A DNA stretch of 64,000 bases from Skermanella rosea (GTDB lineage Bacteria; Pseudomonadota; Alphaproteobacteria; Azospirillales; Azospirillaceae): positions 4,643,471-4,707,470 of the forward strand of contig NZ_CP086111.1 in assembly GCF_016806835.2 (NCBI RefSeq), read 5' to 3'. Below, in pieces: positions 1-64,000 of the stretch (positions are counted from its first letter, which is position 1; each line of letters opens with the position of its first letter). Below the pieces are notes generated by a model. The model did no database searches and was not told where the DNA came from. It saw only the letters and a program-made list of their open reading frames with translations. The translations under genes and the position numbers were made by a program.

Positions 1-1384
1 GAACGCCTTTCCGGACGCATCCGCCGTGATTTTCCTTTTCCAGCCCAATCTGGTCCTGGGCGACGATCAAGCGCTACGAGCGGTGCTGCTGGGGGATGCT
101 GAGCGTGGTCTGCTGGCCAAACGCGATCGAGTGTGCTTCATCGTAAACCGAGCCGATGAGCTAGGCGTCGATCCTGAATGGTCGCCAACGGTGTACGCGC
201 AACTGACGGAGCGCAAGCGGCTGGAGTTGGTGCAGGCTCTGAAGTCTCGTGGGATTGAGGCCGACGAAGATCGCATCGTCTTTATGGCCAGTGATCCCTA
301 TGGTCTTGTCGGCAACAATGTCGACGTGGACGCGTCGGCCTTCGATGCCCATCGCGCTTGGGATGGGTTCGACCACTTCAACGCGGCCCTGAACCGGGCT
401 CGTCCTTCGCTCTTGGCGTCTGGTGTGGCGCGGTCAGTACTGGAAGGCGGCGTCGCGCGGCTGACGAGGCTGAAGGGCGACCGGCTGATCAGGGTCGTGA
501 TGGGAACGCAAGCGCTTCGGGAGATCAAACGCGTCATCGAGGCCGTACGTGAAACGATCGGGAACGGACAACAACTCGGCGAACGGTTCTTCCATGACCT
601 GCAATGCCTCGTCGAAGACTATGTATCTGCTCGAAAGGATGAGGTCCTCGGCGAACGCGACCCTGTGCGCCTGCGGATCAAGGCCGAGGCGCTTTCGCAG
701 TGGTGGACCGACCCAGCGTTGCAGGTCGAGATGACACAATGGCAAATGCGGTGCGCCGAAGCGTTGGAATCGTGGTACGTACAAAGCATCGAGGCGCTCT
801 CGCGACGTATGGAATCGGTCGAATTCCGGCAATCACTTCGAATGCCTGTAGAGCGCTATGACAGGATTCTTGATGATGCGCAAGGTAAGGGACCGGCACT
901 TGAAGTAATTGATAAGATCGGACGGTCCTTAGGCGGTGCGACCCGGGATGTTGTTTACAGCATCGGCAAGGCGCTGGGCGTGAAGTTCAAGCCCTGGGGA
1001 GCAGTCAAATTGGCTCGGAGCCTCGCCAAGGCCGGTGCGGTGATCGCCGTTATCGGAGTCGTGGTTGACATTGCATTCGTGTTCGTGGACGAAAAGCGGC
1101 AGGCGGAACGCGAACGGCACCGGCACGAGTTAACTGACTTCTTGCGAGCATCATCGCACAGGGTCGTACACACCGCAGCCTTTGGAGACGAGGATCAGCC
1201 AGGCCTGCTGCCCCAGCTTGGGGACGCGTTGGCAATATTTGAGCGGCATGCGCGCGAACTGACCGAAGCCTACGACGCGCTGGCTGACGAGATCTCCTGC
1301 GAGGAAGAGTGGATCGAAACCTATAGGGCACTGACAGCACAAGCACTCGAGCGGCTTCAAAAGCGGGGACGGTCACATGTCTGA
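1..1384 (+). CDS. dynamin-like GTPase, 5' end outside window
   Basis: The reading frame is already open at base 2 and runs through a GTG codon at 26, so the gene very probably starts upstream and its P-loop is missing here. What remains begins in the second half of a GTPase domain: a G4-type motif NRADELG near base 162, then an MASDPYG stretch near 290 followed by a WDGFDHF block near 360. The same DPY...VGN...WDG(F/I)D arrangement occurs in the next gene, so the two are paralogues. A long helical region follows, then a hydrophobic segment (about nt 1025-1090, rich in A, V and I), then a charged C-terminal tail. This suits a membrane-associated dynamin-like GTPase. The stop overlaps the next start by 8 bp, so the two are translationally coupled. 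Codon use is less GC-biased than in the core genes after 4.3 kb, suggesting acquired DNA. The biological role is unknown. Confidence 0.6.
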   Translation, partial: NAFPDASAVIFLFQPNLVLGDDQALRAVLLGDAERGLLAKRDRVCFIVNRADELGVDPEWSPTVYAQLTERKRLELVQALKSRGIEADEDRIVFMASDPYGLVGNNVDVDASAFDAHRAWDGFDHFNAALNRARPSLLASGVARSVLEGGVARLTRLKGDRLIRVVMGTQALREIKRVIEAVRETIGNGQQLGERFFHDLQCLVEDYVSARKDEVLGERDPVRLRIKAEALSQWWTDPALQVEMTQWQMRCAEALESWYVQSIEALSRRMESVEFRQSLRMPVERYDRILDDAQGKGPALEVIDKIGRSLGGATRDVVYSIGKALGVKFKPWGAVKLARSLAKAGAVIAVIGVVVDIAFVFVDEKRQAERERHRHELTDFLRASSHRVVHTAAFGDEDQPGLLPQLGDALAIFERHARELTEAYDALADEISCEEEWIETYRALTAQALERLQKRGRSHV

Positions 1385-3140
1385 AACTTCGCACATCACA
1401 GAATCGCTCTGGGCTCACTTGGCGACATTCCCGGCCACAAGGGAAGCGGTGTTAGAGCATCTAAACCGATGGAACGCATTCGCTGCCACTGACGTACTGC
1501 GGGTCATCATTTTTGGCGTTTACGACGCTGGCAAGAGCAGCCTGCTCAAGCGTCTGCTGGTGGAAGCAGGTGTCCCAGTGCCGTCCTGGCTCACGGTCAG
1601 CGCGCGCCGCGAAACCTTCGAGGCGTTGGAGATCGAGGCAGGCAACCTGATCTTCGTCGACTCGCCGGGCCTGAAAGGGGGCAACGATAGGCATGACGAC
1701 ATCAGCCGCAAGGCCCTGCAGCTTGCGGACGCATACTTATGGGTAATGCCGCCTCAACTGGTGACATCCGGACAGGCGGAAATCCTGGGCTTCCTCAAAG
1801 GAGACTTCTTCCATTGTAAACTTCCCCACGAGGCGGTCGTCGGCGCGACCATCGCGGTCATCGGCCGGATGGACGAGGCCGGTGTGGACCCGCCCGATAG
1901 TCCTGAAGGATACCGCAGCATCGTCGCAACCAAGACGGCCGAGTTCGAAGCGATGCTGCGCAAGGCGGGTATCGAGGGCGGTCTCGTCGGCCCTCTCTGC
2001 GTCGCCGCCGACCCCTATCAGAGTGTTGGCAACCTGCCGGATCCCGAGCTGGGGCTCTACGATCCTGGCAGGGAATGGGATGGCATCGATGCATTGCAGA
2101 CAGCGCTGGGCCGGCTGGGTGGCGATTTCCTAAGGTTGAGAGCGTGGGCCGGACTGCGGTTCGTTGCTGCGGTCGCAAAGGAACTCGCTGGTGAACTCGC
2201 TGAGCATAGGTCGGCGATGGATCTTCAAGCTGAGCGCTTCGTCCGTGAGGAGGAACGTTACCGCCTGTTTCGCAAACGGCTGTCGGTCTTGATAGCGCAA
2301 GCGGAGAAGGATCTTCAGCGTCGTGTCGAGGAAGCACTGCTTTCCATAACCCGTATTGGATCCGAGGACACCGGAAAGGCCATCGATCGTCTCGAAAAGG
2401 CGATGAAACAGGGCATCGACCAGTGGTCGGCATTCAGTGTGGCGGAACTCACGGGTCTTGCGCAGGAGTTCGAATTGGAGTTGCACGAGCATCCTCTTGA
2501 GATCGATCTATCAGCGATCGGCGATGTATCAGATGGCCGCATAGGCACCTCACCATCCATGTGGCAGAAGGACGGCCTCAACAAACTCCGCAGCTGCGTG
2601 TTCGGGTTTGGTCCAGTGCTGAAGGAGTCCTTCCATGCCTACGTTGGCGCCAGCATAGGCATGTCGGTGAAGACCGCATCCGATAGGCTGCAGAAGCTGG
2701 AAGGCTTAGAAGGGGATGCATTGACTGCCGCCATCAAAAAGCTGTTCAGAACCACGGAAAGGATGGAAGAGGCCAGCAAGTACGTCAGGTGGAGCGAACT
2801 GGCGGCCGTCTTGGGGCCGATCGCCGCCCAACTCGCCGGCTTGGGTATGGATCTCGTCGCAGATCTCATGACCGCGCAGGAGGCTGCTGAGCGAAAGCGG
2901 CGGCGTGACGAACTCATTGGAGAGCTCGCCGAACTCTCCGCCAAAATCGTCGATCAGGCGAATTCGATTTTCAAAGTTATTTGCGACGACTTGGATGCGC
3001 CGTTGACCGAGCAGATGGAATTGGCACTGTGCAAGAGAATGCACCTGTTAGAACAACGCAAGAAGATAGACCTTTTTCTGATCGAGCTGAACAACCGACT
3101 CGACCAGATGAGCGCCCGGAGGAAAACCGCTGGGGCCTAA
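1377..3140 (+). CDS. dynamin-like GTPase, second of a tandem pair
   Basis: This is a 587-residue protein with a complete N-terminal GTPase domain. It has a P-loop GVYDAGKS at residues 47-54, a G3 motif DSPG at 95-98, and a G4-like GRMDEAG near base 1866. After the G domain comes a long, mostly helical region with heptad-like charged stretches. A short Ala/Leu-rich patch near residues 465-490 could dip into a membrane, but there is no clear transmembrane helix. The layout is that of bacterial dynamin-like proteins (known family: membrane remodelling GTPases, often encoded as unequal adjacent pairs). The start is the ATG inside the end of the preceding gene. The partner carries the hydrophobic anchor, so the two probably form a hetero-oligomer (inference). 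Function could be membrane repair, phage defence or vesicle formation; nothing in the sequence decides this. Confidence 0.75.
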   Translation: MSETSHITESLWAHLATFPATREAVLEHLNRWNAFAATDVLRVIIFGVYDAGKSSLLKRLLVEAGVPVPSWLTVSARRETFEALEIEAGNLIFVDSPGLKGGNDRHDDISRKALQLADAYLWVMPPQLVTSGQAEILGFLKGDFFHCKLPHEAVVGATIAVIGRMDEAGVDPPDSPEGYRSIVATKTAEFEAMLRKAGIEGGLVGPLCVAADPYQSVGNLPDPELGLYDPGREWDGIDALQTALGRLGGDFLRLRAWAGLRFVAAVAKELAGELAEHRSAMDLQAERFVREEERYRLFRKRLSVLIAQAEKDLQRRVEEALLSITRIGSEDTGKAIDRLEKAMKQGIDQWSAFSVAELTGLAQEFELELHEHPLEIDLSAIGDVSDGRIGTSPSMWQKDGLNKLRSCVFGFGPVLKESFHAYVGASIGMSVKTASDRLQKLEGLEGDALTAAIKKLFRTTERMEEASKYVRWSELAAVLGPIAAQLAGLGMDLVADLMTAQEAAERKRRRDELIGELAELSAKIVDQANSIFKVICDDLDAPLTEQMELALCKRMHLLEQRKKIDLFLIELNNRLDQMSARRKTAGA

Positions 3141-3187
3141 TTGAAACACCCTCCTAGAATGTGCGAGTTGCGAATCTCACGCAATGG

Positions 3188-3271
3188 GCGGGTGTCGTGG
3201 AATTGGTAGACTCACGTGAATTCGAATTCCTCACCACTGTCATGCGGGCTCGAGTCCCGCCGTCTACACCA
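3188..3271 (+). tRNA. degenerate tRNA-Leu-like sequence (possible pseudo-tRNA)
   Basis: The 84-nt stretch has the hallmarks of a class II tRNA-Leu. These are a D-arm with a GTG/CAC stem and the loop GAATTGGTAGAC, a perfect 5-bp T-stem (GCGGG/CCCGC, 3244-3260) around CTCGAGT, and an encoded 3' ACCA at 3268-3271. The acceptor stem is poor: pairing 3188-3194 with 3261-3267 gives one C-A mismatch and three G-T wobbles. The anticodon stem (3217-3221 with 3229-3233) has two mismatches. The loop TCGAATT has C where the universal T33 should be, so no anticodon can be assigned safely. The variable region is only about 10 nt. It may be a decayed tRNA-Leu on a mobile element or an unusual non-canonical tRNA. 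Confidence 0.45.
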
Positions 3272-3578
3272 CACCTTTATAAGCACGGTCGGAGGGCGGC
3301 CAGATTGGATCACGGATTCACCCCGACCCTCTCCGCCCAACGTTCGGCAATCGAAACCTAGCGATAAGCCAACCATTGTTCTGCGGGAAAGTAACTCCTG
3401 TACCAACTTCGACGTCGGTAGAATTTTGGCGGAGAAAACCAGCCCGTAGATAGAGAAAATGCCTCAGAACCGCCTAGCCAGCCAAATTGCCGGTTCCGTT
3501 CCTGTACGCTAAAGCTTTTAATAACTCGGAGTTCTTCAGGAAGCGACGCGCAGGAGGGCACGTCTAATTCTAAAATAG
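3272..3578. other. intergenic, no gene recognised
   Basis: About 300 bases lie between the tRNA-like sequence and tRNA-Ser. Composition is AT-richer than the core genome to the right. Short open frames exist on both strands but none has a convincing start, ribosome binding site or recognisable product. If an island ends at tRNA-Ser, this is its terminal non-coding stretch. Confidence 0.4.
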
Positions 3579-3668
3579 TGGCGGACGGGGTGGGATTCGA
3601 ACCCACGGTACCCTTGCAGGTACGCCGCATTTCGAGTGCGGTGCCTTCAACCACTCGACCACCCGTCC
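3579..3668 (-). tRNA. tRNA-Ser (anticodon CGA)
   Basis: Read on the minus strand, the 90-nt gene has a perfect 7-bp acceptor stem GGACGGG/CCCGTCC, discriminator G and encoded CCA. The anticodon arm is CCGCA-CTCGAAA-TGCGG, giving anticodon CGA for UCG codons. It has a long class II variable arm (GCAGGTACC-type, pairing on itself) and a T-arm with GTTCGAATC. Its 3' end points towards the AT-richer region on the left, the orientation expected when an integrated element uses the tRNA 3' end as attachment site. Confidence 0.96.
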
Positions 3669-3814
3669 GACGCATCAGCCTCGCCCACCGCGCGGTGGCG
3701 AAGCGGCGCGGAAACTAGCGTATGTAGCCGGCGTCCGCAAGGCCAACTTTTGCATCCGGATCCTGACGAGTTCAACGCGGATTTTCGCGTCGCGGCGCAG
3801 GTCCGTCGGCCACT

Positions 3815-4216
3815 CTACCCCTCGTGGTTTTCCGACAAACCGTCCCGGCGGGATGGGCGCCTGATGTGTTCGACGCCATACTTCACCAACACCAAGGCTT
3901 TCCAGCTCTCATCGATGAACCTGATCACGACGACGTCATCAAATTCCTGCGCCGGGCTCCTCATGTGGAGATCAGACGGCCTCTGGTGACCCAACGTCAC
4001 GGCGAGGTCAGCGGCAGCTCGGTCTTCCGACATCAGCGATAGCATCATACCCCATCTTCCGGGCGAGGGCATCACGATCCCGCCGTTCCCTTGAACCCTG
4101 ACGCATAGCAGATTATGCAGCTCCGACCGGATGGGGTCCGGACGCTCGGGTTCCTTACGAACGACCAGACCGCCCGACGCCGCGTTCGCCGGTGCCGCCC
4201 GCTCCGGAATCCGCAA
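3815..4216 (-). CDS. hypothetical protein, 133 aa
   Basis: I do not recognise this protein. The frame shows a moderate excess of G/C at third positions and its C-terminal half ([20 protein letters not shown] and on) reads like a folded beta-alpha segment, so it may be a real gene. The first half is low in secondary-structure content, and the true start may be one of the internal ATGs (for example the MSEDRAA start about 65 codons in). It lies alone between tRNA-Ser and the rplU promoter, on the opposite strand to the ribosomal genes. The alternative is a chance open frame in an otherwise non-coding 660-base gap. Confidence 0.35.
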
Positions 4217-4224
4217 TCCCCCTG

Positions 4225-4252
4225 TTGACTCTCCGCCGCCGATGAGTATATT
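4225..4252 (+). promoter_or_regulatory. sigma-70 promoter of rplU-rpmA
   Basis: TTGACT (4225-4230) and TATATT (4247-4252) are separated by 16 bases. This is a close match to the housekeeping consensus, and an AT-rich -10 in a GC-rich context stands out. The predicted transcript starts near 4259, leaving a leader of about 75 nt before rplU. Confidence 0.7.
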
Positions 4253-4334
4253 CGCCGCTCCTTACCAGCGGGCTCAAATCTCGGACGAGGTTTGTCGTGC
4301 CCGTAGTTTGTATTCAGATACGGCAGTGGCAAAC

Positions 4335-4646
4335 ATGTTCGCAGTGATCCGCACCGGCGGCAAGCAGTACAAAGTCGCCAACGGCGACGTGATCAAGGTC
4401 GAGAAACTGGCCGGCGAGGCTGGCGCTTCCATCAACTTCGACGAAGTCCTGATGGTCAGCGATGCCGGCAGCACGACGGTCGGCACCCCCCTGGTCGCAG
4501 GGGCTGCGGTCACCGCCGAAGTCATCGCCCAGGATCGTGGTCCGAAGATCATCGTCTTCAAGAAGAAGCGTCGCCAGAACTACCGGCGCAAGAACGGGCA
4601 CCGTCAGGACCTGACCGTGCTGCGCATCACCGGGATCAGCGCGTAA
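4335..4646 (+). CDS. rplU: 50S ribosomal protein L21
   Basis: The 103-residue protein matches the usual L21 length. It begins [14 protein letters not shown] and ends with the conserved [16 protein letters not shown] basic block, which binds 23S rRNA in the large subunit. The frame is open for 68 codons upstream, but family alignment puts the start at the ATG at 4335, downstream of the promoter at 4225. rpmA follows 55 bases later and obgE after a terminator, the classical L21-L27-Obg cluster. Confidence 0.97.
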
Positions 4647-4701
4647 CCTCGCGCTCGACACCCCCGATCGGTACGATCCTGGCCCATAGGAGTTCAGAGC
4701 A

Positions 4702-5001
4702 ATGGCACATAAAAAGGCAGGCGGCAGCTCCCGCAACGGTCGCGACAGCGCCGGCCGTCGTCTCGGCGTGAAGAAGTACGGCGGGGAAAGCGTCCTCGCC
4801 GGCAACATCATCGTGCGCCAGCGCGGCACCCAGTTCCACCCCGGTGCCAACGTCGGCGTCGGCAAGGACCATACCCTGTTCGCCCTGGTCGAGGGGCAGG
4901 TCAGCTTCCGCAAGTCGATCGCCGGCCGGACCTTCGTCTCGGTGAACGAGAACCTCCAGGCCGGCGCGAAGGCCGAGGAAGTGCCGGCGGCCGCCGAATA
5001 A
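4702..5001 (+). CDS. rpmA: 50S ribosomal protein L27
   Basis: The 99-residue protein starts [16 protein letters not shown], the L27 signature. It needs no N-terminal processing, unlike the Firmicutes form. Its N-terminus reaches the peptidyl transferase centre. The C-terminal tail after [11 protein letters not shown] is about ten residues longer than the E. coli protein and Ala/Glu-rich, a common variation. A GGAG ribosome binding site lies just upstream. It is co-transcribed with rplU and followed by a strong terminator. Confidence 0.97.
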
Positions 5002-5035
5002 CGGCGCCCCAGCATCCTGAGGTCAGGAACTGGAT

Positions 5036-5075
5036 AATCGGGGGGTCGGTTCAGCCGTCCCCCCGATTTTCGTTT
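5036..5075 (+). terminator. rho-independent terminator after rpmA
   Basis: A perfect 10-bp stem (AATCGGGGGG at 5036-5045, CCCCCCGATT at 5059-5068) with a 13-nt loop is followed by a T-rich stretch (TTTTCGTTT). It sits 35 bases after the rpmA stop and separates the ribosomal genes from obgE. Confidence 0.85.
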
Positions 5076-5147
5076 GGGCTCCCCCTACCCTCGCCGGCCT
5101 CCGCTCCCCACCTGCCGCAGACGACCACTTCCGCCGACATTCGTTGA

Positions 5148-7485
<2,338 letters not shown>

Positions 7486-7517
7486 CACGCTTTCCCGCGC
7501 ACAATCCGGAACCCCCA

Positions 7518-8168
7518 ATGATAAGAGCCGTCCTCTGGGACATCGACGGCACGTTGCTGGACAGCGAGCCCCATCACTTCAAGTCCTTCGTGGCGGTCTG
7601 CGAGAGCCATGGCCAGACCTTGGCGAAAGCAGACTACGACCGCCTGCTGGGCCGCTCCATGGCGGAGGTGTACGCCCTGCTGAACGCCGTCCAACCGCTG
7701 CCGCTGGACCTGCCGGAGTTCGCCGCCGCCTGCTCCGACCACTACGTCACCCATGTGGCCGACGTGCCGCCGCGCCCCGGCGCGCTGGAGAAGGTCGCCG
7801 ACCTCGCGGGCTCGGGCATCGCCCAGGCCTGCGTGTCGAACAGCGCCCGGCGCGTCGTCGAGGCGAACATGGCCGTCATCGCCATGCCCGAGGCGCTGGG
7901 CTTCGCCCTGTCGCGCGACGACGTGACCCGCGGCAAGCCCGACCCGGAACCGTACCTGCGCGCCGCCGAACGCCTGGGCGTGCCGCCGGACGCCTGCGTC
8001 GCGGTGGAGGACAGCCCGATCGGTGCCCGCGCCGCCAAGGCGGCCGGCATGATCACCATCGCCTGGCCGCAGCACCGGACGCTGGAATTCGACGCGGTCG
8101 ACCGTATCGTCGGGCAACTGGACGAGATCGACTGGACAGCCCTTCTCCGGGACCGGAAAATCACCTAA
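7518..8168 (+). CDS. HAD-superfamily phosphatase (beta-phosphoglucomutase/phosphoglycolate type)
   Basis: The 216-residue protein carries the four HAD motifs: DIDGTLLDSEP near the N-terminus (nucleophile Asp in DxDGT), CVSNSARR, GKPDPEPY, and VEDSPIGARAAKAAG. The alpha-helical cap between motifs I and II is of subclass IA. It is likely a small-molecule phosphatase or phosphomutase. Its position between proB and proA, with short gaps on both sides, makes it part of the proline operon. A link to gamma-glutamyl phosphate or a damaged by-product would be speculation. The start is the ATG at 7518, 32 bases after proB. Confidence 0.85.
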   Translation: MIRAVLWDIDGTLLDSEPHHFKSFVAVCESHGQTLAKADYDRLLGRSMAEVYALLNAVQPLPLDLPEFAAACSDHYVTHVADVPPRPGALEKVADLAGSGIAQACVSNSARRVVEANMAVIAMPEALGFALSRDDVTRGKPDPEPYLRAAERLGVPPDACVAVEDSPIGARAAKAAGMITIAWPQHRTLEFDAVDRIVGQLDEIDWTALLRDRKIT

Positions 8169-8208
8169 AGTCCCGCCCCCAAAGAACCGAGACCGGGAGT
8201 AAGCCGCC

Positions 8209-9489
8209 GTGACCGCCGTCAAGCACACCGTCGATCCCTTGCAGGGGGAAATGCAGCAGTTGGGGCGCGCCGCGCGCGCCGCGGCGGCGGTGCTTGCCCA
8301 GGCCCCGACCGAGCGGAAGGATGCGGCGCTGCGCGCGGCCGCCGCCGCGATCCGGGAACGGTCCGCCGCGATCCTGGAGGCCAACGCCCGCGATGTCGCC
8401 AACGCCAGGGCGCGCGACATGGCCGCCTCCCTGATCGACCGGCTGAAACTGGACGGGGCCCGGGTGGAAGGCATCGCCAAGGGTCTGGAGGACGTGGCCG
8501 CCCTGCCCGACCCGATCGGCACCGTCATGGCGGAGTGGGACCGGCCCAACGGGCTGAGGATCGCCCGCGTCCGGGTGCCGCTGGGCGTCATCGGCATCGT
8601 CTACGAGAGCCGCCCCAACGTCACCGCCGACGCCGGCGGGCTGTGCCTGAAATCGGGCAACGCCTGCATCCTGCGCGGCGGCTCCGACAGCTTCGAATCG
8701 TCCCGCGCCATCATCGCCTGCATGCGGGAGGGCCTGCGTGCCGCCGGCCTGCCCGAGGACGCGGTCCAGCTGGTGCCGACCACCGACCGCGCCGCCGTCG
8801 GCATCCTGCTGACCATGGTGGACGACATCGACGTGATCATCCCGCGCGGCGGCAAGTCGCTGATCCAGCGGGTCGCGGCGGAGAGCCGGATCCCCGTGAT
8901 CAAGCATCTCGACGGCATCTGCCACGTCTATGTGGACGCCGCCGCCGATCCGGCGAAGGCGCGCGATATCGTGCTGAACGCCAAGATGCGCCGCACCTCC
9001 GTCTGCGGTGCCGCCGAGACGCTGCTGGTGGACCGTTCCGTTTCCGGAACCGTCCTGCCCGCCGTCCTGGACGCCCTGATCGCCGCCGGCTGCGAGGTGC
9101 GCGGCGACGAGGCGACCCGCAGGATCGACGGCCGCGCGGTCCCGGCGACGGTCGCCGACTGGGACACGGAGTATCTGGACGCGATCATCTCGGTCCGGGT
9201 GGTGGACGGCGTCGATGCCGCGATCGAACATGTCAACCGGCACGGCTCCCACCATACCGACAGCATCGTGACCGAGGACGCGGCGGCGGCCGAGAAGTTC
9301 CTCACCCAGGTGGACAGCGCCATCGTGCTGCTGAACGCCTCGACCCAGTTCGCCGACGGCGGCGAGTTCGGCATGGGGGCGGAGATCGGCATCTCCACCG
9401 GCAAGCTCCACGCCCGCGGCCCGGTCGGCGCCGAGCAGCTGACCAGCTACAAGTATCAGGTCCGCGGCACCGGGCAGACCCGTCCATGA
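8209..9489 (+). CDS. proA: gamma-glutamyl phosphate reductase
   Basis: This NADPH-dependent enzyme converts glutamyl-5-phosphate to glutamate semialdehyde, the second step of proline synthesis. The 426-residue protein matches family length. It shows the aldehyde-dehydrogenase fold signatures [17 protein letters not shown], the [11 protein letters not shown] block, and the catalytic cysteine in [13 protein letters not shown]. The start is GTG at 8209 after a GGGAG-type ribosome binding site. It follows the HAD gene by 40 bases and is probably transcribed from the obgE-proB promoter. Confidence 0.96.
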
Positions 9490-9523
9490 CCGGTATTCCG
9501 GCCGAGGGGAGCCGGGACCCGGC

Positions 9524-10168
9524 GTGAGGAGGGTGACTCTCTACGGCGGCCGGACCTGGGCCGGCCGGCGGGTCGGGCTGCTCGGCGGGTCGTTCAACCC
9601 GGCCCACGAAGGGCACCGCCACATCAGCCTGCTGGCGCTCAAGCTGCTAGACCTGGACTATGTCTGGTGGCTGGTCAGCCCGCAGAACCCGTTGAAATCG
9701 ACCCGCGACATGGCGTCGCTGGAAGAGCGGCTGGCCGGCGGCCGGCTGGTCGCCCGGCACCCGCGGATCGTCGTCACCGACGTGGAGTGCGCGCTGGAAA
9801 CCCGTTTCACGGCGGAGACCCTGGCCAGACTGCACCGGTACTTCCCGCGGACCCGGTTCGTCTGGCTGATGGGGGCCGACAACCTGACCCAGATCCCGCG
9901 CTGGCAGAACTGGACGCGAATCTTTAACGGGACACCCGTTGCAGTCTTCAGTCGTCCTCCATATTCTTTAAGTGCGTTGCACGGCCAAGCCGCGCAACGC
10001 TACAGGTGTCGCCGGGTCGGCCAGGCCCGGGCCCGGGGGCTCGCGGAAATGCAGCCGCCGGCCTGGGTGTTTTTCCAGAACCCGTTGCATCCGGCATCGG
10101 CGACGGAAATCCGGAAGCGTCGCGCGCAGGCAGCGGCGGCGGCTTCCGGCGGTCAACCGGTTCAATAG
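9524..10168 (+). CDS. nadD: nicotinate-nucleotide adenylyltransferase
   Basis: The enzyme joins nicotinate mononucleotide and ATP to give deamido-NAD. The 214-residue protein has the nucleotidyltransferase motif GGSFNPAHEGH (the HxGH element) near residue 21, then PQNPLK and the second substrate-binding motif WLMGADNL. The C-terminal ISSTxIR-type motif appears as SATEIRKR. The GTG at 9524 gives an N-terminus of normal length. Near 9955-10000 composition dips, but the frame stays open. It sits immediately upstream of rsfS, as in most proteobacteria. Confidence 0.93.
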   Translation: MRRVTLYGGRTWAGRRVGLLGGSFNPAHEGHRHISLLALKLLDLDYVWWLVSPQNPLKSTRDMASLEERLAGGRLVARHPRIVVTDVECALETRFTAETLARLHRYFPRTRFVWLMGADNLTQIPRWQNWTRIFNGTPVAVFSRPPYSLSALHGQAAQRYRCRRVGQARARGLAEMQPPAWVFFQNPLHPASATEIRKRRAQAAAAASGGQPVQ

Positions 10169-10191
10169 AGGTGAAAGCCATAGCTACGTTC

Positions 10192-10614
10192 ATGCAACAG
10201 ACCCCTGAAAACGGGTCGAACTCGCAACAGCTCCCCCATATGGAACTCTCCCATATGGACCTGCCCAGGCAGCTCAGCGAGCTGGTCGTCAAGTCTCTGG
10301 ACGACGACAAGGCCGAGGACATCGTCGTGATCGACCTCGCCGGCAAAACCACCATCGCGGACTACATGGTCGTGGCATCGGGCCGCTCGACGCGGCAGGT
10401 CGGCGCCATGGCCGAGCATCTGCGCGAGAAGCTGAAGGTTGCCGGGGCCGCCGCCGTCGAGATCGAGGGCCTGCCGCAGGCGGACTGGGTCCTGATCGAT
10501 GCCGGCGACGTCATCGTCCACCTGTTCCGGCCCGAGGTCCGCAGCTTCTACAACATCGAGAAGATGTGGGGCATCGAGCCGCCGGCGGCTCGGCAGGACA
10601 TGCTGTACGCCTGA
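10192..10614 (+). CDS. rsfS: ribosome silencing factor RsfS
   Basis: RsfS binds L14 and blocks subunit joining when nutrients are short. The conserved core is clear: SLDDDKAEDIVVIDLAGKTT, DYMVVASGRSTRQV, and DWVLIDAGDVIVHLFRPEVR, ending with YNIEKMWG. The frame is open well upstream inside nadD. Candidate starts are a GTG at 10171, two bases after the nadD stop, and the ATG at 10192; later ATGs at 10240 and 10255 would give the family's shorter usual length. The ATG at 10192 is my choice, with low certainty. The extra 25 N-terminal residues (Gln/Asn/His-rich) are unlike the family. Confidence 0.9.
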   Translation: MQQTPENGSNSQQLPHMELSHMDLPRQLSELVVKSLDDDKAEDIVVIDLAGKTTIADYMVVASGRSTRQVGAMAEHLREKLKVAGAAAVEIEGLPQADWVLIDAGDVIVHLFRPEVRSFYNIEKMWGIEPPAARQDMLYA

Positions 10615-10679
10615 CCGGCCGGCTTGGACGGATCGGTCCGGTACGGAACGGAACGGTACGGCACTGAAAAGGTAGTCCC

Positions 10680-11138
10680 ATGAAGATCTGGCTCGCCGCC
10701 GTCGGGCGGGCGCGGGCCGGGGCGGCGCGCGACCTGTACGAGGAGTACGCCCGGCGGATGACTTGGCCGCTCGTCCTGAAGGAGGTCGAGTCGAAGAAGC
10801 GCGTGCCGCCCGACGAGCTGAAACGCCTGGAAGCCGACCTGCTGCTGTCGGCCGTCCCCAATGCCGCCACGATCGTGGCGCTTGATGAACGCGGCGCGGC
10901 CCTGTCGAGCGAGCGCTTCGCCGAAAAGCTGGGCGGCTGGCGGGACACGGGCGTCGGCGACGTCGCCTTCCTGATCGGCGGGGCGGACGGCCACGGCGAG
11001 GCGGTGGCGAAGCGGGCGGACCTGATGCTGGCGCTGGGTCCCATGACCTGGCCCCACCTGATGGTGCGCGCCATGCTGGCGGAGCAATTGTACAGGGCGC
11101 AACAGATTCTGGCGGGACACCCTTATCATCGTGCATAA
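10680..11138 (+). CDS. rlmH: 23S rRNA pseudouridine-1915 N3-methyltransferase
   Basis: The 152-residue SPOUT methyltransferase begins MKIWLAAVGRA, has the central ALDERGAALSSERFA segment, and the knotted SAM-binding motif FLIGGADGHG followed by LGPMTWPHLMVRAMLAEQLYRA. The family length is about 155. It methylates pseudouridine 1915 in helix 69 of assembled 70S ribosomes. The start codon lies after AAAAGGTAGTCCC. The pairing with rsfS is the standard neighbourhood. Confidence 0.95.
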   Translation: MKIWLAAVGRARAGAARDLYEEYARRMTWPLVLKEVESKKRVPPDELKRLEADLLLSAVPNAATIVALDERGAALSSERFAEKLGGWRDTGVGDVAFLIGGADGHGEAVAKRADLMLALGPMTWPHLMVRAMLAEQLYRAQQILAGHPYHRA

Positions 11139-11206
11139 ACTGTCCGTTGGGTCCGGCCTGTTCCACGGCTGCCGAAACGGATCCTTTACCAAACTGGGAT
11201 AGTGCT

Positions 11207-12826
11207 ATGTCCGCCATGACCGATACCAAACGCCCCCGCCCCGTCGTCCTTTGCGTTCTCGATGGCTGGGGCTATCGCGAGGATCCGGCGGACAACGCCG
11301 TGGCGCAGGCCCATACTCCCGTGTTCGACCGGCTTTGGCAGTCCTGTCCCCGCGCGTTCCTCCACGCGTCGGAGGAGGATGTCGGATTGCCCAGGGGCCA
11401 GATCGGCAACTCCGAGGTCGGCCACATGAATCTCGGCGCCGGGCGGGTCGTGTTCCAGGACCTGCCGATGATCGACAAGGCGATCGCCGAAGGCGAGCTG
11501 GAGCGCAACCCCGCGCTGAACGGCCTGATCGACGCGCTGAAGGCCTCGGGCGGCTCCTGCCACCTGATGGGCCTGCTGTCCCCCGGCGGCGTCCACAGCC
11601 ACCAGTCCCACTTCACCGCCCTGTGCAAGGCGCTCAGCGCCGCCGGCGTGCCGGTCGTGATCCACGGCTTCCTGGACGGCCGCGACGTGCCGCCGCGCAG
11701 CGCCCGCGAGCAGGTCGGCGAGTTCCTGAAGTCGATCGAGGGCGTGCCCGGCATCCGCTTCGGCACCATCGACGGCCGCTACTACGCCATGGACCGCGAC
11801 AAGCGCTGGGAACGCGTGGAGCGGGCCTACAACGCGATGGTCGCCGCCCAGGGCCTGGAGGCGCCGGACCCGCTGGCCGCCATCGACGCCGCCTATGCGG
11901 CGGACACCGGCGACGAGTTCGTCCTGCCCACGGTGATCGACGGCTATACCGGCATGAAGGACGGCGACGGCGTCCTGATGGTCAATTTTCGCGCCGACCG
12001 CGCGCGGGAGATCCTGACCGCCCTGCTGGACCCCGGCTTCAAGGGCTTCGACCGGCGCAACCCGATCCGGTTCGCCGCCGCCGCCGGCATGGTCGAGTAT
12101 TCGGCCGAGCTGAACGAGCACCTGAGCGCGATATTCCCGCCGAAGGAACTGACCAACGTGCTGGGCAAGGTCGTGTCCGACGCCGGGCTGACCCAGCTCC
12201 GCATGGCCGAGACCGAGAAGTACCCGCACGTGACCTTCTTCTTCAACGGCGGGGAGGAGAGGGTCTATCCGGGCGAGGAGCGCATCATGGTGCCCTCCCC
12301 CAAGGTCGCGACGTACGACCTCCAGCCCGAGATGTCGGCGCCCGAACTGGCGGACAAGGCGGTCGAGGCGGTCGGTTCCGGCAAGTTCGACATGCTGGTG
12401 ATCAACTTCGCCAACCCCGACATGGTCGGCCATTCCGGCATCCTGGAGGCCGCGGTCAAGGCGGTCGAGGCGGTGGACGCCTGCCTGGGCCGCTTGGTCG
12501 ACGCCGTCGCGGCGCAGGGCGGAACCCTGCTGGTCACCGCCGACCACGGCAACTGCGAGATGATGCGCGACCCGGTGACCGGCGGCCCGCACACCGCCCA
12601 CACGCTCAACCTAGTGCCGCTGATGCTGGTCAACGGGCCGGCCGACGCGGTAGGCCTGGGCGACGGCAAGCTGGCCGACATCGCGCCGACCATGCTCGAC
12701 CTGATGAAGCTGCCGCAGCCGGCCGAGATGACCGGCCGGTCGCTGATTCGCCACGCCGCAAGCGGCGCGGCGGGCCGCGCCTCAAGCGGCGCGGCGGGCC
12801 GCGCCTCAAGCGGCGCGGCGGAGTAA
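11207..12826 (+). CDS. gpmI: 2,3-bisphosphoglycerate-independent phosphoglycerate mutase
   Basis: This enzyme interconverts 3- and 2-phosphoglycerate in glycolysis using two Mn ions. The 539-residue protein shows the alkaline-phosphatase-like metal site: DGWG at 19-22, catalytic serine 69 in GNSEVGH, DGRDVPPRSA, DRDKRWER, NFRADRAREI, and the C-terminal ADHGNCE...HTAHT. The ATG at 11207 gives the family N-terminus; an upstream extension from 11147 lacks homology. The last 20 residues are a low-complexity tail built from an eight-residue repeat, described separately. envC begins four bases after the stop. Confidence 0.95.
   Translation: MSAMTDTKRPRPVVLCVLDGWGYREDPADNAVAQAHTPVFDRLWQSCPRAFLHASEEDVGLPRGQIGNSEVGHMNLGAGRVVFQDLPMIDKAIAEGELERNPALNGLIDALKASGGSCHLMGLLSPGGVHSHQSHFTALCKALSAAGVPVVIHGFLDGRDVPPRSAREQVGEFLKSIEGVPGIRFGTIDGRYYAMDRDKRWERVERAYNAMVAAQGLEAPDPLAAIDAAYAADTGDEFVLPTVIDGYTGMKDGDGVLMVNFRADRAREILTALLDPGFKGFDRRNPIRFAAAAGMVEYSAELNEHLSAIFPPKELTNVLGKVVSDAGLTQLRMAETEKYPHVTFFFNGGEERVYPGEERIMVPSPKVATYDLQPEMSAPELADKAVEAVGSGKFDMLVINFANPDMVGHSGILEAAVKAVEAVDACLGRLVDAVAAQGGTLLVTADHGNCEMMRDPVTGGPHTAHTLNLVPLMLVNGPADAVGLGDGKLADIAPTMLDLMKLPQPAEMTGRSLIRHAASGAAGRASSGAAGRASSGAAE
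12760..12820 (+). repeat. 24-bp tandem repeat inside gpmI 3' end
   Basis: A 24-bp unit beginning AAGCGGCGCGG is present two and a half times (12760-12783, 12784-12807, 12808-12820) with no changes. It encodes repeats of the octapeptide SGAAGRAS at the C-terminus of phosphoglycerate mutase. Each unit also contains the inverted pair GGCGCGGC/GCCGCGCC around GG, so every copy can fold as a hairpin. The array ends six bases before the end of the gene, consistent with replication slippage. Confidence 0.9.
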
Positions 12827-12830
12827 ACGC

Positions 12831-14153
12831 ATGCGGAGGGCGGCATTGGCGGCGGCTGCCCTCCTCGGCGCCGCGGGCGGGTTTTCCGGAAAACCGGCCT
12901 GGGCCCAGGCCGACCCCCGCGCGTCCCAGCGCGCCCTGACGGAGATCGAGCGCCAGATCGAGGCCGGCCGCCAGCGGGACGCGGCGCTCGCCCGTTCCGG
13001 CGAGGCGCTGGAGCGGGAACTGGAAGGTCTCCGCACCCGGCTGGTCCAGACCGCCGATGAGGCCGCCAAACTCGAAACCGAGCTGACCGGGCTGGAGGAG
13101 ACGCTCCGCGCCCTGGAGGCGGAAGAGTCGGCCCAGGCCGGCAAGCTCGACGCCGACAGGGCCAGCATCGCCGAACTGCTCGGCGGGTTGCAGCGGCTGT
13201 CGCGCATCCCGCCCGAAGCCATGATCGCCCGGCCGGATTCGCCGGTCGACACCCTGCGCGGCGCGCTGCTGCTGCGCTCCGCGGTACCGATCCTGCGCGA
13301 ACGGGCGGAGGCCCTGGCCCTGTCCCTGCAACGGCTGGCCGACCTGCGCGCGGACCTGGCGACCCGCCGCGCCCAGGCGCAGGACGCCCGCACGGCGCTG
13401 GCGGCCCGCCAGGACGAGATCGCCAAGCTGGTCGAGCGCCGGCAGGAGCTTCAGCAGCAGACCGAGGCGGAACGCCGGCAGGTCGCGGACCGGATGGCCC
13501 GGCTGGGCAACGAGGCGCAGGACCTGCGCGGCTTGATCGAGCGGCTGGAACGCGAGGCCGAGCAGCGCCGCCGCGAGGAGCAGCGCCGCAAGGCCGAGGC
13601 CCTCGCCCGGGCCAAGGCCGAACGGGAGAAGGCGGAGCGCGAGCAGGCCGCCCGCGCGGCGGCGGCCGCCGCGGAGCGGGAGCGCGAGATCGCCGCCTCC
13701 ATCACGCCGCCGACCCCGCCCGATCGCCCGGACGGCGGGTCGGGCGGCGGTTCAGGAGACGGGGCGTCGCGCCTGCCGGTGGCGGGCCAGGTCACCACCC
13801 GCTACGGCGAGGCGGACAAGTTCGGCGTGACCAGCCGCGGGCTGACGGTCTCGGCCCGGCCGGGCGCCCAGGTGGTGGCGCCGTCGTCCGGGTCGATCAT
13901 GTTCGCCGGGCCGTTCCGGGGCTACGGCCTCATCTTGATCGTTGAACATCCGAATGGATACCATAGTCTTATCGCAGGACTGGGCCGTATCGACACCAAG
14001 GTCGGCCAGCGCGTCCTGGCGGGCGAACCCTTGGGCGTGATGGGTAGCCCGGCGGACGGCGATCCCGATCTCTACTTCGAGCTGCGACGGAACGGTCAGC
14101 CCATCAACCCGCAGCGCGGCCTCCCCGCTTCCGATGGGAAAGGACAAGGTTAG
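12831..14153 (+). CDS. envC: murein hydrolase activator EnvC-like (LytM/M23)
   Basis: This 440-residue periplasmic protein has a signal peptide of about 25 residues ending in a PAWAQA-type cleavage site. A long coiled coil (about 30-290, with heavy Arg/Glu/Ala runs) follows, then a Pro/Gly linker and a LytM domain (about 310-430). The LytM domain keeps LYFELRRNGQPINP but not the full zinc-binding set of active M23 peptidases. It is therefore of the EnvC activating type, which switches on cell-division amidases at the septum. The gene is tightly packed between gpmI and ctpA, an arrangement common in alphaproteobacteria. Confidence 0.88.
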   Translation: MRRAALAAAALLGAAGGFSGKPAWAQADPRASQRALTEIERQIEAGRQRDAALARSGEALERELEGLRTRLVQTADEAAKLETELTGLEETLRALEAEESAQAGKLDADRASIAELLGGLQRLSRIPPEAMIARPDSPVDTLRGALLLRSAVPILRERAEALALSLQRLADLRADLATRRAQAQDARTALAARQDEIAKLVERRQELQQQTEAERRQVADRMARLGNEAQDLRGLIERLEREAEQRRREEQRRKAEALARAKAEREKAEREQAARAAAAAAEREREIAASITPPTPPDRPDGGSGGGSGDGASRLPVAGQVTTRYGEADKFGVTSRGLTVSARPGAQVVAPSSGSIMFAGPFRGYGLILIVEHPNGYHSLIAGLGRIDTKVGQRVLAGEPLGVMGSPADGDPDLYFELRRNGQPINPQRGLPASDGKGQG

Positions 14154-15545
14154 ATGATGAAAACGATCAGTGCTGCCGCCCTAGCGGGCGTATTATTCCT
14201 GGCGCCGGCTTGCGCGATCGCCGAGACCAACACCTCGGAAACCTACAGGCAGCTCAACCTCTTCGGCGACGTGTTCGAGCGCGTCCGGTCCGAGTATGTC
14301 GAGCCGGTCACCGACGAGCAACTGATCGAAACGGCCATCAACGGCATGCTGACCTCGCTGGACCCGCATTCCAGCTACCTGAACCGCAAGAGCTTCCAGG
14401 ACATGCAGGTCCAGACCCGGGGCGAGTTCGGCGGTCTTGGCATCGAGGTCACGATGGAGAACGGCCTGATCAAGGTCGTCTCGCCGATCGACGAGACGCC
14501 GGCCTTCCGCGCCGGCATCCAGCCCGGCGACCTGATCACCCACCTGGACGGCGAGGCGATCTCCGGCATGAGCCTGGCCGACGCGGTCGAGAAGATGCGC
14601 GGCCCCGTGGGCAGCGACATCAAGGTGACGATCCGGCGCGGCGAGGGCTCCGAGCCGTTCGACGTCAGCATCACCCGCGACACCATCAAGATCCAGTCCG
14701 TCCGCTATCGCGAGGAGGGGGACGTCGGCTATATCCGCATCACCACCTTCAACGAGCAGACCCAGATGGGCCTGGAGCGGGCGGTCGAACGCCTGGAGAA
14801 GGACCTGGGCAACAAGCTGACCGGCTACGTGATCGACCTGCGGAACAACCCGGGCGGGCTGCTCGACCAGGCGATCTCGGTGTCCGACAGCTTCCTGGAC
14901 AAGGGCGAGATCGTCTCGACCCGGGGCCGCAAGCCGGAGGACGGCCAGCGCTACAACTCCAAGGCGGGCGACCTCGCCAAGGGCAAGCCCATCGTGGTGC
15001 TGATCAACGGCGGCTCGGCCTCCGCGTCGGAGATCGTCGCCGGGGCGCTGCAGGACCACCGCCGGGCGATCGTGCTGGGCACCCAGTCCTTCGGCAAGGG
15101 TTCGGTCCAGACCATCATCCCCCTGCCAGGCCACGGCGCCATGCGCCTGACCACCGCGCGCTACTACACGCCGTCGGGCCGCTCGATCCAGGCGCTCGGC
15201 ATCAGCCCGGACATCGAGGTCCAGCCCGCGCGGGTCGAGGAGATCCAGCAGGGCCTGCGCCGCCGCGAGGCCGACCTGCGCGGCGCGCTCCGGAACGACA
15301 CCGTGACCGGCGGCCAGCAGGGGCAGCCCGCTCCCCAGGCGGCTCCGCCCACCCCGGCCCCCGGCACCCCTGCTCCCGCCGCTCCGGCACCCAGTCCCGG
15401 CGCGCAGGGGGCGCCCCAGGGGACGCCGCAGGGCGAGGACGCCGACGCGGCGGCGGCGGCCAACGACCAGTTCGACTACCAGCTCGCCCGGGCACTCGAC
15501 CTGATCCGCGGCGTGTCGCTGTTCAACACCCGCGCCGTGAACTGA
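14154..15545 (+). CDS. ctpA: C-terminal processing peptidase, S41 family
   Basis: The 463-residue protein has a short signal sequence, a helical N-terminal region (YVEPVTDEQLIETAINGMLTSLDP), a PDZ domain (about 85-165, GGLGIEV...GIQPGDLI), and the S41 serine-lysine protease core with NPGGLLDQAI, GGSASASEIVAGAL and the lysine in SFGKGSVQT. The C-terminal 60 residues are Pro/Ala/Gln-rich. In the periplasm such enzymes trim or degrade murein hydrolases. The start ATG directly follows the envC stop, so the two are coupled, and the neighbouring amidase activator is a plausible partner. Confidence 0.94.
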   Translation: MMKTISAAALAGVLFLAPACAIAETNTSETYRQLNLFGDVFERVRSEYVEPVTDEQLIETAINGMLTSLDPHSSYLNRKSFQDMQVQTRGEFGGLGIEVTMENGLIKVVSPIDETPAFRAGIQPGDLITHLDGEAISGMSLADAVEKMRGPVGSDIKVTIRRGEGSEPFDVSITRDTIKIQSVRYREEGDVGYIRITTFNEQTQMGLERAVERLEKDLGNKLTGYVIDLRNNPGGLLDQAISVSDSFLDKGEIVSTRGRKPEDGQRYNSKAGDLAKGKPIVVLINGGSASASEIVAGALQDHRRAIVLGTQSFGKGSVQTIIPLPGHGAMRLTTARYYTPSGRSIQALGISPDIEVQPARVEEIQQGLRRREADLRGALRNDTVTGGQQGQPAPQAAPPTPAPGTPAPAAPAPSPGAQGAPQGTPQGEDADAAAAANDQFDYQLARALDLIRGVSLFNTRAVN

Positions 15546-15561
15546 GGCCCGCGCACCCCCG

Positions 15562-16848
15562 ATGGCAACCGCCGCCAAACAGGCTCCGAAGGCGAAAGCC
15601 CCCAAGGTCAAGGTCGCCATCGACGTCGCCGCCATCCGCCGCGCCGTCGCCCAGGCCTTCGCCAAGCTGAAGCCGCGGCGGCGGAAGGCGGCCGGGCCGG
15701 TGGTCGACGGCGAGCGGACGCTGTCGACCGAGATCGACACCGGCGTCGAGCGCAACCTGGTCACCCGGCGCATCCGGACAGTGGCCTTGGCGGCGAAGGC
15801 GACGGCCAGGTCGCGCAACGGCCGGCGGGCCGCGGGGGCGCTCGCGGTCCTGCTTCCCGTCCTGCTGGTCGGCGGGACCGCGGCTTGGCTGGTGGGCGGG
15901 GCCGAGGAGACGGAACGCGAGCTGGCGGCGGCGGTCCCCCGCATCGTAGTCCCCGTCCTGGCCCCGGACAGCGGCGGCGTGATCCAGGCCGAACCGGCCA
16001 AGGCGGCGCCGGCCGCCGTCAATTCGCCCTACGACCCGGTCCCGATGGTGCCGGCCCCGGCGGCCGGCCTGATCGAGGATTCCCCGCGCGGCCCGCTGCC
16101 CCGGATCGCGTCCGACGGCAGGACGCCGTGGCAGACCTATGCGCGCCCCTTCTTCCACGACGACAAGCGCCCGCGCATCGCCCTGGTGATCGGCCCTCTG
16201 GGGATCTCGTCCGGCGCGACGCTCCGGGCGATCGAGGGGTTGCCGGGGGCCGTCACCCTGGCCTTCGCGAGCGGCGCCGGCCAGCTCGGCACCTGGGTGG
16301 ACCAGGCGCGCCGGCTGGGGCACGAGGTGATGCTCGATCTGCCGGCCGAACCGGCCGACTTCCCGCGCAACGATCCCGGCCCCGGAGCGCTGCTGGTCTC
16401 GCTCGACGGCGACCGCAACCAGCAGAGGCTGCTGGGATCGCTCGGGCGGGTCTCCGGGTATGTCGGAGTCCTGTCCCTGTCGGGGAACCGCTTCACGGGA
16501 GCCCCCGACAGCGTCCGCCCGATGCTGGCGGAGGTCAACCGGCGCGGACTGATGTTCCTGGACGCCCGCGCCGGCGCCCGAAGCATCGCCGCGCGGGAGG
16601 CAACCAGGATCGGCCTGCCCCGGGCCATCGCCGACACCCTGGTCGACGAGGTTCCCTCCGGGCCCGCCATCGAGGCGCGCCTGCGCCTGCTGGAGGAGGC
16701 GGCCCGGCTGGACGGCGCCGCGGTCGGAATCGCCCAGCCGTACCCGGTGACGCTGGACCGGCTCAGCGACTGGATCAAGACGCTGGAAGGGAAAGGCATC
16801 GTGCTGGCCCCCATCACGGCGCTCGTCAACAAGCAGGCCGACCGGTAA
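15562..16848 (+). CDS. divergent polysaccharide deacetylase family protein
   Basis: The 428-residue protein has a basic cytoplasmic N-terminus (about 95 residues), one transmembrane helix ([20 protein letters not shown] region) and a periplasmic domain. The domain carries the YibQ/DUF610 features: [11 protein letters not shown] at its start, a MLDLPAEP segment, [24 protein letters not shown], and [15 protein letters not shown]. The NodB catalytic residues are not fully kept, hence the 'divergent' family name. The family regularly follows ctpA and envC, so a cell-wall or division role is likely. Confidence 0.85.
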
Positions 16849-16871
16849 ACCGTCCGGCAGGAAGAAGCCCC

Positions 16872-17334
16872 ATGAGCAAAGCGGACAAACTGCCCTACCG
16901 GCCCTGCGTCGGAATCATGCTGGTCAACCCCGGCGGCAAGGTCTTCGTCGGCCGGCGGATCGACACGCCCGACGCCTGGCAGATGCCCCAGGGCGGCATC
17001 GATGCCGGCGAGACCCCGCGCGAGGCCGCGCTCCGCGAACTGGTCGAGGAGATCGGCACCGGAGCCGCCGAGGTCGTCGCCGAGACGGAGGACTGGCTGC
17101 GCTACGACCTGCCGCCCCACCTGATCGGCAAAGTCTGGAAAGGCAAGTACCGCGGGCAGGAGCAGAAATGGATCCTGGCCCGCTTCACCGGAACCGACGG
17201 CGACATCGACCTCGTCACCGACCATCCGGAGTTCGACGCCTGGCAGTGGGTCGAGCCGGACCGGCTCGCCGACCTGATCGTCCCGTTCAAGCGGCCGATC
17301 TACGAGGCGGTGGTGGCGGAGTTCCGGAGCCTGC

Positions 17335-17354
<20 letters not shown>
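16872..17354 (+). CDS. rppH: RNA pyrophosphohydrolase
   Basis: This Nudix hydrolase of 160 residues converts 5'-triphosphate RNA to monophosphate and so primes RNase E decay. It opens with [23 protein letters not shown], has [12 protein letters not shown] leading into the Nudix box [17 protein letters not shown], and the family block [14 protein letters not shown]. Length and motifs fit RppH rather than a general Nudix enzyme. The ATG at 16872 follows AGGAAGAAG. Its last 20 bases overlap the 3' end of the convergent sensor kinase gene. Confidence 0.95.
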
Positions 17355-18582
<1,228 letters not shown>

Positions 18583-18701
18583 GACGTCTTGCCTCGAAAT
18601 TTCAGGGAGCGGCTACCCCCAATATAGCGGACATGCGTGACGGATTTTTGACGCTCCGGTTTCACTACCCGCAAAAGATTTCGTGGCCGGCGGTTCTCCC
18701 C

Positions 18702-18733
18702 GGCTGGATGCTCGGCCGGCTCGATGCTCGGCC
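18702..18733. repeat. 16-bp tandem duplication
   Basis: Two adjacent 16-bp units (GGCTGGATGCTCGGCC and GGCTCGATGCTCGGCC) lie just downstream of the transglutaminase stop. They are rich in GGCC half-palindromes. No function is evident. Confidence 0.6.
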
Positions 18734-18739
18734 GGCCCG

Positions 18740-19618
18740 CTATTCGGAGGTGACGGTCACCTCGACCTCCATGCCCAGGAAGTCCTCCGCCTCGCCGAAC
18801 CAGTCGCCGGTGAGGGGAACGGCCTGCGCCGGGTCCCGGGTGACCGCGACCCGGATGAGGCCGGCGCCGCCGACGATGCCGTTGGTCGGGTCGAACTCGA
18901 CCCATCCGGCACCCGGCAGGTAGATCTGGACCCAGGCATGGGTGGCGCCGCCGCCGACCCGGCTCTCGGGATCGCCGTCGACCGCCGGGTCGTAGAGATA
19001 CCCCGAAACGAAGCGGGCGGCGAAACCCAGCGTGCGTGCCGCCTCCATCATCAGGAGGGCGAAGTCACGGCAGGTGCCGGTCCGGGTTTCCAGGGTCTCC
19101 GCCGGGCTCTGGGTCCCGACGGCGACTCGCGCCTTGTAGGTGAAGCTTTCCTTGATGGTGCCGGTCATCGCGACCAGCATCTCCTGGGTCTCGGTCGGAC
19201 CGTCGGTCCGGATGAACTGCTTGGCCCACTCGTCGACCAGATGGTCGGGATCGGGGAAATGGCGCTCCGTCGTGCGCCCGAGATCCGGGATCTCCTCGGC
19301 CGAGTAGGAGAACGGATAGGTCTTCGCGTAGTCCTCGATCGGGAAGTCGGGATTGGACAGGCCGAAATGATCCAGCCGGATGGAGCTCTCGAACCGCAGT
19401 TCGGCCGCGGTCTGGTCGAACGAGGCGATCGCGATCGAGTTGCCGAAGACGTCGTGCATCCAGCGGACGTTTGTCGGCGGCGGGCTGATCGTCATCCTGG
19501 TTTCGAGCAACCGCATGTCGTGACTGTCGCGCGGCCTGAACATCAGGCGGTGCTCCCCGAAGCTCACCGGCGTCGAGTAGCGGTACACGGTCACGTGCCT
19601 TACGTTCAGGATGGTCAT
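18740..19618 (-). CDS. transglutaminase-like cysteine protease family protein
   Basis: The 292-residue protein has an N-terminal bacterial transglutaminase-like beta domain (VRHVTVYRYSTPVSFGEHRLMFRPR) and a transglutaminase core. The catalytic triad is visible: Cys in RTGTCRDFALLM (about residue 183), His in THAWVQIYLPG and Asp in EFDPTNG. There is no signal peptide, so it acts in the cytoplasm. The family includes proteases and is often linked with circularly permuted ATP-grasp genes, none of which is here. I take the ATG at 19618 because AAGGTGA lies at a proper distance; an ATG seven codons earlier is possible. Confidence 0.9.
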   Translation of the reverse strand: MTILNVRHVTVYRYSTPVSFGEHRLMFRPRDSHDMRLLETRMTISPPPTNVRWMHDVFGNSIAIASFDQTAAELRFESSIRLDHFGLSNPDFPIEDYAKTYPFSYSAEEIPDLGRTTERHFPDPDHLVDEWAKQFIRTDGPTETQEMLVAMTGTIKESFTYKARVAVGTQSPAETLETRTGTCRDFALLMMEAARTLGFAARFVSGYLYDPAVDGDPESRVGGGATHAWVQIYLPGAGWVEFDPTNGIVGGAGLIRVAVTRDPAQAVPLTGDWFGEAEDFLGMEVEVTVTSE

Positions 19619-19714
19619 CGTCGTCACCTTTGCCGGCACCCGAGGGGCACGGGCGCGGCATCAACGCAACGACCGACCAAAGGTTCCCACCCGCCCGGCG
19701 CCGATGGGACACGC

Positions 19715-19753
19715 CGGAAACAGGAAAGGCCGCGCCGGTGCCGGCGCGGCCTT
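19715..19753 (-). terminator. terminator after phasin gene
   Basis: A perfect 13-bp inverted repeat (AAGGCCGCGCCGG / CCGGCGCGGCCTT, 19726-19753) with a 2-nt loop is followed on the minus strand by TTTCCTGTTT. It lies about 60 bases beyond the phasin stop and ahead of the transglutaminase start. Confidence 0.75.
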
Positions 19754-19811
19754 GTACGACCCGATGGCGTCGATCCGGCGCGGCGGCGGCCCCGCCGCCG
19801 CGCCCGCGATC

Positions 19812-20225
19812 TCAGGCGGCCTTGGAGACCGTCAGCGCCTTCAGCTCGGCGACGCTTTCCTGCGTGCGGGAGCTGATGACCGAATAGGCCTCCCGGCTGC
19901 CCTTGGCGGCGATCTCCGACAATTCGCGGACTTGGGCGCTGACCTTGTCGGCCGTGGTCTTCGCGAGTTCCGCCTGCATGTTCAGGGTGGCCGGGAGATC
20001 CTTGACCGCCAGGACGGCCTTGGCGCTCTCCGCGGAGTCCTTCAGGTTCGCCTCGGCGATCTCGACCTGGCGCTTGATCAGGGTCTGGGCCGTATCGGCG
20101 AAAATCCTGCCGACCTTGACCATGGCTTCGAAATTGCGGTTCTGCGCGTCGATCAACGCTTTGACGTCGAGGTTCGGAACCTGGCCACTGAACAGCTTGC
20201 CGAAGTCGAAATTGTTCTGGGACAT
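19812..20225 (-). CDS. phasin family protein
   Basis: The 137-residue all-helical protein fits the phasin_2 family: an N-terminal NFDFGKLFSGQVPNLDVKAL, the IDAQNRNFEAMVKVGRIFAD segment, then amphipathic helices with QVEIAEANLKD and VREL. Phasins coat polyhydroxyalkanoate granules and control their number and size. The frame stays open upstream but the family start is the ATG at 20225, preceded by GGAG. An upstream TTTATAAA-like AT-rich patch could form the promoter. It has its own terminator, so it is monocistronic. Confidence 0.9.
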   Translation of the reverse strand: MSQNNFDFGKLFSGQVPNLDVKALIDAQNRNFEAMVKVGRIFADTAQTLIKRQVEIAEANLKDSAESAKAVLAVKDLPATLNMQAELAKTTADKVSAQVRELSEIAAKGSREAYSVISSRTQESVAELKALTVSKAA

Positions 20226-20627
20226 CTGTTGGAACTCCAATAGTTTCACTCTTGTTGCACCGCAGCAAACTGATAAGGTTTTTATAAATGCCCTTTCGAT
20301 GCTTTGCCAACACGGAATCGCACACCCGGAGCACCAAACCACGCCGACAGACAATTTGCCGCAGGCAGGCTCGGGAATTGCAGACAAAACGGGAAACCGG
20401 AGCAGTGCGGACAGCGAAAAGCATCCGGAACGGCACGATGGCTGCACCAAATACTTCGGTTCCACTTCCGGCAGACCGACTTGTTTGTACCTTTTATGGG
20501 GCGAAATCAGTTCCTTATCCCTTCGGATGAGAATTATTTTTATAATGTGTGCTATCGCTACAACATCTTTGCTTGCTGGCGGAGCAGTTGCCGCTGTAGA
20601 AGGAGAAAACAGGCCAGGGAGTGGACG
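20226..20627. promoter_or_regulatory. divergent intergenic region, phasin / CHAP gene
   Basis: This is 400 AT-richer bases with no convincing gene. On the plus strand a TATAAT hexamer lies at 20541-20546 without a good -35. TGGCGG-N5-TTGC lies at 20577-20591, with the GG-N10-GC spacing of a sigma-54 promoter but an imperfect -24 element. Either could serve the CHAP gene at 20628. The minus side must hold the phasin promoter within about 100 bases of 20225. Confidence 0.4.
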
Positions 20628-21131
20628 ATGCCTTTTCTCCGGTTAGCGAAGTCGGGAGTTGCCGCGGTTCTTTTCTCTCTGGCGGCCCTGTCCCTGTCCG
20701 GACCTGCCCTGGCCGGCTACGTGAACTGCGTCCAGTTCGTCCGGCAAGCGGGCGCGATCGAACTTTCGGGCAATGCCTGGATGTGGTGGCCCCACGCCAA
20801 GGGGCGCTACGAAACGGGGCAGCGCCCCCACCGCGACGCCGTGATGGTCTTCCAGCGGACCAAGGCGATGCCGTCCGGCCACGTGGCCCTGGTGAGGCAT
20901 GTCCTGGATTCGCGCACGATCGTGATCGAACACGCCAACTGGGCGCCGCGCGACGGCGCCAAGGGCAGGATCTCGCGGGATCTGGTCCGGGACGTCTCCC
21001 CCGGCAATGACTGGACGGCGGTCCGGGTCATGTACCGGCCGACGGGAAGCTTCGGCAAGACGTACCCCACCAACGGCTTCATCCACCCCAATCCGCCGGC
21101 CTCCTTCGCCGATCCGATCATCGAGCCATGA
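20628..21131 (+). CDS. secreted CHAP-domain amidase/peptidase
   Basis: The 167-residue protein has a signal peptide (about 30 residues, LFSLAALSLSGPALAG) and a single CHAP domain. Catalytic Cys is in GYVNCVQFVRQ right after the cleavage site and catalytic His in PSGHVALVRHV. A third polar residue is probably in VIEHANW. CHAP enzymes cut peptidoglycan cross-bridges or the NAM-peptide bond. It is exported, so it acts in the periplasm or outside. The ATG at 20628 follows GAGTGGACG; the open frame further upstream is non-coding. It stands alone. Confidence 0.85.
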   Translation: MPFLRLAKSGVAAVLFSLAALSLSGPALAGYVNCVQFVRQAGAIELSGNAWMWWPHAKGRYETGQRPHRDAVMVFQRTKAMPSGHVALVRHVLDSRTIVIEHANWAPRDGAKGRISRDLVRDVSPGNDWTAVRVMYRPTGSFGKTYPTNGFIHPNPPASFADPIIEP

Positions 21132-21279
21132 ACGCTTGGGGTAGCCCATCTGTGTCATTTTTGGGTAATTTGCTTCTCCATATAACTTTCTGCGTTGTCA
21201 TACGATCGTCTGCATAGTACCAAAGCCATATCATCTTTCGCCCAATGCATATGTGGCTAACAGAGTGGTGGTGGTGTCG

Positions 21280-21669
21280 ATGCAAGCGACGAATATGGAC
21301 ACGGCATTGATCTGCCGTAACGTGACGGTCTCAGGACGCCGGACCAGCATTCGGATGGAGCAGGTGATGTGGACCTCGCTTACCGATATTTGCCGGCGCG
21401 AGGAGCGGTCCATCAACGAGATCATCTCGATGATCGACGAGAAGCGGGCCGACACCAACCTCACGGCCGCGATCCGGGTTTTCCTGATCTGCTATTTCAG
21501 GGATGCCTCGGCCTTCCAGAGCATGCGCTTCGCCGGCATGGCGGAGGAATCGGACTTCGACGTGAATGCGGATCCCGCGCCGGACGAGGGGCTCCGGTGC
21601 GGCGCCCTGGTGAGTGCGGCGCTCGACGTCGTCGGCCCGCGGCGCGCGGCGGCGAGCGACGGCAACTGA
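21280..21669 (+). CDS. ribbon-helix-helix domain protein (RHH_4 type)
   Basis: The 129-residue protein contains the RHH_4 block: CRNVTVSGRRTSIRMEQVMWTSL, then DICRREERSINEIISMIDEKR and NLTAAIRVFLICYFR. The family is a small putative DNA-binding group common in alphaproteobacteria, of unproved function. A variable tail of about 45 residues follows. Start choice is uncertain: GTG at 21253, ATG at 21280 or ATG at 21295; the second gives a short leader before the domain. An AT-rich stretch with TTGTCA near 21196 may hold the promoter. Confidence 0.8.
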   Translation: MQATNMDTALICRNVTVSGRRTSIRMEQVMWTSLTDICRREERSINEIISMIDEKRADTNLTAAIRVFLICYFRDASAFQSMRFAGMAEESDFDVNADPAPDEGLRCGALVSAALDVVGPRRAAASDGN

Positions 21670-21754
21670 ACGCCGGGATCAACGCCCCGCAGGCCGGCAA
21701 TCGCCCCGTGGGCAAGGGCCGGCCTGCGCTTCGGATCGACGTCCGGCGTTCCGG

Positions 21755-22648
21755 TTACCAGTGGAACCGCGGAATGGCCCCTTGCGGAATATGGCCGCTC
21801 GCGGCGGCGGCGGCGGCCAGCCTGATCGGGTCGGGATGCTCGCCCCAGGCGGTCGCCAGCTCTTCGAGATGGATGCCGCTGGTCACCAGGAGGGCGTCGA
21901 TCCCGGCGGCGTTCGCTCCCGCCACGTCGGTCCGGAAACTGTCGCCGACGGCCGCGATCCTCGCCCGGTCATGGATGCCGAGCAGGTCGAAGCAGCGCCG
22001 GTAGACCGGGGCGTGCGGCTTTCCATGATACCGCACGGAACCGCCCAGCTCCTCGTAGCGCTGGGCCAGCATGCCTGCGCAGATCGCCATCTTGGTGCCG
22101 ACCACCACGACGAGGTCGGGATTGGCGCAGACCATCGGCAGCGCGTGCGCGGCGCAGGATTTCAGGATCGCCTCGTAGTCGGCGATCGTCTCGTCGAAGC
22201 TGTCGATCCCGGTATTGACGACGAAATCCGCCCGTGCCGGATCGTCGACCATCTCGAGCGGGAGCTCCTCGAACACATCGGCGTCGCGCGGCGGCCCGAT
22301 ATGGAGGCAGCGGCGCCCGAGGCCCGCGTGCCACTCGTCCGGCGGATCGGCCAGGGCGTCGTGCGTGGCCTCCCCCGAAGTCATCAGGTGGTCGTAATGG
22401 TCCGGCGTGATACCCATGCCGGCCAGCTTCTCCGCGACGCCGGCGCAGCGGCGCGGCGCGTTGGACAGCAGGCAGACCCGCTTGCCCCGGGCCCTCAGCC
22501 GGTCCAGGCAGTCGATGACGCCCGGATAGGCCTCGACCCCGTTGTGCAGGACCCCCCAGAGATCGAGGATATAGCCATCGTAACGATCCGCCAGCGCGGC
22601 GATGCCGGAATGGACGGGAACCGCCGCGGGAGTGTCTTCGGAATGCAT
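21755..22648 (-). CDS. HAD hydrolase, subfamily IIA (TIGR01459-like)
   Basis: The 297-residue protein starts close to motif I, YDGYILDLWGVLHNGV, in which the DxWG variant replaces DxDG, a feature of this alphaproteobacterial subgroup. Motif II is LLSNAPRR and motif III HGKPHAPVY with GDSFRTDVAGANAAGID. A large C2-type cap lies between. Related enzymes are sugar or nucleotide phosphatases. The ATG at 22648 has an upstream GAAG and lies eight bases after the pyrD stop on the same strand, so it is co-transcribed with pyrD. Confidence 0.88.
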   Translation of the reverse strand: MHSEDTPAAVPVHSGIAALADRYDGYILDLWGVLHNGVEAYPGVIDCLDRLRARGKRVCLLSNAPRRCAGVAEKLAGMGITPDHYDHLMTSGEATHDALADPPDEWHAGLGRRCLHIGPPRDADVFEELPLEMVDDPARADFVVNTGIDSFDETIADYEAILKSCAAHALPMVCANPDLVVVVGTKMAICAGMLAQRYEELGGSVRYHGKPHAPVYRRCFDLLGIHDRARIAAVGDSFRTDVAGANAAGIDALLVTSGIHLEELATAWGEHPDPIRLAAAAAASGHIPQGAIPRFHW

Positions 22649-22656
22649 GTCGCCCT

Positions 22657-23745
22657 TCAAGCTACGGGAGAAACGGGTGAAGCCCGCCGGTGGTCGGCCC
22701 CGACGGCGTCCTTCAGGGAAGGAAACCCGTCGGCGCGCAAAAGGGCAGCAAGGTCGCGGTTGATCTCGCCCACAAGGCGCGGCCCCCGGTAGACCAGGGC
22801 GGTATAGAGCTGGACCAGCGAGGCGCCGGCGCGGACCTTGGCGTAGGCGTCGCGGCCGGACTCGATGCCGCCGCATCCCACCAGCGGGAGCCTGCCTCCG
22901 GTCAGGCGGTACAAGTCGGCCAGCACGGCGGTGGACGCCGCCATCAGGGGAGCCCCGCTCAGCCCGCCGGTCTCGGCCGCGATCGCCGGCGGCAGCCCGG
23001 GAGGGCGGGAGACCGTCGTGTTGGAGACGATCAGCCCGTCGATGCCGCTGGCCAGCGCCACCTCCGCGATGTCGGCCTTGTCCTCGTCGGTCAGGTCGGG
23101 CGCGATCTTCAGAAGCAGCGGCGGCGGCTTGCCGGCGGCAGCCTCGGCGCGCGCGGCCAGCGACCGGTCCAGCAGCTCGGCCAGCGGTTCGCGGCCCTGG
23201 AGCGTGCGGAGGCCGGGCGTGTTGGGCGACGAGACGTTGATCACCAGGTAATCCGCGAGCCGGGCCAGCCGGCGAATGCCGATCACGTAGTCGGCCGCGG
23301 CGTCCGCCGTCTCCTTGTTCTTGCCGACATTGGCCCCGACCAGCCCCGGCCGGCCCGCCCGGCCCTCCAGGCGGGCGGCGACGACGTCCAGCCCGTCATT
23401 GTTGAAGCCGTAGCGGTTGATCATCGCCCGCTGCTCCGGCAGGCGGAACACGCGCGGACGCGGGTTGCCGGGCTGCGGGCGGGGCGTCACGCTGCCCACC
23501 TCGACGAAGCCGAAACCCTGGGCCAGCATGGCGTCCGGGACTTCCGCGTTCTTGTCGAACCCGGCGGCGAGGCCGACCGGATTGGCGAAGTCCAGTCCCC
23601 ACACGCGGCAGGCCAGGGCCGGATCGGCGGCGGCGCGGCTGGCCGGCACCAGGCCGGTCTTCAGGGCCGAGATTGTGAGGCCGTGGGCGGTTTCCGGGTC
23701 GAGCCGGCGGAGCAGCGGCCCCGCGACGGGAAAGAGGTCGATCAA
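22657..23745 (-). CDS. pyrD: dihydroorotate dehydrogenase (quinone), class 2
   Basis: The 362-residue enzyme oxidises dihydroorotate to orotate with FMN and passes electrons to the quinone pool at the inner membrane. The N-terminal helix (LFPVAGPLLRRLDPETAHGLTI) is the membrane-binding part of class 2 enzymes. The FMN and substrate residues appear in GLAAGFDKNAEV, RYGFNNDGLD, INVSSPNTPGLR, SNTTVSRP and GCGGIESGRDAY. It is the middle gene of a DUF952-pyrD-HAD operon with a 4-bp overlap at its start. Confidence 0.96.
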   Translation of the reverse strand: MIDLFPVAGPLLRRLDPETAHGLTISALKTGLVPASRAAADPALACRVWGLDFANPVGLAAGFDKNAEVPDAMLAQGFGFVEVGSVTPRPQPGNPRPRVFRLPEQRAMINRYGFNNDGLDVVAARLEGRAGRPGLVGANVGKNKETADAAADYVIGIRRLARLADYLVINVSSPNTPGLRTLQGREPLAELLDRSLAARAEAAAGKPPPLLLKIAPDLTDEDKADIAEVALASGIDGLIVSNTTVSRPPGLPPAIAAETGGLSGAPLMAASTAVLADLYRLTGGRLPLVGCGGIESGRDAYAKVRAGASLVQLYTALVYRGPRLVGEINRDLAALLRADGFPSLKDAVGADHRRASPVSPVA

Positions 23746-24122
23746 TTTCCGTCATTACTCCGGGTATCGTCGGCGACGCCCTGCGGGAACCGGTGCCGGC
23801 CGTCGGGACCCAGCGGCAGGGAATCGACCGCGACGACCGCCTCGACCGGCAGGGCACCGTAGAGATGGGGGAAGAGTTGCCCGCCGCGCGACGGCTCCCA
23901 TTTCAGGGCGGGTCCCAGCCGGTCGGCGCGCACTGTCAGCAGGACCAGGCCAGCCTGCCCTTTCCGGTGCTTCGCGGCGCTCTCGACGATCTGGGCGGCG
24001 GTGGAGAAATGGATGAAGCCGTCGGCGGCATCCTGGGACGAGCCGGGATAGCTTCCGGCGCGCTCGGCTGCCGCCCATTCCTCGGCCCGGCACATGTGGT
24101 AAATGACGGTGTCGCTGGTCAT
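23742..24122 (-). CDS. DUF952 domain protein
   Basis: The 126-residue protein carries the DUF952 signature: IYHMCRAEEWAAA at the start, DGFIHFSTAAQIVESA in the middle, and FPHLYGALPVEAVV near the end. The family has a split-barrel, ADP-ribosyl-transferase-like fold, but no proved activity. It is the first gene of the pyrD operon, and its stop overlaps the pyrD start by four bases. Confidence 0.9.
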   Translation of the reverse strand: MTSDTVIYHMCRAEEWAAAERAGSYPGSSQDAADGFIHFSTAAQIVESAAKHRKGQAGLVLLTVRADRLGPALKWEPSRGGQLFPHLYGALPVEAVVAVDSLPLGPDGRHRFPQGVADDTRSNDGN

Positions 24123-24380
24123 GGCCGGGACACTAGCCCAAACGGGCCGCGGTGCAAAGGCCGGGCGGCTCCGTGGAATAACCCTATTCTTTTTGCAGAA
24201 TGCGAGACGCGATGTGCGGTCCCTTCGGCAATTTGCAAAGCCGAACCGGTTGCTAATCTGTCGCTAACCATGGCGGAAGGATTGGATTCGACCGCCTCCG
24301 ACCTCGGCCTGTCCGTTAAGCCCATGTTCCGTCATGCCTTTTGTTTCGTATCCGAGGCAACGATCGGACTCCCGGGTGAG

Positions 24381-24396
24381 TGGCACCGATCTTGCC
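24381..24396 (+). promoter_or_regulatory. sigma-54 (RpoN) promoter motif
   Basis: TGGCAC (24381-24386), five bases, then TTGC (24392-24395) gives a perfect -24/-12 element with GG-N10-GC spacing. Transcription would start near 24407, leaving an 18-base leader that contains the AGGAGGA ribosome binding site of the 72-aa gene at 24425. I found no clear NtrC or NifA site in the 250 bases upstream, so the activator is unknown. Confidence 0.7.
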
Positions 24397-24424
24397 TTTA
24401 CAGGTCCACCACCAGGAGGAAAAC

Positions 24425-24643
24425 ATGGATACGCGACTGCATTATCAAATCGACGAGAAGCGGCCTGCCAGCAACGCGATGAACTATGCGCTGAACGTGG
24501 TCGAGACCATGGGCGACACCGGCCTGGTCAGCGTCCCGATCAAGCCGACCACCGCGATGCTGACCGCCGGCGCGCGTTCGGGCCATGTCAGCGTCGAGAC
24601 CGCCTGGAAGATCTACCAGGCGATGATCAACGAGGAAGGCTGA
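24425..24643 (+). CDS. small conserved-looking protein, 72 aa
   Basis: I do not recognise the family. The start is convincing: AGGAGGA lies five bases before the ATG and a sigma-54 promoter motif lies just upstream. The protein begins MDTRLHYQIDEKR and has a helical first half. A SVPIKPTTAMLTAGARSGHV segment follows, resembling short 'threshold' motifs in small bacterial regulators. An amphipathic end IYQAMINEEG closes it. It has no signal peptide or cysteines. It sits at the left border of the phage cassette but on the opposite strand and is probably a host gene, perhaps nitrogen- or stress-controlled through RpoN. Confidence 0.7.
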   Translation: MDTRLHYQIDEKRPASNAMNYALNVVETMGDTGLVSVPIKPTTAMLTAGARSGHVSVETAWKIYQAMINEEG

Positions 24644-24713
24644 CGGCCCGCGCGGGCTGGACGACCTGGAACCCGACGGCGCGGCGGCATGATGCCGCCG
24701 CGGCCGCCGAGCT

Positions 24714-25268
24714 TCAGGACGCCCCCTTTCCAACCCGGCGCGCCAGGAAAGCGAACGGCCCGGACTCCGGCCCGTCGCCCGCCGCGACCCGCTTGTCGCC
24801 GGACCTCTTGTAGACATAGATGCCCAGGACGCTGAGGCCGACGGTCCAGATCGTGCCGAGCGAGGTCATCGCCGTGATGACCAGATTCGCCTGTCCGGGG
24901 TCGGTCACGATCACCCAGGCGATGGCGAGCATCTGGGCGAGCCAGGTCAGCGCCATGATGTAGCCGAAGGTCGGCCGCATCCGCCGGACATAGGCGTCCT
25001 CCGACGCGACTTCCGCCCGCAGGCTCCGGTTCACCTCGGTCAGCGCGACCCGCCGGTCGGCGGAGTCCAGCTCGGCCATCCGCTCCACGTGGCGGTTCGC
25101 CTCGGCCACCGATTCGGCCGGGATGCTGCCGTCGCCCACCGCGGCGTCCACCGCCCGGACGGCCTTTGCGGCCTGGGCCGCGACGGGACCGTCGATCTTC
25201 TCCAGCCCGGCCCCGACCGCCTTCAGGAGCAACGGGAGCCCGAGTTGGGCGAGCGCCAGCGGGATCAT
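24714..25268 (-). CDS. GTA/phage holin, 3-TM type
   Basis: The 184-residue protein starts with a hydrophobic helix (IPLALAQLGLPLLLKAV). A charged helical middle follows (about 20-105). Two transmembrane helices come next (YIMALTWLAQMLAIAWVIV and LGTIWTVGLSVLGIYVYKR). This matches the 3TM holin family named for release of gene transfer agents. The final residues are Gly/Ala-rich. It is the last gene of the cassette and overlaps the endolysin stop by four bases. It should form inner-membrane lesions that let the endolysin reach the wall. Confidence 0.75.
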   Translation of the reverse strand: MIPLALAQLGLPLLLKAVGAGLEKIDGPVAAQAAKAVRAVDAAVGDGSIPAESVAEANRHVERMAELDSADRRVALTEVNRSLRAEVASEDAYVRRMRPTFGYIMALTWLAQMLAIAWVIVTDPGQANLVITAMTSLGTIWTVGLSVLGIYVYKRSGDKRVAAGDGPESGPFAFLARRVGKGAS

Positions 25269-25768
25269 GACGGCACCCCGCCGCCGGCCGCGTAGAACAG
25301 GCGGTCGCCGATCTCCGCGGTCGGCGCCAGCCGAGCCGCCCAGTCCGGCAGGATTCCGCCGTCATGGTACAGGGTGGCGCCCCCGGTCGGATCGTCCAGC
25401 AGGCCGGCCGCCGCCCGCCGGGCGATCCGCAGGCAGGTCGCGAACAGCAGGGCGTCGGACGATGCCCGGCCGCTCCCCGTTGGACCGGAGGGCTGGACGA
25501 CGGAAAGCCGGAACAGGGCCGGGTTGTCGGCGCTCCAGCAGGGAAACCGCCGGCAGATGTCGGCGATGGCTGCGCCGGGCTCCAGGGCCGCCCGGTTCAT
25601 GACGACCGCGGCCACCGCCTCCATGCCCCGCAGCGTCTCGGTCCGCGCCTCGCCCCACAGGGTGCGGGCAAAGATGTCGATGGTGCCGTCGCCCGGCCCG
25701 CCCGCGGCGGGCCGGGCGGCGGGCGAGGCAGCGGGCGATGGAACGGGCACCAGCCTCCGCCGGGTCAT
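25265..25768 (-). CDS. endolysin, SleB-type cell wall hydrolase
   Basis: This 167-residue protein has a Pro/Ala-rich lead of about 28 residues and then the Hydrolase_2 (SleB) domain. FARTLWGEARTETLRGMEAVAAVVMNR carries the catalytic glutamate in GEA, then CRRFPCWSADNPAL, and TGGATLYHDGG follow. SleB-like enzymes are lytic transglycosylases that cut the glycan strand. No signal peptide is seen, so export depends on the neighbouring holin. Four-base overlaps join it to both neighbours. Confidence 0.85.
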   Translation of the reverse strand: MTRRRLVPVPSPAASPAARPAAGGPGDGTIDIFARTLWGEARTETLRGMEAVAAVVMNRAALEPGAAIADICRRFPCWSADNPALFRLSVVQPSGPTGSGRASSDALLFATCLRIARRAAAGLLDDPTGGATLYHDGGILPDWAARLAPTAEIGDRLFYAAGGGVPS

Positions 25769-26088
25769 CGCCGCTCTCCCGACCGCTCGGCCTGGATCAG
25801 GGCCGCTCCGTCCAGCTTCGCGTCGATGCGCAGCAGATGGTCGGTCAGCCGGCGCTCGACGTCCTTCAGGTAGCCGACGGACACGTAGGTCTTGGCGACC
25901 TCCAGCTTGTAGGCCGACAGGCTCTCCCGCATCTGGGACAGCGCCGTCTCGGACAGGCGGTGGACACGGTCGAGCGCCTCCTCCGACTCCTGGCGGACAT
26001 GCCAGATCAGCCAGAACAGGGCGGCCAGCATCGGCAGCTCGACGACGGTGATCCACCAGGAGAGATTGATCCCGGAAGCTTCAGGCAT
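25765..26088 (-). CDS. small membrane-anchored coiled-coil phage protein
   Basis: The 107-residue protein has one N-terminal transmembrane helix (WWITVVELPMLAALFWLIWHV) and a long amphipathic helix after it (EALDRVHRL...). It resembles phage or GTA small membrane proteins near the lysis genes, and by position and shape could be a spanin-like or holin-regulating factor. There is no lipobox. It starts the lysis group, separated from the terminase gene by a terminator. Confidence 0.7.
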   Translation of the reverse strand: MPEASGINLSWWITVVELPMLAALFWLIWHVRQESEEALDRVHRLSETALSQMRESLSAYKLEVAKTYVSVGYLKDVERRLTDHLLRIDAKLDGAALIQAERSGERR

Positions 26089-26109
26089 TTGCTTTTCTCC
26101 TGATCAGGA

Positions 26110-26138
26110 CGAAGAAAGGCCGCCCCGAATGGGCGGCC
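26110..26138 (-). terminator. terminator between terminase and lysis genes
   Basis: The inverted repeat GGCCGCCC (26118-26125) / GGGCGGCC (26131-26138), followed on the minus strand by TTTCTTC, lies 25 bases past the terminase stop. Lysis genes downstream would need readthrough or another promoter. Confidence 0.7.
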
Positions 26139-26162
26139 CGGTCATTCCCGCTGGCGGGAAGG

Positions 26163-27674
26163 TCACACTTTGAAGTCGGTCACGGCCCGACCCGGCGGGC
26201 CACCGCGCCAGTCGGCGTTCCGGCCGGGCCTCGCGACCGCGCCGAAACGGACCGGCTCGGTCGACAGGCAGCCGGCGACGGCGTCCAGGCCGTCGTCGTG
26301 GCCCTTGTGCCGGCCGCCGGGGCGCCACTCGCGCATTTCCCGCACGAAGGGCGTGTCCCAGACGCTGCGGTGGGCATGCAGCGCGCCGGCGGCCAGCACG
26401 GCGTCGAACGCCTCCAGGATGCGGCGGTCCTTCGGCACGCTGGAGCTCTTCTCCACCACCGAGGCCCCGACCCCGCACCGCGCCAACTCCCGCCGCAGGA
26501 TGCCGGGCAGGAACTTTCCCACGCCGTTGGTCTCCAGGATGACCGACGGCAGGTGGAGGTCGCGCAGGAACTCCGCCACCTGCCGGCACTGCTGCGCCGC
26601 CTCGTGGTCGTCGCCGTCCGGAACCGCCGTCAGGTAGCGGATCCGATGCAGCCAGTAGCCTCCGTCGGCGTCGGAGAAGACGGCGGCCAGGACGCTGCCG
26701 TCCCCCGCCCTGCCCTCCCGCGCGGCACCGTCCGGCGCCGCCGCCCCGTAGGCCGGGTCCCACCAGCAGCTGGCCGACACCATGCGCCGGTCGCCCAGCA
26801 TCAGCACCGGAACGCCGCGGGCTTCGCGGTAGTCCAGCTCGGCCTCGTAGGGCAGCAGGCGGTCCGGGTCGAGCCGGCCGTCGGCGATGCTGACCGGCTT
26901 CAGCATCATCTGGCTTTCGAACTTGTTCGGCCCGGTCGCCCGGCGGATGCGCTCGATCGCCTCGTCCGGGAAGCGCGTGGGCCAGGCGCTTTTCTCGTCG
27001 GCGTCCCGGATCGGGATGAGAAGCCGCTGGAACCCGTCGAGGAAGGGAACGGCCTCGCCGATCTCGGCGCGCGGCTCGTCGGCATAGATGGTGTAGTAGC
27101 TGTGCGGCGTGCCGACATAGAGCTGCATGCCGCCGGGCACCAGGATATAGTCGATCTCGCTCAGCCGCTCGCGCAGGTCCTCCCGTTTCGGCGCGGTGTC
27201 GCAGGTGCGCGGGACCTCCACGTCGTCGCAGATCACGACGTCCGCCCGGCTGCCGGTCAGGTTCGCCCCGATCCCGCGGGCCAGCATGCTGGGATCGCGC
27301 AGTTCCATCGGCCGCCGGACGGTGAACTGGTCGCTGGCCCACTGGTCGGCCCGCTCGGGCTTGAGGCCCTGGGTCTGGGGGTGGCGCTCGACGATCCGCT
27401 TGACGGTGCGGACCATCTTCTTGGCCAGCGCCAGGTCGGCCGCCAGCACCATGATCCGCAGGGACGGGTCGGTCTTCAGCAGCCAGGCCGCGAACAGCCC
27501 GACCACGGTCGATTTCCCGCTGTTGCGGAACGCCATCAGGAGGAGCCGGCGGTCTCCCCCGTACCAGCCCGTGGTCAGCCATTCGGCGATGCGCATGTGG
27601 TGGTCGGGCGACGGCAGGTCCTGGAACGTGTTCCACACGATCAGGAAATCCCTGAAACTCTCGAACCTTTCCAC
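26163..27674 (-). CDS. terL: phage terminase large subunit
   Basis: The 503-residue DNA packaging motor has an ATPase domain with Walker A FRNSGKST at 49-56, an LAADLALAKKMV block after it, and Walker B VVICDDVE at 146-153. A coupling motif region follows (LYVGTPHSYYT). The C-terminal nuclease half shows the expected acidic residues in WWDPAYG, ETNGVGK and GHDDGLDAV. It resembles the terminases of podoviruses and related prophages. The gene seems complete and free of disabling changes, which argues for selection. It follows the 106-aa gene by a few bases. Confidence 0.93.
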   Translation of the reverse strand: MERFESFRDFLIVWNTFQDLPSPDHHMRIAEWLTTGWYGGDRRLLLMAFRNSGKSTVVGLFAAWLLKTDPSLRIMVLAADLALAKKMVRTVKRIVERHPQTQGLKPERADQWASDQFTVRRPMELRDPSMLARGIGANLTGSRADVVICDDVEVPRTCDTAPKREDLRERLSEIDYILVPGGMQLYVGTPHSYYTIYADEPRAEIGEAVPFLDGFQRLLIPIRDADEKSAWPTRFPDEAIERIRRATGPNKFESQMMLKPVSIADGRLDPDRLLPYEAELDYREARGVPVLMLGDRRMVSASCWWDPAYGAAAPDGAAREGRAGDGSVLAAVFSDADGGYWLHRIRYLTAVPDGDDHEAAQQCRQVAEFLRDLHLPSVILETNGVGKFLPGILRRELARCGVGASVVEKSSSVPKDRRILEAFDAVLAAGALHAHRSVWDTPFVREMREWRPGGRHKGHDDGLDAVAGCLSTEPVRFGAVARPGRNADWRGGPPGRAVTDFKV

Positions 27675-27680
27675 CGCCGT

Positions 27681-28001
27681 TCAGTCCCCGTCCGGGGCGT
27701 CCGTCCCGTCCAGTTCGGCGATCGTGCGCGCCGCCCGGGCATAGACCTCGGCGAACGGATCGCCCGGAGCGCCATCGTCCGGGGCGGCACCGTCCGGCCC
27801 CGCCTTCGGCAGCGTCGCCGTGACCAGCCGGTGGAGTTGGAAGAGCGCCGTCAGGTGGCCGATCGCCGCCTTGCAGGCGCCCTGGAGGGCGGTGAACTCC
27901 TTCGGATCGTCCGGCAGGGAGACTTCGCAGATCTTCCCGTAGGCTTCGGCGGCCCGTTTCACCGCCGGCGGCAGGACCACCGCCAGCAGGGTGGTTCGCA
28001 T
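27681..28001 (-). CDS. possible terminase small subunit / packaging protein
   Basis: This is a 106-residue protein if the ATG at 28001 is used, which has GAAGGA six bases upstream; an ATG seven codons earlier is possible. It is helical with an Asp/Pro-rich C-terminal third (ELDGTDAPDGD). Similarity to a known small terminase is not evident. Assignment rests on position directly before terL, the place of gp18 in T7-like phages. It may instead be an unrelated small protein. Confidence 0.55.
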   Translation of the reverse strand: MRTTLLAVVLPPAVKRAAEAYGKICEVSLPDDPKEFTALQGACKAAIGHLTALFQLHRLVTATLPKAGPDGAAPDDGAPGDPFAEVYARAARTIAELDGTDAPDGD

Positions 28002-28038
28002 ATCTTGTCCTTCATCGAGCATCGGGTTCCAGGTCCTT

Positions 28039-30069
28039 TCATGGGTTGCGCGCCAGGATGTGCCAGGCGGCGCCGTTGGACATCGCGGTCACCGCATGCC
28101 CCTTCTCGACCAGCGCGATGGCCTCGCCGTCGGGTCCGCCGCCGCCCGCCTGGGTGACGGTCACGGCGTTGCCGCTGACGTCGGATTTCTTGATCGTGAC
28201 GGTGCGGCCGACCGCCAGGGTGGCGGACGGGGCCGGCAGCCGGACCTCCGTCGGACCGCCATAGGCGCTGACCAGGTAGAAGCCCCGCGCCAGGTCCGGC
28301 TCGAACAGGCTGCCGCCCTCGAAGAAGCCGGCGTTGCCCGGCACCGCGTGGGCCGCCGTGATCCACCACGCCGCCCCGTTGGAGACGACGGTGACGAAAT
28401 CGTACCGGCTGCCGAGCGGGAACGGCCTGCCGTCCGGCCCCGATCCGGTGGCGTCGGTGACCGTCACGGCGTTGCCGCTCAGGTCCATCTTCTTGACCGT
28501 CAGCGACCGCCCCTCGGCATCCGGGGGCGCCGGCAGGCGGAACTCGACGGCGCCGTTGAAGGCGCTGACCAGATGGACCGAGCGCGTCATGTCCGGCAGC
28601 ACCAGCCCGCCCGCGACCGGGTCGACGAAGCGGGTCTCGTACCGCATCGCCTCCACCGTCAGGTCGGTGACCTGGCTTCTCTTGAACCGGTTCTTGGCGG
28701 GATAGCCCGCGTTGTAGGCCGTGAACTCGCCGCCGGACTGGTCCCAGATCGCCGGCCCGCCGCTCGCCGAGAACAGGTTGGTGATCGAGGTCTCCTTCGA
28801 GCCCGCCTCCAGGTACACGTTGGGCACGCCGCCGACCGACTCGGTGTAGAGGTTGACCAGCAGGTTCTTGTCGGTGTCCGGCCCGATCCGGAAGCAGGAA
28901 TGGGCCGTGGTGGACAGGTTCGCCTCGCAATCGACGAAGGCGTTGTTGTAGCGCCCGTGCTGGACGTAGAAGCCCGACCCGGCGCTGGGCACCGCCAGCG
29001 AATAGACGCGGACGCAGTGGAACTTGTTGGCGTTCGGCGTGTCGCCCTCCCCCGTGCGGACAAGGTGGACGCCGTGCAGCAGATGGCGGACCACCAGCAC
29101 CCGCGCCAAGTTGTTCCAGTAGCAGGGCCGGTCCGGGCTGTCGCCGCCGTCCAGCACGATGCCGGTCCCGGTGTCCCACACCGTCACGTCATGCACCGCG
29201 TTCTGCACGCACGGCCCGTCCCGCCCGGTCAGCTTGATGCCGACGCTGCCCTGCTCGATCCGCAGATGGTGCAGGCTGGCGTAGCTGTCGGGCAGCAGGA
29301 CGACCGGAAAGCCCTCTCCGTCGGCGCGCAGGATCGACCCGGCGCCCGACCCGTGCAGCGTCTGCCCGTACCCCACCGGCAGCGTCCCGGTCACTCGGTA
29401 GGTGCCCGGCGGCACGAAGACGGACGTGGCGGCCGTCAGCGCGGCCTGGATCGCCAGGGTGTCGTCGGCGATGCCGTCGCCCACCGCGCCATAGTCCCGC
29501 ACCGACGCCACGTCGGCCAGCTTGTCCCGGATCGAGCGCCGGACCGCGCCGGCTCCCGGGGCCACGAAGCTGCTCAGCGCGTCGGCGTCCACCGCCGGCG
29601 TCACGGTCGGGTTGCCGCCGCCGTCGAACGCCAGAAGCCGGTTCGCCCGCGCCGCCCGGCCGGGCAGCAGCGACGAGGCCGGCAGGTCGGTCGCGGCGTA
29701 GCGCAGCGTCAGCAACGCGTCGTCGGCGAGCTGCTGGACGCAGGCGGTCAGGTAGTCGAACTCGTCGTTGAGCGACCGGGCCGGCAGCGCGCCGCTCTCC
29801 AGGAAGTCGGTCACCCGCTCGTAGGGCAGCCGGCGCAGCAGCGTGACCTGGACGCCCTCGGGCGGGGCCACGTCGAAGGTGACGGTACCGCCCGCCGTGG
29901 CGCCGCTTCCGGTCACCGTGAAGCCGCCGGTCTGGAGGGCGGCGTCGAGATGGACCTCGATGTCCTCCGACGCGAAGATCGGGAACGGATAGGCGAAGGC
30001 CCGCTGTGTCCCGTCCGCGATATAGTGCCGGCGCGGGGGAACCGCGCCGATCTTGATATGTCCGGTCAT
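28039..30069 (-). CDS. phage tail spike with pectate-lyase-like fold
   Basis: The 676-residue protein begins with a T7 gp17-like N-terminal attachment domain of about 145 residues (HYIADGTQRAFAYPFPIFASEDIEVHLD, LNDEFDYLTACVQQLADDA). A beta-helix follows, opening with VRDYGAVGDGIADDTLAIQAAL, the usual Pectate_lyase_3 start. It carries hydrophobic repeats to about residue 480. The C-terminus is two tandem copies of a module of about 90 residues (LVSAF/YGG..RLPAP...LSGNAVTVT...NGAAWW/HI). The role is receptor binding and perhaps polysaccharide depolymerase. The start at 30069 (MTGHIKIG) is preferred over an earlier in-frame codon. Confidence 0.9.
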   Translation of the reverse strand: MTGHIKIGAVPPRRHYIADGTQRAFAYPFPIFASEDIEVHLDAALQTGGFTVTGSGATAGGTVTFDVAPPEGVQVTLLRRLPYERVTDFLESGALPARSLNDEFDYLTACVQQLADDALLTLRYAATDLPASSLLPGRAARANRLLAFDGGGNPTVTPAVDADALSSFVAPGAGAVRRSIRDKLADVASVRDYGAVGDGIADDTLAIQAALTAATSVFVPPGTYRVTGTLPVGYGQTLHGSGAGSILRADGEGFPVVLLPDSYASLHHLRIEQGSVGIKLTGRDGPCVQNAVHDVTVWDTGTGIVLDGGDSPDRPCYWNNLARVLVVRHLLHGVHLVRTGEGDTPNANKFHCVRVYSLAVPSAGSGFYVQHGRYNNAFVDCEANLSTTAHSCFRIGPDTDKNLLVNLYTESVGGVPNVYLEAGSKETSITNLFSASGGPAIWDQSGGEFTAYNAGYPAKNRFKRSQVTDLTVEAMRYETRFVDPVAGGLVLPDMTRSVHLVSAFNGAVEFRLPAPPDAEGRSLTVKKMDLSGNAVTVTDATGSGPDGRPFPLGSRYDFVTVVSNGAAWWITAAHAVPGNAGFFEGGSLFEPDLARGFYLVSAYGGPTEVRLPAPSATLAVGRTVTIKKSDVSGNAVTVTQAGGGGPDGEAIALVEKGHAVTAMSNGAAWHILARNP

Positions 30070-30094
30070 GATGTGTCCACTTCCCGTGTCGCCC

Positions 30095-30703
30095 CTAATA
30101 GGCGTTGCCGAACAGTTCGAGCCGCTGGCGCTCGGCCAGCTGCGACTGGTCCAGCAGGTTGCGCCGGCGGGAATCCTCGACCTCCTGGGACAGCGCCTGC
30201 CCGCGCAGCCGCTCGACCGCCTGGGCGTTCCGGCTGTCGGCGTCGGTCCGGTTGACCAGTCCCAGCAGCACCGCCTCGCCGGACCCGTCGGCGGTGCCGC
30301 CGCCCCACGTCCCCAGGCTGGCCCGGCTGCGCCCGACCGCCCGGCGGAGGGCATCGCGGCGGGCCGCCTCGTCGGCTTCGGCGCTGGCCTGGATCTGGGC
30401 GCGGCGGGTCTCGATATCGGCCCGCTGCGCCTCGGCCGCTGCCTCCTGGCCCTGTAGGAGCTGCCGGGTCTGGAGGGCGTGGGTCTCGCGCAGCACCTCC
30501 TCGGCGTGGCGTTTCTGGTCGGCCAGCTCCCGCTGGCGGTTCGCCTCCTTCTGCTTCTCGAACTCCAGCTCCTCGGCCCTTTGCCGGGCTTCGGCCTCCG
30601 CCGCCTTGCGGGCGTCCGACGCGCTGGAAAAGCCGTTGACCACCCGCTGCGCGCTGGAGATCACCGGCAGGGCCTGCAAGGCCACGTTGGCAATGCCACC
30701 CAT
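30095..30703 (-). CDS. coiled-coil internal virion-like protein
   Basis: The 202-residue protein has a short hydrophobic N-terminus (IANVALQALPVISSAQRV), then a continuous, highly charged coiled coil (about 30-135, rich in Glu/Arg/Gln), and an Asn/Arg tail. By position after tail tubular B and before the tail spike it corresponds to the small internal virion protein (gp14 of T7). The two large ejection proteins that normally follow are absent. Its ATG overlaps the tail tubular B stop by one base. Confidence 0.65.
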   Translation of the reverse strand: MGGIANVALQALPVISSAQRVVNGFSSASDARKAAEAEARQRAEELEFEKQKEANRQRELADQKRHAEEVLRETHALQTRQLLQGQEAAAEAQRADIETRRAQIQASAEADEAARRDALRRAVGRSRASLGTWGGGTADGSGEAVLLGLVNRTDADSRNAQAVERLRGQALSQEVEDSRRRNLLDQSQLAERQRLELFGNAY

Positions 30704-32616
30704 CAGTCGTTCACCTTCAATTCCATGGTTACGGAGAGCAGCGTGAACGGCAGGGGAGCGTCCTGCTCGATCCGCCACAGCGGTGCGGTCTGGTCCCGCG
30801 CCCAGCCGAGCGAGCGCAGCCGGCGGTCGCCGCTGACCCGTTGCGGGGCCGCGTCGCCGAGCGCCGCGTCGCCCAGCCGGCGCAGCGGGAAATCGGTCAG
30901 GCCGGCACCGACGTCGGCCCGCAGCGCCGCGGTGTCCTCCAGCTGGAAGACCGCCTGGACCAGCCGGAGCGCCGGTCCCCGGCCGCCGCCGGTGGACAGC
31001 GGGCTGGGCGGCAGCGGCTCGACCACATGGGTGAAGGGCAGTCCCGCCTCCACCGTGCGGGCCGGCGGGTCCAGGGTTATGGCGCCGCCGGACACCGTCG
31101 CGTCCGGCCGAAGCACGCCGTCGGCCACCACCCCGACGGCCCGCCCCTCCAGGTGGTCGAGCCCCGACCACACGGCGGCCGGTTCGTCGCTCTCCCCGTA
31201 CAGGCCGGCATCCAGGTGGAGCGCGTCGTCCAGCCGCTCGATGTTCCAGCGGGTCGAGAAGCCTTCCGGCCGCTGGACCAGCAGATGGACGTCGTCGCCG
31301 ACCACGGCGACGGAATGGATCGTCCCGCCGGTGTCGATCCGGGTCCAGGCGGTGACCTGCTCGGCGCGGAACAGGGTCAAGGCTCCCAGCGTGCCGTCGG
31401 CCATGACGATCAGCATCAGCCGGCGTCCCTGGTCGTAGTCCTGGTCCACCGGGCGGACCACCAGATGCCGGGCCAGCAGCGCCAGGTCTGTCGCCTGGTA
31501 CGCCTGTTCGCTGTCGGCGAACAGGAACTCCCGGATCTCCCGGCCGTTGCGCGACACGAACAGGGTCGCCCCGTCCACGTCGCGCGGCGGCACCGACCGG
31601 TCGGTCGGCGAGCCGATGCGGGTCTGGCGGTTGAGCTGGATGGTCTGGGGCGTCAGCGGCTCTCCCGTGACCATCCATTCCGCCCCCGAGGTGAAGACCT
31701 GCAGGTGCCGGCCCGAGAACACCGCCCGGATCGCGTTGATCTGGTCGGACAGGATGCCGAACTCGATCGCCTCGTCGTCGAGCCCCGTCCCTAAGTCGAA
31801 GTTCCAGATATCGGCGGAGCGGGACAGCCACAGCCGGTTCGGCAGCTCGCGCGAGCCGCCGATCACCAGCCGGTCCTGGTGGAACGCGGCCGAGACCGGA
31901 TAGCCCCGCAAGGGCGAGAAGGCCTGCTCGTCCCACACCGCCGTGGCGGCGGTCCCGGTCAGCGCCTCGGCCGTCACGACCCGCACCTGCGTCCCCGACA
32001 GCACGTCCAGGACGGTGACCTGGCGGCCCGCCACCCGCAGCCTGACGCCCGCGTGCCCCGGCTGGAACACGGCGGCCGAGGCGGTCAGGACGACCGTCCC
32101 GGTGGTTCCGTCCGGCGTCAGGGTCACCCCGGCCGGCGCGAAGCGGTACCAGGGCTGGCGGATCGCGCTCCCTTCCACCAGGAATTGCCACTCCTCCAGC
32201 GACCACGCGGACTCTCCCGTACGCTTCAGCTTGCGCGGGGCGACGTCGGGATGGCAGACCAGCAGGGTGTCGCCGCTCTGGGTCCAGGTGATCTGGCCCA
32301 GCTGCGACGCCGTCCAGGGCGCCTCGACGGTCGCCACGACGGCGTCGCCGCGCAGCACGTCGATGCGGTATTCCGAGAAGGCCAGCAGGTAGGTCTGCTC
32401 GGTGCTGAACTCGAACGCGACCAACCGCCCCGGCCCCCGCGCCGCGGCCGAGAACGCCATGCCCGGCCGCCGGGTGATCCCGCCGGTCGGGTGGATCAGC
32501 AGGTTGCGCAGGGTCAGCGCCCCGTTGTCGTAGGCCCGGAGGTCGCCGCGCCCCAGCAGCAGGCGGGAAATCTCGCCGCTGGTGAAGTTGGTCTTCAGGA
32601 TCCGGACCCGGGTCAT
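30703..32616 (-). CDS. tail tubular protein B (T7 gp12-like)
   Basis: The 637-residue protein begins with the diagnostic LKTNFTSGEISRLLLGRGDLRAYDNGALTLRNL and RRPGMAFSAAARG. Blocks follow that typify the nozzle protein of podovirus tails: GYPVSAAFHQDRLVIGG, LWLSRSADIWNFD, and FGILSDQINAI. Length is somewhat below T7 gp12. It overlaps the tail tubular A stop by four bases. It forms the distal tail tube and is evidence that the particle is a short-tailed podovirus, not a siphovirus such as RcGTA. Confidence 0.88.
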   Translation of the reverse strand: MTRVRILKTNFTSGEISRLLLGRGDLRAYDNGALTLRNLLIHPTGGITRRPGMAFSAAARGPGRLVAFEFSTEQTYLLAFSEYRIDVLRGDAVVATVEAPWTASQLGQITWTQSGDTLLVCHPDVAPRKLKRTGESAWSLEEWQFLVEGSAIRQPWYRFAPAGVTLTPDGTTGTVVLTASAAVFQPGHAGVRLRVAGRQVTVLDVLSGTQVRVVTAEALTGTAATAVWDEQAFSPLRGYPVSAAFHQDRLVIGGSRELPNRLWLSRSADIWNFDLGTGLDDEAIEFGILSDQINAIRAVFSGRHLQVFTSGAEWMVTGEPLTPQTIQLNRQTRIGSPTDRSVPPRDVDGATLFVSRNGREIREFLFADSEQAYQATDLALLARHLVVRPVDQDYDQGRRLMLIVMADGTLGALTLFRAEQVTAWTRIDTGGTIHSVAVVGDDVHLLVQRPEGFSTRWNIERLDDALHLDAGLYGESDEPAAVWSGLDHLEGRAVGVVADGVLRPDATVSGGAITLDPPARTVEAGLPFTHVVEPLPPSPLSTGGGRGPALRLVQAVFQLEDTAALRADVGAGLTDFPLRRLGDAALGDAAPQRVSGDRRLRSLGWARDQTAPLWRIEQDAPLPFTLLSVTMELKVND

Positions 32617-33185
32617 CGGCCGCGCGCCTCGACCAGGGTGAAGTCCTCGAAGCCCGGCTGGCTGTCCTGTTGGACGTCGATCAGCCGGGCGCGCCGGAAC
32701 TCCGCCTCCGCCAGCCGGGCCAGCGCCTCGGCCCGGCTGGTGTTCTCGGTCAGCGGCAGGCAGAACTCCGCCGCCAGCCGGGCGATCAGCGCCTGGTCGA
32801 AGAACGGCGGGAACGCCGCCTCCGCCGGGCGGCTGACATAGGTCAGCGTGACCTGGTCGCTGTCCGACTGGAGCGTGGTGCCGACGATCCTGTAGCCGAT
32901 GCCCCGGCCCCGGCCGGGCGTCCCGGCGGACAGCGCCCGCAGGAAATCGACCGGCAGGGCATGGGCGAAGCCGTGGTCGCCGAGCGGCGCCTCGGCCAGC
33001 CGGGCCAGCGTCGCCTGGACCGTCGCGAAGCTCCAGGCGTTGGCCGAGAGCAGCGCGTCGCGGGTCGGCCCGTAGAGCGCGTCCGCGACCTCCGCCTCGG
33101 CGGTGCCGTCGGTAAAGCCGGTGATGGAAGCTGCCCCGATCTTGATCAGGGCCCTGCTGCACAGACCGATCGGGGTCAGCGCCAT
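32613..33185 (-). CDS. tail tubular protein A (T7 gp11-like)
   Basis: The 190-residue protein has the adaptor signature LCSRALIKIGAASITGFTDGTAEAEVADALYGPTRDALL, followed by SANAWSFATVQATLARL and PVDFLRAL. The C-terminal half carries DVQQDSQ and PGFEDFTLVEARGR. The length matches gp11-like adaptors that connect portal and tail tube. It is translationally coupled to tail tubular B. Its ATG at 33185 follows an AGAGGAG-type ribosome binding site. Confidence 0.88.
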   Translation of the reverse strand: MALTPIGLCSRALIKIGAASITGFTDGTAEAEVADALYGPTRDALLSANAWSFATVQATLARLAEAPLGDHGFAHALPVDFLRALSAGTPGRGRGIGYRIVGTTLQSDSDQVTLTYVSRPAEAAFPPFFDQALIARLAAEFCLPLTENTSRAEALARLAEAEFRRARLIDVQQDSQPGFEDFTLVEARGR

Positions 33186-33216
33186 GGGGTGGTTCTCCTC
33201 TGGCAGGGGGGCTGGA

Positions 33217-33486
33217 TCAGTCGCCGTTGGTGGCGCCGACCTGGGTCAGGTTGGCGACGTCCACGGTGCCGCCGCTGTTGGAGGCGACCAGCAGGATGCC
33301 GGCCTGGGGCGTCCCGTCGGCGTCGAGGTTGGCCATGATCATGTCGCCGACCCGCAGCATGTCGGAGGCGGCGTTGAAATAGCCGGCGGTGTCGGCGTCC
33401 GCCGCGAGGTCGCCGGTGACGTAGTGCCAGAGCGTGAAGCCGTTGGCATATGCCAGGACGCTCAGGTCCTTGGTCTTGAAGGCCAT
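33217..33486 (-). CDS. small virion protein, possible decoration protein
   Basis: This 89-residue protein is soluble and beta-rich (SVLAYANGFTLWHYVTGDLA, GTVDVANLTQVGATNGD). Homologous short genes sit immediately after the capsid gene in several podovirus-type prophages and may encode a capsid decoration or minor protein. I do not assign a precise role. It has a clear start at 33486 after AGGAGTT and is 30 bases from the capsid stop. Confidence 0.6.
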   Translation of the reverse strand: MAFKTKDLSVLAYANGFTLWHYVTGDLAADADTAGYFNAASDMLRVGDMIMANLDADGTPQAGILLVASNSGGTVDVANLTQVGATNGD

Positions 33487-33515
33487 CTTCGGAACTCCTG
33501 GGGATGGGGGATCGG

Positions 33516-34334
33516 TCAGTTCTCGAGGCAGCGCAGGGTGACGACGCCTGATGTGTCGATCAGGCAGGCGCCCTGGCTCATCATGTTGTTGACGAAGTGC
33601 GAGGCGCGGTCGCCGTGCCAGGTCACGTCGGTGGTGACGTCGGCGCCGGCCGCGTGCCCGACCGCCGTCTTGTGGTACCAGTGGCAGAGCCGCACGTTGC
33701 CGTTCAGCGTCAGGCCGGAATGGGGGATCCACAGGGTGCCCAGCCAGCGCTTGGCCTGGGTGCCGCGCCACGGCAGCTCGTCCGGCCCGACATAGTCGGA
33801 CTTGGCGAACTCCTCGATCCCCAGCAGCTGGCTCCACTGCTTCCAGCCGACCACCGCGTAGCGCTGCCCGTCGTCGGGAACGTCGGCTTGGCCCAGCGTC
33901 TCGAAGGCGGCCAGCACCTTGGCCTTGGTCAGCCCGTCGGTGGCGAGGCCGGCATAGCTGACGGAGGTGTCCAGCTGGGCGATGATCAAGTCGTCGGTCT
34001 TGCGGCCCAGCGCATAGGCACCGGCGTTGGTGATGACCGAGCGTTCGTCGATGTTGGTCTTCAGCTCGTCCAGCTTGTCGACCCAGTCGCCGGCGTAGTA
34101 GTCGGTCAGGATGCATTCGACCGGCGCGTGGTCGATGTTCATCACCGGGACCGCGCCGTGGCGCGCCTTGGGCGAGGCGACCCCCTTGCCGACCTTCTGG
34201 AAGATGGTCGAGGCGCCGCGGACGTCGCCCTTGCTGCGCACCGTGTTGCGCAGCTTGGAGCCCATCCGCTGGAAGCTCTCGTGGACCTCGCGCTCGAACT
34301 GCTTGACGAAGGCCCTGTCGATGGTGGTGGACAT
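33516..34334 (-). CDS. major capsid protein
   Basis: The 272-residue protein is of the phage capsid family found with T7-like portal proteins. It begins MSTTIDRAFVKQFEREVHESFQRMGSKLR, has a central ILTDYYAGDWVDKLDE segment and a C-terminal NNMMSQGACLIDTSGVVT. It is shorter than HK97-type capsids and has no fused protease. It lies after the scaffold gene and before tail genes. The gene has its own AT-rich promoter-like element about 110 bases upstream and an intervening hairpin. Confidence 0.85.
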   Translation of the reverse strand: MSTTIDRAFVKQFEREVHESFQRMGSKLRNTVRSKGDVRGASTIFQKVGKGVASPKARHGAVPVMNIDHAPVECILTDYYAGDWVDKLDELKTNIDERSVITNAGAYALGRKTDDLIIAQLDTSVSYAGLATDGLTKAKVLAAFETLGQADVPDDGQRYAVVGWKQWSQLLGIEEFAKSDYVGPDELPWRGTQAKRWLGTLWIPHSGLTLNGNVRLCHWYHKTAVGHAAGADVTTDVTWHGDRASHFVNNMMSQGACLIDTSGVVTLRCLEN

Positions 34335-34377
34335 GGATGCGCGATCCTTTCTGGAAGGCCCGCCGTGACGCGGGCAA

Positions 34378-34411
34378 AGAAAAAGGCCAGACCGCGAGGT
34401 GCGGTCCGGCC
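34378..34411 (-). terminator. hairpin with T-run upstream of capsid gene
   Basis: Arms GGCCAGACCGC (34385-34395) and GCGGTCCGGCC (34401-34411) form a 10-bp stem with one mismatch and a GAGGT loop. On the minus strand it is followed by TTTTTCTTT. It lies after higA and 44 bases before the capsid ATG, so it may end higA transcription, attenuate capsid expression or act as a processing site. Confidence 0.65.
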
Positions 34412-34442
34412 CGGTGGACGGAGTTGTGGTGTTGACAGGGAA

Positions 34443-34472
34443 AGTATTAGGTTTTTATTCCTTTTCGGTCAA
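34443..34472 (-). promoter_or_regulatory. possible capsid promoter
   Basis: On the minus strand TTGACC (34472-34467) is followed after 17-18 bases by TAATAC/AATACT (34449-34443), in a conspicuously AT-rich patch within GC-rich surroundings. It lies downstream of higA and upstream of the hairpin at 34378-34411. The -10 match is moderate. Confidence 0.45.
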
Positions 34473-34514
34473 GCCCTTTTTCATCGCTCCGCGAATTTTC
34501 CCCGAAGGTCCGGC

Positions 34515-34871
34515 TCAGGCGGGCCGGAACGGCATGACCTCCGCCGCGATCCTGGCGCCGGCTTCCCGGCGGGCCGTCTCCAGATCATACCGCGCCTGAA
34601 GATTGATCCATATCTGCGCCGACGTGCCGAAATACCGGCCGAGCCTGAGCGCGGTATCGCCGGTGATGCCGCGCCAGCCCGTGACGATGGCGTGGATCCG
34701 CGTCGCCGGCACCCCCACGTCCTTCGCCAGCCTGTAAGCCGAAATGCGGAGCGGCCCGAGAAACTCCTCGGAAAGGATCTCGCCGGGATGAACGGGAGGA
34801 AGCATCTCGCCGGTTGCCACGTCGGCAAAGTCGATGCTCCCCGCGTCGATATCCTCACGTGCGATGGCCAT
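34515..34871 (-). CDS. higA: HigA-type antitoxin, orphan
   Basis: The 118-residue protein has a Cro/CI-type helix-turn-helix with the HigA signature: PPVHPGEILSEEFLGPL, SAYRLAKDVGVPATRI, and GTSAQIWINLQARYDLE. Such antitoxins repress their own operon and neutralise the HigB RNase. No HigB frame is present in the 170 bases upstream or in the gap downstream, so it is an orphan. It interrupts the scaffold-capsid gene order, where podoviruses normally have nothing, and may serve as a regulator of the cassette. Confidence 0.85.
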   Translation of the reverse strand: MAIAREDIDAGSIDFADVATGEMLPPVHPGEILSEEFLGPLRISAYRLAKDVGVPATRIHAIVTGWRGITGDTALRLGRYFGTSAQIWINLQARYDLETARREAGARIAAEVMPFRPA

Positions 34872-34938
34872 GCGTTCCTCCCGTCACTCTCCGGTTCGAG
34901 GGTAATCGACGCTCCCGACCTCGGCAACCGGAGCTGTA

Positions 34939-35034
34939 CCCGATCAGGTCGATCCGCCCGAGACGGCCGATCCGATGCGTTGCGCCATGGGCGCAACACA
35001 GCCGCGAGGATCGGAGCGGTTCAACCTGATCGGG
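34939..35034. repeat. nested inverted repeats upstream of higA
   Basis: Outer arms CCCGATCAGGT (34939-34949) and ACCTGATCGGG (35024-35034) are perfect 11-bp complements. Inside them GTTGCGCC (34979-34986) and GGCGCAAC (34990-34997) form a perfect 8-bp hairpin with a 3-nt loop. The whole can fold into a long stem between the scaffold stop and higA. It could be an insertion footprint, an operator for HigA or an RNA processing structure. Confidence 0.6.
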
Positions 35035-35041
35035 TTCCGCT

Positions 35042-35668
35042 CTACTCGCGGTCGGGATACATCCGGCGGAAGCCCTCCGTCACCTTGGCGAGCAGGGCAG
35101 GGTCGCGGTCGCGCCAATAGCGCGGGTCGCGCATCATCTTGTGCAGGTCGGCCTCGCTCCCCGCCGGCTGGGTCTCGGCCGCCCCGCTCCCCGCAACCGC
35201 GCGGAGCGCCGCCGGCTCCGACGCGGTCATCATGCGGTGAAGGGCGATCACCCCGTCATAGCTGGTGGTCAGGCCGTCCAGCGCCGATGCCGGCAGGTTC
35301 TTCTTCGCCCAGGCCAGGAGCTGGCGGGAGATCTCGCGCCAGGCATCCTCGCCGCCGAAATGGCTGACCAGCCGCATCACCTCGCGCTCCGCCTCGAACT
35401 CGAAGGCGATCTGCCGGATCATCGGCACCAGCCGCTCGGCCGCCAGATCGTACAGCAGCTGCGCCTGCTCGGGCGTGAAGCCGGCGGCGTGGAGCCGCCG
35501 GTTCAGGTCCGGGTCGGCCTCGAACAGCCCATGGTCGCACCGGATGCAATAGCCGTCCGGCGCGTCCGGCACGCCCAGCATCCGCATCAGCGCGGCGCGG
35601 TCGGGAACGCCGGCGCCGGGGGTAACCGGGTCCGAGGCCGCGGGGTCGATCAGCAGGGATTCGCTCAT
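35042..35668 (-). CDS. capsid scaffolding protein
   Basis: The 208-residue protein is acidic at its start and helical afterwards (AGFTPEQAQLLYDLAAERLVPMIRQ, and a basic end YWRDRDPALLAKVTEGFRRMYP). It resembles capsid assembly proteins of T7-like phages in size, charge and position between portal and capsid genes. Direct sequence identity is low. The C-terminal basic helix is where scaffolds usually contact the capsid protein. The ATG at 35668 follows AGGAGTG. Confidence 0.7.
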   Translation of the reverse strand: MSESLLIDPAASDPVTPGAGVPDRAALMRMLGVPDAPDGYCIRCDHGLFEADPDLNRRLHAAGFTPEQAQLLYDLAAERLVPMIRQIAFEFEAEREVMRLVSHFGGEDAWREISRQLLAWAKKNLPASALDGLTTSYDGVIALHRMMTASEPAALRAVAGSGAAETQPAGSEADLHKMMRDPRYWRDRDPALLAKVTEGFRRMYPDRE

Positions 35669-35713
35669 AGGTCACACTCCTCAGGATGAAACGAAAGGAA
35701 GGAAGAAGGGAAC

Positions 35714-37168
35714 TCACTCCGCCGCCGCGGGCGCCGTCCGGACCAGCTCGCCCGGCACGCCGAACGAGCGGCCGAGCCAGCGGGCCGCGGCGGCATGGTC
35801 GACCGCCGCCTCGGCGTCCTTGCCGAGGCCGCCGGCCACCTCCAGCCAGCGCAGCGTCGCCTGGACGTCGCGCTGGGCCTGCGCCTGGGCCAGGGGCGAG
35901 CGGTACTGGAGCTCGACCGTCCTGCCGTCCACGGCGACGTCGGGGATCTCGCCGCGCCGGCGCAGGATCGCGACGGCCCGCATCATCAGCGGCGTCAGCA
36001 GCTCGGACTGGAGCCGGCCATAGGTGGCGCCCAGCAGGCGCGACATCTCGGCCGACCGTTCCAGCACCTCGGTCGCGGTCATCCGGCCGTCCGACACCTG
36101 CCCCAGCCGGTCCACCAGCAGGGCGTGCCGGATGCGCCGCCGCAGGTCGTCGAGCACCAGCTGCGACACGTCGAACCGGCCGGGCGCCGCCAGGGGCGTC
36201 AGCCCCGCCGACCCCACCGCCTTGGGGATGATGGTGCCGGGCACCAGCCGGATCGTGCCGGGGTTCAGCACCCCGTCGTCGTCGGCCTGCCAGATGCCGG
36301 TGACCGCGATCGAGGCGTTCTTCAGCACCAGTTCGACCACCTTGTTGGCCGTCTTGATGTCGGGCAGCGCCTTCATCACCGGCGACCGGCCATAGGTCTC
36401 GCCCGGCGCCTTCAGCCAGCGGAAATTGATGAAGGGGGAGCGGGCGAACCGCCCCTCCGCCAGGACGGCCGCCTCCGCCAGCCCGCTGTCCAGGATCACG
36501 CTGTAGCGGTAGGCCGAACCGTCCTTCAGGACCGCCTCGACCACCGCGAAGCGGGCCTGGGGATCGCGGGCGGCCTCCCGCTCCAGCGCGTCCGGAACGG
36601 CGGCGTCGGGGAACCGCAGCCGGAGCTGCGCCAGGGTCAGCTCGCTGCGCCGGAAGGTCCCATCCAGCCGCCCGTCGGCGCCCTCCTCCAGCACGACCTC
36701 GGCCAGCGGCACCGCGGTGAAGCGGAAGCCGGAGTAATCGCCCGGCGCCGCCTCCTCGAACAGCAGGCAGGCGGTCCCGGCGGTCACCAGGTCAAGGTAG
36801 CATTGGTGCATCTCGACCGCGAAGTTCGACCGGTCGAAATGCGACTGGAGCGTGATCGCCGCCTTCTCCAGCACGGGGGCGGCGGCGTCCCGCTCGGCAT
36901 CGTCCAGGTCCGGCCCGGGCGCCAGGCCGAACCAGCGGGACCAGGGCGGCGTCAGCTGGGCCAACAGGCTGGCGGCGAGCTGTTCGACCGCGTCGGCCGC
37001 GGTGCCGTCGAACAGCCGGTCGGCCTTGCGTTCCCCCGGGCTTCCCCCGGAGCCGAACCCGCCGCCGTGGGGCAGCGCGTGGTCGTAGCATTCCTGCCAG
37101 TGGGCTTCCCAGACGCTCCGCCTGGATTTGGCCGCGTCGAAGCGCTGGAGCAGCGCCGGTGCGTCCAT
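35714..37168 (-). CDS. portal (head-tail connector) protein
   Basis: The 484-residue protein belongs to the podovirus head-tail connector family: a start with DAAKSRRSVWEAHWQECYDHALP, GERKADRLFDGTAADAVEQLAASL, LTPPWSRWFGL, YLDLVTAGTACLLFEE, and a late RMTATEVLERSAEMSRLLG. Such proteins form the dodecameric portal through which DNA is packaged. The ATG at 37168 is preceded by AGTAGGGCG; a longer frame upstream is not conserved. It is the first large structural gene of the cassette, as gp8 is in T7. Confidence 0.9.
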   Translation of the reverse strand: MDAPALLQRFDAAKSRRSVWEAHWQECYDHALPHGGGFGSGGSPGERKADRLFDGTAADAVEQLAASLLAQLTPPWSRWFGLAPGPDLDDAERDAAAPVLEKAAITLQSHFDRSNFAVEMHQCYLDLVTAGTACLLFEEAAPGDYSGFRFTAVPLAEVVLEEGADGRLDGTFRRSELTLAQLRLRFPDAAVPDALEREAARDPQARFAVVEAVLKDGSAYRYSVILDSGLAEAAVLAEGRFARSPFINFRWLKAPGETYGRSPVMKALPDIKTANKVVELVLKNASIAVTGIWQADDDGVLNPGTIRLVPGTIIPKAVGSAGLTPLAAPGRFDVSQLVLDDLRRRIRHALLVDRLGQVSDGRMTATEVLERSAEMSRLLGATYGRLQSELLTPLMMRAVAILRRRGEIPDVAVDGRTVELQYRSPLAQAQAQRDVQATLRWLEVAGGLGKDAEAAVDHAAAARWLGRSFGVPGELVRTAPAAAE

Positions 37169-37172
37169 CGCC

Positions 37173-37574
37173 CTACTCCCCCAGCAGGCGCTTGCGCGCC
37201 GGCGCGGCACCGGTTCCGGCCTGCTGGAGAACGCCGCGCCACGAGGTCAGCACCGTGCCGGTCAGGCTGCGGTCGCGCCGGGCCAGCGCCTTCTCCGCGG
37301 CGGCCAGCGCATCGGCCTGCTCCTGCGTGGCGGTCTTCGCGGGCGTGACCGGCGCGGGAGCCGGCGCCACGGGCTCGGCCGGCGCCGGCTTTGTGGCGGG
37401 TTCCTCCTCGACCGGCACCGCCGGGGTGGGGTCGGGCCTGGACACGACCGGCGCGGGAACGGTCGGTTCCGGCACGGCCGGCGCCGGGGTGACGGACGCC
37501 GTCGGGGACGTGGCGGCCGGGGACGTCGTGGTCACGACGGACGGCACCTTGGGCGGCGAGAACATCTTGGCCAT
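37173..37574 (-). CDS. Pro/Ala-rich phage-associated protein
   Basis: The 133-residue protein starts MAKMFSPPKVPSVV, then has about 70 residues of Pro/Ala/Val/Thr repeats, and ends in a conserved-looking helix EQADALAAAEKALARRDRSLTGTVLTSWRG and a basic tail RKRLLGE. Short proteins with the same MAKMFxPPK start and RK(R/L)LLGE end occur before portal genes in related prophages, by my recollection. The role is unknown; a minor head or ejection protein is possible. Confidence 0.65.
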   Translation of the reverse strand: MAKMFSPPKVPSVVTTTSPAATSPTASVTPAPAVPEPTVPAPVVSRPDPTPAVPVEEEPATKPAPAEPVAPAPAPVTPAKTATQEQADALAAAEKALARRDRSLTGTVLTSWRGVLQQAGTGAAPARKRLLGE

Positions 37575-37598
37575 GGGGATCGGGCTCCTTCGGAAGGT

Positions 37599-38063
37599 TC
37601 AGGAAAAGGCCGGCGAACCGGCCCGGGTGGACGCACGGCCGGCGGACGCGCACCCGACCGGCGACGCCGGGTCGAGCAGCCGGCGGTAAAGCTGCCAGGG
37701 GGTCAGCACCCAGCGGTCATGCAGCCCCAGCACCCGCTTGGCCGCTTCCACGCAGGTGAACGGCCCCCAGGGTGCCGGGCGGTCCAGGTCGCGCCGGACC
37801 GGGGCCGCCACCACGGCATGGCCGCGCTCGGCGAACCAGCCGACGAGGTCGAAGCCGGCGGCGACCGGCTGGACCGCGATCTCCAGGTGCGGCGACAGCG
37901 GGTCCACCGTGATCCAGTGGGTCCCGTCGTTCAGCGCCACGAAGCAGTGGCGGAAGCCCGGCCGCAGCAGCCGGAGCCACCACAGGTCGGCATCGCCGCA
38001 GAACACCACCCAGGCCCGCGGCTCGGCGCGGGGCGGGGCGGCGGGCGCCAGGGTGCCGCTCAT
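37599..38063 (-). CDS. uncharacterised protein with possible papain-like (NlpC/LRAT) core
   Basis: The 154-residue protein has no signal peptide. Two motifs suggest a permuted cysteine hydrolase: a histidine strand RHCFVALNDGTHWITVDP at about residue 38, and a later FTCVEAAKRVLGL helix start that could hold the catalytic Cys. No other residue is diagnostic and the assignment is tentative. It lies second in the cassette, four bases overlapping the preceding gene. A role could be wall processing during entry or protein processing during assembly. Confidence 0.55.
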   Translation of the reverse strand: MSGTLAPAAPPRAEPRAWVVFCGDADLWWLRLLRPGFRHCFVALNDGTHWITVDPLSPHLEIAVQPVAAGFDLVGWFAERGHAVVAAPVRRDLDRPAPWGPFTCVEAAKRVLGLHDRWVLTPWQLYRRLLDPASPVGCASAGRASTRAGSPAFS

Positions 38064-38497
38064 CCCGCGAGCCGGGCGTCGGCGACGATGCCCTTCTCGC
38101 GCAGGATGGGATCCAGGAAGTCCAACGCCTCCCGCCACAGGCCGGACGCCCGCACCTCCAGCCGGCGCTCCGGATCGGGCGCCATCAGGCGGCGGCCGTA
38201 ATGGACCAGCACGTGGAGGTGGTCGCGGATCAGCTTGCGCTGGCGGTACAGCCGGTCGACCACGCGGATCATGTCGAGCGGTTCGCAGGGGCGCGGCACC
38301 ATGCCGCGGCCGGCGACGATGCGGGCTCCGGACGCGCGGGCCTCCTGCGCCTGGACGAACCAGAACCAAGCTTCCTCGGCGCTGTCGAAAGGCACCGCGA
38401 AAGCGTCGGGATCCGTGTCGGGTCGCGGAGAACCGGGACTTCCGGCAGGAGAAGGCGGGCGATGCCGAAGGGGAGACGGGGACGGGTGGCCGGACAA
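38060..38497 (-). CDS. uncharacterised protein heading the phage cassette
   Basis: The 145-residue protein has a disordered Pro/Ser-rich start (about 40 residues), then a compact conserved-looking region: AEEAWFWFVQAQEARASG, PCEPLDMIRVVDRLYRQRKLI and ALDFLDPILREKGIV. I do not recognise the family. The gene is first after the LexA-box promoter and may be a small regulator or an assembly factor. Its stop overlaps the next start by four bases. Confidence 0.65.
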   Translation of the reverse strand: MSGHPSPSPLRHRPPSPAGSPGSPRPDTDPDAFAVPFDSAEEAWFWFVQAQEARASGARIVAGRGMVPRPCEPLDMIRVVDRLYRQRKLIRDHLHVLVHYGRRLMAPDPERRLEVRASGLWREALDFLDPILREKGIVADARLAG

Positions 38498-38559
38498 GGC
38501 GGCACCTCCTGTGCGGACTGGATTTCGGGGAAGGGCATCTTCCTGCGGGAAGAACCCCC

Positions 38560-38599
38560 TTGATGTTCCCCTTATGTTCCGCTTTAATTCCTACGTCAA
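38560..38599. promoter_or_regulatory. divergent promoter with LexA (SOS) box
   Basis: The sequence GTTCCCCTTATGTTC (38565-38579) is a perfect alphaproteobacterial LexA box, GTTC-N7-GTTC, with a third weaker repeat ATTC at the same 11-base spacing (38587). For the plus strand, TTGATG (38560-38565) and TTTAAT (38583-38588) are 17 bases apart with the box between them. For the minus strand, TTGACG (38599-38594) and CATAAG (38576-38571) are also 17 apart, and the box covers the -10. One operator could thus control the S24 repressor gene and the phage cassette. Confidence 0.75.
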
Positions 38600-38656
38600 G
38601 CTTTTTGTGAAAACGTTCCTAGGGACATGAGGACCAGAATATGTGAAATTGTTCCC

Positions 38657-39289
38657 ATGCTTAAACACGCAGACATTTGGCAGGCGATTGATCGCCTCGC
38701 AGCCCAGAACGGGCTGTCGGCCTCCGGCCTCGCGCGGCGGGCCGGGCTGGACCCGACGACGTTCAACAAGAGCAAGCGGACCACGACCGAGGGGAAGCTG
38801 CGCTGGCCGTCGACCGAGAGCATCTCGAAGGTGCTGGAGGCGACCGCCAGCTCGTTCAGCGATTTCGTCAGCCTGGTCGACAACGAGCAGATCACCGGCG
38901 CCACCCAGCGCATCCCGGTGATCGGCTATGCGCAGGCGGGCGCCCAGGGCTTTTTCGACGATGCCGGCTATCCCGTCGGCAGCGGCTGGGACGAGCTGCA
39001 ATTCCCGCACGTCGGCGATCCGCAGGCCTATGCGCTGGAGATCACCGGCGACAGCATGGAGCCGGTCTACCGCGACGGCGACATCATCATCGTCTCGCCC
39101 TCGGCCAGCCTGCGGCGCGGCGACCGCGTCGTGGTCAAGACCACCGGCGGCGAGGTGATGGCCAAGCAGCTGCTGCGCTCGACCGCCAACAGGATCGAGC
39201 TCCAGTCGATCAACCCGGCCCACCCGTTGCGCACGCTCAGCCCGACCGAGATCACCTGGATGGCGCGGATCGTCTGGGCAAGCCAGTAG
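38657..39289 (+). CDS. S24/LexA-like repressor with helix-turn-helix
   Basis: The 210-residue protein has an N-terminal HTH (LAAQNGLSASGLARRAGLD, about 14-32) and a C-terminal S24 self-cleaving peptidase fold. The catalytic serine is Ser133 in ITGDSMEP, the lysine Lys170 in EVMAKQL. A probable Ala94-Gly95 cleavage site lies in YAQAGAQG. This is the design of phage CI-like or LexA-like repressors, cleaved in response to RecA after DNA damage. It is divergent from the phage cassette with a shared regulatory region. The ATG at 38657 fits the family N-terminus. It may instead be a host regulator not tied to the phage. Confidence 0.88.
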   Translation: MLKHADIWQAIDRLAAQNGLSASGLARRAGLDPTTFNKSKRTTTEGKLRWPSTESISKVLEATASSFSDFVSLVDNEQITGATQRIPVIGYAQAGAQGFFDDAGYPVGSGWDELQFPHVGDPQAYALEITGDSMEPVYRDGDIIIVSPSASLRRGDRVVVKTTGGEVMAKQLLRSTANRIELQSINPAHPLRTLSPTEITWMARIVWASQ

Positions 39290-39361
39290 GCCGCGGGACG
39301 GCCGACTAGGATTGGAATAAATTCCTTTGACCGCAGCGTGGGTTTGTGGTCACATCGCCCC

Positions 39362-39712
39362 ATGACGGACGATTCGCACCCCAACGCCGCCGATCCGGCG
39401 ACTCTCCTGGCCGACCTGTATCTGGATTTTTCCGGTCCGCCGCCGCGCGCGGCCCTGTCGGCGACACTATTGGGCGGCCGCGCCCCTCGTGACGCCGGGC
39501 GGATCGCGGCGGCCGGGCGCTTGGCCTCCCGCCTCGCCGCCGATGCCCGACTCGGCATCGCCCGCCGCCGGGCGGCCTTCGGGCGCATTACCCGGGCCGA
39601 TCCCCGGATCGATCCATGGCTCGCCCGCCTCGTCGCCGACCTGGCGCTTCACCGGGCGAGCGCGGTGGCCCGCATGGCGTCGGCTCACTCCATGCCGAGC
39701 GCCATCTTGTAA
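39362..39712 (+). CDS. hypothetical protein, 116 aa
   Basis: I do not recognise the family. The protein is Ala/Arg-rich and helical ([25 protein letters not shown]), soluble, and without cysteines or a signal peptide. The start ATG at 39362 follows the sequence GGTCACATCGCCC, without a strong ribosome binding site. Its 3' end overlaps the convergent gapR gene by 28 bases, which is unusual, so either the true end is earlier or both are real. Third-position GC bias supports coding. Confidence 0.5.
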
Positions 39713-39972
39713 AGCTCGATCAGCTCTTCTTCCTCCTGACGCTCCTCCTTGGCCTTCTTGCGAAGCCGGATGATCGTCCGGATGATCTTCACGTCGAAGC
39801 CGGTGCCCTTGGCCTCGAGATAGACATCCTTGATGTCGTCCGAAATGCCCTTCTTCTCTTCCTCGAGTCGCTCGATGCGCTCCACGAACGAGCGCAGGCG
39901 ATCGGCGGCGATACCGCCGACATCGTTCGCCGGCCCGGCATCGGCCCGCGCCGCAACTGAAGTGTCCGTCAT
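39685..39972 (-). CDS. gapR: GapR-type nucleoid protein (DUF2312)
   Basis: The 95-residue protein is a clear member: [66 protein letters not shown]. The two-helix dimer clamps overtwisted DNA ahead of replication and transcription in Caulobacter and relatives. The first 20 residues are a variable leader. A longer reading is unlikely. It overlaps a convergent hypothetical gene at its 3' end. Confidence 0.93.
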
Positions 39973-40109
39973 GAATTCCTCGTCACCAGAAACGACTTGT
40001 CGGAGGCACCATAGCCAATCCGACCGCCAAGGGCACCCCCGCCGACGCTCCGCCCCAACTTTTCGATAGCCCCGGAAGTCTCGTCACCCCGCCGCCCCCC
40101 TTCGGTGCC

Positions 40110-40205
40110 GTAGGTCGGACTTCGCCCGCCAGGGCGAACTCCGACGCACTGCATCGACGCTCCGGCCCGCCTGTCGGCGTCGGCCTTCGGCCGAGGCCGA
40201 CCTAC
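40110..40205. repeat. REP-like composite palindrome
   Basis: A 96-base element begins GTAGGTCGG and ends CCGACCTAC. It contains two inner hairpins (TTCGCCCGCCAGGGCGAA at 40120-40137 and GTCGGCCTTCGGCCGAGGCCGAC at 40178 on). Such composite elements are dispersed intergenic repeats in Azospirillum-like genomes. The rest of the 350-base gap between gapR and the DUF1244 gene (39973-40322) holds no gene I can see. Confidence 0.75.
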
Positions 40206-40322
40206 GGAATACCGATCAAAAGCACTGTTCCGCAATCCGGACCGGGGCACCCTGTTCGGAAACCGCTCCAGGATAAAGGGAAGCGGTTCCTCAAAAGTCC
40301 CTCAACTCCAAGGAGCCGCCCC

Positions 40323-40634
40323 TCAGTGGTCCGATCGGGCCTGTGCGGCGGCGAAGGCCTGCTGCTTCTCGGCGGAAGCCTCGGACTGGTGCTTGTTCTT
40401 CCACTCCTCGTAAGGCATGCCGTAGATGATCTCCCGCGCCTCGTCGTAGCTCATCTCCAGTCCCTTGCCCTCGGCGGCCGCCCGGTACCATTTCGACAGG
40501 CAGTTCCGACAGAACCCCGCCAGGTTCATCATGTCGATGTTCTGCACGTCGGTGCGGTTGCGCAGGTGCTCGACCAGCTGCCGGAAGGCCGCGGCCTCAA
40601 GCTCGGTGCGCGTGCGTTCGTCCAGTTCGGTCAT
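40323..40634 (-). CDS. DUF1244 family protein
   Basis: The 103-residue protein has the DUF1244 core: AAAFRQLVEHLRNRTDVQNIDMMNLAGFCRNCLSKWYRAAAE and YDEAREIIYGMPYEEWKNKHQ. The fold is small and all-helical with a conserved CRNC pair. Function is unproved. The ATG at 40634 has a GAGTGGACG-type upstream; an earlier in-frame codon is not conserved. It is widely found in alpha- and gammaproteobacteria as a single gene. Confidence 0.92.
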   Translation of the reverse strand: MTELDERTRTELEAAAFRQLVEHLRNRTDVQNIDMMNLAGFCRNCLSKWYRAAAEGKGLEMSYDEAREIIYGMPYEEWKNKHQSEASAEKQQAFAAAQARSDH

Positions 40635-40767
40635 CGTCGTCCACTCCCCAAAGCGCTTCCGATCAGGCGGAAGCAGTCGGCTTGACATGGCGTCACCCAC
40701 CGCCGGGCGCAACCGCTTCGTCGGGAGGGACGCGGCCGGACGGACCACGCCGATGCGCCCGCCGCCC

Positions 40768-41922
40768 TCAGCCTCCCGCCGCCGGCTCCAGCCCGTGCAG
40801 GGTCTCGCCGATCAGCCAGTCCACCACCAGCTTCAGCGCGTCCTCGGCCGTTGCGCCGGCCGCCAGCGCCTCCTGGTAGACGGCGACCTGCCGGTGGGCG
40901 CTGGTGCCCCGGGCCACGATGCCCCGGGCGTTCTCGATCGCCTCGACGCAGCCCAGCGCCTCGGCGTCCTCGCGCAGCAGGCCGATCAGCTCCTCCAGCA
41001 ACTCGCCATAGGGGACGATGCCGCCCCGGCCGAAATCGATCAGGCCGGCGTCGAAGCCGTAGCGCTGCGCCCGCCAGCGGTTCTCCTCCAGCAGCAGGTT
41101 GCGGTAGCGCCGCCACGCGACGTTGCCGCGCCGCAGCCGCCACAGCATGCGCAGCAGGCAGACATAGAAGGCGGCGACGGTCAGCGTGTCGTCCAGCCGG
41201 GTGCAGATGTCGCTGATCCGCATCTCCAGCGTCGGGAACCGGCCCGACGGGCGGATGTCCCACCACAGCTTGGTCGCGTCCTCGATCACCCCGGCATCGA
41301 CCAGCGCGCCGACCTGCTGCTGGAACTCGCCGAAGCTCTGGTATTCCTCCGGCATGCCCGTGCGGGGCAGCTCGTTCCAGACCGCCAGCCGGTAGCTCTT
41401 CAGCCCGCTGTCCTGCCCCTGCCAGAACGGGGAGGAAGTGGACAGCGCCAGCAGATGGGGCAGGAAGTAGCGGACCTGGTTCATCAGGTCGATGCGCAGG
41501 TTCTCGTCCTCGATCCCGACATGGACATGCATGCCGCAGATCATCAGCCGCCTGGCCGGCGCCCCGATGTCGCGGGCCAGCATGTTGTAGCGGTCCCGGT
41601 TGGTGTGCTTCTGCGGCAGCCACACCGCGAACGGGTGGGTCGAGGCCGCGATCGGTGCCAACCCGTAACGGTCCGCCACGTCGGCGACCGAGCGGCGCAG
41701 CCAGGTCAGTTCGGTCCGCGCCTCCGACAGGTCGGCGCAGACGCGGGTGCCGATCTCGATCTGGCAGCGCAGGAACTCGGGATGGACCTGCTCGGGCGCC
41801 ACGGCGGCGCAAGCCTCCAGCATGTCCTCGGGCGGGTCGGGCACGATATCGCGGGTCTGCCGGTCTACCAGCAGGTATTCCTCTTCGATGCCGAGCGTGA
41901 AGCTGGGGGCCGGTGCAGCCAT
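40768..41922 (-). CDS. carboxylate-amine ligase, glutamate-cysteine ligase type 2 (YbdK-like)
   Basis: The 384-residue protein begins with FTLGIEEEYLLVDRQTRDI, includes QIEIGTRVCADLSEAR, THPFAVW, GMHVHVGIEDENLR and WDIRPSGRFPTLEMRISDICT. These are the ATP/Mg and substrate residues of the GCS2 family, which makes gamma-glutamyl bonds with amines or amino acids. E. coli YbdK has weak glutamate-cysteine ligase activity. The natural substrate here is unknown. It is six bases after the N-formylglutamate amidohydrolase stop and in its operon. Confidence 0.92.
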   Translation of the reverse strand: MAAPAPSFTLGIEEEYLLVDRQTRDIVPDPPEDMLEACAAVAPEQVHPEFLRCQIEIGTRVCADLSEARTELTWLRRSVADVADRYGLAPIAASTHPFAVWLPQKHTNRDRYNMLARDIGAPARRLMICGMHVHVGIEDENLRIDLMNQVRYFLPHLLALSTSSPFWQGQDSGLKSYRLAVWNELPRTGMPEEYQSFGEFQQQVGALVDAGVIEDATKLWWDIRPSGRFPTLEMRISDICTRLDDTLTVAAFYVCLLRMLWRLRRGNVAWRRYRNLLLEENRWRAQRYGFDAGLIDFGRGGIVPYGELLEELIGLLREDAEALGCVEAIENARGIVARGTSAHRQVAVYQEALAAGATAEDALKLVVDWLIGETLHGLEPAAGG

Positions 41923-41927
41923 GATCC

Positions 41928-42749
41928 TCAGAAGTGCTGGATGCGATACAAGGTAGGGTCGTCCAGGACCTCGTCCAGGGCCTCGCCCAGGATGCCGGCC
42001 CATTCGGCCGCCCCGTGGCGGGTGTCGATCAGGTCCTGGCGGATCTCCACCAGCAGATGGGGCAGCCCCGGCACCACCGCGTGGCGGTCGATGGTCGATC
42101 CCTCCGTGCCCTTGCCGGTATAGGGCTCGTTGTCGCCCACCACCAGGCGGGCGTCGGCCCGGAGCCGTTCCATCACCGGCACCGGCATGCGGGGATCGCG
42201 GTCCCACAGGATGCCGATATGCCAGGGCCGCTCGATACCGTTCATCACGGGGGTGAAGCTGTGGATCGACACGACCGCCGGAACCTGCCCGCGCCCGCGC
42301 AGCCGGTCGATCTCGGCGGCCGCGGTCGAATGATAGGGCCAGAACAGCCCGTCCACCCGCTGCGCCGCCTCCGCCGGGTCCAGCGCCCGGTTGCCCGGCA
42401 CCACCACGCCGTCGCTGATCACCGGGATCGAGGTCGGGTCGTCCAGGTCGCGGTTGAGGTCGATGATCAGGCGGGAATAGCCGGACAGCACGGCCGCCGC
42501 GTCCCAGCGTTCCACCAGCGCCCGGGTCACGTCGGCGGCGCCGATGTCGTAGGCGATGTGCCGGGACAGCGCCGCGTCGTCCAGCCCCAGCGTCCCCAGC
42601 GACGCGGGCATGGCGTTGGAGGCGTGGTCGCACAGCAGCAGGACCGGCGCGCGGCCCTCGCGGTTCAGGACCGTCACCGGCGGCGGATCGCCGGGACCGA
42701 GCAGCGGCGGCATCGCCGAGGGCTTGGGAGCCGTGGAGGAAGCAGACAT
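41928..42749 (-). CDS. N-formylglutamate amidohydrolase family protein
   Basis: The 273-residue protein has the family features: LLLCDHASNAMPASLGTLGL, HIAYDIGAADV, SRLIIDLNRDLDDPTSIP, VSIHSFTPVMNGIERPWHIGILWDRD, and HAVVPGLPHLLVEIRQDLI. The zinc-dependent family includes HutG-type enzymes and others that act on N-acylated amino acids. No hut genes are near. Pairing with a GCS2-type ligase recurs in proteobacteria and suggests linked metabolism of gamma-glutamyl or formyl compounds. Start ATG at 42749, the first gene of the pair. Confidence 0.9.
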   Translation of the reverse strand: MSASSTAPKPSAMPPLLGPGDPPPVTVLNREGRAPVLLLCDHASNAMPASLGTLGLDDAALSRHIAYDIGAADVTRALVERWDAAAVLSGYSRLIIDLNRDLDDPTSIPVISDGVVVPGNRALDPAEAAQRVDGLFWPYHSTAAAEIDRLRGRGQVPAVVSIHSFTPVMNGIERPWHIGILWDRDPRMPVPVMERLRADARLVVGDNEPYTGKGTEGSTIDRHAVVPGLPHLLVEIRQDLIDTRHGAAEWAGILGEALDEVLDDPTLYRIQHF

Positions 42750-42863
42750 GAACGCCACTATACCCGAAACGCCGCACGGCGAAATGCCCCGCGACACCGA
42801 AATCCGGGAGCATGGCCGCCCTGACGAAATCCTCCCTTGCCACGGCACCCCCGCCGGGTGTCC

Positions 42864-43862
42864 ATGCACATCCCGCGCGTCTCTTTCGGCCCCGTCTCCT
42901 TCGGAACCTTCCCGATGCCCAGCACCCCTCCGGTCCCCTCGCCCAAGATCATCGCTCCGGGCCTGTCCCCCGCGGCCATCGCGGCCGACCGCGCGGCGCG
43001 GATCGCCCTGATCGCCCTGCTGGTGGGTGCGCTCGGCATCGCGCTGTCGCCGATCTTCGTCCGGCTGAGCGAGATCGGGCCGACCGCCACGGCGTTCTGG
43101 CGCATCGGCTTCGCCATGCCGGTGCTGCTGGCGTGGCTGGCGCTGGAGGGGCGCGGCACGGCGGCCCCCCGCCGTCCCTCGACCCGGCGGGACTATCTGC
43201 GGCTGACCTGGGCCGGCCTGTTCTTCGCGGGGGACCTCGCGGTCTGGCACTGGTCGATCCAGTTCACGTCGGTCGCGAACTCGACCCTGCTCGCCAACTT
43301 CGCGCCGATCTTCGTCACGCTGGTGTCCTGGGCGGTGTTCAAGCAGCGCTTCTCGCGGACCTTCATCGCCGGGCTGGCCCTGGCGATCGGCGGCGCCGTC
43401 GTGCTGATGGGCGAAAGCCTGAACCTCAGCCTCAGCCACCTGTTCGGCGACGCGCTGGGCATCGTCACGGCCATGTTCTACGCCGGCTACATCCTATCGG
43501 TCGGCCGGCTCCGGGCCGAGTTCTCGACCGCCACCATCATGACCTGGACCGGGCTGGTGACCGGCCTGACGCTGATGCCCCTGGCCCTGCTGTCGGGCGA
43601 AAGCCTGATCGCCCCCAGCCTGTACGGCTGGCTGGTGCTGGCGGGCCTGGGCGTGATCAGCCACGCCGGCGGCCAGAGCCTGATCGCCTACGCCCTGGCC
43701 CACCTGCCGCCGGCCTTCTCCTCGGTCAGCCTGCTCCTGCAACCCGCCGCCGCCGGCGTGTTCGCCTGGATCCTGCTCGGCGAACCGCTGAGCGCCTGGC
43801 AGGCCGCCGGCGCCGCCATCGTCCTGGCCGGCATCTTCATCGCCCGGCGGGGCAGCCGGTAG
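42864..43862 (+). CDS. DMT-superfamily (EamA) transporter
   Basis: About 332 residues, with ten predicted membrane helices in two EamA repeats. The first helix is IALIALLVGALGIALSPIFVRLSEIGPTA, and the second repeat opens at ALGIVTAMFYAGYILSVG. The substrate is unknown; EamA carriers export amino acids, metabolites or drugs. Starts at 42837 (TTG), 42864 (ATG) and 42915 (ATG) are all in frame; I use 42864, and the third leaves the least extra sequence. It is divergent from the amidohydrolase gene. Confidence 0.88.
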   Translation: MHIPRVSFGPVSFGTFPMPSTPPVPSPKIIAPGLSPAAIAADRAARIALIALLVGALGIALSPIFVRLSEIGPTATAFWRIGFAMPVLLAWLALEGRGTAAPRRPSTRRDYLRLTWAGLFFAGDLAVWHWSIQFTSVANSTLLANFAPIFVTLVSWAVFKQRFSRTFIAGLALAIGGAVVLMGESLNLSLSHLFGDALGIVTAMFYAGYILSVGRLRAEFSTATIMTWTGLVTGLTLMPLALLSGESLIAPSLYGWLVLAGLGVISHAGGQSLIAYALAHLPPAFSSVSLLLQPAAAGVFAWILLGEPLSAWQAAGAAIVLAGIFIARRGSR

Positions 43863-43979
43863 AACGCCCTTCCAAGCCTTGCGGAACGGTCCGGTCAGGA
43901 CCCTCTGGCGTCAGACGCCGTCTGGTATTACCATGGCAACCCCTATCGAACGAAGACCCGGCCCGGAGGAAGGCGCAAA

Positions 43980-44756
43980 GTGACCGAGACGAGCGAAGCG
44001 GCCGAACCCGTCGCCAAGGCCGGCGCGGACCGGGTTTCCGACAGGGTCGCGACCAAGCTCCTGGACATGATCGCCCACGGCGAGCTGACGCCCGGCCAGC
44101 GGCTCCCGGGGGAGCGGCAGCTTGCCGAGCAGATGCAGGTCAGCCGGGTGTCGGTCCGGGCGGCCTTGCAGCAGCTCAAGACCCAAGGCTTCCTGGCCGC
44201 CGTCCAGGGCGGCGGCACGCGGGTGCTCTCGACCGCCGGCGACATGGACCCGGCGCTGACCGAGATGATCCGGGTCAAGTTCGACAATCTGTATGACCTG
44301 GCCGAGATCCGCGTGATCCTGGAATCCTGGGCGGCCCGCCGCGCCGCGATCAACGCCACGCCCGAGCAGGTGGCCGAGATCGGCCGGACCGTCGTCGCCA
44401 TGGCGCAGCCGTCGCGCGGCAAGCTGCGGGCGACCGACGACGTGGACTTCCACATCGCGATCGGCAAGGCGGCGGGCAGTCCGGTCTACATGCACATCCT
44501 GTCCGTCATCCGCGACACGCTGACCCAGATGCTGGAGTTCCACCGGCACGAGCTGTTCGAGCGGTCCGAGGACAAGGTCGTGCTGGCCCAGCACCGGGCG
44601 ATCCACCGCGCCATCGACCGGCACGATCCCGACGCCGCCGCGACCGCCATGACGGCCCACCTGACCTGGGTGCTCGACCACTACCATGCCGCCCGGCGCC
44701 GCCGCGACGAGGCCGGCGCGGAAAAGCCGCCGGTGGCGGACGCTCCCGCCGGATAG
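43980..44756 (+). CDS. GntR/FadR-family transcriptional regulator (FCD domain)
   Basis: The 258-residue protein has a winged helix (SDRVATKLLDMIAHGELTPGQRLPGERQLAEQMQVSRVSVRAALQQLKTQGFL) and a C-terminal FCD domain with the metal-binding histidines in DFHIAIGKAAGS and HRAIHRAIDRHD. FCD regulators of this type (LldR, PdhR, GlcC) sense organic acids such as lactate, pyruvate or glycolate. Being within 10 kb of glcDEF and pyruvate kinase, a glycolate or pyruvate regulon is plausible, but the gene is not adjacent. The GTG at 43980 follows AGGAAGGCGCAAA. Confidence 0.88.
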   Translation: MTETSEAAEPVAKAGADRVSDRVATKLLDMIAHGELTPGQRLPGERQLAEQMQVSRVSVRAALQQLKTQGFLAAVQGGGTRVLSTAGDMDPALTEMIRVKFDNLYDLAEIRVILESWAARRAAINATPEQVAEIGRTVVAMAQPSRGKLRATDDVDFHIAIGKAAGSPVYMHILSVIRDTLTQMLEFHRHELFERSEDKVVLAQHRAIHRAIDRHDPDAAATAMTAHLTWVLDHYHAARRRRDEAGAEKPPVADAPAG

Positions 44757-44762
44757 GCCGCC

Positions 44763-45578
44763 TCAGCCCCGCCGCTGCGGGGCCACGCCGCCCAGCGCCC
44801 GGGTGATCTCCCCGGCGGCGCCGACGACCAGCACTCCCAGTTCGGCGATCCGCCCGTCGGGGATCCGGACGGCGGGGCCGGAGATCGACAGGGCGCAGAG
44901 CGGCCTGCCGTGCTCGTCATGGACCGCGGCCGCCACGCAGCGCAGCCCGACCGAGTGCTCCTCGTCGTCGACGGCGTAGCCGCGCCTCCGGGTCTCCGCC
45001 AGGTCCCTCGCGAGGTCGTCCGGACCGGTCAGCGTCCGCCCGGTGATCCGCTTCAGCGGCAGCCCCTTCAACACCGCCAGCGCCTCCTCCTCCGGCAGGG
45101 CCGCCAGCAGGGCCTTGCCGACGCCCGAGCAGTAGAGCGGCGCGCGCGTGCCCGGCTGGGACAGGGCGCGCATCATCTCCCGGCATTCGACCTGGGTCAG
45201 GATGACCGCCTCGCCCTTGTCCTCGACCGCGAGGTTGACGGTCTCGCCCGAGTCCTCCATCAGGCGCCGCATGACCGGGCGCGCGATCACGGCATGGTTC
45301 CGCCGGCGCAGGAAGGCGCCGCCGACGGTGAAGGCCTGCACGCCGATGAACCAGCGCCCCCGGTCCTCGTCGAACGCCACGTAGCCCCGCTGCTCCAGGT
45401 TCTTGAGCAGGCGGTGCGCGGTGCTGGGCGGCTGGCCCGTCAGGGCCGCCAGCTCGGCCGAGCCGACGCCGTCCCCGGCCGCCGCGATGCATTCCAGCAG
45501 GTCGAGCGACCGGCTCAGCGCCTGGACCGGGCCGGCCGCCTCCGCCCTGGTCCCCTGTTGCCCGTGATCCCCGTCCAA
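44763..45578 (-). CDS. IclR-family transcriptional regulator
   Basis: The 271-residue protein has the IclR HTH (VQALSRSLDLLECIAAAGDGVGSAELAALTGQPPSTAHRLLKNL) and effector-binding domain (YCSGVGKALLAALPEEEA, GYAVDDEEHSVGLRCVAAAV). The start is a TTG at 45578 after GGAGAGG; no ATG is near. It lies convergent with the GntR gene, six bases away, and divergent from pyk, whose promoter region it may share. IclR regulators usually control catabolism of small acids or aromatic compounds. Targets here are unknown. Confidence 0.88.
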   Translation of the reverse strand: MDGDHGQQGTRAEAAGPVQALSRSLDLLECIAAAGDGVGSAELAALTGQPPSTAHRLLKNLEQRGYVAFDEDRGRWFIGVQAFTVGGAFLRRRNHAVIARPVMRRLMEDSGETVNLAVEDKGEAVILTQVECREMMRALSQPGTRAPLYCSGVGKALLAALPEEEALAVLKGLPLKRITGRTLTGPDDLARDLAETRRRGYAVDDEEHSVGLRCVAAAVHDEHGRPLCALSISGPAVRIPDGRIAELGVLVVGAAGEITRALGGVAPQRRG

Positions 45579-45874
45579 AGCCTCTCCGCCAGTCTGGAAA
45601 ACCCACCCCCTGTGTAAGGGCTGTCGCGGAGCGGCGCAACCGGGCGAAACGTCGGCCGCTCCGCCCGGTCAGTCGAACAGGCGGCCCCGACCCGACCGGC
45701 ATTGACATTCCGGCACCGGACGGCAAGTTTTGGCTCGGCGGTGACCCGCCCGCGGCACCCGCCCGTTTCGGCCCGCCCGTCTCGGAATGACCGCACACCG
45801 GCATTGTTGACCATCCGACGCCTCCAGCCGGGGCGAAGCCTCCTGAACCAAGACCCGCGCGAGAAGGGATTCAC

Positions 45875-47326
45875 ATGAAACGCAAGGCCAGTTCGATCCG
45901 GCGTTCCCGCTCGACCAAGATCGTCGCGACGCTCGGGCCGGGCACGTCCTCGCCGGAACAGATCCGCGCCCTGTTCGAGGCCGGCGTCGACGTGTTCCGG
46001 CTCAACTTCAGCCATGGCGTCCAGGAGGACCACGGCACCCGACTGGAGATCCTGCGGGGGCTGGAAAAGCAGGCGGGCCGCCCGATCTGCGTCATGGCCG
46101 ACCTGCAGGGGCCGAAGCTCCGCGTGGGCCGTTTCGCCGACGGACCGATCAAGCTGAGCCCCGGCATGAGGTTCCGCCTCGACCTGTCCGACGAGCCGGG
46201 CGACGAGACCAGGGTCAAGCTGCCCCACCCCGAGATCTTCGAGGCGCTGACCCCCGACACCGACCTGCTGCTCGACGACGGCCGGGTCCGGCTGCGCGTG
46301 CTGAGCTGCGGTCCCGACCATGCCGAGACGGAAGTGGTCACCGGCACCCAGCTGTCCGACCGCAAGGGCGTCAACGTCCCGAACGTGCTGCTGCCGCTGT
46401 CGCCGCTGACCGCCAAGGACCGCGACGACCTGCGCTACGCGCTCGACATCGGCGTGGACTGGGTGGCACTCAGCTTCGTCCAGCGGCCGGAGGACGTGGC
46501 CGAGGCGCGGCGGCTGATCGCCAACCGCGCGGCGCTGCTGGTCAAGCTGGAGAAGCCGTCCGCCATCGCCCACCTCGACGAGCTGATCGAGATGGCCGAC
46601 GGCATCATGGTCGCGCGCGGCGACCTTGGCGTGGAGATGCCGGCCGAGGACGTGCCCAGCATCCAGAAGCGGATCGTCCGCGAGTCGCGCATGGCCGGCA
46701 AGCCGGTGATCGTCGCGACCCAGATGCTGGAATCCATGATCGGCTCGCCGGCCCCGACCCGCGCCGAAGCGTCCGACGTCGCGACCGCCGTCTATGACGG
46801 TGCCGACGCCGTGATGCTGTCGGCGGAGACCGCGACCGGCGCCTACCCGATCGAGGCCGTGTCGATCATGGACCGCATCGCCCGCCGGGTCGAGCACGAC
46901 CCGCTCTACCGCGCCATCATGGACGCCCAGCACCCCGACCCCCAGCGGACCTCGGCGGACGCGATCACCGCGGCGGCCCGCCAGGTCGCGCATACCGTGT
47001 CGGCCGCCTGCATCGTGACCTACACGACCTCCGGCTCCACGGCGCTCCGCGCGGTCCGCGAGCGGCCGGACGTGCCGATCCTGTGCCTGACCTCACGCCT
47101 GGAGACCGCGCGCCGGCTGGTGCTGTCCTACGGCGTCCACAGCGTCAACACCGGCGACGTCAGCACCTTCGCCGAGATGGTCCAGAAGGCCTCGCGCATC
47201 GCCTACCAGGACGGCCTCGCCACCGAGGGCCAGCGGCTGGTGATCACCGCCGGCATCCCCTTCGGCACCCCCGGCAACACCAACGTCCTGCGCATCGCCT
47301 GGGTCGAGGGCAACAGCCAGCCGTGA
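45875..47326 (+). CDS. pyk: pyruvate kinase
   Basis: The 483-residue enzyme transfers phosphate from PEP to ADP at the end of glycolysis. It shows TKIVATLGPGTSS, VFRLNFSHG, ADLQGPKLRVG, SFVQRPEDV, the active-site LVKLEKPSAIAHLDELIEMADGIMVARGDLGVEM, and ATQMLESM with DVATAVYDGADAVMLSAETATG. The C-terminal regulatory domain is complete. The ATG at 45875 follows AGAAGGGATTCAC. glcF lies convergent 15 bases after its stop. Confidence 0.97.
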   Translation: MKRKASSIRRSRSTKIVATLGPGTSSPEQIRALFEAGVDVFRLNFSHGVQEDHGTRLEILRGLEKQAGRPICVMADLQGPKLRVGRFADGPIKLSPGMRFRLDLSDEPGDETRVKLPHPEIFEALTPDTDLLLDDGRVRLRVLSCGPDHAETEVVTGTQLSDRKGVNVPNVLLPLSPLTAKDRDDLRYALDIGVDWVALSFVQRPEDVAEARRLIANRAALLVKLEKPSAIAHLDELIEMADGIMVARGDLGVEMPAEDVPSIQKRIVRESRMAGKPVIVATQMLESMIGSPAPTRAEASDVATAVYDGADAVMLSAETATGAYPIEAVSIMDRIARRVEHDPLYRAIMDAQHPDPQRTSADAITAAARQVAHTVSAACIVTYTTSGSTALRAVRERPDVPILCLTSRLETARRLVLSYGVHSVNTGDVSTFAEMVQKASRIAYQDGLATEGQRLVITAGIPFGTPGNTNVLRIAWVEGNSQP

Positions 47327-47341
47327 GGCCGGCATTCCCGG

Positions 47342-48685
47342 CTACTCCGCCGCCTGGACCTGCGGGGCCGCCTTCGGCCGCGTGACGAAGGCCGGGTTGC
47401 CCTTCAGGGCCTCCGGCAGCGGGCCGCCGGTCGCCCAGTCCAGCAGCTCGACCGTATGGACGATCGGGATGCCGGTGCCGGACCCGATCTGGGTCATGCA
47501 GCCGATATTGCCGGCGGCGATCACCTGGGGCTTGGTGCTCTCGATGTTGTGGACCTTGCGGTCCCGCAGCTTCGTCGCGATCTCGGGCTGAAGCAGGTTG
47601 TAGGTGCCGGCCGAGCCGCAGCACAGGTGCCCCTCCGGCACCTCGCGGATCTGGAACCCGGCGGCTCCCAGCAAGGCGCGCGGCGGCGTCTTGATCTTTT
47701 GTCCGTGCTGCATCGAGCAGGCGGAATGGTAGGCAACCACCTGCCCCGTCTCGACCACCGGCTCGCCCAGGCCCAGTTCGGCCATGAACTCGGTGACGTC
47801 CTTCGCCAGGGCCGAGATGCGCGCCGCCTTGTCGGCCAGCTCCTTGTCCTCCCGGAACATGAAGCCGTAGTCCTTGACGGTCGTTCCGCAGCCGGACGTG
47901 TTGATCACGATGGCGTCCAGGCCGCCCCGCTCGATCTCCCGCGTCCAGGCCAGGATGTTGGCGCGGGCGAAGCCGTGGCTGCTGTCGGTCTGGCCCAGAT
48001 GGTGGTTCAGGGCGCCGCAGCAGCCCGCCCCCTTGGCCACCACCACCTCGACGCCGTGGCGGGTCAGCAGGCGGACGGTGGATTCGTTGATAGCGGTGTT
48101 CAGCACCTGCTGGGCGCATCCGTTCAGGATCGCGACGCGCTTGCGCCGCGCGCCCTCGGCCGGGATCACCTGCGGCTTGTCCACGGCGCTGGGGCCGGGA
48201 ATCCGCTTCGGGGCCAAGGCCAGCATGCCCTTCAGCTTGGCGGGCAGGACGCCCGCGACCGGGCTTCCCGCCCGCGCGGCCATCAGCGCCATGCGGAACA
48301 GGCCCGGACGCGGCAGGACCGTCGCCAGCATCCTGCGCATCAGCCGGTCCGCCGCCGGACGGCGGTAGGTCTTCTCGATATGGGCGCGGCCATGGTCGAC
48401 CAGGTGCATGTAATGCACGCCGGACGGACAGGTGGTCATGCAGGACAGGCAGGACAGGCAGCGGTCGATATGCTTGACCACCTGCTCGGTCGCCGGCTTG
48501 TCGTTCTCCAGCATGTCCTTCATCAGGTAGATGCGGCCGCGCGGGCTGTCCAGCTCGTCGCCCAGCAGGGCATAGGTCGGGCAGGTCGCCGTGCAGAAGC
48601 CGCAATGGACGCAGGCGCGCAGGATCTTTTCGGACTCGCGGACATCGGCGTCGGCGAGCTGGGCGAGGGAGAAATTGGTCTGCAT
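47342..48685 (-). CDS. glcF: glycolate oxidase iron-sulfur subunit
   Basis: The 447-residue protein has two 4Fe-4S ferredoxin clusters near the N-terminus (CVHCGFCTATCPTY and CLSCLSCMTTCPSGVHY). Two CCG domains follow in the second half (GCAQQVLN..., KGAGCCGALNHHLGQ, SGCGTTVKDYG, LCCGSAGTYNLLQ). With GlcD and GlcE it oxidises glycolate to glyoxylate at the membrane and feeds electrons to the quinone pool. It is the last gene of the glcDEF operon, 14 bases after the glcE stop. Confidence 0.95.
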   Translation of the reverse strand: MQTNFSLAQLADADVRESEKILRACVHCGFCTATCPTYALLGDELDSPRGRIYLMKDMLENDKPATEQVVKHIDRCLSCLSCMTTCPSGVHYMHLVDHGRAHIEKTYRRPAADRLMRRMLATVLPRPGLFRMALMAARAGSPVAGVLPAKLKGMLALAPKRIPGPSAVDKPQVIPAEGARRKRVAILNGCAQQVLNTAINESTVRLLTRHGVEVVVAKGAGCCGALNHHLGQTDSSHGFARANILAWTREIERGGLDAIVINTSGCGTTVKDYGFMFREDKELADKAARISALAKDVTEFMAELGLGEPVVETGQVVAYHSACSMQHGQKIKTPPRALLGAAGFQIREVPEGHLCCGSAGTYNLLQPEIATKLRDRKVHNIESTKPQVIAAGNIGCMTQIGSGTGIPIVHTVELLDWATGGPLPEALKGNPAFVTRPKAAPQVQAAE

Positions 48686-48699
48686 GGCGGTTCTCTGCG

Positions 48700-49947
48700 T
48701 CAGACCCCGGCGTACATGCGGCCGGGATTGAAGATGCGCTTGGGGTCCAGGGTTTCCTTGACGCGGGCGGACAGGGCCGCCAGCGGTGCCGGCTGGGGAT
48801 GGAACACGTCGGAAGACGCGCGGACGGTGTCGGGCGCCCGGATCAGCGTGGCGTGGCCGCCGCCCGATCCTCCGCCCAGGCCGACCGCGCCGCGCACGGC
48901 GTGCTGCCCGGCCGCCTCGGCGCCGGGATCGACGGCGAGCCAGATCAGGCCGCCGCCCCAGTCGAAATAAGCGTCGGAGCCGGGCAGCCGCCGCTTGATG
49001 TCGGCCACCACCCGGGCACCGTCGGCGGGCGGCACCGACAGGCGCCAGACCAGCCGTTCCGGTTGGGCAACGAACGGCTTGACGTCCCGGAGGGCGGCCC
49101 AGAAGGCCAGCGACGGCTCGCGGTCCAGGAAGTCCACCGTCCCGAAGCCGCCGAGCAGATCGCGCAGCTTGCCGGCGCGGTACTCGATCGACCGGCCGAA
49201 ACCCTCCAGCCGGATCGCGGTCGCCGCGGCGTCCGATCCCCCGGTGCCCAACTCCTCGACGCCCAGCCCGCCCGCCAGCGACGCCGGCACATGGGCGGCG
49301 CCGGCGACTTCGTAGGGGCTCTGCAGGGCCAGCGCCATCACCCGGATGGCGTCCGTGTCGTCCAGCCCGCGGACCAGCACGGTGCGGGTGACCTCCGGCG
49401 CCGGAAGCACCTTCAGCGTGACCTCGGTCAGCACCGTCAGCGTGCCGTAGGCGCCGGCCACCAGCTTGGGCAGGTCGTAGCCGGTGACGTTCTTGACCAC
49501 CCTGCCGCCGGCCTTGAAGGCCTCGCCGCGGCCGCTGACCGCCTGGCACCCCAGGAAATGGTCGCGCACGGCGCCCGCCTTGACCCGGCGCGGCCCCGCC
49601 AGATTGCAGGACACCACGCCGCCGATCGTCTGGCGGCCGGCCTCGCCGCCCAGCAGCGGGCCGAAGTCGGTCGGCTCGAAGGCGAACTGCTGGCGGTTCT
49701 CGGCCAGCAGGGCTTCCAGCTCGGCCAGCGGGGTCCCGGCGCGGGCGGACAGCACCAGCTCTTCCGGTTCGTACAGGGTCACGCCGGTCAGGCCCGACAG
49801 GTCGAGCGTGTGGGTCGCCTGGAACGGGCGCCCCAGCGCCCGCTTGCTGCCGTTCCCCACCAGCTCCAGCGGGGTTTCCTCGGAAATGGCCCAGCGGACG
49901 GCCTCCAGGGCCTGGTCCGCGTCCGTGGGCTTCAGATGTGTCTTCAT
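48700..49947 (-). CDS. glcE: glycolate oxidase FAD-binding subunit
   Basis: The 415-residue protein is of the VAO/PCMH flavin fold: VGNGSKRALGRP, FGPLLGGEAGRQTIGGVVSCNLAGPRRVKAGAVRDHFLG, and FKAGGRVVKNVTGYDLPKLVAGAYGTL. Its C-terminus has the flavoprotein end FNPGRMYAGV. It pairs with GlcD, which carries the second flavin domain, in the three-subunit oxidase. It follows glcD by seven bases. Confidence 0.94.
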   Translation of the reverse strand: MKTHLKPTDADQALEAVRWAISEETPLELVGNGSKRALGRPFQATHTLDLSGLTGVTLYEPEELVLSARAGTPLAELEALLAENRQQFAFEPTDFGPLLGGEAGRQTIGGVVSCNLAGPRRVKAGAVRDHFLGCQAVSGRGEAFKAGGRVVKNVTGYDLPKLVAGAYGTLTVLTEVTLKVLPAPEVTRTVLVRGLDDTDAIRVMALALQSPYEVAGAAHVPASLAGGLGVEELGTGGSDAAATAIRLEGFGRSIEYRAGKLRDLLGGFGTVDFLDREPSLAFWAALRDVKPFVAQPERLVWRLSVPPADGARVVADIKRRLPGSDAYFDWGGGLIWLAVDPGAEAAGQHAVRGAVGLGGGSGGGHATLIRAPDTVRASSDVFHPQPAPLAALSARVKETLDPKRIFNPGRMYAGV

Positions 49948-49954
49948 GCCGGGC

Positions 49955-51445
49955 CTAGAAGCGCGGGAGGTCGGGAAACGGGATCTGCCCGCGGTGTATA
50001 TGCATGCGGCCCAGCTCGGCGCAGCGGTGGAGCTGCGGGAAGACCTTGCCGGGGTTCAGCAGCCCTTCGGGGTCGAAGGCGCATTTCAGCCGCTGCTGCT
50101 GGTTCAGGTCGATCTCGGTGAACTGGTGGGTCATCAGGTCGCGTTTCTCGACCCCGACGCCGTGCTCGCCGGTCAGCACGCCGCCGACCTCGACGCACAG
50201 CTTCAGGATGTCGGCGCCGAAATCCTCCGCCGCCTGCAACTCGCCGGGCTTGTTGGCATCGTAGAGGATCAGCGGGTGCAGGTTGCCGTCGCCGGCGTGG
50301 AACACGTTGGCGACCCGAAGCCCGTGCTTCTCCGACATCTCGGTCATGCGGTTGAGGACCAGCGGCAGCTGCTTGCGCGGGATCGTCCCGTCCATGCACA
50401 GATAGTCCGGGCTGATCCGGCCCACGGCGGGGAAAGCCGCCTTGCGCCCGGCCCAGAAAACCATCCGCTCGTCCTCCGACTCGCTGACCCGGACCGAGAC
50501 GGCGCCGCAGTCGCGGGCGATCTTCTCCACCTCGCCGATCAGGTGGTTGACCTCCGCCTCCGGCCCGTCCAGCTCGACGATCAGCAGCGCCTCCACGTCC
50601 AGCGGATATCCCGCGTGGACGAACTCCTCCGCCGCGTGGATCGCCGGCTTGTCCATCATCTCCATGCCCCCGGGAATGATGCCGGCCGCGATGATGGCGG
50701 CCACGCAGTTGCCGCCGGTCTCGCTGCTCGGGAATCCGATCAGGACGGCGCGCAGCGTCTCCGGCTTGCGCAGGATGCGGACGGTGACCTCGGTCACGAC
50801 GCCCAGCAGCCCCTCCGACCCGGTCATGATGCCGAGCAGGTCGTAGCCTTCGGCATCCAGGTGCTTGCCGCCGAGCCGGACGATGTCGCCGTTCATCAGC
50901 ACCATCTCGATGCCGAGCACGTTGTTTGTGGTCAGGCCGTATTTCAGGCAGTGGACCCCGCCGGAATTCTCCGCGATGTTGCCGCCGATCGTGCACGCGA
51001 TCTGGCTCGACGGGTCCGGGGCGTAATAGAACCCCTCGTGCGCCACCGCGGTGGTGATGCCCAGGTTGGTGACGCCGGGCTGGGCGGTCACGGTCCGGTT
51101 GGCGTAGTCGATGTCCAGGATCTTGTTGAATTTGCCCAGGCCCAGGATGATCCCGTCGGCCAGAGGCAGCGCGCCGCCGGACAGGGACGTGCCGGCTCCC
51201 CGGGGAACGACCTTGATCCCAAGCTCGTTGCAGTATTTCAGGACCTGGGAGACCTGCTCGGTCGTGGTCGGCAGGACGACCACCATGGGCAGCTGGCGAT
51301 AGGCCGTCAGGGCGTCGGTCTCGTAAACCCGCATCTCGTCACGTTCGACGATGACGCCTTCGCCCGGCACGATGGCCCTCAGAGCATTGACGATCTCCGC
51401 CCGGCGGGCGAGCACCGAAGCGTCAGGCGTGGGCATCTTGATCAT
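49955..51445 (-). CDS. glcD: glycolate oxidase catalytic subunit
   Basis: The 496-residue flavoprotein binds FAD through VVPRGAGTSLSGGALPLADGIILGLGKFNKI and IGGNIAENSGGVHCLKYGLTTNNVLG. The C-terminal substrate part has VFHAGDGNLHPLIL and GVLTGEHGVGVEKRDLM. It oxidises glycolate or D-lactate, the main product of phosphoglycolate salvage. The ATG at 51445 is preceded by AGGAGGAAA. The first frame codon lies further upstream in non-homologous sequence. It is the first gene of glcDEF. Confidence 0.95.
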   Translation of the reverse strand: MIKMPTPDASVLARRAEIVNALRAIVPGEGVIVERDEMRVYETDALTAYRQLPMVVVLPTTTEQVSQVLKYCNELGIKVVPRGAGTSLSGGALPLADGIILGLGKFNKILDIDYANRTVTAQPGVTNLGITTAVAHEGFYYAPDPSSQIACTIGGNIAENSGGVHCLKYGLTTNNVLGIEMVLMNGDIVRLGGKHLDAEGYDLLGIMTGSEGLLGVVTEVTVRILRKPETLRAVLIGFPSSETGGNCVAAIIAAGIIPGGMEMMDKPAIHAAEEFVHAGYPLDVEALLIVELDGPEAEVNHLIGEVEKIARDCGAVSVRVSESEDERMVFWAGRKAAFPAVGRISPDYLCMDGTIPRKQLPLVLNRMTEMSEKHGLRVANVFHAGDGNLHPLILYDANKPGELQAAEDFGADILKLCVEVGGVLTGEHGVGVEKRDLMTHQFTEIDLNQQQRLKCAFDPEGLLNPGKVFPQLHRCAELGRMHIHRGQIPFPDLPRF

Positions 51446-51647
51446 GCCGTGTTTCCTCCTCCAGCGGACGGGGCCGTACAGCGGCAACAGCCGATGCCGG
51501 TCTCTTGTCCCTCGGCCGCGCCTCGTCGGCGGCGGCATTTCATCGCGCGCACATTGGAAAATCGTCGCGTTGATGTAAAGTGGTATCACCACTTGGCCGA
51601 ACAAGAGGCCCTGAAGAAAGGATCCTGCGGGTTTTCACCACCCCTGA

Positions 51648-51680
51648 AAAGCAAAACCGCGCCGAAACTGCGGCGCGGTC
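51648..51680 (-). terminator. terminator after rpmJ
   Basis: ACCGCGCCG and CGGCGCGGT (51657-51680) form a 9-bp stem with a 6-nt loop, followed on the minus strand by TTTTGCTTTT. It lies 37 bases past the rpmJ stop. Confidence 0.85.
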
Positions 51681-51716
51681 ACCCCCCGGAGATACGGGCT
51701 CTCCCCTTCAGCACGC

Positions 51717-51842
51717 TCAGCCCTGGCGCGCCTTGAAGCGGGGGTTCTGCTTGTTGATGACATAGACGCGGCCCTTGCGGCGGATCACGCGGCAGGCCTT
51801 GTGCCGGGTCTTCATGGATTTCAGCGAGTTCACGATCTTCAT
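51717..51842 (-). CDS. rpmJ: 50S ribosomal protein L36, type B
   Basis: A 41-residue protein beginning [19 protein letters not shown] and ending RFKARQG. Type B L36 is longer than the zinc-binding 37-residue form and lacks its full set of zinc-binding residues, with a single Cys here. It is the only L36 copy visible in the window; other copies may lie elsewhere. The gene is monocistronic with its own terminator. The start at 51842 has GGAGGG... upstream (CTGGGACTGTGAACC region). Confidence 0.93.
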
Positions 51843-51937
51843 GGTTCACAGTCCCAGGAGGGTAAGTCACAAGAGCGGCGGAAAATATGGAGCGCAAGGC
51901 CCGATGTCAACAAGCGCCTGTGTTTGCGCGCCGTTTT

Positions 51938-51977
51938 CGGGTCAGCCTTCCGACCCCCGGGTCAGCCTTCTGACCCG
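51938..51977. repeat. 20-bp duplication at methyltransferase stop codon
   Basis: The unit CGGGTCAGCCTTCNGACCC occurs twice in tandem with a period of 20 bases (51938 and 51958). The right copy covers the methyltransferase stop; the left copy lies just beyond. Each copy has inverted GGGTC/GACCC arms, so it may also be part of a weak hairpin terminator. Confidence 0.7.
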
Positions 51978-52915
51978 TCGGCCAGTTTCAGGGCGAAGAA
52001 GCGGTACATGCGCAGCCCGCCCTGCAGTGCGGCGACGCGCCGCGCCCAGAGCTCGACCTCCTCGACCACCGCCAGCTTGGTCTCTTGGTCCATGCTGTGC
52101 TTCTCCAGGAACTCGGTCAGCGACTGGATGGCGGCCAGGATCAGCACCCGGTGGGCGTCGGTGACGTCCTCGGTGATGCGGATGTCCAGGTTGCGCTGCT
52201 GGAGCGAATTGACCGTCTTGGCGACCGTCAGCGGGAACGGCTCCAGCGGTTCCTTCGCCAGCCATTCCTTCACGGCCGGCGAGCGCGGCTCGTCCTTCTC
52301 GAAGACATAGTCGGTGAAAAGGAGCTGCCCGCGCGGCTTCAGGCTCATCTCGATGCCGTCGCACAGGTTCTCCCGGTCCTTGATGCAGAAGAACGCCTCC
52401 TTGGCGAAGATGCAGTCGAACCGCTTCGGATGCCGGAAATTCTCGGGGTCGTAATGGGTGACCGTCGCCTGCTTGGCCATGCCGGCCTTGACCGAGCGCT
52501 CCATCCCCTCCTTCGCGAGGACGGGGGACGGCTCCAGCCCGGTGACCCAGCAGCCGTACTGGGCCGCCATCTTGCGCGCAGCACCCCCCAGGCCGGCCGC
52601 CAGGTCGAGCACGCTCATCGCCGGGTTCAGCCCCAGCGGCTTGACCAGGTCCGGTATGTAGTCCTCGCCCCCCGGCGAGGTGAAGCCTTCGCCCCACAGC
52701 TTCTCGACCACGCCGACCCGGGTCGCGGACCAGAGCGGCTTGCCGAAGCGGGAATTGACGCCGGGCATCGCCGGCCTGGGCGCCGCGGGAGCGGCCGGCG
52801 CGGCTGCCGCCGGTTCCGGCGCTGCGTCCGCCTTGCCCTCGGGCAGGTCATAGCCTTCCCACCAGGCAAGCAGACGCTTCTTCCAGGGCTTACCGGTCGC
52901 CGAGGCTTCGCTCAT
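51962..52915 (-). CDS. SAM-dependent methyltransferase
   Basis: The 317-residue protein has a Pro/Ala-rich N-terminal leader (about 50 residues) and a Rossmann methyltransferase core: SVLDLAAGLGGAARKMAAQYGCWVTGLEPS (motif I), FDCIFAKEAFFCIKDRENLCDGI and LLFTDYVF. It resembles the sterol/phosphoethanolamine methyltransferase group. A helical C-terminal domain (SLTEFLEKHSMDQETKLAVVEEVELW) is specific to this alphaproteobacterial set. The substrate is unknown. It is single, divergent from the kinase gene at 53226. Confidence 0.85.
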   Translation of the reverse strand: MSEASATGKPWKKRLLAWWEGYDLPEGKADAAPEPAAAAPAAPAAPRPAMPGVNSRFGKPLWSATRVGVVEKLWGEGFTSPGGEDYIPDLVKPLGLNPAMSVLDLAAGLGGAARKMAAQYGCWVTGLEPSPVLAKEGMERSVKAGMAKQATVTHYDPENFRHPKRFDCIFAKEAFFCIKDRENLCDGIEMSLKPRGQLLFTDYVFEKDEPRSPAVKEWLAKEPLEPFPLTVAKTVNSLQQRNLDIRITEDVTDAHRVLILAAIQSLTEFLEKHSMDQETKLAVVEEVELWARRVAALQGGLRMYRFFALKLADGSEG

Positions 52916-53225
52916 CTCCCAAACATCGTCCTGAATGCGGCATGGAACAGCCGCGGCGCGGACCGCCGACGGCGCTACCCTCGTAGCATGATGCCGTTAA
53001 ACGCCGGTTAAGGGGAATTGGAAGCTTTTCTGGAAAGCCGGGAGCGGATCGTCCCGGAGCGGCAAAAGAACGCGCCGAACTTTCATACTATAACCATAGG
53101 GTGTTAACATAGGAGCGCCAACCTTTCTCTAGGTTGCTTTTTGGTTTCATGTTACCTGATGATGATCATAAGGCCCCTGAAAGGCTCGAGAAAGTCGGGG
53201 TCCAAACAGTCATCCCTGTGTCTGA
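52916..53225. other. intergenic, divergent promoter region
   Basis: The 310-base gap separates the methyltransferase gene and the GAF kinase gene, so it must contain promoters for both. From 53090 to 53160 it becomes AT-rich (ACTATAACCATAGGGTGTTAAC and neighbouring T-runs). I see no full sigma-70, sigma-54 or EcfG-type promoter, no RNA gene and no open frame worth calling. Confidence 0.4.
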
Positions 53226-54455
53226 ATGATCCATCCGCCATGCACCGGCCGGAAGCGCTCCGAAACCGAAGGCTTTCCCGCCATCGTTCCTCCGCTGCCG
53301 TTGAACGAGCCGAAACGGCTTGAAACCCTGCGGCGCTACGCGTTGCTCGACACGCCGCCGGAGGCCGCCTATGACCGGATGACACGTCTGGCCGCCCGGA
53401 TGCTCGGCACCCCGGTCTCGCTGATCAGCCTGCTCGACGAAAGCCGGCAGTGGTTCAAGTCGCGCCACGGCTTCGACACGCCGTGGACCGGGCGCGACCT
53501 GGCTTTCTGCTCCTACACCATCCTCCAGGACGACGTCATGGTGGTCGCCGACGCGCTCCAGGACGAGCGGTTCGCCCGGAACGCGCTGGTGACGGACGAT
53601 CCCGGCATACGGTTCTACGCGGGCGTGCCCCTCCGGACCTCCGGCGACCTGGCATTCGGGTCCCTGTGCGTCATCGACAACGTTCCCCGGCACGATTTCG
53701 GGGACGAGGAGAAGGCGATCCTGCGGGATCTGGCCGCCATGGTGATGCACGAGATCGAGGCCCGCCACGCGGCCGACGTCGCGGCCCGGGAGATCGAGGA
53801 ACGCCGCAAGGCGGAGCGCGCGCTCGCCGCGGCGCTGGAGGAGAAGGAGACCCTGCTGCGCGAGATCCACCACCGGGTCAAGAACAACCTCCAGAGCCTG
53901 TGGGGCCTGCTCCAGATCGAGAAGTCGAAGCTGGCCGACGGCCATGCCAGGGAGCGGATGGACGCGGTCAGCCAGCGGATCAGCGTGATGGGCAGCATCC
54001 ACCAGCAGCTCTATACCTCGCCCGACCTCTCCCGGATCGACCTCGCCGCCCATATCGAGGAGCTGTGCCGCGGCCTCATGGACCTGCACGGCCGGCACGA
54101 CCGCGTCAGGATCCTGATCGAGGCGGATCCCCTGGAATGCACCCTCGATACCGCGATCCCCCTGGGCCTGATCGCGAACGAGGTGATCTCCAACAGCCTG
54201 AAGCACGCCTTTCCGGGGGAGCGGGACGGCACGGTGCGGGTGAGGCTGCGCCGCCTGTCCGATGCCGCACACCCCGACGGGCTGACGGAACTGCTGCTCG
54301 CCGACGACGGCGTCGGCATGCCGCGGGCCGCCGGGGGCGAGGACCAGGGAGGCATCGGCATGATCCTGATCCGCGCCCTCGCCGCCCAGATCGGCGCCGG
54401 CGTCTCGGTCGAGCACGACCCCGGCCTCGCGATCCGGATCCGCTTCGCCGAATGA
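53226..54455 (+). CDS. GAF-domain histidine kinase (HisKA_2/HWE type)
   Basis: The 409-residue cytoplasmic protein starts with a GAF domain (about 30-170: RLETLRRYALLDTPPEAAYDRMTRLAARMLGTPVSLISLLDESRQWFKS, FGSLCVIDN). A short coiled coil follows, then HisKA_2 with LLREIHHRVKNNLQSLWGLL (His215-His216) and a HATPase with LGLIANEVISNSLKHAF, DDGVGMP and IGMILIRALAAQIG. This class often feeds the general stress response or light/redox pathways in alphaproteobacteria. No response regulator is adjacent. The start is the ATG at 53226. Confidence 0.88.
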   Translation: MIHPPCTGRKRSETEGFPAIVPPLPLNEPKRLETLRRYALLDTPPEAAYDRMTRLAARMLGTPVSLISLLDESRQWFKSRHGFDTPWTGRDLAFCSYTILQDDVMVVADALQDERFARNALVTDDPGIRFYAGVPLRTSGDLAFGSLCVIDNVPRHDFGDEEKAILRDLAAMVMHEIEARHAADVAAREIEERRKAERALAAALEEKETLLREIHHRVKNNLQSLWGLLQIEKSKLADGHARERMDAVSQRISVMGSIHQQLYTSPDLSRIDLAAHIEELCRGLMDLHGRHDRVRILIEADPLECTLDTAIPLGLIANEVISNSLKHAFPGERDGTVRVRLRRLSDAAHPDGLTELLLADDGVGMPRAAGGEDQGGIGMILIRALAAQIGAGVSVEHDPGLAIRIRFAE

Positions 54456-54471
54456 CGCCGGCCCCGCCCGC

Positions 54472-55083
54472 TCACTTCCGGGCCGACGCCCGTCTGATCC
54501 CGGCGGCGATGTCCCGGCTCAGCGCGTTCAGCGCCCGGTTCATGGCGGCGACGGTTGCCTCGATGCCCTCGCCCTCGACCGGTTCGACGTACCGCGCCCG
54601 GGCGCCCGCCCGCTCCGCCTCGGTCTGCGCGTCGAGCACGCTCCAGTAGGCGTTCAGCACGGCGTCGCCGGACGCGTCCCGCTCGAACGAGGTGACGTCG
54701 AGGGTGACGGTGTAGGTCAGCTGTTCGCGCCGGCGCAGCGGCAGCACGAAGACATTGTCGCTGGGCAGCAGGCCCCGCAGGTTGTCAGCCACCACGCGGG
54801 TGACGTCGCCCTGGAGCCGCTGGCCCCAGCGGTCGCCCTGGCTGACCTGGATCGTGTTGGCGCCGGACCGGGTCACGATCTCCGGCCGGTCCAGGTATTC
54901 GGGAATGTTGGCCTGCTCGACCCCGACCGCCGGGCCACGCGCGGCGGCCGGCGATCCCGGCCCGGTCGCGGCTTCGCGCGGCAGGGAACTCAGGACATGC
55001 AGGTCGGGGGGCGGCAGCGTCGCGGCGCAGGCGGCCACCAGCGGGACCAGCAGCGCCAGCAATCCCAGTCGAAAGCGTCTCAT
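54472..55083 (-). CDS. pqiC: PqiC-like lipoprotein, ABC-type transport auxiliary
   Basis: The 203-residue protein has a lipoprotein signal sequence with lipobox VAAC at about residue 19. It then has the PqiC/DUF330 domain (VGVEQANIPEYLDRPEIVTRSGANTIQVSQGDRWGQRL, LPSDNVFVLPLR, YTVTLDVTSFERD). The partner MCE protein bridges the periplasm; the lipoprotein would be anchored at the outer membrane. It is the last gene of the Mla-like operon, three bases after mlaD. Confidence 0.88.
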   Translation of the reverse strand: MRRFRLGLLALLVPLVAACAATLPPPDLHVLSSLPREAATGPGSPAAARGPAVGVEQANIPEYLDRPEIVTRSGANTIQVSQGDRWGQRLQGDVTRVVADNLRGLLPSDNVFVLPLRRREQLTYTVTLDVTSFERDASGDAVLNAYWSVLDAQTEAERAGARARYVEPVEGEGIEATVAAMNRALNALSRDIAAGIRRASARK

Positions 55084-55086
55084 GGT

Positions 55087-56073
55087 CTATCTCCCCAGCA
55101 GCAGGGCGTTGGGATTGCGCTCCAGCGTCTCGGCGAAGCTGCGCAGCGAGCGCGAGGCCAGCGACAGGTTGCGCATCGACGTCTCCAGGTCGGAGCGGAC
55201 GGGCGAGTTGCGGGCAACCAGCTCGTTGGTGTTGCCCAGCATCGTCTGGGCCTGGGATACCGCCTGCTCGACGCTCTCCGACGTGGTGCGCAGGGACGTC
55301 ACCAGCGGCCCGAACTCCCGGTTGGCGGTGCCGACCAGCCCCTGGAGCTCGGCCATGGTGGCCTGGAGATCCTGCTGCACCTGGGCCAGTGTGTCCGACC
55401 CCGTGGTGAAGGTGCTGCGGGCCGCGGCCATGGTGGTCTCGAACTCGCGCATGCCGCCGGCCATGGCCGCCAGGGCCTCGCCGATCTCGGGCGAGGACAG
55501 CAGCTTGTCCACGTTGGTCAGGGTGTTCATCGCCGTCGCGACCATGTCCTGGATCGGCAGCTGCTCGATGTTGCGCCGGACCACGTCCAGGGTGGACGGG
55601 ATCGCCGGGATCTCCGCCACGTCGGTATCGCCGCCGACCAGCGTGGCCGGGGTGTCGGGCAGCAGGTCCAGCTCGACCATCAGCTGCTGGGTCACGTAGC
55701 TCTGGAAGACGAGCTGGGCGCGCAACCCCCGCTCGACCATGGTTTCGTAGCTGATGTCCGGCTGCTCGCCATCGGGCAGCCCCGCCCATTTCATCCGGTC
55801 CCGGTCGAACTCGATATAGGTCGGGATGCGGGCGGTCAGGTCCTGGCTGTCGATCACCAGGTCCACCCGGGTCACCGAGCCGACCCGGACGCCGCGGAAA
55901 TTGACCGGCGCCCCGACATACAGCCCGTTGACCGATCCGTCGAAATAGATCACCGCCGGCGCCAGGCGTTGGTTCAGGATGCCGCTGCCCAGCGCCACCA
56001 GGGCGGTGACGAACAGGGCGATGGCGCCGAGCACGAACAGGCCGATCAGGCGTGGATTCGCCTTTCTCTTCAT
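55087..56073 (-). CDS. mlaD: MCE-domain protein (MlaD-like)
   Basis: The 328-residue protein has one N-terminal transmembrane helix (LIGLFVLGAIALFVTALVALGSG) and a periplasmic MCE domain (VIYFDGSVNGLYVGAPVNFRGVRVGSVTRVDLVID). A long alpha-helical tail of about 150 residues follows, rich in TMAELQGLV/TSLRTTSESVEQAV heptads. MCE proteins form hexameric rings that carry phospholipids between membranes. The longer helical part suggests a needle-like channel to the outer membrane, as in PqiB/YebT-like systems. Operon partners are MlaE, MlaF and PqiC. Confidence 0.9.
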   Translation of the reverse strand: MKRKANPRLIGLFVLGAIALFVTALVALGSGILNQRLAPAVIYFDGSVNGLYVGAPVNFRGVRVGSVTRVDLVIDSQDLTARIPTYIEFDRDRMKWAGLPDGEQPDISYETMVERGLRAQLVFQSYVTQQLMVELDLLPDTPATLVGGDTDVAEIPAIPSTLDVVRRNIEQLPIQDMVATAMNTLTNVDKLLSSPEIGEALAAMAGGMREFETTMAAARSTFTTGSDTLAQVQQDLQATMAELQGLVGTANREFGPLVTSLRTTSESVEQAVSQAQTMLGNTNELVARNSPVRSDLETSMRNLSLASRSLRSFAETLERNPNALLLGR

Positions 56074-56104
56074 GGAAATCTCCCGGCGGAAAACGGCTTC
56101 GTCC

Positions 56105-56914
56105 TCATGGCTGGGCCTCCTCGAGCTCGCCGCGGCTCAGGAAATCCCGAACCGAGCGGTGGCGGCTGTGCTCCCGCAGGCGCCGGGGATCGCCCCCGTC
56201 GATCGCGGTGCGGCTCTCGGCGTCCAGGAAGACGGAATTGTTCGCGATGGCGAAGATGCTGGCCAGCTCGTGGCTGACGATCACGACGGTGGCGCCCAGG
56301 CTGTCGCGCAGCTCCAGGATCAGGTCGTCCAGCCGGCGCGAGCTGAGCGGGTCGAGCCCGGCCGACGGCTCGTCGAAGAACAGGATGTCGGGGTCGAGCG
56401 CGATCGCCCGCGCGAGGCCGGCGCGCTTGCGCATGCCGCCGCTGATCTCCGAAGGATAGAAGTCCTCGAACCCGGCGAGCCCGACCAGGGCCAGCTTGAG
56501 CGACACCAGCTCGGCGATCTCGGCGGGCTTGAGTTTGGTGTACTGGGACAGCGGCACCGACACGTTCTCGGCCAGCGTCATCGAGCTCCACAGCGCGCCG
56601 CTCTGGAACAGCACGCCGAAGCGCCGGCTCATCACCGCCCGCCGCTCCAGGTCCGCGGCGGTGAAGCTCTCGCCGTCGTAGCGGATGTCGCCGGCCGCCG
56701 GCTCGACCAGGCCGATCATGTGCTTCAGCAGGGTGCTCTTGCCGCAGCCGCTGGCGCCCATGATCACGAAGATGTCGCCGGTCGGCACCTGGAAGCTGAC
56801 GTCGCGCTGGACGACGAAACCGTCGAAGGCCATGGTCAGCCCCTCCACGGTGATCCTGGGCGCGGCTTTCCCCGGCCGGGATTCACTGGGCCGATCGGCC
56901 CCGGGATCGCTCAT
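56105..56914 (-). CDS. mlaF: phospholipid-transport ABC ATPase (MlaF-like)
   Basis: The 269-residue ATPase has Walker A GASGCGKSTLL, Q-loop region (RFGVLFQSGALWSSMTLAENV), signature EISGGMRKRAGLARAIALDPDILFFDEPSAGLDPLSS, and the switch His in VIVSHELASIF. It drives the MlaE permease and powers MCE-dependent lipid movement. It has only one gap base to the permease gene and precedes mlaD. Confidence 0.93.
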   Translation of the reverse strand: MSDPGADRPSESRPGKAAPRITVEGLTMAFDGFVVQRDVSFQVPTGDIFVIMGASGCGKSTLLKHMIGLVEPAAGDIRYDGESFTAADLERRAVMSRRFGVLFQSGALWSSMTLAENVSVPLSQYTKLKPAEIAELVSLKLALVGLAGFEDFYPSEISGGMRKRAGLARAIALDPDILFFDEPSAGLDPLSSRRLDDLILELRDSLGATVVIVSHELASIFAIANNSVFLDAESRTAIDGGDPRRLREHSRHRSVRDFLSRGELEEAQP

Positions 56915-56915
56915 G

Positions 56916-58082
56916 TCAGATCCCCAGCAGGTTGGTCATGACGGCGAAGACCGCGTCGACCACGATGATGAACACGATCGAGGTCACCACCGCCGAGGTG
57001 GCGGCGACGCCGACGGCCTGGGCGCTGCGTCCGGCCTGCATGCCGCGGAGAGCCCCGGCATAGGCGACCAGCATGCCGAACACGATGCTCTTGACGAAAC
57101 CCACCCAGAAGTCGGTCATGCTCAGCGCGCCGACGGTCTGGATGATGTAGGCGTTGCCGGACAGGCCCAGCATGGCGACGCCGACGATGTAGCCGCCCAG
57201 CAGGCCCAGGAAACAGGAATAGATGAACAGCAGCGGCATCATCAGCGCCAGCGCCAGCACCCGGGGCAGAACCAGGAAGTCGATCGGCGAGATGCCGATG
57301 GTCGACAGCGCGTCGATCTCCTCGTTGCCCTGCATGGTGCCGAGCTGGGCGGCATAGGCGGCGCCGGTCCGGCCGGCCAACACGATCGCCGTCATCAGGG
57401 CGGCCATCTCGCGGGTCATGGCGAGGCCGACCAGGTTGGCGACATAGATGTCCGCGCCGAACTGCTGGAGCTGGATCGCGCCGACGAAGGCGACGGTCAG
57501 CCCGACCAGCAGCGAGACGATGGTGACGATCGGCAGCGCCTGCGCCCCGGCATCCTCGATCGCCTGCAGGAAATCGACCCGGCGGAAGCGGGCGCGCCCG
57601 ACCAGCATCCGGCCGAGCCCCAGCATGATCTCGCCCAGGAAGCTGACCGCCTGGTCGGCGCCGCGCAGGTTGTCCAGCACGGCGCGCCCGACCCTGACCG
57701 TCAGCGGCGCGGCGCCGCCGCCGCGCGCCGCGTCCGCCTTGACCGGCACCGCGCGGGCCAGGGCGATCAGCCGCACTATGCCCGGCGGCAGACCTCCGGC
57801 GTCGAACCCGACGTCGCGGGCGGCGCACAGGTCGCGCACCTTCAGCAGATAGCTGACCAGGGCGCTGTCCCAGCCCCGCAGGCCGCCGTCCTCGCAGGCC
57901 AGCATGCGGACCCGGTCCCCGTCGAGCAGCGCCTCGACGTCGGACGTCCCGGCAAGGCCGTTCGCGATACGCCAGTCCCCGGACAGCACGAGCGTCAGCC
58001 GCCCGGCATCGCCGGGGCGCAATTCCACCGCGTTGCCCCGGTCGTCGTCCCGGGACCTGTCCTGCCTGGTAACCGCCGTCAT
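56916..58082 (-). CDS. mlaE: MlaE-family permease with N-terminal STAS-like domain
   Basis: The 388-residue protein carries a STAS-like domain (about 20-120: RLTLVLSGDWRIANG, SYLLKVRDLCAARDVGFDAGGLPPG) and the MlaE fold with five or six helices (ALPIVTIVSLLVGLTVAFVGAIQLQQFGADIYVANLVGLAMTREMAALMTAIVLAGRTGAAYAAQLGTMQGNEEIDAL). The STAS-MlaE fusion is typical of alphaproteobacteria, where E. coli has a separate MlaB. It is the first gene of the operon. Confidence 0.92.
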   Translation of the reverse strand: MTAVTRQDRSRDDDRGNAVELRPGDAGRLTLVLSGDWRIANGLAGTSDVEALLDGDRVRMLACEDGGLRGWDSALVSYLLKVRDLCAARDVGFDAGGLPPGIVRLIALARAVPVKADAARGGGAAPLTVRVGRAVLDNLRGADQAVSFLGEIMLGLGRMLVGRARFRRVDFLQAIEDAGAQALPIVTIVSLLVGLTVAFVGAIQLQQFGADIYVANLVGLAMTREMAALMTAIVLAGRTGAAYAAQLGTMQGNEEIDALSTIGISPIDFLVLPRVLALALMMPLLFIYSCFLGLLGGYIVGVAMLGLSGNAYIIQTVGALSMTDFWVGFVKSIVFGMLVAYAGALRGMQAGRSAQAVGVAATSAVVTSIVFIIVVDAVFAVMTNLLGI

Positions 58083-58212
58083 TGCACTCCGTCCGGGCTC
58101 GGGCCGGCAGGCCGTGAGCCGGGCGCCTTCCGTTTCGTCCGGTTAATCTGAACGAAGGAGGTGGACGCCGATTTGTTCCCGGGAACCGAGAAAAGCCACA
58201 GGGCGGCGCGGG

Positions 58213-59106
58213 TCAGCGGGCGCATAGTTCGGCCGTGGTCGCCGTGGGCAACTCGGCCGCGGAAATGCCGAACCGCGCCACCACGTCCAGATGCTCCGGC
58301 GTGCCCAGGAACGATCGCAGCTCCCGGTCGAACGCCTCGACCAGATCGGCGTCCTCCCTGCGGAAGCCGAAGGCGCCGTGCTCGGCGGGTCCGGCGGCCT
58401 GCCGGGCCGTCGGCCGGAACGGCTGCGCCACCTCCAGGATCTTCGGATCGCGCTCCACCACGGCCCTGACGGCGGGCGCCGCGGCCGCCAGGGCGTCGAC
58501 CCTGCCGGTCACCACCCCGCGCGCGGCGGCGGCCACGTCGGGGAAGATTACGAGCTGGCTGTCGCGGATGCCCGCCGCCCGGACCAGGGTCCGCTCGACC
58601 GTCCCGGCCACGACGCCCAGCCGGACCGAAGGGTCCCTGGCGATGTCGTCGTAGCCGTGGATGTCGCGGGGGTTGCCGGCACGCACCGCCAGCCCCCTGC
58701 CCAGATCATTGACGGCGCGGTAGGTCGGTGAGGAGAACGCGATCTGCCGGCAGCGCTCCGGCACGATATACATGCCGGATGCGATGACGTCGAAGCGTCC
58801 GGCCTTCAGGCCGCGGATCAGCGCGCCGAACTCCACCTCCACCGCCCGGATCTCCCGCACTCCCATCCGCGCGAAGACCCGGCGGGCGACCTCCGGGGCC
58901 TCGCCCGTGACGCGCCCGTCCGGCAGGCGGTACGAGAAGGGCGGCATCGGCGCGTAGCCGATCCGGACCGCCCGCGTTTCCAGGATCCGGTCCAGGGTCT
59001 CCCCGGCCCGGGACGAGGCCATCGGCAGCATCGCGCCGAGAAGGATCAGCAGGAATGCCGCGGTCAGCCCGCCGGGCCGGCAACGGGTCACAATCATCGT
59101 TCCCAC
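58213..59106 (-). CDS. periplasmic solute-binding protein, family 3
   Basis: The 297-residue protein has a signal peptide (about 35 residues, TAAFLLILLGAMLPMASSRAGET). The SBP_bac_3 fold follows: VRIGYAPMPPFSYRLPDGRVTGEAPEVARRVFARMG, RFDVIASGMYIVPERCRQIAFS, VRLGVVAGTVERTLVRAAGI, and a late AFGFRREDADLVEAFDREL. It resembles ectoine- or polar-amino-acid-binding proteins (EhuB type). No permease or ATPase genes adjoin it, so it may serve a distant transporter or a sensory role with the hybrid kinase next door. The start could also be three codons later. Confidence 0.88.
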   Translation of the reverse strand: MGTMIVTRCRPGGLTAAFLLILLGAMLPMASSRAGETLDRILETRAVRIGYAPMPPFSYRLPDGRVTGEAPEVARRVFARMGVREIRAVEVEFGALIRGLKAGRFDVIASGMYIVPERCRQIAFSSPTYRAVNDLGRGLAVRAGNPRDIHGYDDIARDPSVRLGVVAGTVERTLVRAAGIRDSQLVIFPDVAAAARGVVTGRVDALAAAAPAVRAVVERDPKILEVAQPFRPTARQAAGPAEHGAFGFRREDADLVEAFDRELRSFLGTPEHLDVVARFGISAAELPTATTAELCAR

Positions 59107-59212
59107 GACTTATACAATTCAAGGGTGGTTGACTTGCGCATCATAGTGCCATCATTGATAGCGCCGCCATTACCCAAGTTAACCAACAAAGGATAGGAAC
59201 CAGCCGCAACCC

Positions 59213-62092
59213 ATGAAGCGCGCCCGACTTCCGACGATGCTGCTGGCGGCCGCGCTGCCCATCGTGCTCTTCGCGGCAGCCATGACGGTCCTGTTCGACC
59301 GGCAGCAGACGCGGTCCTGGGAAGCGGTCATGCATCAGGCCACCGCGGCGGCGCGCGCCACCGTCGACGAGCGCGTGATGACGATCCGGATCACCCTCGA
59401 GACGCTGGCCATATCGGGCCGGTCCGCGGACCGCCGGCGCGCCGATTTTCCCGTGCAGGCGGAGCGCGTGCTGGCCATGCGCCCGGACTGGATGGCTCTC
59501 CGGCTCACCCTGCGCGACGGCAGCGCCGAGGCGGACGTTCGCCGCGACGGCCTGGAAGTGCCCCGGAACGCCGGGGCGGCCGGGGTGGAGGCGGATATCG
59601 CGGCGGTCTTCCGCTACGGCGAGCCGCGCGTCAGCGGCGTGTTGGCCGATCCGGCACGGGCCGACGAGCCGGTGTTCGCGGTCAGCGTTCCCCTGTTCGG
59701 CGACGACGGGGTCGAGCGCGTGGTCACGGCCCATGTGCGGGCATGGACGATCAACCAGGCCTTGCGGGACCAGGGGATTTCGCCGGGATGGCGGATCGCC
59801 GTCCTGGACAGGGACGGCAGCCTGGTCGCCCGCACCCTGTCGGAGGATTCGCGAGATCCCGGCATCGGCGGCCCGCCGGACGCGACCCTGCTGGACGGGC
59901 TGCGGCGCGGGCTGCCGATGTTCCACGCGACCAACGCGCTGAACGAGGACCTGTACGTCGCCTCCTCCGTCTCGGGCCTGACCGGGTGGACGGTAGCCCT
60001 CGGCATGCCGGCGTCCCTGATCGACCTGCCGGCCAAGCGGACCCTGGCGGCGGTGGTCGGCGGCGGCATCCTGGCGGTCGCGCTGGCCCTCGGGATCGGC
60101 TGGCTGCTGGCGCGCTCCCTGATGAAGCGCAGCGCCGCCGAGCGCCGCCTGCTTCAGCTGGAACTGGCCCAGGCCTCGAACGAGCGCACCGCGGCCATCC
60201 TGGAAAGCACGTCCGACGGAGTCTTCGAGGTCAATCCCGGCTGGCGCATCATCTTCATCAACAGCCGCGCCCGCTCCCTGCTCACGGGAGGCGTCGACGT
60301 CACCGGCCGCCTGCTGTGGGACGTCCTGCCCGAGGCCGACACCACCGCCTTCTGGCACGAATTCCATCGCGTCGCCACGGAACGGGTCCCGGCGGAGTTC
60401 GAGGAGTTCTATCCGGCCCTGGGGGCCTGGTTCTATGTCCGGGCGTTCCCCCTGCCCGACGGCGGCATCGCCGTCTATTTCCAGGACGTGACCGAGGGCC
60501 GCCGCGCCCGCGACGCGCTGGCCGACAGCGAGCGCCGCTACCGCTTCCTGGCCGAGAGCATTCCCCAGATCGTCTGGACGGCGACCCCGGACGGCGGCGT
60601 CGACTATGTCAACGGCCGGCTCAAGACCTACCTGGGCGCCAAGGAGGAGAGCTTCTCCGACGGCTGGAGATGGCTCGAGAACCTGCACCCGGACGACGTC
60701 GAAAGCACCCGGCAGGCCTGGAAGAGCGCCCAGACCACCTCCAGCGTCTATGAGCACGAGCACCGCTTCCGCCGTCACGACGGCATGTTCCGGTGGCATC
60801 TGGCCCGCGCCCTGCCGATGCTGGACGAGACCGGGCAGGTCGTGAGGTGGTTCGGCACCTCGACCGACATCCATGACCAGAAGTTGCAGCAGGAAGCGCT
60901 CCAGGCCGCGCGCGACGAGGCCGAACGGGCCCGCGGCGTGGCCGAGCAGGCCGACCTGGCCAAGAGCAGGTTCCTGGCCGCCGCCAGCCACGACCTGCGG
61001 CAGCCGATGCAGTCGCTGTTCCTGTTCGCCGACAGCCTGAAGGCGCACATCGCCGATCGGGAGGGGGCCGACAAGCTCCTGCACCTGCGGCGCGGCCTGG
61101 ACGCCCTGAAGGTCCTGCTGGACGGTCTGCTGGACGTGTCGCGACTGGACGCCGACGCGGTCCAGCCGACCGTCGAGGACGTGCCGCTGGACCCGTTGCT
61201 TGACCGGATCGGAGGCGCCTATGCCAAGGTGGCCGCCGCCAAGGGGCTGTCGTTCGAGATCCGCGCCTGCGGCGGCACCGTGCGGACCGACCGTACCTTG
61301 CTGGGCCGCATCCTGAACAACCTGCTGGAGAATGCCGTCCATTACACCGAAACGGGCCGGATCAGGATCGACTGCCGCCGGACCGGCGACACGGTCCGGA
61401 TCGAGGTCCAGGACACCGGCATCGGCATTCCTCCCGACCACCTGGAAGACATCTGGACGGAGTTCCACCAGGTCGGCAACCCGGAGCGCGACCGGAACCA
61501 GGGGCTCGGCCTCGGGCTGGCGATCGTCGACCGGCTCGCCCGCCTGCTGGGCCACCGGGTGGAGGCCCTGTCGGCCCTCGGCCGGGGGTCGGTCTTCAGC
61601 ATCGAACTGCCGGCCGGCGCCGCCGTGGAGACCCCGGCGGTCGCCCCGGCCGCCGCTGCCGGCGGTCCGGCATCGGCACCCCCGCCGCCCGCCCCCGCGT
61701 CCCCGGCGGGCGAGCGGCGCTACGCGGTGCTGGTGGACGACGACGCGATCGTCCTGCTCGGGCTCCAGAGCATCCTGCGGGACTGGGGCTACGACGTCCT
61801 GGCCGCCGGATCGACGGAGCAGGCGCTGGACCGGCTCGGGACCTCGGACCGCAGGCCGGACATCGTCGTGGCCGACTACCGGCTGCGCGGCGGCCGCGTC
61901 GGCACCGAGGCGATCCTGAAGATCCGCGAGCTGTTCGGCAGCGACATCCCGGGCGTGATCCTGACCGGGGAGACCGGGCCGGAATGCGCGCGGGACGCCG
62001 CCGCCCACGGCTTCAGCGTCGCCCACAAGCCGATCACGTCGCACCAGCTCAGCCTCGCGATGGAGAAGCTGCTCAGCGACGCGGCGGACTGA
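59213..62092 (+). CDS. hybrid sensor histidine kinase with receiver domain
   Basis: The 959-residue protein has two membrane helices (about 10-28 and 280-305) flanking a periplasmic sensor of some 250 residues, probably dCache-like. PAS domains follow at about 325-430 and 440-555 (ESTSDGVFEVNPGWRIIFIN and ESIPQIVWTATPDGGVDYVN), then a coiled coil. HisKA has His593 in AASHDLRQPMQSLFLFADSL; HATPase has NLLENAVHYTETG, DTGIGIP and GLGLGLAIVDRL. After a Pro/Ala linker comes a receiver domain with Asp888 (VVADYRL). It is divergent from the solute-binding protein gene, which could supply its ligand (inference). Confidence 0.93.
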   Translation: MKRARLPTMLLAAALPIVLFAAAMTVLFDRQQTRSWEAVMHQATAAARATVDERVMTIRITLETLAISGRSADRRRADFPVQAERVLAMRPDWMALRLTLRDGSAEADVRRDGLEVPRNAGAAGVEADIAAVFRYGEPRVSGVLADPARADEPVFAVSVPLFGDDGVERVVTAHVRAWTINQALRDQGISPGWRIAVLDRDGSLVARTLSEDSRDPGIGGPPDATLLDGLRRGLPMFHATNALNEDLYVASSVSGLTGWTVALGMPASLIDLPAKRTLAAVVGGGILAVALALGIGWLLARSLMKRSAAERRLLQLELAQASNERTAAILESTSDGVFEVNPGWRIIFINSRARSLLTGGVDVTGRLLWDVLPEADTTAFWHEFHRVATERVPAEFEEFYPALGAWFYVRAFPLPDGGIAVYFQDVTEGRRARDALADSERRYRFLAESIPQIVWTATPDGGVDYVNGRLKTYLGAKEESFSDGWRWLENLHPDDVESTRQAWKSAQTTSSVYEHEHRFRRHDGMFRWHLARALPMLDETGQVVRWFGTSTDIHDQKLQQEALQAARDEAERARGVAEQADLAKSRFLAAASHDLRQPMQSLFLFADSLKAHIADREGADKLLHLRRGLDALKVLLDGLLDVSRLDADAVQPTVEDVPLDPLLDRIGGAYAKVAAAKGLSFEIRACGGTVRTDRTLLGRILNNLLENAVHYTETGRIRIDCRRTGDTVRIEVQDTGIGIPPDHLEDIWTEFHQVGNPERDRNQGLGLGLAIVDRLARLLGHRVEALSALGRGSVFSIELPAGAAVETPAVAPAAAAGGPASAPPPPAPASPAGERRYAVLVDDDAIVLLGLQSILRDWGYDVLAAGSTEQALDRLGTSDRRPDIVVADYRLRGGRVGTEAILKIRELFGSDIPGVILTGETGPECARDAAAHGFSVAHKPITSHQLSLAMEKLLSDAAD

Positions 62093-62101
62093 GTCCGGGG
62101 G

Positions 62102-63736
62102 TCACGGCGCGCGGGTGATGCGCCCCTCCACCTGCGGTGCCACCGGGCCGTTCGCCTTGATGTATTCGGCGACCACCATCTCCAGGTTGGGGCCGAAATC
62201 ATAGGCGTCGGCGGCCTTGGCGAACAGGCCGTAGCCGTCGCCGCCCGCCCGCACGAAATTGTTGGTCGCGACCTTGTAGGTCGCCGCGGGGTCGAGCGGG
62301 CGGAAGCTGCCGTCCGGCTCGCGGACCTCCACCGACCGGATGCGCTCCCCCTCGGGCTTGGCGGGATCGAACGCGTAGCGCAGCCCGGCGACCTGCGGGA
62401 AACGCCCGGTGCCCGACGTGGTCTTGTCGTGCGCCTTGGACACCCCGCCCTCCAGGCTGGCGCGCAGGTCGGCGCCGCTGATCTCGAACGTCGCCAGGGT
62501 GTTGGAGAAGGGCAGCACCTCGATCACCTGGCCCATGGTCACCCGGCCGGCCGGGATGCCGGACCGGATGCCGCCGCCGTTCTGGACCGCGATGCGGGTC
62601 CCCTGGTCGCGGGTCGCCCACAGCATCGCGTCGGCGATCAGGTTGCCCAGGTTGCATTCGCCGAACCGGCAGGCGTCGCTGGTGCCGACCAGTTCCACCC
62701 CGGCCTCGCCGACGGGCTGGCCGCGGAGCTGGGCCAGCGGCACGTTGAGCTGGACGATCTTGTCCCGCACGGCGGGGTCCTGGGCTACCTCGGCTCCCAA
62801 GGCCACCGGACCGCCGGTCCAGGCCGTGGGCACGCCGGAAGCGTCGAAGGTGACGTCCAGCCGGCCGAGATGGGTCCCGTAGGAGCCCGCCTGCACCACC
62901 AGCGCCGGGGCGCCCGACGGGGTCGTTACGACGGTCGGATAGGGACCGGCGGCCTTGTCGTTGCCGGTTTCCAGGAAGCTGTGGCTGTGCCCGCCGACAT
63001 AAACGTCCACGCCGTCCACCGCCGCGGCCAGCGCCTGGTCCTCGGCATAGCCGACATGGGTCAGCGCGATGATCTTGTCGACGCCTTGCGCCTTCAGGTC
63101 GGCGACCGCCCGCGCCAGGGCGGCGGCCTCGTCGCGGAAAGCCACGGTGGGGCCGGGGCTGGAAGTGATCGGGGTATCGGACGTGGTAAGGCCGATGATT
63201 CCGATCCGCTGCCCGCCCTTCTCGACTACGGTGGACGGCTTGTAGCGGCCCTCCAGGCCGGGTTCGCGCGAGCTGTCCAGGTTGGCGCTCAGCACCGGCC
63301 AGGACACCGCGTCCAGATAGGGGCGCAATCCCGCCGGGCCGTCGTCGAACTCGTGGTTGCCGAGCGTCTGGGCGTCGGGGTTCAGCATGCCCAGCACCGT
63401 CTGGACCGCGCCGTGCTTGAAATGGGTATAGAAAAGGGTTCCCTGGAACTGGTCGCCGGCATCGAGGAACAGGGCATTGTCGCCGCGCAGCTCCCGGAGC
63501 TTGGTCTGCAGGCGGGCGGCGCCGCCGACGCACTTGGCGGCCGACTCGTCCTTCGGCGTGCAGAACCCGCCGGAGGAGGTCACCTGGTCGTAGCGGGCAT
63601 GCACGTCGTTGACGTGCAGGATGCGCAGCTGGAACTCGGCCGCTCCGGCCGCCGCGGGCCAGAGGCCGGTTCCGAGCAGGGTCAGGAGCCCTGCTCCAAG
63701 CAGAGCGGTTTTCGTCGCCATCGTCGCCCTCGCCAT
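62102..63736 (-). CDS. 5'-nucleotidase / bifunctional metallophosphatase
   Basis: The 544-residue exported protein has a signal peptide (about 33 residues, ending GAAGAAEF). An N-terminal calcineurin-like metallophosphatase domain (ILHVNDVHARYD, DAGDQFQGTLFY, LGNHEFDDG, THVGYAEDQAL, VYVGGHSHSF) and a C-terminal 5'-nucleotidase domain (QNGGGIRSGIPAGRVT, VLPFSNTLATFEISG, NNFVRAGGDGYGLF) follow. It hydrolyses extracellular nucleotides in the periplasm for scavenging. The ATG at 63736 follows GAGGAATATGCG. It converges with the hybrid kinase gene (9-base gap). Confidence 0.93.
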   Translation of the reverse strand: MARATMATKTALLGAGLLTLLGTGLWPAAAGAAEFQLRILHVNDVHARYDQVTSSGGFCTPKDESAAKCVGGAARLQTKLRELRGDNALFLDAGDQFQGTLFYTHFKHGAVQTVLGMLNPDAQTLGNHEFDDGPAGLRPYLDAVSWPVLSANLDSSREPGLEGRYKPSTVVEKGGQRIGIIGLTTSDTPITSSPGPTVAFRDEAAALARAVADLKAQGVDKIIALTHVGYAEDQALAAAVDGVDVYVGGHSHSFLETGNDKAAGPYPTVVTTPSGAPALVVQAGSYGTHLGRLDVTFDASGVPTAWTGGPVALGAEVAQDPAVRDKIVQLNVPLAQLRGQPVGEAGVELVGTSDACRFGECNLGNLIADAMLWATRDQGTRIAVQNGGGIRSGIPAGRVTMGQVIEVLPFSNTLATFEISGADLRASLEGGVSKAHDKTTSGTGRFPQVAGLRYAFDPAKPEGERIRSVEVREPDGSFRPLDPAATYKVATNNFVRAGGDGYGLFAKAADAYDFGPNLEMVVAEYIKANGPVAPQVEGRITRAP

Positions 63737-63887
63737 CGTCGCATATTCCTCTGGAAGATCCCGGCCCCGAAGCCGGCCTCCAACCTTTTGCACGATCGTG
63801 CGTTCAGTCTTCAAGAAGAACCCTCCCCGACTGCCCTGCGGGTTTCGACCGCAACGCTGATTCGAGCCCAAACCTGAAAGGCCTGCC

Positions 63888-64000
63888 ATGGAAAGTGTCG
63901 ATGCCGTGCTCGGCGCACTCAACACCGTGATCTGGGGCTACCTGCTGATCTATGTGCTGATCGGCGCCGGGATCTACTTCACCGTGAAGACCAGGTTCGT
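63888..64000 (+). CDS. AGCS family sodium:alanine/glycine symporter, 5' part
   Basis: The first 37 codons begin MESVDAVLGALNTVIWGYLL and continue with a membrane helix ending GIYFTVKTRF, typical of the AGCS amino-acid carriers. The rest lies beyond the window. The ATG at 63888 follows a GAAAGGCCTGCC leader. It is divergent from the 5'-nucleotidase gene with a 150-base gap. Confidence 0.75.
   Translation, partial: MESVDAVLGALNTVIWGYLLIYVLIGAGIYFTVKTRF

What the first reader, a model, noticed from the sequence alone, without database searches (positions are those of the whole stretch)
24714..38497. T7-like podovirus structural cassette without any lysogeny or replication genes
Seen: portal, scaffold, capsid, tail tubular A and B, tail spike, terminase, endolysin and holin genes, all intact and in T7-like order on one strand, with host-like codon use. 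Not seen: integrase, repressor-operator of classic temperate type, DNA or RNA polymerase, primase or attachment sites. Known gene transfer agents of alphaproteobacteria have siphovirus-like heads and tails. A podovirus-type, host-maintained particle would be distinct. Inference: a domesticated particle used for DNA transfer or killing of relatives. The 3TM holin of the GTA release family agrees with this.
Basis: partly seen in the sequence, partly recalled or inferred. Interest (0 to 1): 0.88.

Follow-up and report, generated by a model that had tools for sequence, protein, structure and literature searches.

The report
Ancient domesticated T7-like DNA-packaging particle
A block of phage-derived genes for a short-tailed, DNA-packaging particle has been kept in the chromosomes of many alphaproteobacteria much like an ordinary host gene set, and it is best read as a previously unrecognised kind of gene transfer agent.

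The parts
38627..39289 (+). S24 (LexA/CI-like) repressor, divergent from the cassette
   Evidence: PF00717 1e-25, phrog_4 transcriptional repressor 3e-28; Ala of the Ala-Gly cleavage site and catalytic Ser each in 23 of 26, Lys in 20 of 23
38565..38579 (+). SOS-box-like site GTTCN7GTTC between repressor and orf145
   Evidence: exact match upstream of the repressor in 15 of 43 loci and 32 of 70 loci; background 0.052 per kb. That GTTCN7GTTC is the alphaproteobacterial LexA box is recalled
38616..38626 (+). operator-like TTCCTAGGGAC, possible repressor site
   Evidence: TCCTAGGGAC in 22 of 22 printed family loci, 0 of 9 printed loci outside the family
38060..38497 (-). orf145, first gene of the operon; Q21-like antiterminator fold (inferred)
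37599..38063 (-). orf154, possible papain/NlpC-like cysteine hydrolase (His39 and Cys104 invariant)
37173..37574 (-). orf133, proline-rich, poorly conserved except C-terminus
35714..37168 (-). portal (head-tail connector)
   Evidence: PF12236 1e-148; 67 of 82 family genomes; start
35042..35668 (-). scaffold (T7 capsid assembly protein)
   Evidence: PF05396 2e-14
34515..34871 (-). HigA-like antitoxin in the variable scaffold-capsid slot
   Evidence: TIGR02607 106 bits, cut-off 47.7; hits only in L032 and L033 among the loci
33516..34334 (-). major capsid protein
   Evidence: PF19821 6e-84; 68 of 82 family genomes
32613..33185 (-). tail tubular protein A
   Evidence: phrog_394 2e-43
30703..32616 (-). 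tail tubular protein B
   Evidence: phrog_376 2e-137
30095..30703 (-). 202-aa coiled-coil protein in the position of T7 gp14 (internal/ejection protein; inferred from position, recalled)
   Evidence: open frame; found in 20 of 80 named loci; no PHROG match
28039..30069 (-). tail spike with tail-fibre-type N-terminus and pectate-lyase-like beta-helix
   Evidence: PF12708 and phrog_1640
27681..28022 (-). orf113, position of a small terminase (inferred)
   Evidence: phrog_31793 4e-8, unknown function
26163..27674 (-). T7-type large terminase with intact motor and nuclease residues
   Evidence: NF033889 463 bits; Walker A/B and nuclease acids in 30 of 30 genomes
25765..26088 (-). 107-aa protein, one membrane helix plus coiled coil, spanin-like by eye
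   Evidence: found in 20 of 24 family loci and 10 of 19 loci outside
25265..25768 (-). endolysin (cell wall hydrolase)
   Evidence: PF07486 1e-8; 15 of 24 family loci
24714..25268 (-). holin (GTA_holin_3TM)
   Evidence: PF11351 2e-11; 6 of 24 family loci, 9 of 19 outside
24380..24643 (+). conserved small gene between holin and DUF952, unknown
   Evidence: 22 of 24 family loci, 3 of 19 outside
22657..24122 (-). host flank DHODH (pyrD) plus DUF952, marks the shared chromosomal site
   Evidence: next to the cassette in and outside the family

Best explanation
A domesticated podovirus (T7/HTVC010P-like), inherited mainly vertically in Alphaproteobacteria and kept for the host's use as a gene transfer agent. 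Proposed working: in undamaged cells the S24 repressor and probably LexA hold the divergent promoter shut. DNA damage activates RecA, both repressors are cleaved, and orf145, a Q21-like antiterminator, is made first and lets polymerase run through the late operon. Portal, scaffold and capsid form a head; the T7-type terminase, with no element-own genome to recognise, packs chromosomal DNA; the short tail with spike is added; in this genome endolysin and holin lyse the producer (in many relatives lysis genes must come from elsewhere or differ). Shown: gene set, intactness here, conserved terminase residues, selection, vertical inheritance, split arrangement, recurrence of the SOS-type box. Inferred: induction by damage, antitermination, packaging of host DNA, and delivery rather than killing.
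For: Cassette genes in 67 of 82 (portal), 68 of 82 (capsid), 68 of 82 (terL) family genomes. In the class sample portal is in 54 of 385, and 52 of these 54 have all three genes at the cut-offs used. Distances track host RpoB: portal r 0.938, capsid 0.936, terL 0.812, p 0.001; also in the 13 genomes outside the family (0.894, 0.916, 0.846). Portal tree shares 13 of 25 splits with RpoB, terL 12, capsid 10; label shuffles never more than 2. Beside pyrD in 6 of 19 genomes outside the family, from 5 families. Portal and capsid 70 kb to 2.6 Mb apart in 17 of 45 genomes with both on one contig. dN/dS over up to seven genome pairs: portal 0.04-0.14, capsid 0.04-0.33, spike 0.06-0.17, terL 0.07-0.30; DHODH 0.07-0.22. 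TerL motor and nuclease residues 30 of 30. SOS-type box 32 of 70 loci. No integrase or replication gene in the cassette or adjoining genes scanned. RcGTA marker PF13547 absent from the own genome and from 81 of 82 family genomes.
Against: No particle, DNA or transfer data. Lysis genes are not kept everywhere: of 24 family loci with terL examined, endolysin was found in 15 and holin in 6; in eight split Azospirillum loci (L165, L166, L168-L173) neither was found, only the 107-aa gene. Mitomycin C gave no lysis in A. brasilense CBG497 (PMC3899980), whose cassette status I could not check, though four A. brasilense records carry the portal. The element (13.8 kb) would fit in a T7-size head (capacity recalled), so self-packaging is not excluded by size where it is whole. 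15 of 82 family genomes lack the portal and 331 of 385 class genomes have none at the cut-off used. tubB and the repressor track RpoB poorly outside the family (r 0.40; r 0.22, p 0.19). 12 of 25 RpoB splits are not in the portal tree. Damaged copies: ten genomes with portal or capsid interrupted, G012 with partial capsid and terL, G049 and G073 terL and G058 portal in two frames. Upstream of the detached capsid half a box was seen in 1 of 12, inside a ribosome-site stretch, so its control is unexplained. 38 of 70 loci lack the exact box. No TerS identified; DNA-uptake genes were not searched.
Confidence: 0.66

Rival explanations
1. Domesticated killing particle: same vertical inheritance and control, but the particle kills relatives (PBSX-like, DNA-filled head that does not deliver) rather than transferring genes.
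For: Spike is kept; no open frame of the size of the large T7 ejection proteins was seen, only one 202-aa gene in that position. PBSX and the same open question for FpGTA are discussed in PMC12946183 (passages).
Against: Portal, scaffold, capsid and a terminase with all active-site residues (30 of 30) are kept under selection; a killer needs a packaging motor less. Spike is conserved (dN/dS 0.06-0.17), not diversifying.
Confidence: 0.19
2. Ordinary temperate or nearly always lysogenic podovirus that replicates with host enzymes.
For: S24 repressor and SOS-type box are normal prophage parts; prophages of other podoviruses with partly vertical history are described (PMC10386132, abstract and passages).
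Against: Shared pyrD site across families, mostly one copy per genome, RpoB-like distances, halves 70 kb to 2.6 Mb apart; no integrase beside it. Nearest annotated free phage is 36% identical in portal and 48.5% in capsid.
Confidence: 0.05
3. Decaying prophage remnant with no present function.
For: Portal or capsid interrupted in 10 of 68 capsid-bearing genomes, frameshifts or partial genes in several more; lysis genes missing at this place in many; patchy distribution.
Against: Core genes intact in most family genomes, purifying selection, terminase residues kept in 30 of 30 genomes. Six of the seven interruptions measured carry short direct repeats (12-19 bases) and may be reversible.
Confidence: 0.08

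Closest known systems
FpGTA of Faecalibacterium (PMC12946183; passages read)
   Same: Podovirus-type GTA-like element, small operon with terminase, portal, scaffold and capsid; a second operon with lysis and receptor-binding genes about 125 kb away in one strain; [quoted passage not shown]
   Different: Gram-positive host; particles and packaged DNA shown experimentally; homology with the present genes was not tested here. [quoted passage not shown]
RcGTA / alphaproteobacterial type I GTA (PMC9662315, PMC7947584; passages)
   Same: Alphaproteobacterial, vertically inherited, phage-derived packaging cassette of similar size (size recalled).
   Different: RcGTA has a tail of 49 nm and a TerL near headful P22-like phages; here the tail genes are of the short-tailed type and TerL is T7-type. 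PF13547 absent.
BaGTA of Bartonella (PMC9662315 passages)
   Same: Domesticated GTA of an alphaproteobacterium, co-evolved with its hosts.
   Different: The paper works with an HK97-type capsid protein; the capsid here matches PF19821 only. BaGTA sequences were not compared.
Pelagibacter podoviruses HTVC010P and Hodr EXVC031P (records)
   Same: Nearest annotated free phages in portal and capsid; similar order of portal, capsid and tail genes in HTVC010P.
   Different: 34-35 kb genomes with many further genes; identity 33-36% (portal), 33-48.5% (capsid).
Capsid-forming PICI satellites (name and definition recalled)
   Same: The 15-17 kb inserts in the portal gene: integrase, own portal, capsid-protease and terminase in the one annotated.
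   Different: They are not part of this cassette; they sit inside it.

Membership tests
Gene transfer agent (viriform) | Derived from a tailed phage, with head, tail and packaging genes | tested here: met
Gene transfer agent (viriform) | Evolves in concert with the host genome | tested here: met
   portal-RpoB r 0.938, 29 of 30 genomes; 13 of 25 splits; pyrD site; tubB and repressor fit less well outside the family
Gene transfer agent (viriform) | No integrase or replication genes of its own | tested here: met
   window cassette and adjoining genes scanned; in other loci only one integrase query was used, hitting just the 5 interrupted ones among L031-L064 and L145-L264
Gene transfer agent (viriform) | Cannot package its whole genome | tested here: inconclusive
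   spread over 70 kb or more in 17 of 45 genomes with portal and capsid on one contig; head capacity unknown
Gene transfer agent (viriform) | Packages random host DNA and delivers it | not testable with these tools
   needs particles
RcGTA (alphaproteobacterial type I GTA) | GTA_TIM (PF13547) | tested here: not met
   0 of 1 own genome; 1 of 82 family genomes, a 28.5-bit match in G057
BaGTA (type II GTA) | HK97-family capsid protein | tested here: inconclusive
   capsid matches only PF19821 in Pfam; no BaGTA sequence or fold was compared
T7-like (autographivirus) phage | Own RNA polymerase, DNA polymerase, primase | tested here: not met
   none among the cassette or flanking genes scanned
Phage-tail bacteriocin (tailocin) | No capsid and no packaging genes | tested here: not met
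   portal, capsid, scaffold and terL present and conserved
Q21-type antiterminator (orf145) | Q21 fold | tested here: inconclusive
   [not shown]

The most novel reading that the evidence does not exclude
A third, podovirus-derived lineage of alphaproteobacterial gene transfer agents, as old as the split of several alphaproteobacterial families, SOS-induced through an S24 repressor, a LexA box and a Q-like antiterminator, and common enough in its hosts that unrelated satellites and islands evolved to use its portal and capsid genes as attachment sites, switching it off by insertion and possibly on again by excision.
Probability: 0.47. Interest if true: 0.93.

Novelty: new variant of a known kind. 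Interest (0 to 1): 0.85.

Why it matters
The alphaproteobacterial GTA types I and II in the 2022 classification are, as far as the passages I read and recall go, not T7-type. A vertically kept T7-type particle shared by Azospirillum, Magnetospirillum, Rhodovibrio, Micavibrio and others would be an independent domestication, would show that a T7-type terminase can also become a generalised packer, and would give lineages that lack the RcGTA marker a possible DNA-transfer route. It also makes an old question testable: particles with about 10 kb of host DNA were reported from Azospirillum (Boyer 2008, as told in PMC3899980) and were tied to other genes on weak similarity.

Tried and rejected
Rejected: (1) active prophage, because of the shared pyrD site, RpoB-like distances and split halves. 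(2) RcGTA membership. (3) The Wolbachia GTA proposal PMC10299305 as the same element: abstract and passages describe a lambda-like WO region. (4) First RpoB comparison: searches used a wrong-frame RpoB ORF; those RpoB numbers are void and were replaced (the other rows do not depend on it). (5) A common SOS site upstream of the detached capsid half: 1 of 12, discounted. (6) Sequence evidence for orf145 as Q: none; Foldseek alone gave nothing under E 3. (7) For orf154 Foldseek gave nothing under E 0.4. (8) Large T7-type ejection proteins: no open frame of that size in the cassette; smaller ones not excluded.

Rows dropped before counts: G374 has no usable RpoB row; G030 capsid, G278 tubA and tubB, four repressor rows and nine DHODH rows lacked coverage. 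Loci fetched for synteny were my choice: 20 regions from 19 portal-positive genomes outside the family, of 49 in the sample. Portal-capsid spacing was typed by hand for the 45 genomes with both on one contig; genomes with them on different contigs were left out. Loci outside the family do not all reach the lysis genes.

Papers: passages only for PMC3899980, PMC3245306, PMC13236601, PMC9662315, PMC7947584, PMC12946183; abstract and passages for PMC10386132 and PMC10299305; PMC9836097 searched, no passage; the rest listings only. Boyer 2008 (PMC2227737) is not held; what I say of it is from PMC3899980 or recalled. 'Not in print' rests on the searches, in an open-access library only.
Full report
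OBSERVATION. The window lies in a 7.76-Mb genome of 7 contigs. On the minus strand from 38497 down to 24714 the genes are orf145, orf154, orf133, portal, scaffold, (HigA-like orf118), capsid, tubular A, tubular B, a 202-aa coiled-coil gene, spike, orf113, T7-type terL, a 107-aa membrane coiled-coil gene, endolysin and holin. No integrase, polymerase or primase is among them or the flanking genes scanned. The flanks are host genes: DUF952, DHODH and a HAD hydrolase downstream, GapR beyond the repressor upstream.

DISTRIBUTION. Portal is in 5 of 5 genomes of the genus and 67 of 82 of the family (the order search covered the same 82); capsid in 68 of 82; terL in 68 of 82. Most have one copy; second portals only 28-32% identical in six genomes look like separate phages. 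All seven genomes of one genus (g11) lack it, so it can be lost. In a sample of 385 genomes of the class, portal at E up to 1e-100 is in 54, terL and capsid at E up to 1e-40 in 58 and 59; 52 of the 54 portal genomes have both others. Some of these genomes are only 0.9-1.5 Mb. In three 0.9-Mb genomes of one genus terL is in two pieces and the order is changed, which may be decay. Named relatives, best 80 of at least 547: Azospirillum, Magnetospirillum, Paramagnetospirillum, Phaeospirillum, Terasakiella, Telmatospirillum, Rhodovibrio, Rhodospira, Pacificispira, Defluviicoccus, Micavibrio and many metagenome bins. Contig lengths shared between searches show that g3 holds Azospirillum (for example 303,763 and 138,436 bases).

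SAME PLACE, SAME HISTORY. In the family the terL end lies beside DUF952 and DHODH in most loci fetched (DHODH hit in 20 of 24 loci). Outside the family DHODH is beside the cassette in 6 of the 19 genomes fetched, from 5 families (L145, L147, L151, L155, L157, L163). Protein distances of portal, capsid and terL follow RpoB (r 0.938, 0.936, 0.812; p 0.001) and do so also in the 13 genomes outside the family (0.894, 0.916, 0.846); for comparison DHODH itself gives 0.947 over 20 genomes. tubB (0.40) and the repressor (0.22, p 0.19) do not follow well outside the family. Trees of 28 genomes share 13 (portal), 12 (terL) and 10 (capsid) of 25 RpoB splits; 1000 label shuffles never exceeded 2. This is mainly vertical inheritance with some exchange. 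Mantel values from related taxa are not proof by themselves; the shared site and the trees are separate evidence.

SPLIT ARRANGEMENT. In 45 family genomes portal and capsid are on one contig: 27 within 12 kb, one 19 kb apart, 17 between 70 kb and 2.6 Mb apart. In the split genomes fetched, the first half keeps repressor, orf145, orf154, portal and scaffold, and the second keeps capsid, tubular A and B, spike and terL, mostly beside DUF952-DHODH; G030's capsid and the portals of G016 and G047 are interrupted (see below). An element that had to excise and package itself could hardly live in this form. FpGTA, the podovirus-like GTA-like element of Faecalibacterium, is likewise in two operons about 125 kb apart (PMC12946183).

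LYSIS GENES, A POINT AGAINST. Endolysin was found in 15 and holin in 6 of 24 family loci with terL, and the 107-aa spanin-like gene in 20. Eight split Azospirillum loci (L165, L166, L168-L173) have neither endolysin nor holin there, and in L165 there is no room for them. They may have moved: a 'phage-related lysozyme' with fixed context is the only phage-type gene that PMC3899980 lists in the Azospirillum core, with an orthologue in Magnetospirillum. I could not test whether this is the moved endolysin. The same paper found no lysis of A. brasilense CBG497 with mitomycin C.

SELECTION AND ACTIVE SITES. Over up to seven pairs of genomes dN/dS is 0.04-0.14 for portal, 0.04-0.33 for capsid, 0.06-0.17 for spike and 0.07-0.30 for terL; DHODH gives 0.07-0.22. 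Weaker constraint: orf113, orf133, the 202-aa gene and endolysin (0.05-0.62). Walker A (GKS), Walker B (DD, E) and the nuclease acids of terL are present in 30 of 30 genomes (which residues are catalytic is from knowledge of the family).

PARASITES OF THE CASSETTE. In G043, G047, G021, G016 and G078 the portal is cut at codons for TGIWQA by 15-17 kb elements with related tyrosine integrases (77-96% identical). In the one annotated (G047) integrase, own portal, capsid-protease fusion, HNH, small and large terminase and a replication initiator were found, and no tail gene among the 16 of its 20 called ORFs that were scanned; this is the make-up of capsid-forming PICIs (recalled). A 13-base repeat GCATCTGGCAGGC flanks the four measured. 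In G004 an 11.4-kb, 51% GC island with two integrases, a cytosine methylase and an EcoO109I-like nuclease cuts the capsid gene with a 12-base repeat; G008 has a 39-kb insert with a 19-base repeat; G030 and G031 also have capsid halves about 40 kb apart; G009 has 46 kb in the portal without a clear repeat. That is 10 of 68 capsid-bearing genomes. Either insertion is tolerated because the particle is costly or rarely needed, or it is a switch; neither was tested.

KNOWN AND NEW. Nearest annotated phages are Pelagibacter podoviruses (portal 33-36%, capsid 33-48.5%); one unannotated 5-kb faecal fragment is closer (58-59%, MT838907) and may be bacterial. In IMG/VR 297 stretches encode a relative, of which 80 were kept and not annotated further; that such elements are listed as viral contigs is expected and neither helps nor hurts. 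RcGTA's marker PF13547 is missing from the own genome and from 81 of 82 family genomes. Earlier work reports particles with about 10 kb of host DNA in A. lipoferum and strain B510, tied to RcGTA-like genes on weak similarity (PMC3899980); whether this cassette is involved is open (the 2008 particles were described as siphovirus-like, recalled). No paper found in eight searches describes a podovirus-type GTA in Alphaproteobacteria; the library is open-access only.

VERDICT. That the cassette is domesticated and mainly vertically inherited I hold at about 0.9; that its job is DNA transfer at about 0.66; killing at about 0.19; remnant or phage make up the rest.

Noticed in passing
L053 5581-20000 and L054 1-1130 (G047); also G043, G021, G016, G078: 15-17 kb satellite elements with related integrases sit in the portal gene of this cassette; the one annotated has own portal, capsid-protease and terminase; 13-bp core repeat.
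   Followed up: partly
L034 8241-19501 and L182 1-156 (G004): 11.4-kb low-GC island with two tyrosine integrases, C5 methylase and EcoO109I-like restriction enzyme integrated in the capsid gene, 12-bp repeat.
   Followed up: partly
L036/L181 (G008); G030:C5, G031:C17: Capsid gene halves about 40 kb apart; 19-bp repeat at the G008 ends; contents not annotated.
   Followed up: no
window 34515-34871; L037 7639-10038; L039 9269-11656: Variable slot between scaffold and capsid: HigA-like antitoxin here, an about 800-aa membrane protein that looks like a sensor kinase (by eye) in two Azospirillum loci, next to scaffold also where the cassette is split.
   Followed up: no
L165, L166, L168-L173: Split Azospirillum loci lack endolysin and holin at the terL end but keep the 107-aa spanin-like gene.
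   Followed up: partly
L162 (G148), G267, G437: In 0.9-Mb genomes of one genus terL is divided between ATPase and nuclease parts with other DNA between, and gene order differs.
   Followed up: no
window 24380-24643: Small plus-strand gene between holin and DUF952, found in 22 of 24 family loci; unknown function.
   Followed up: no
[not shown]
   Followed up: partly
G008:C2, G033:C1, G020:C3, G026:C1, G078:C81, G052:C189: Second, only 28-32% identical podovirus portals, probably real prophages.
   Followed up: no
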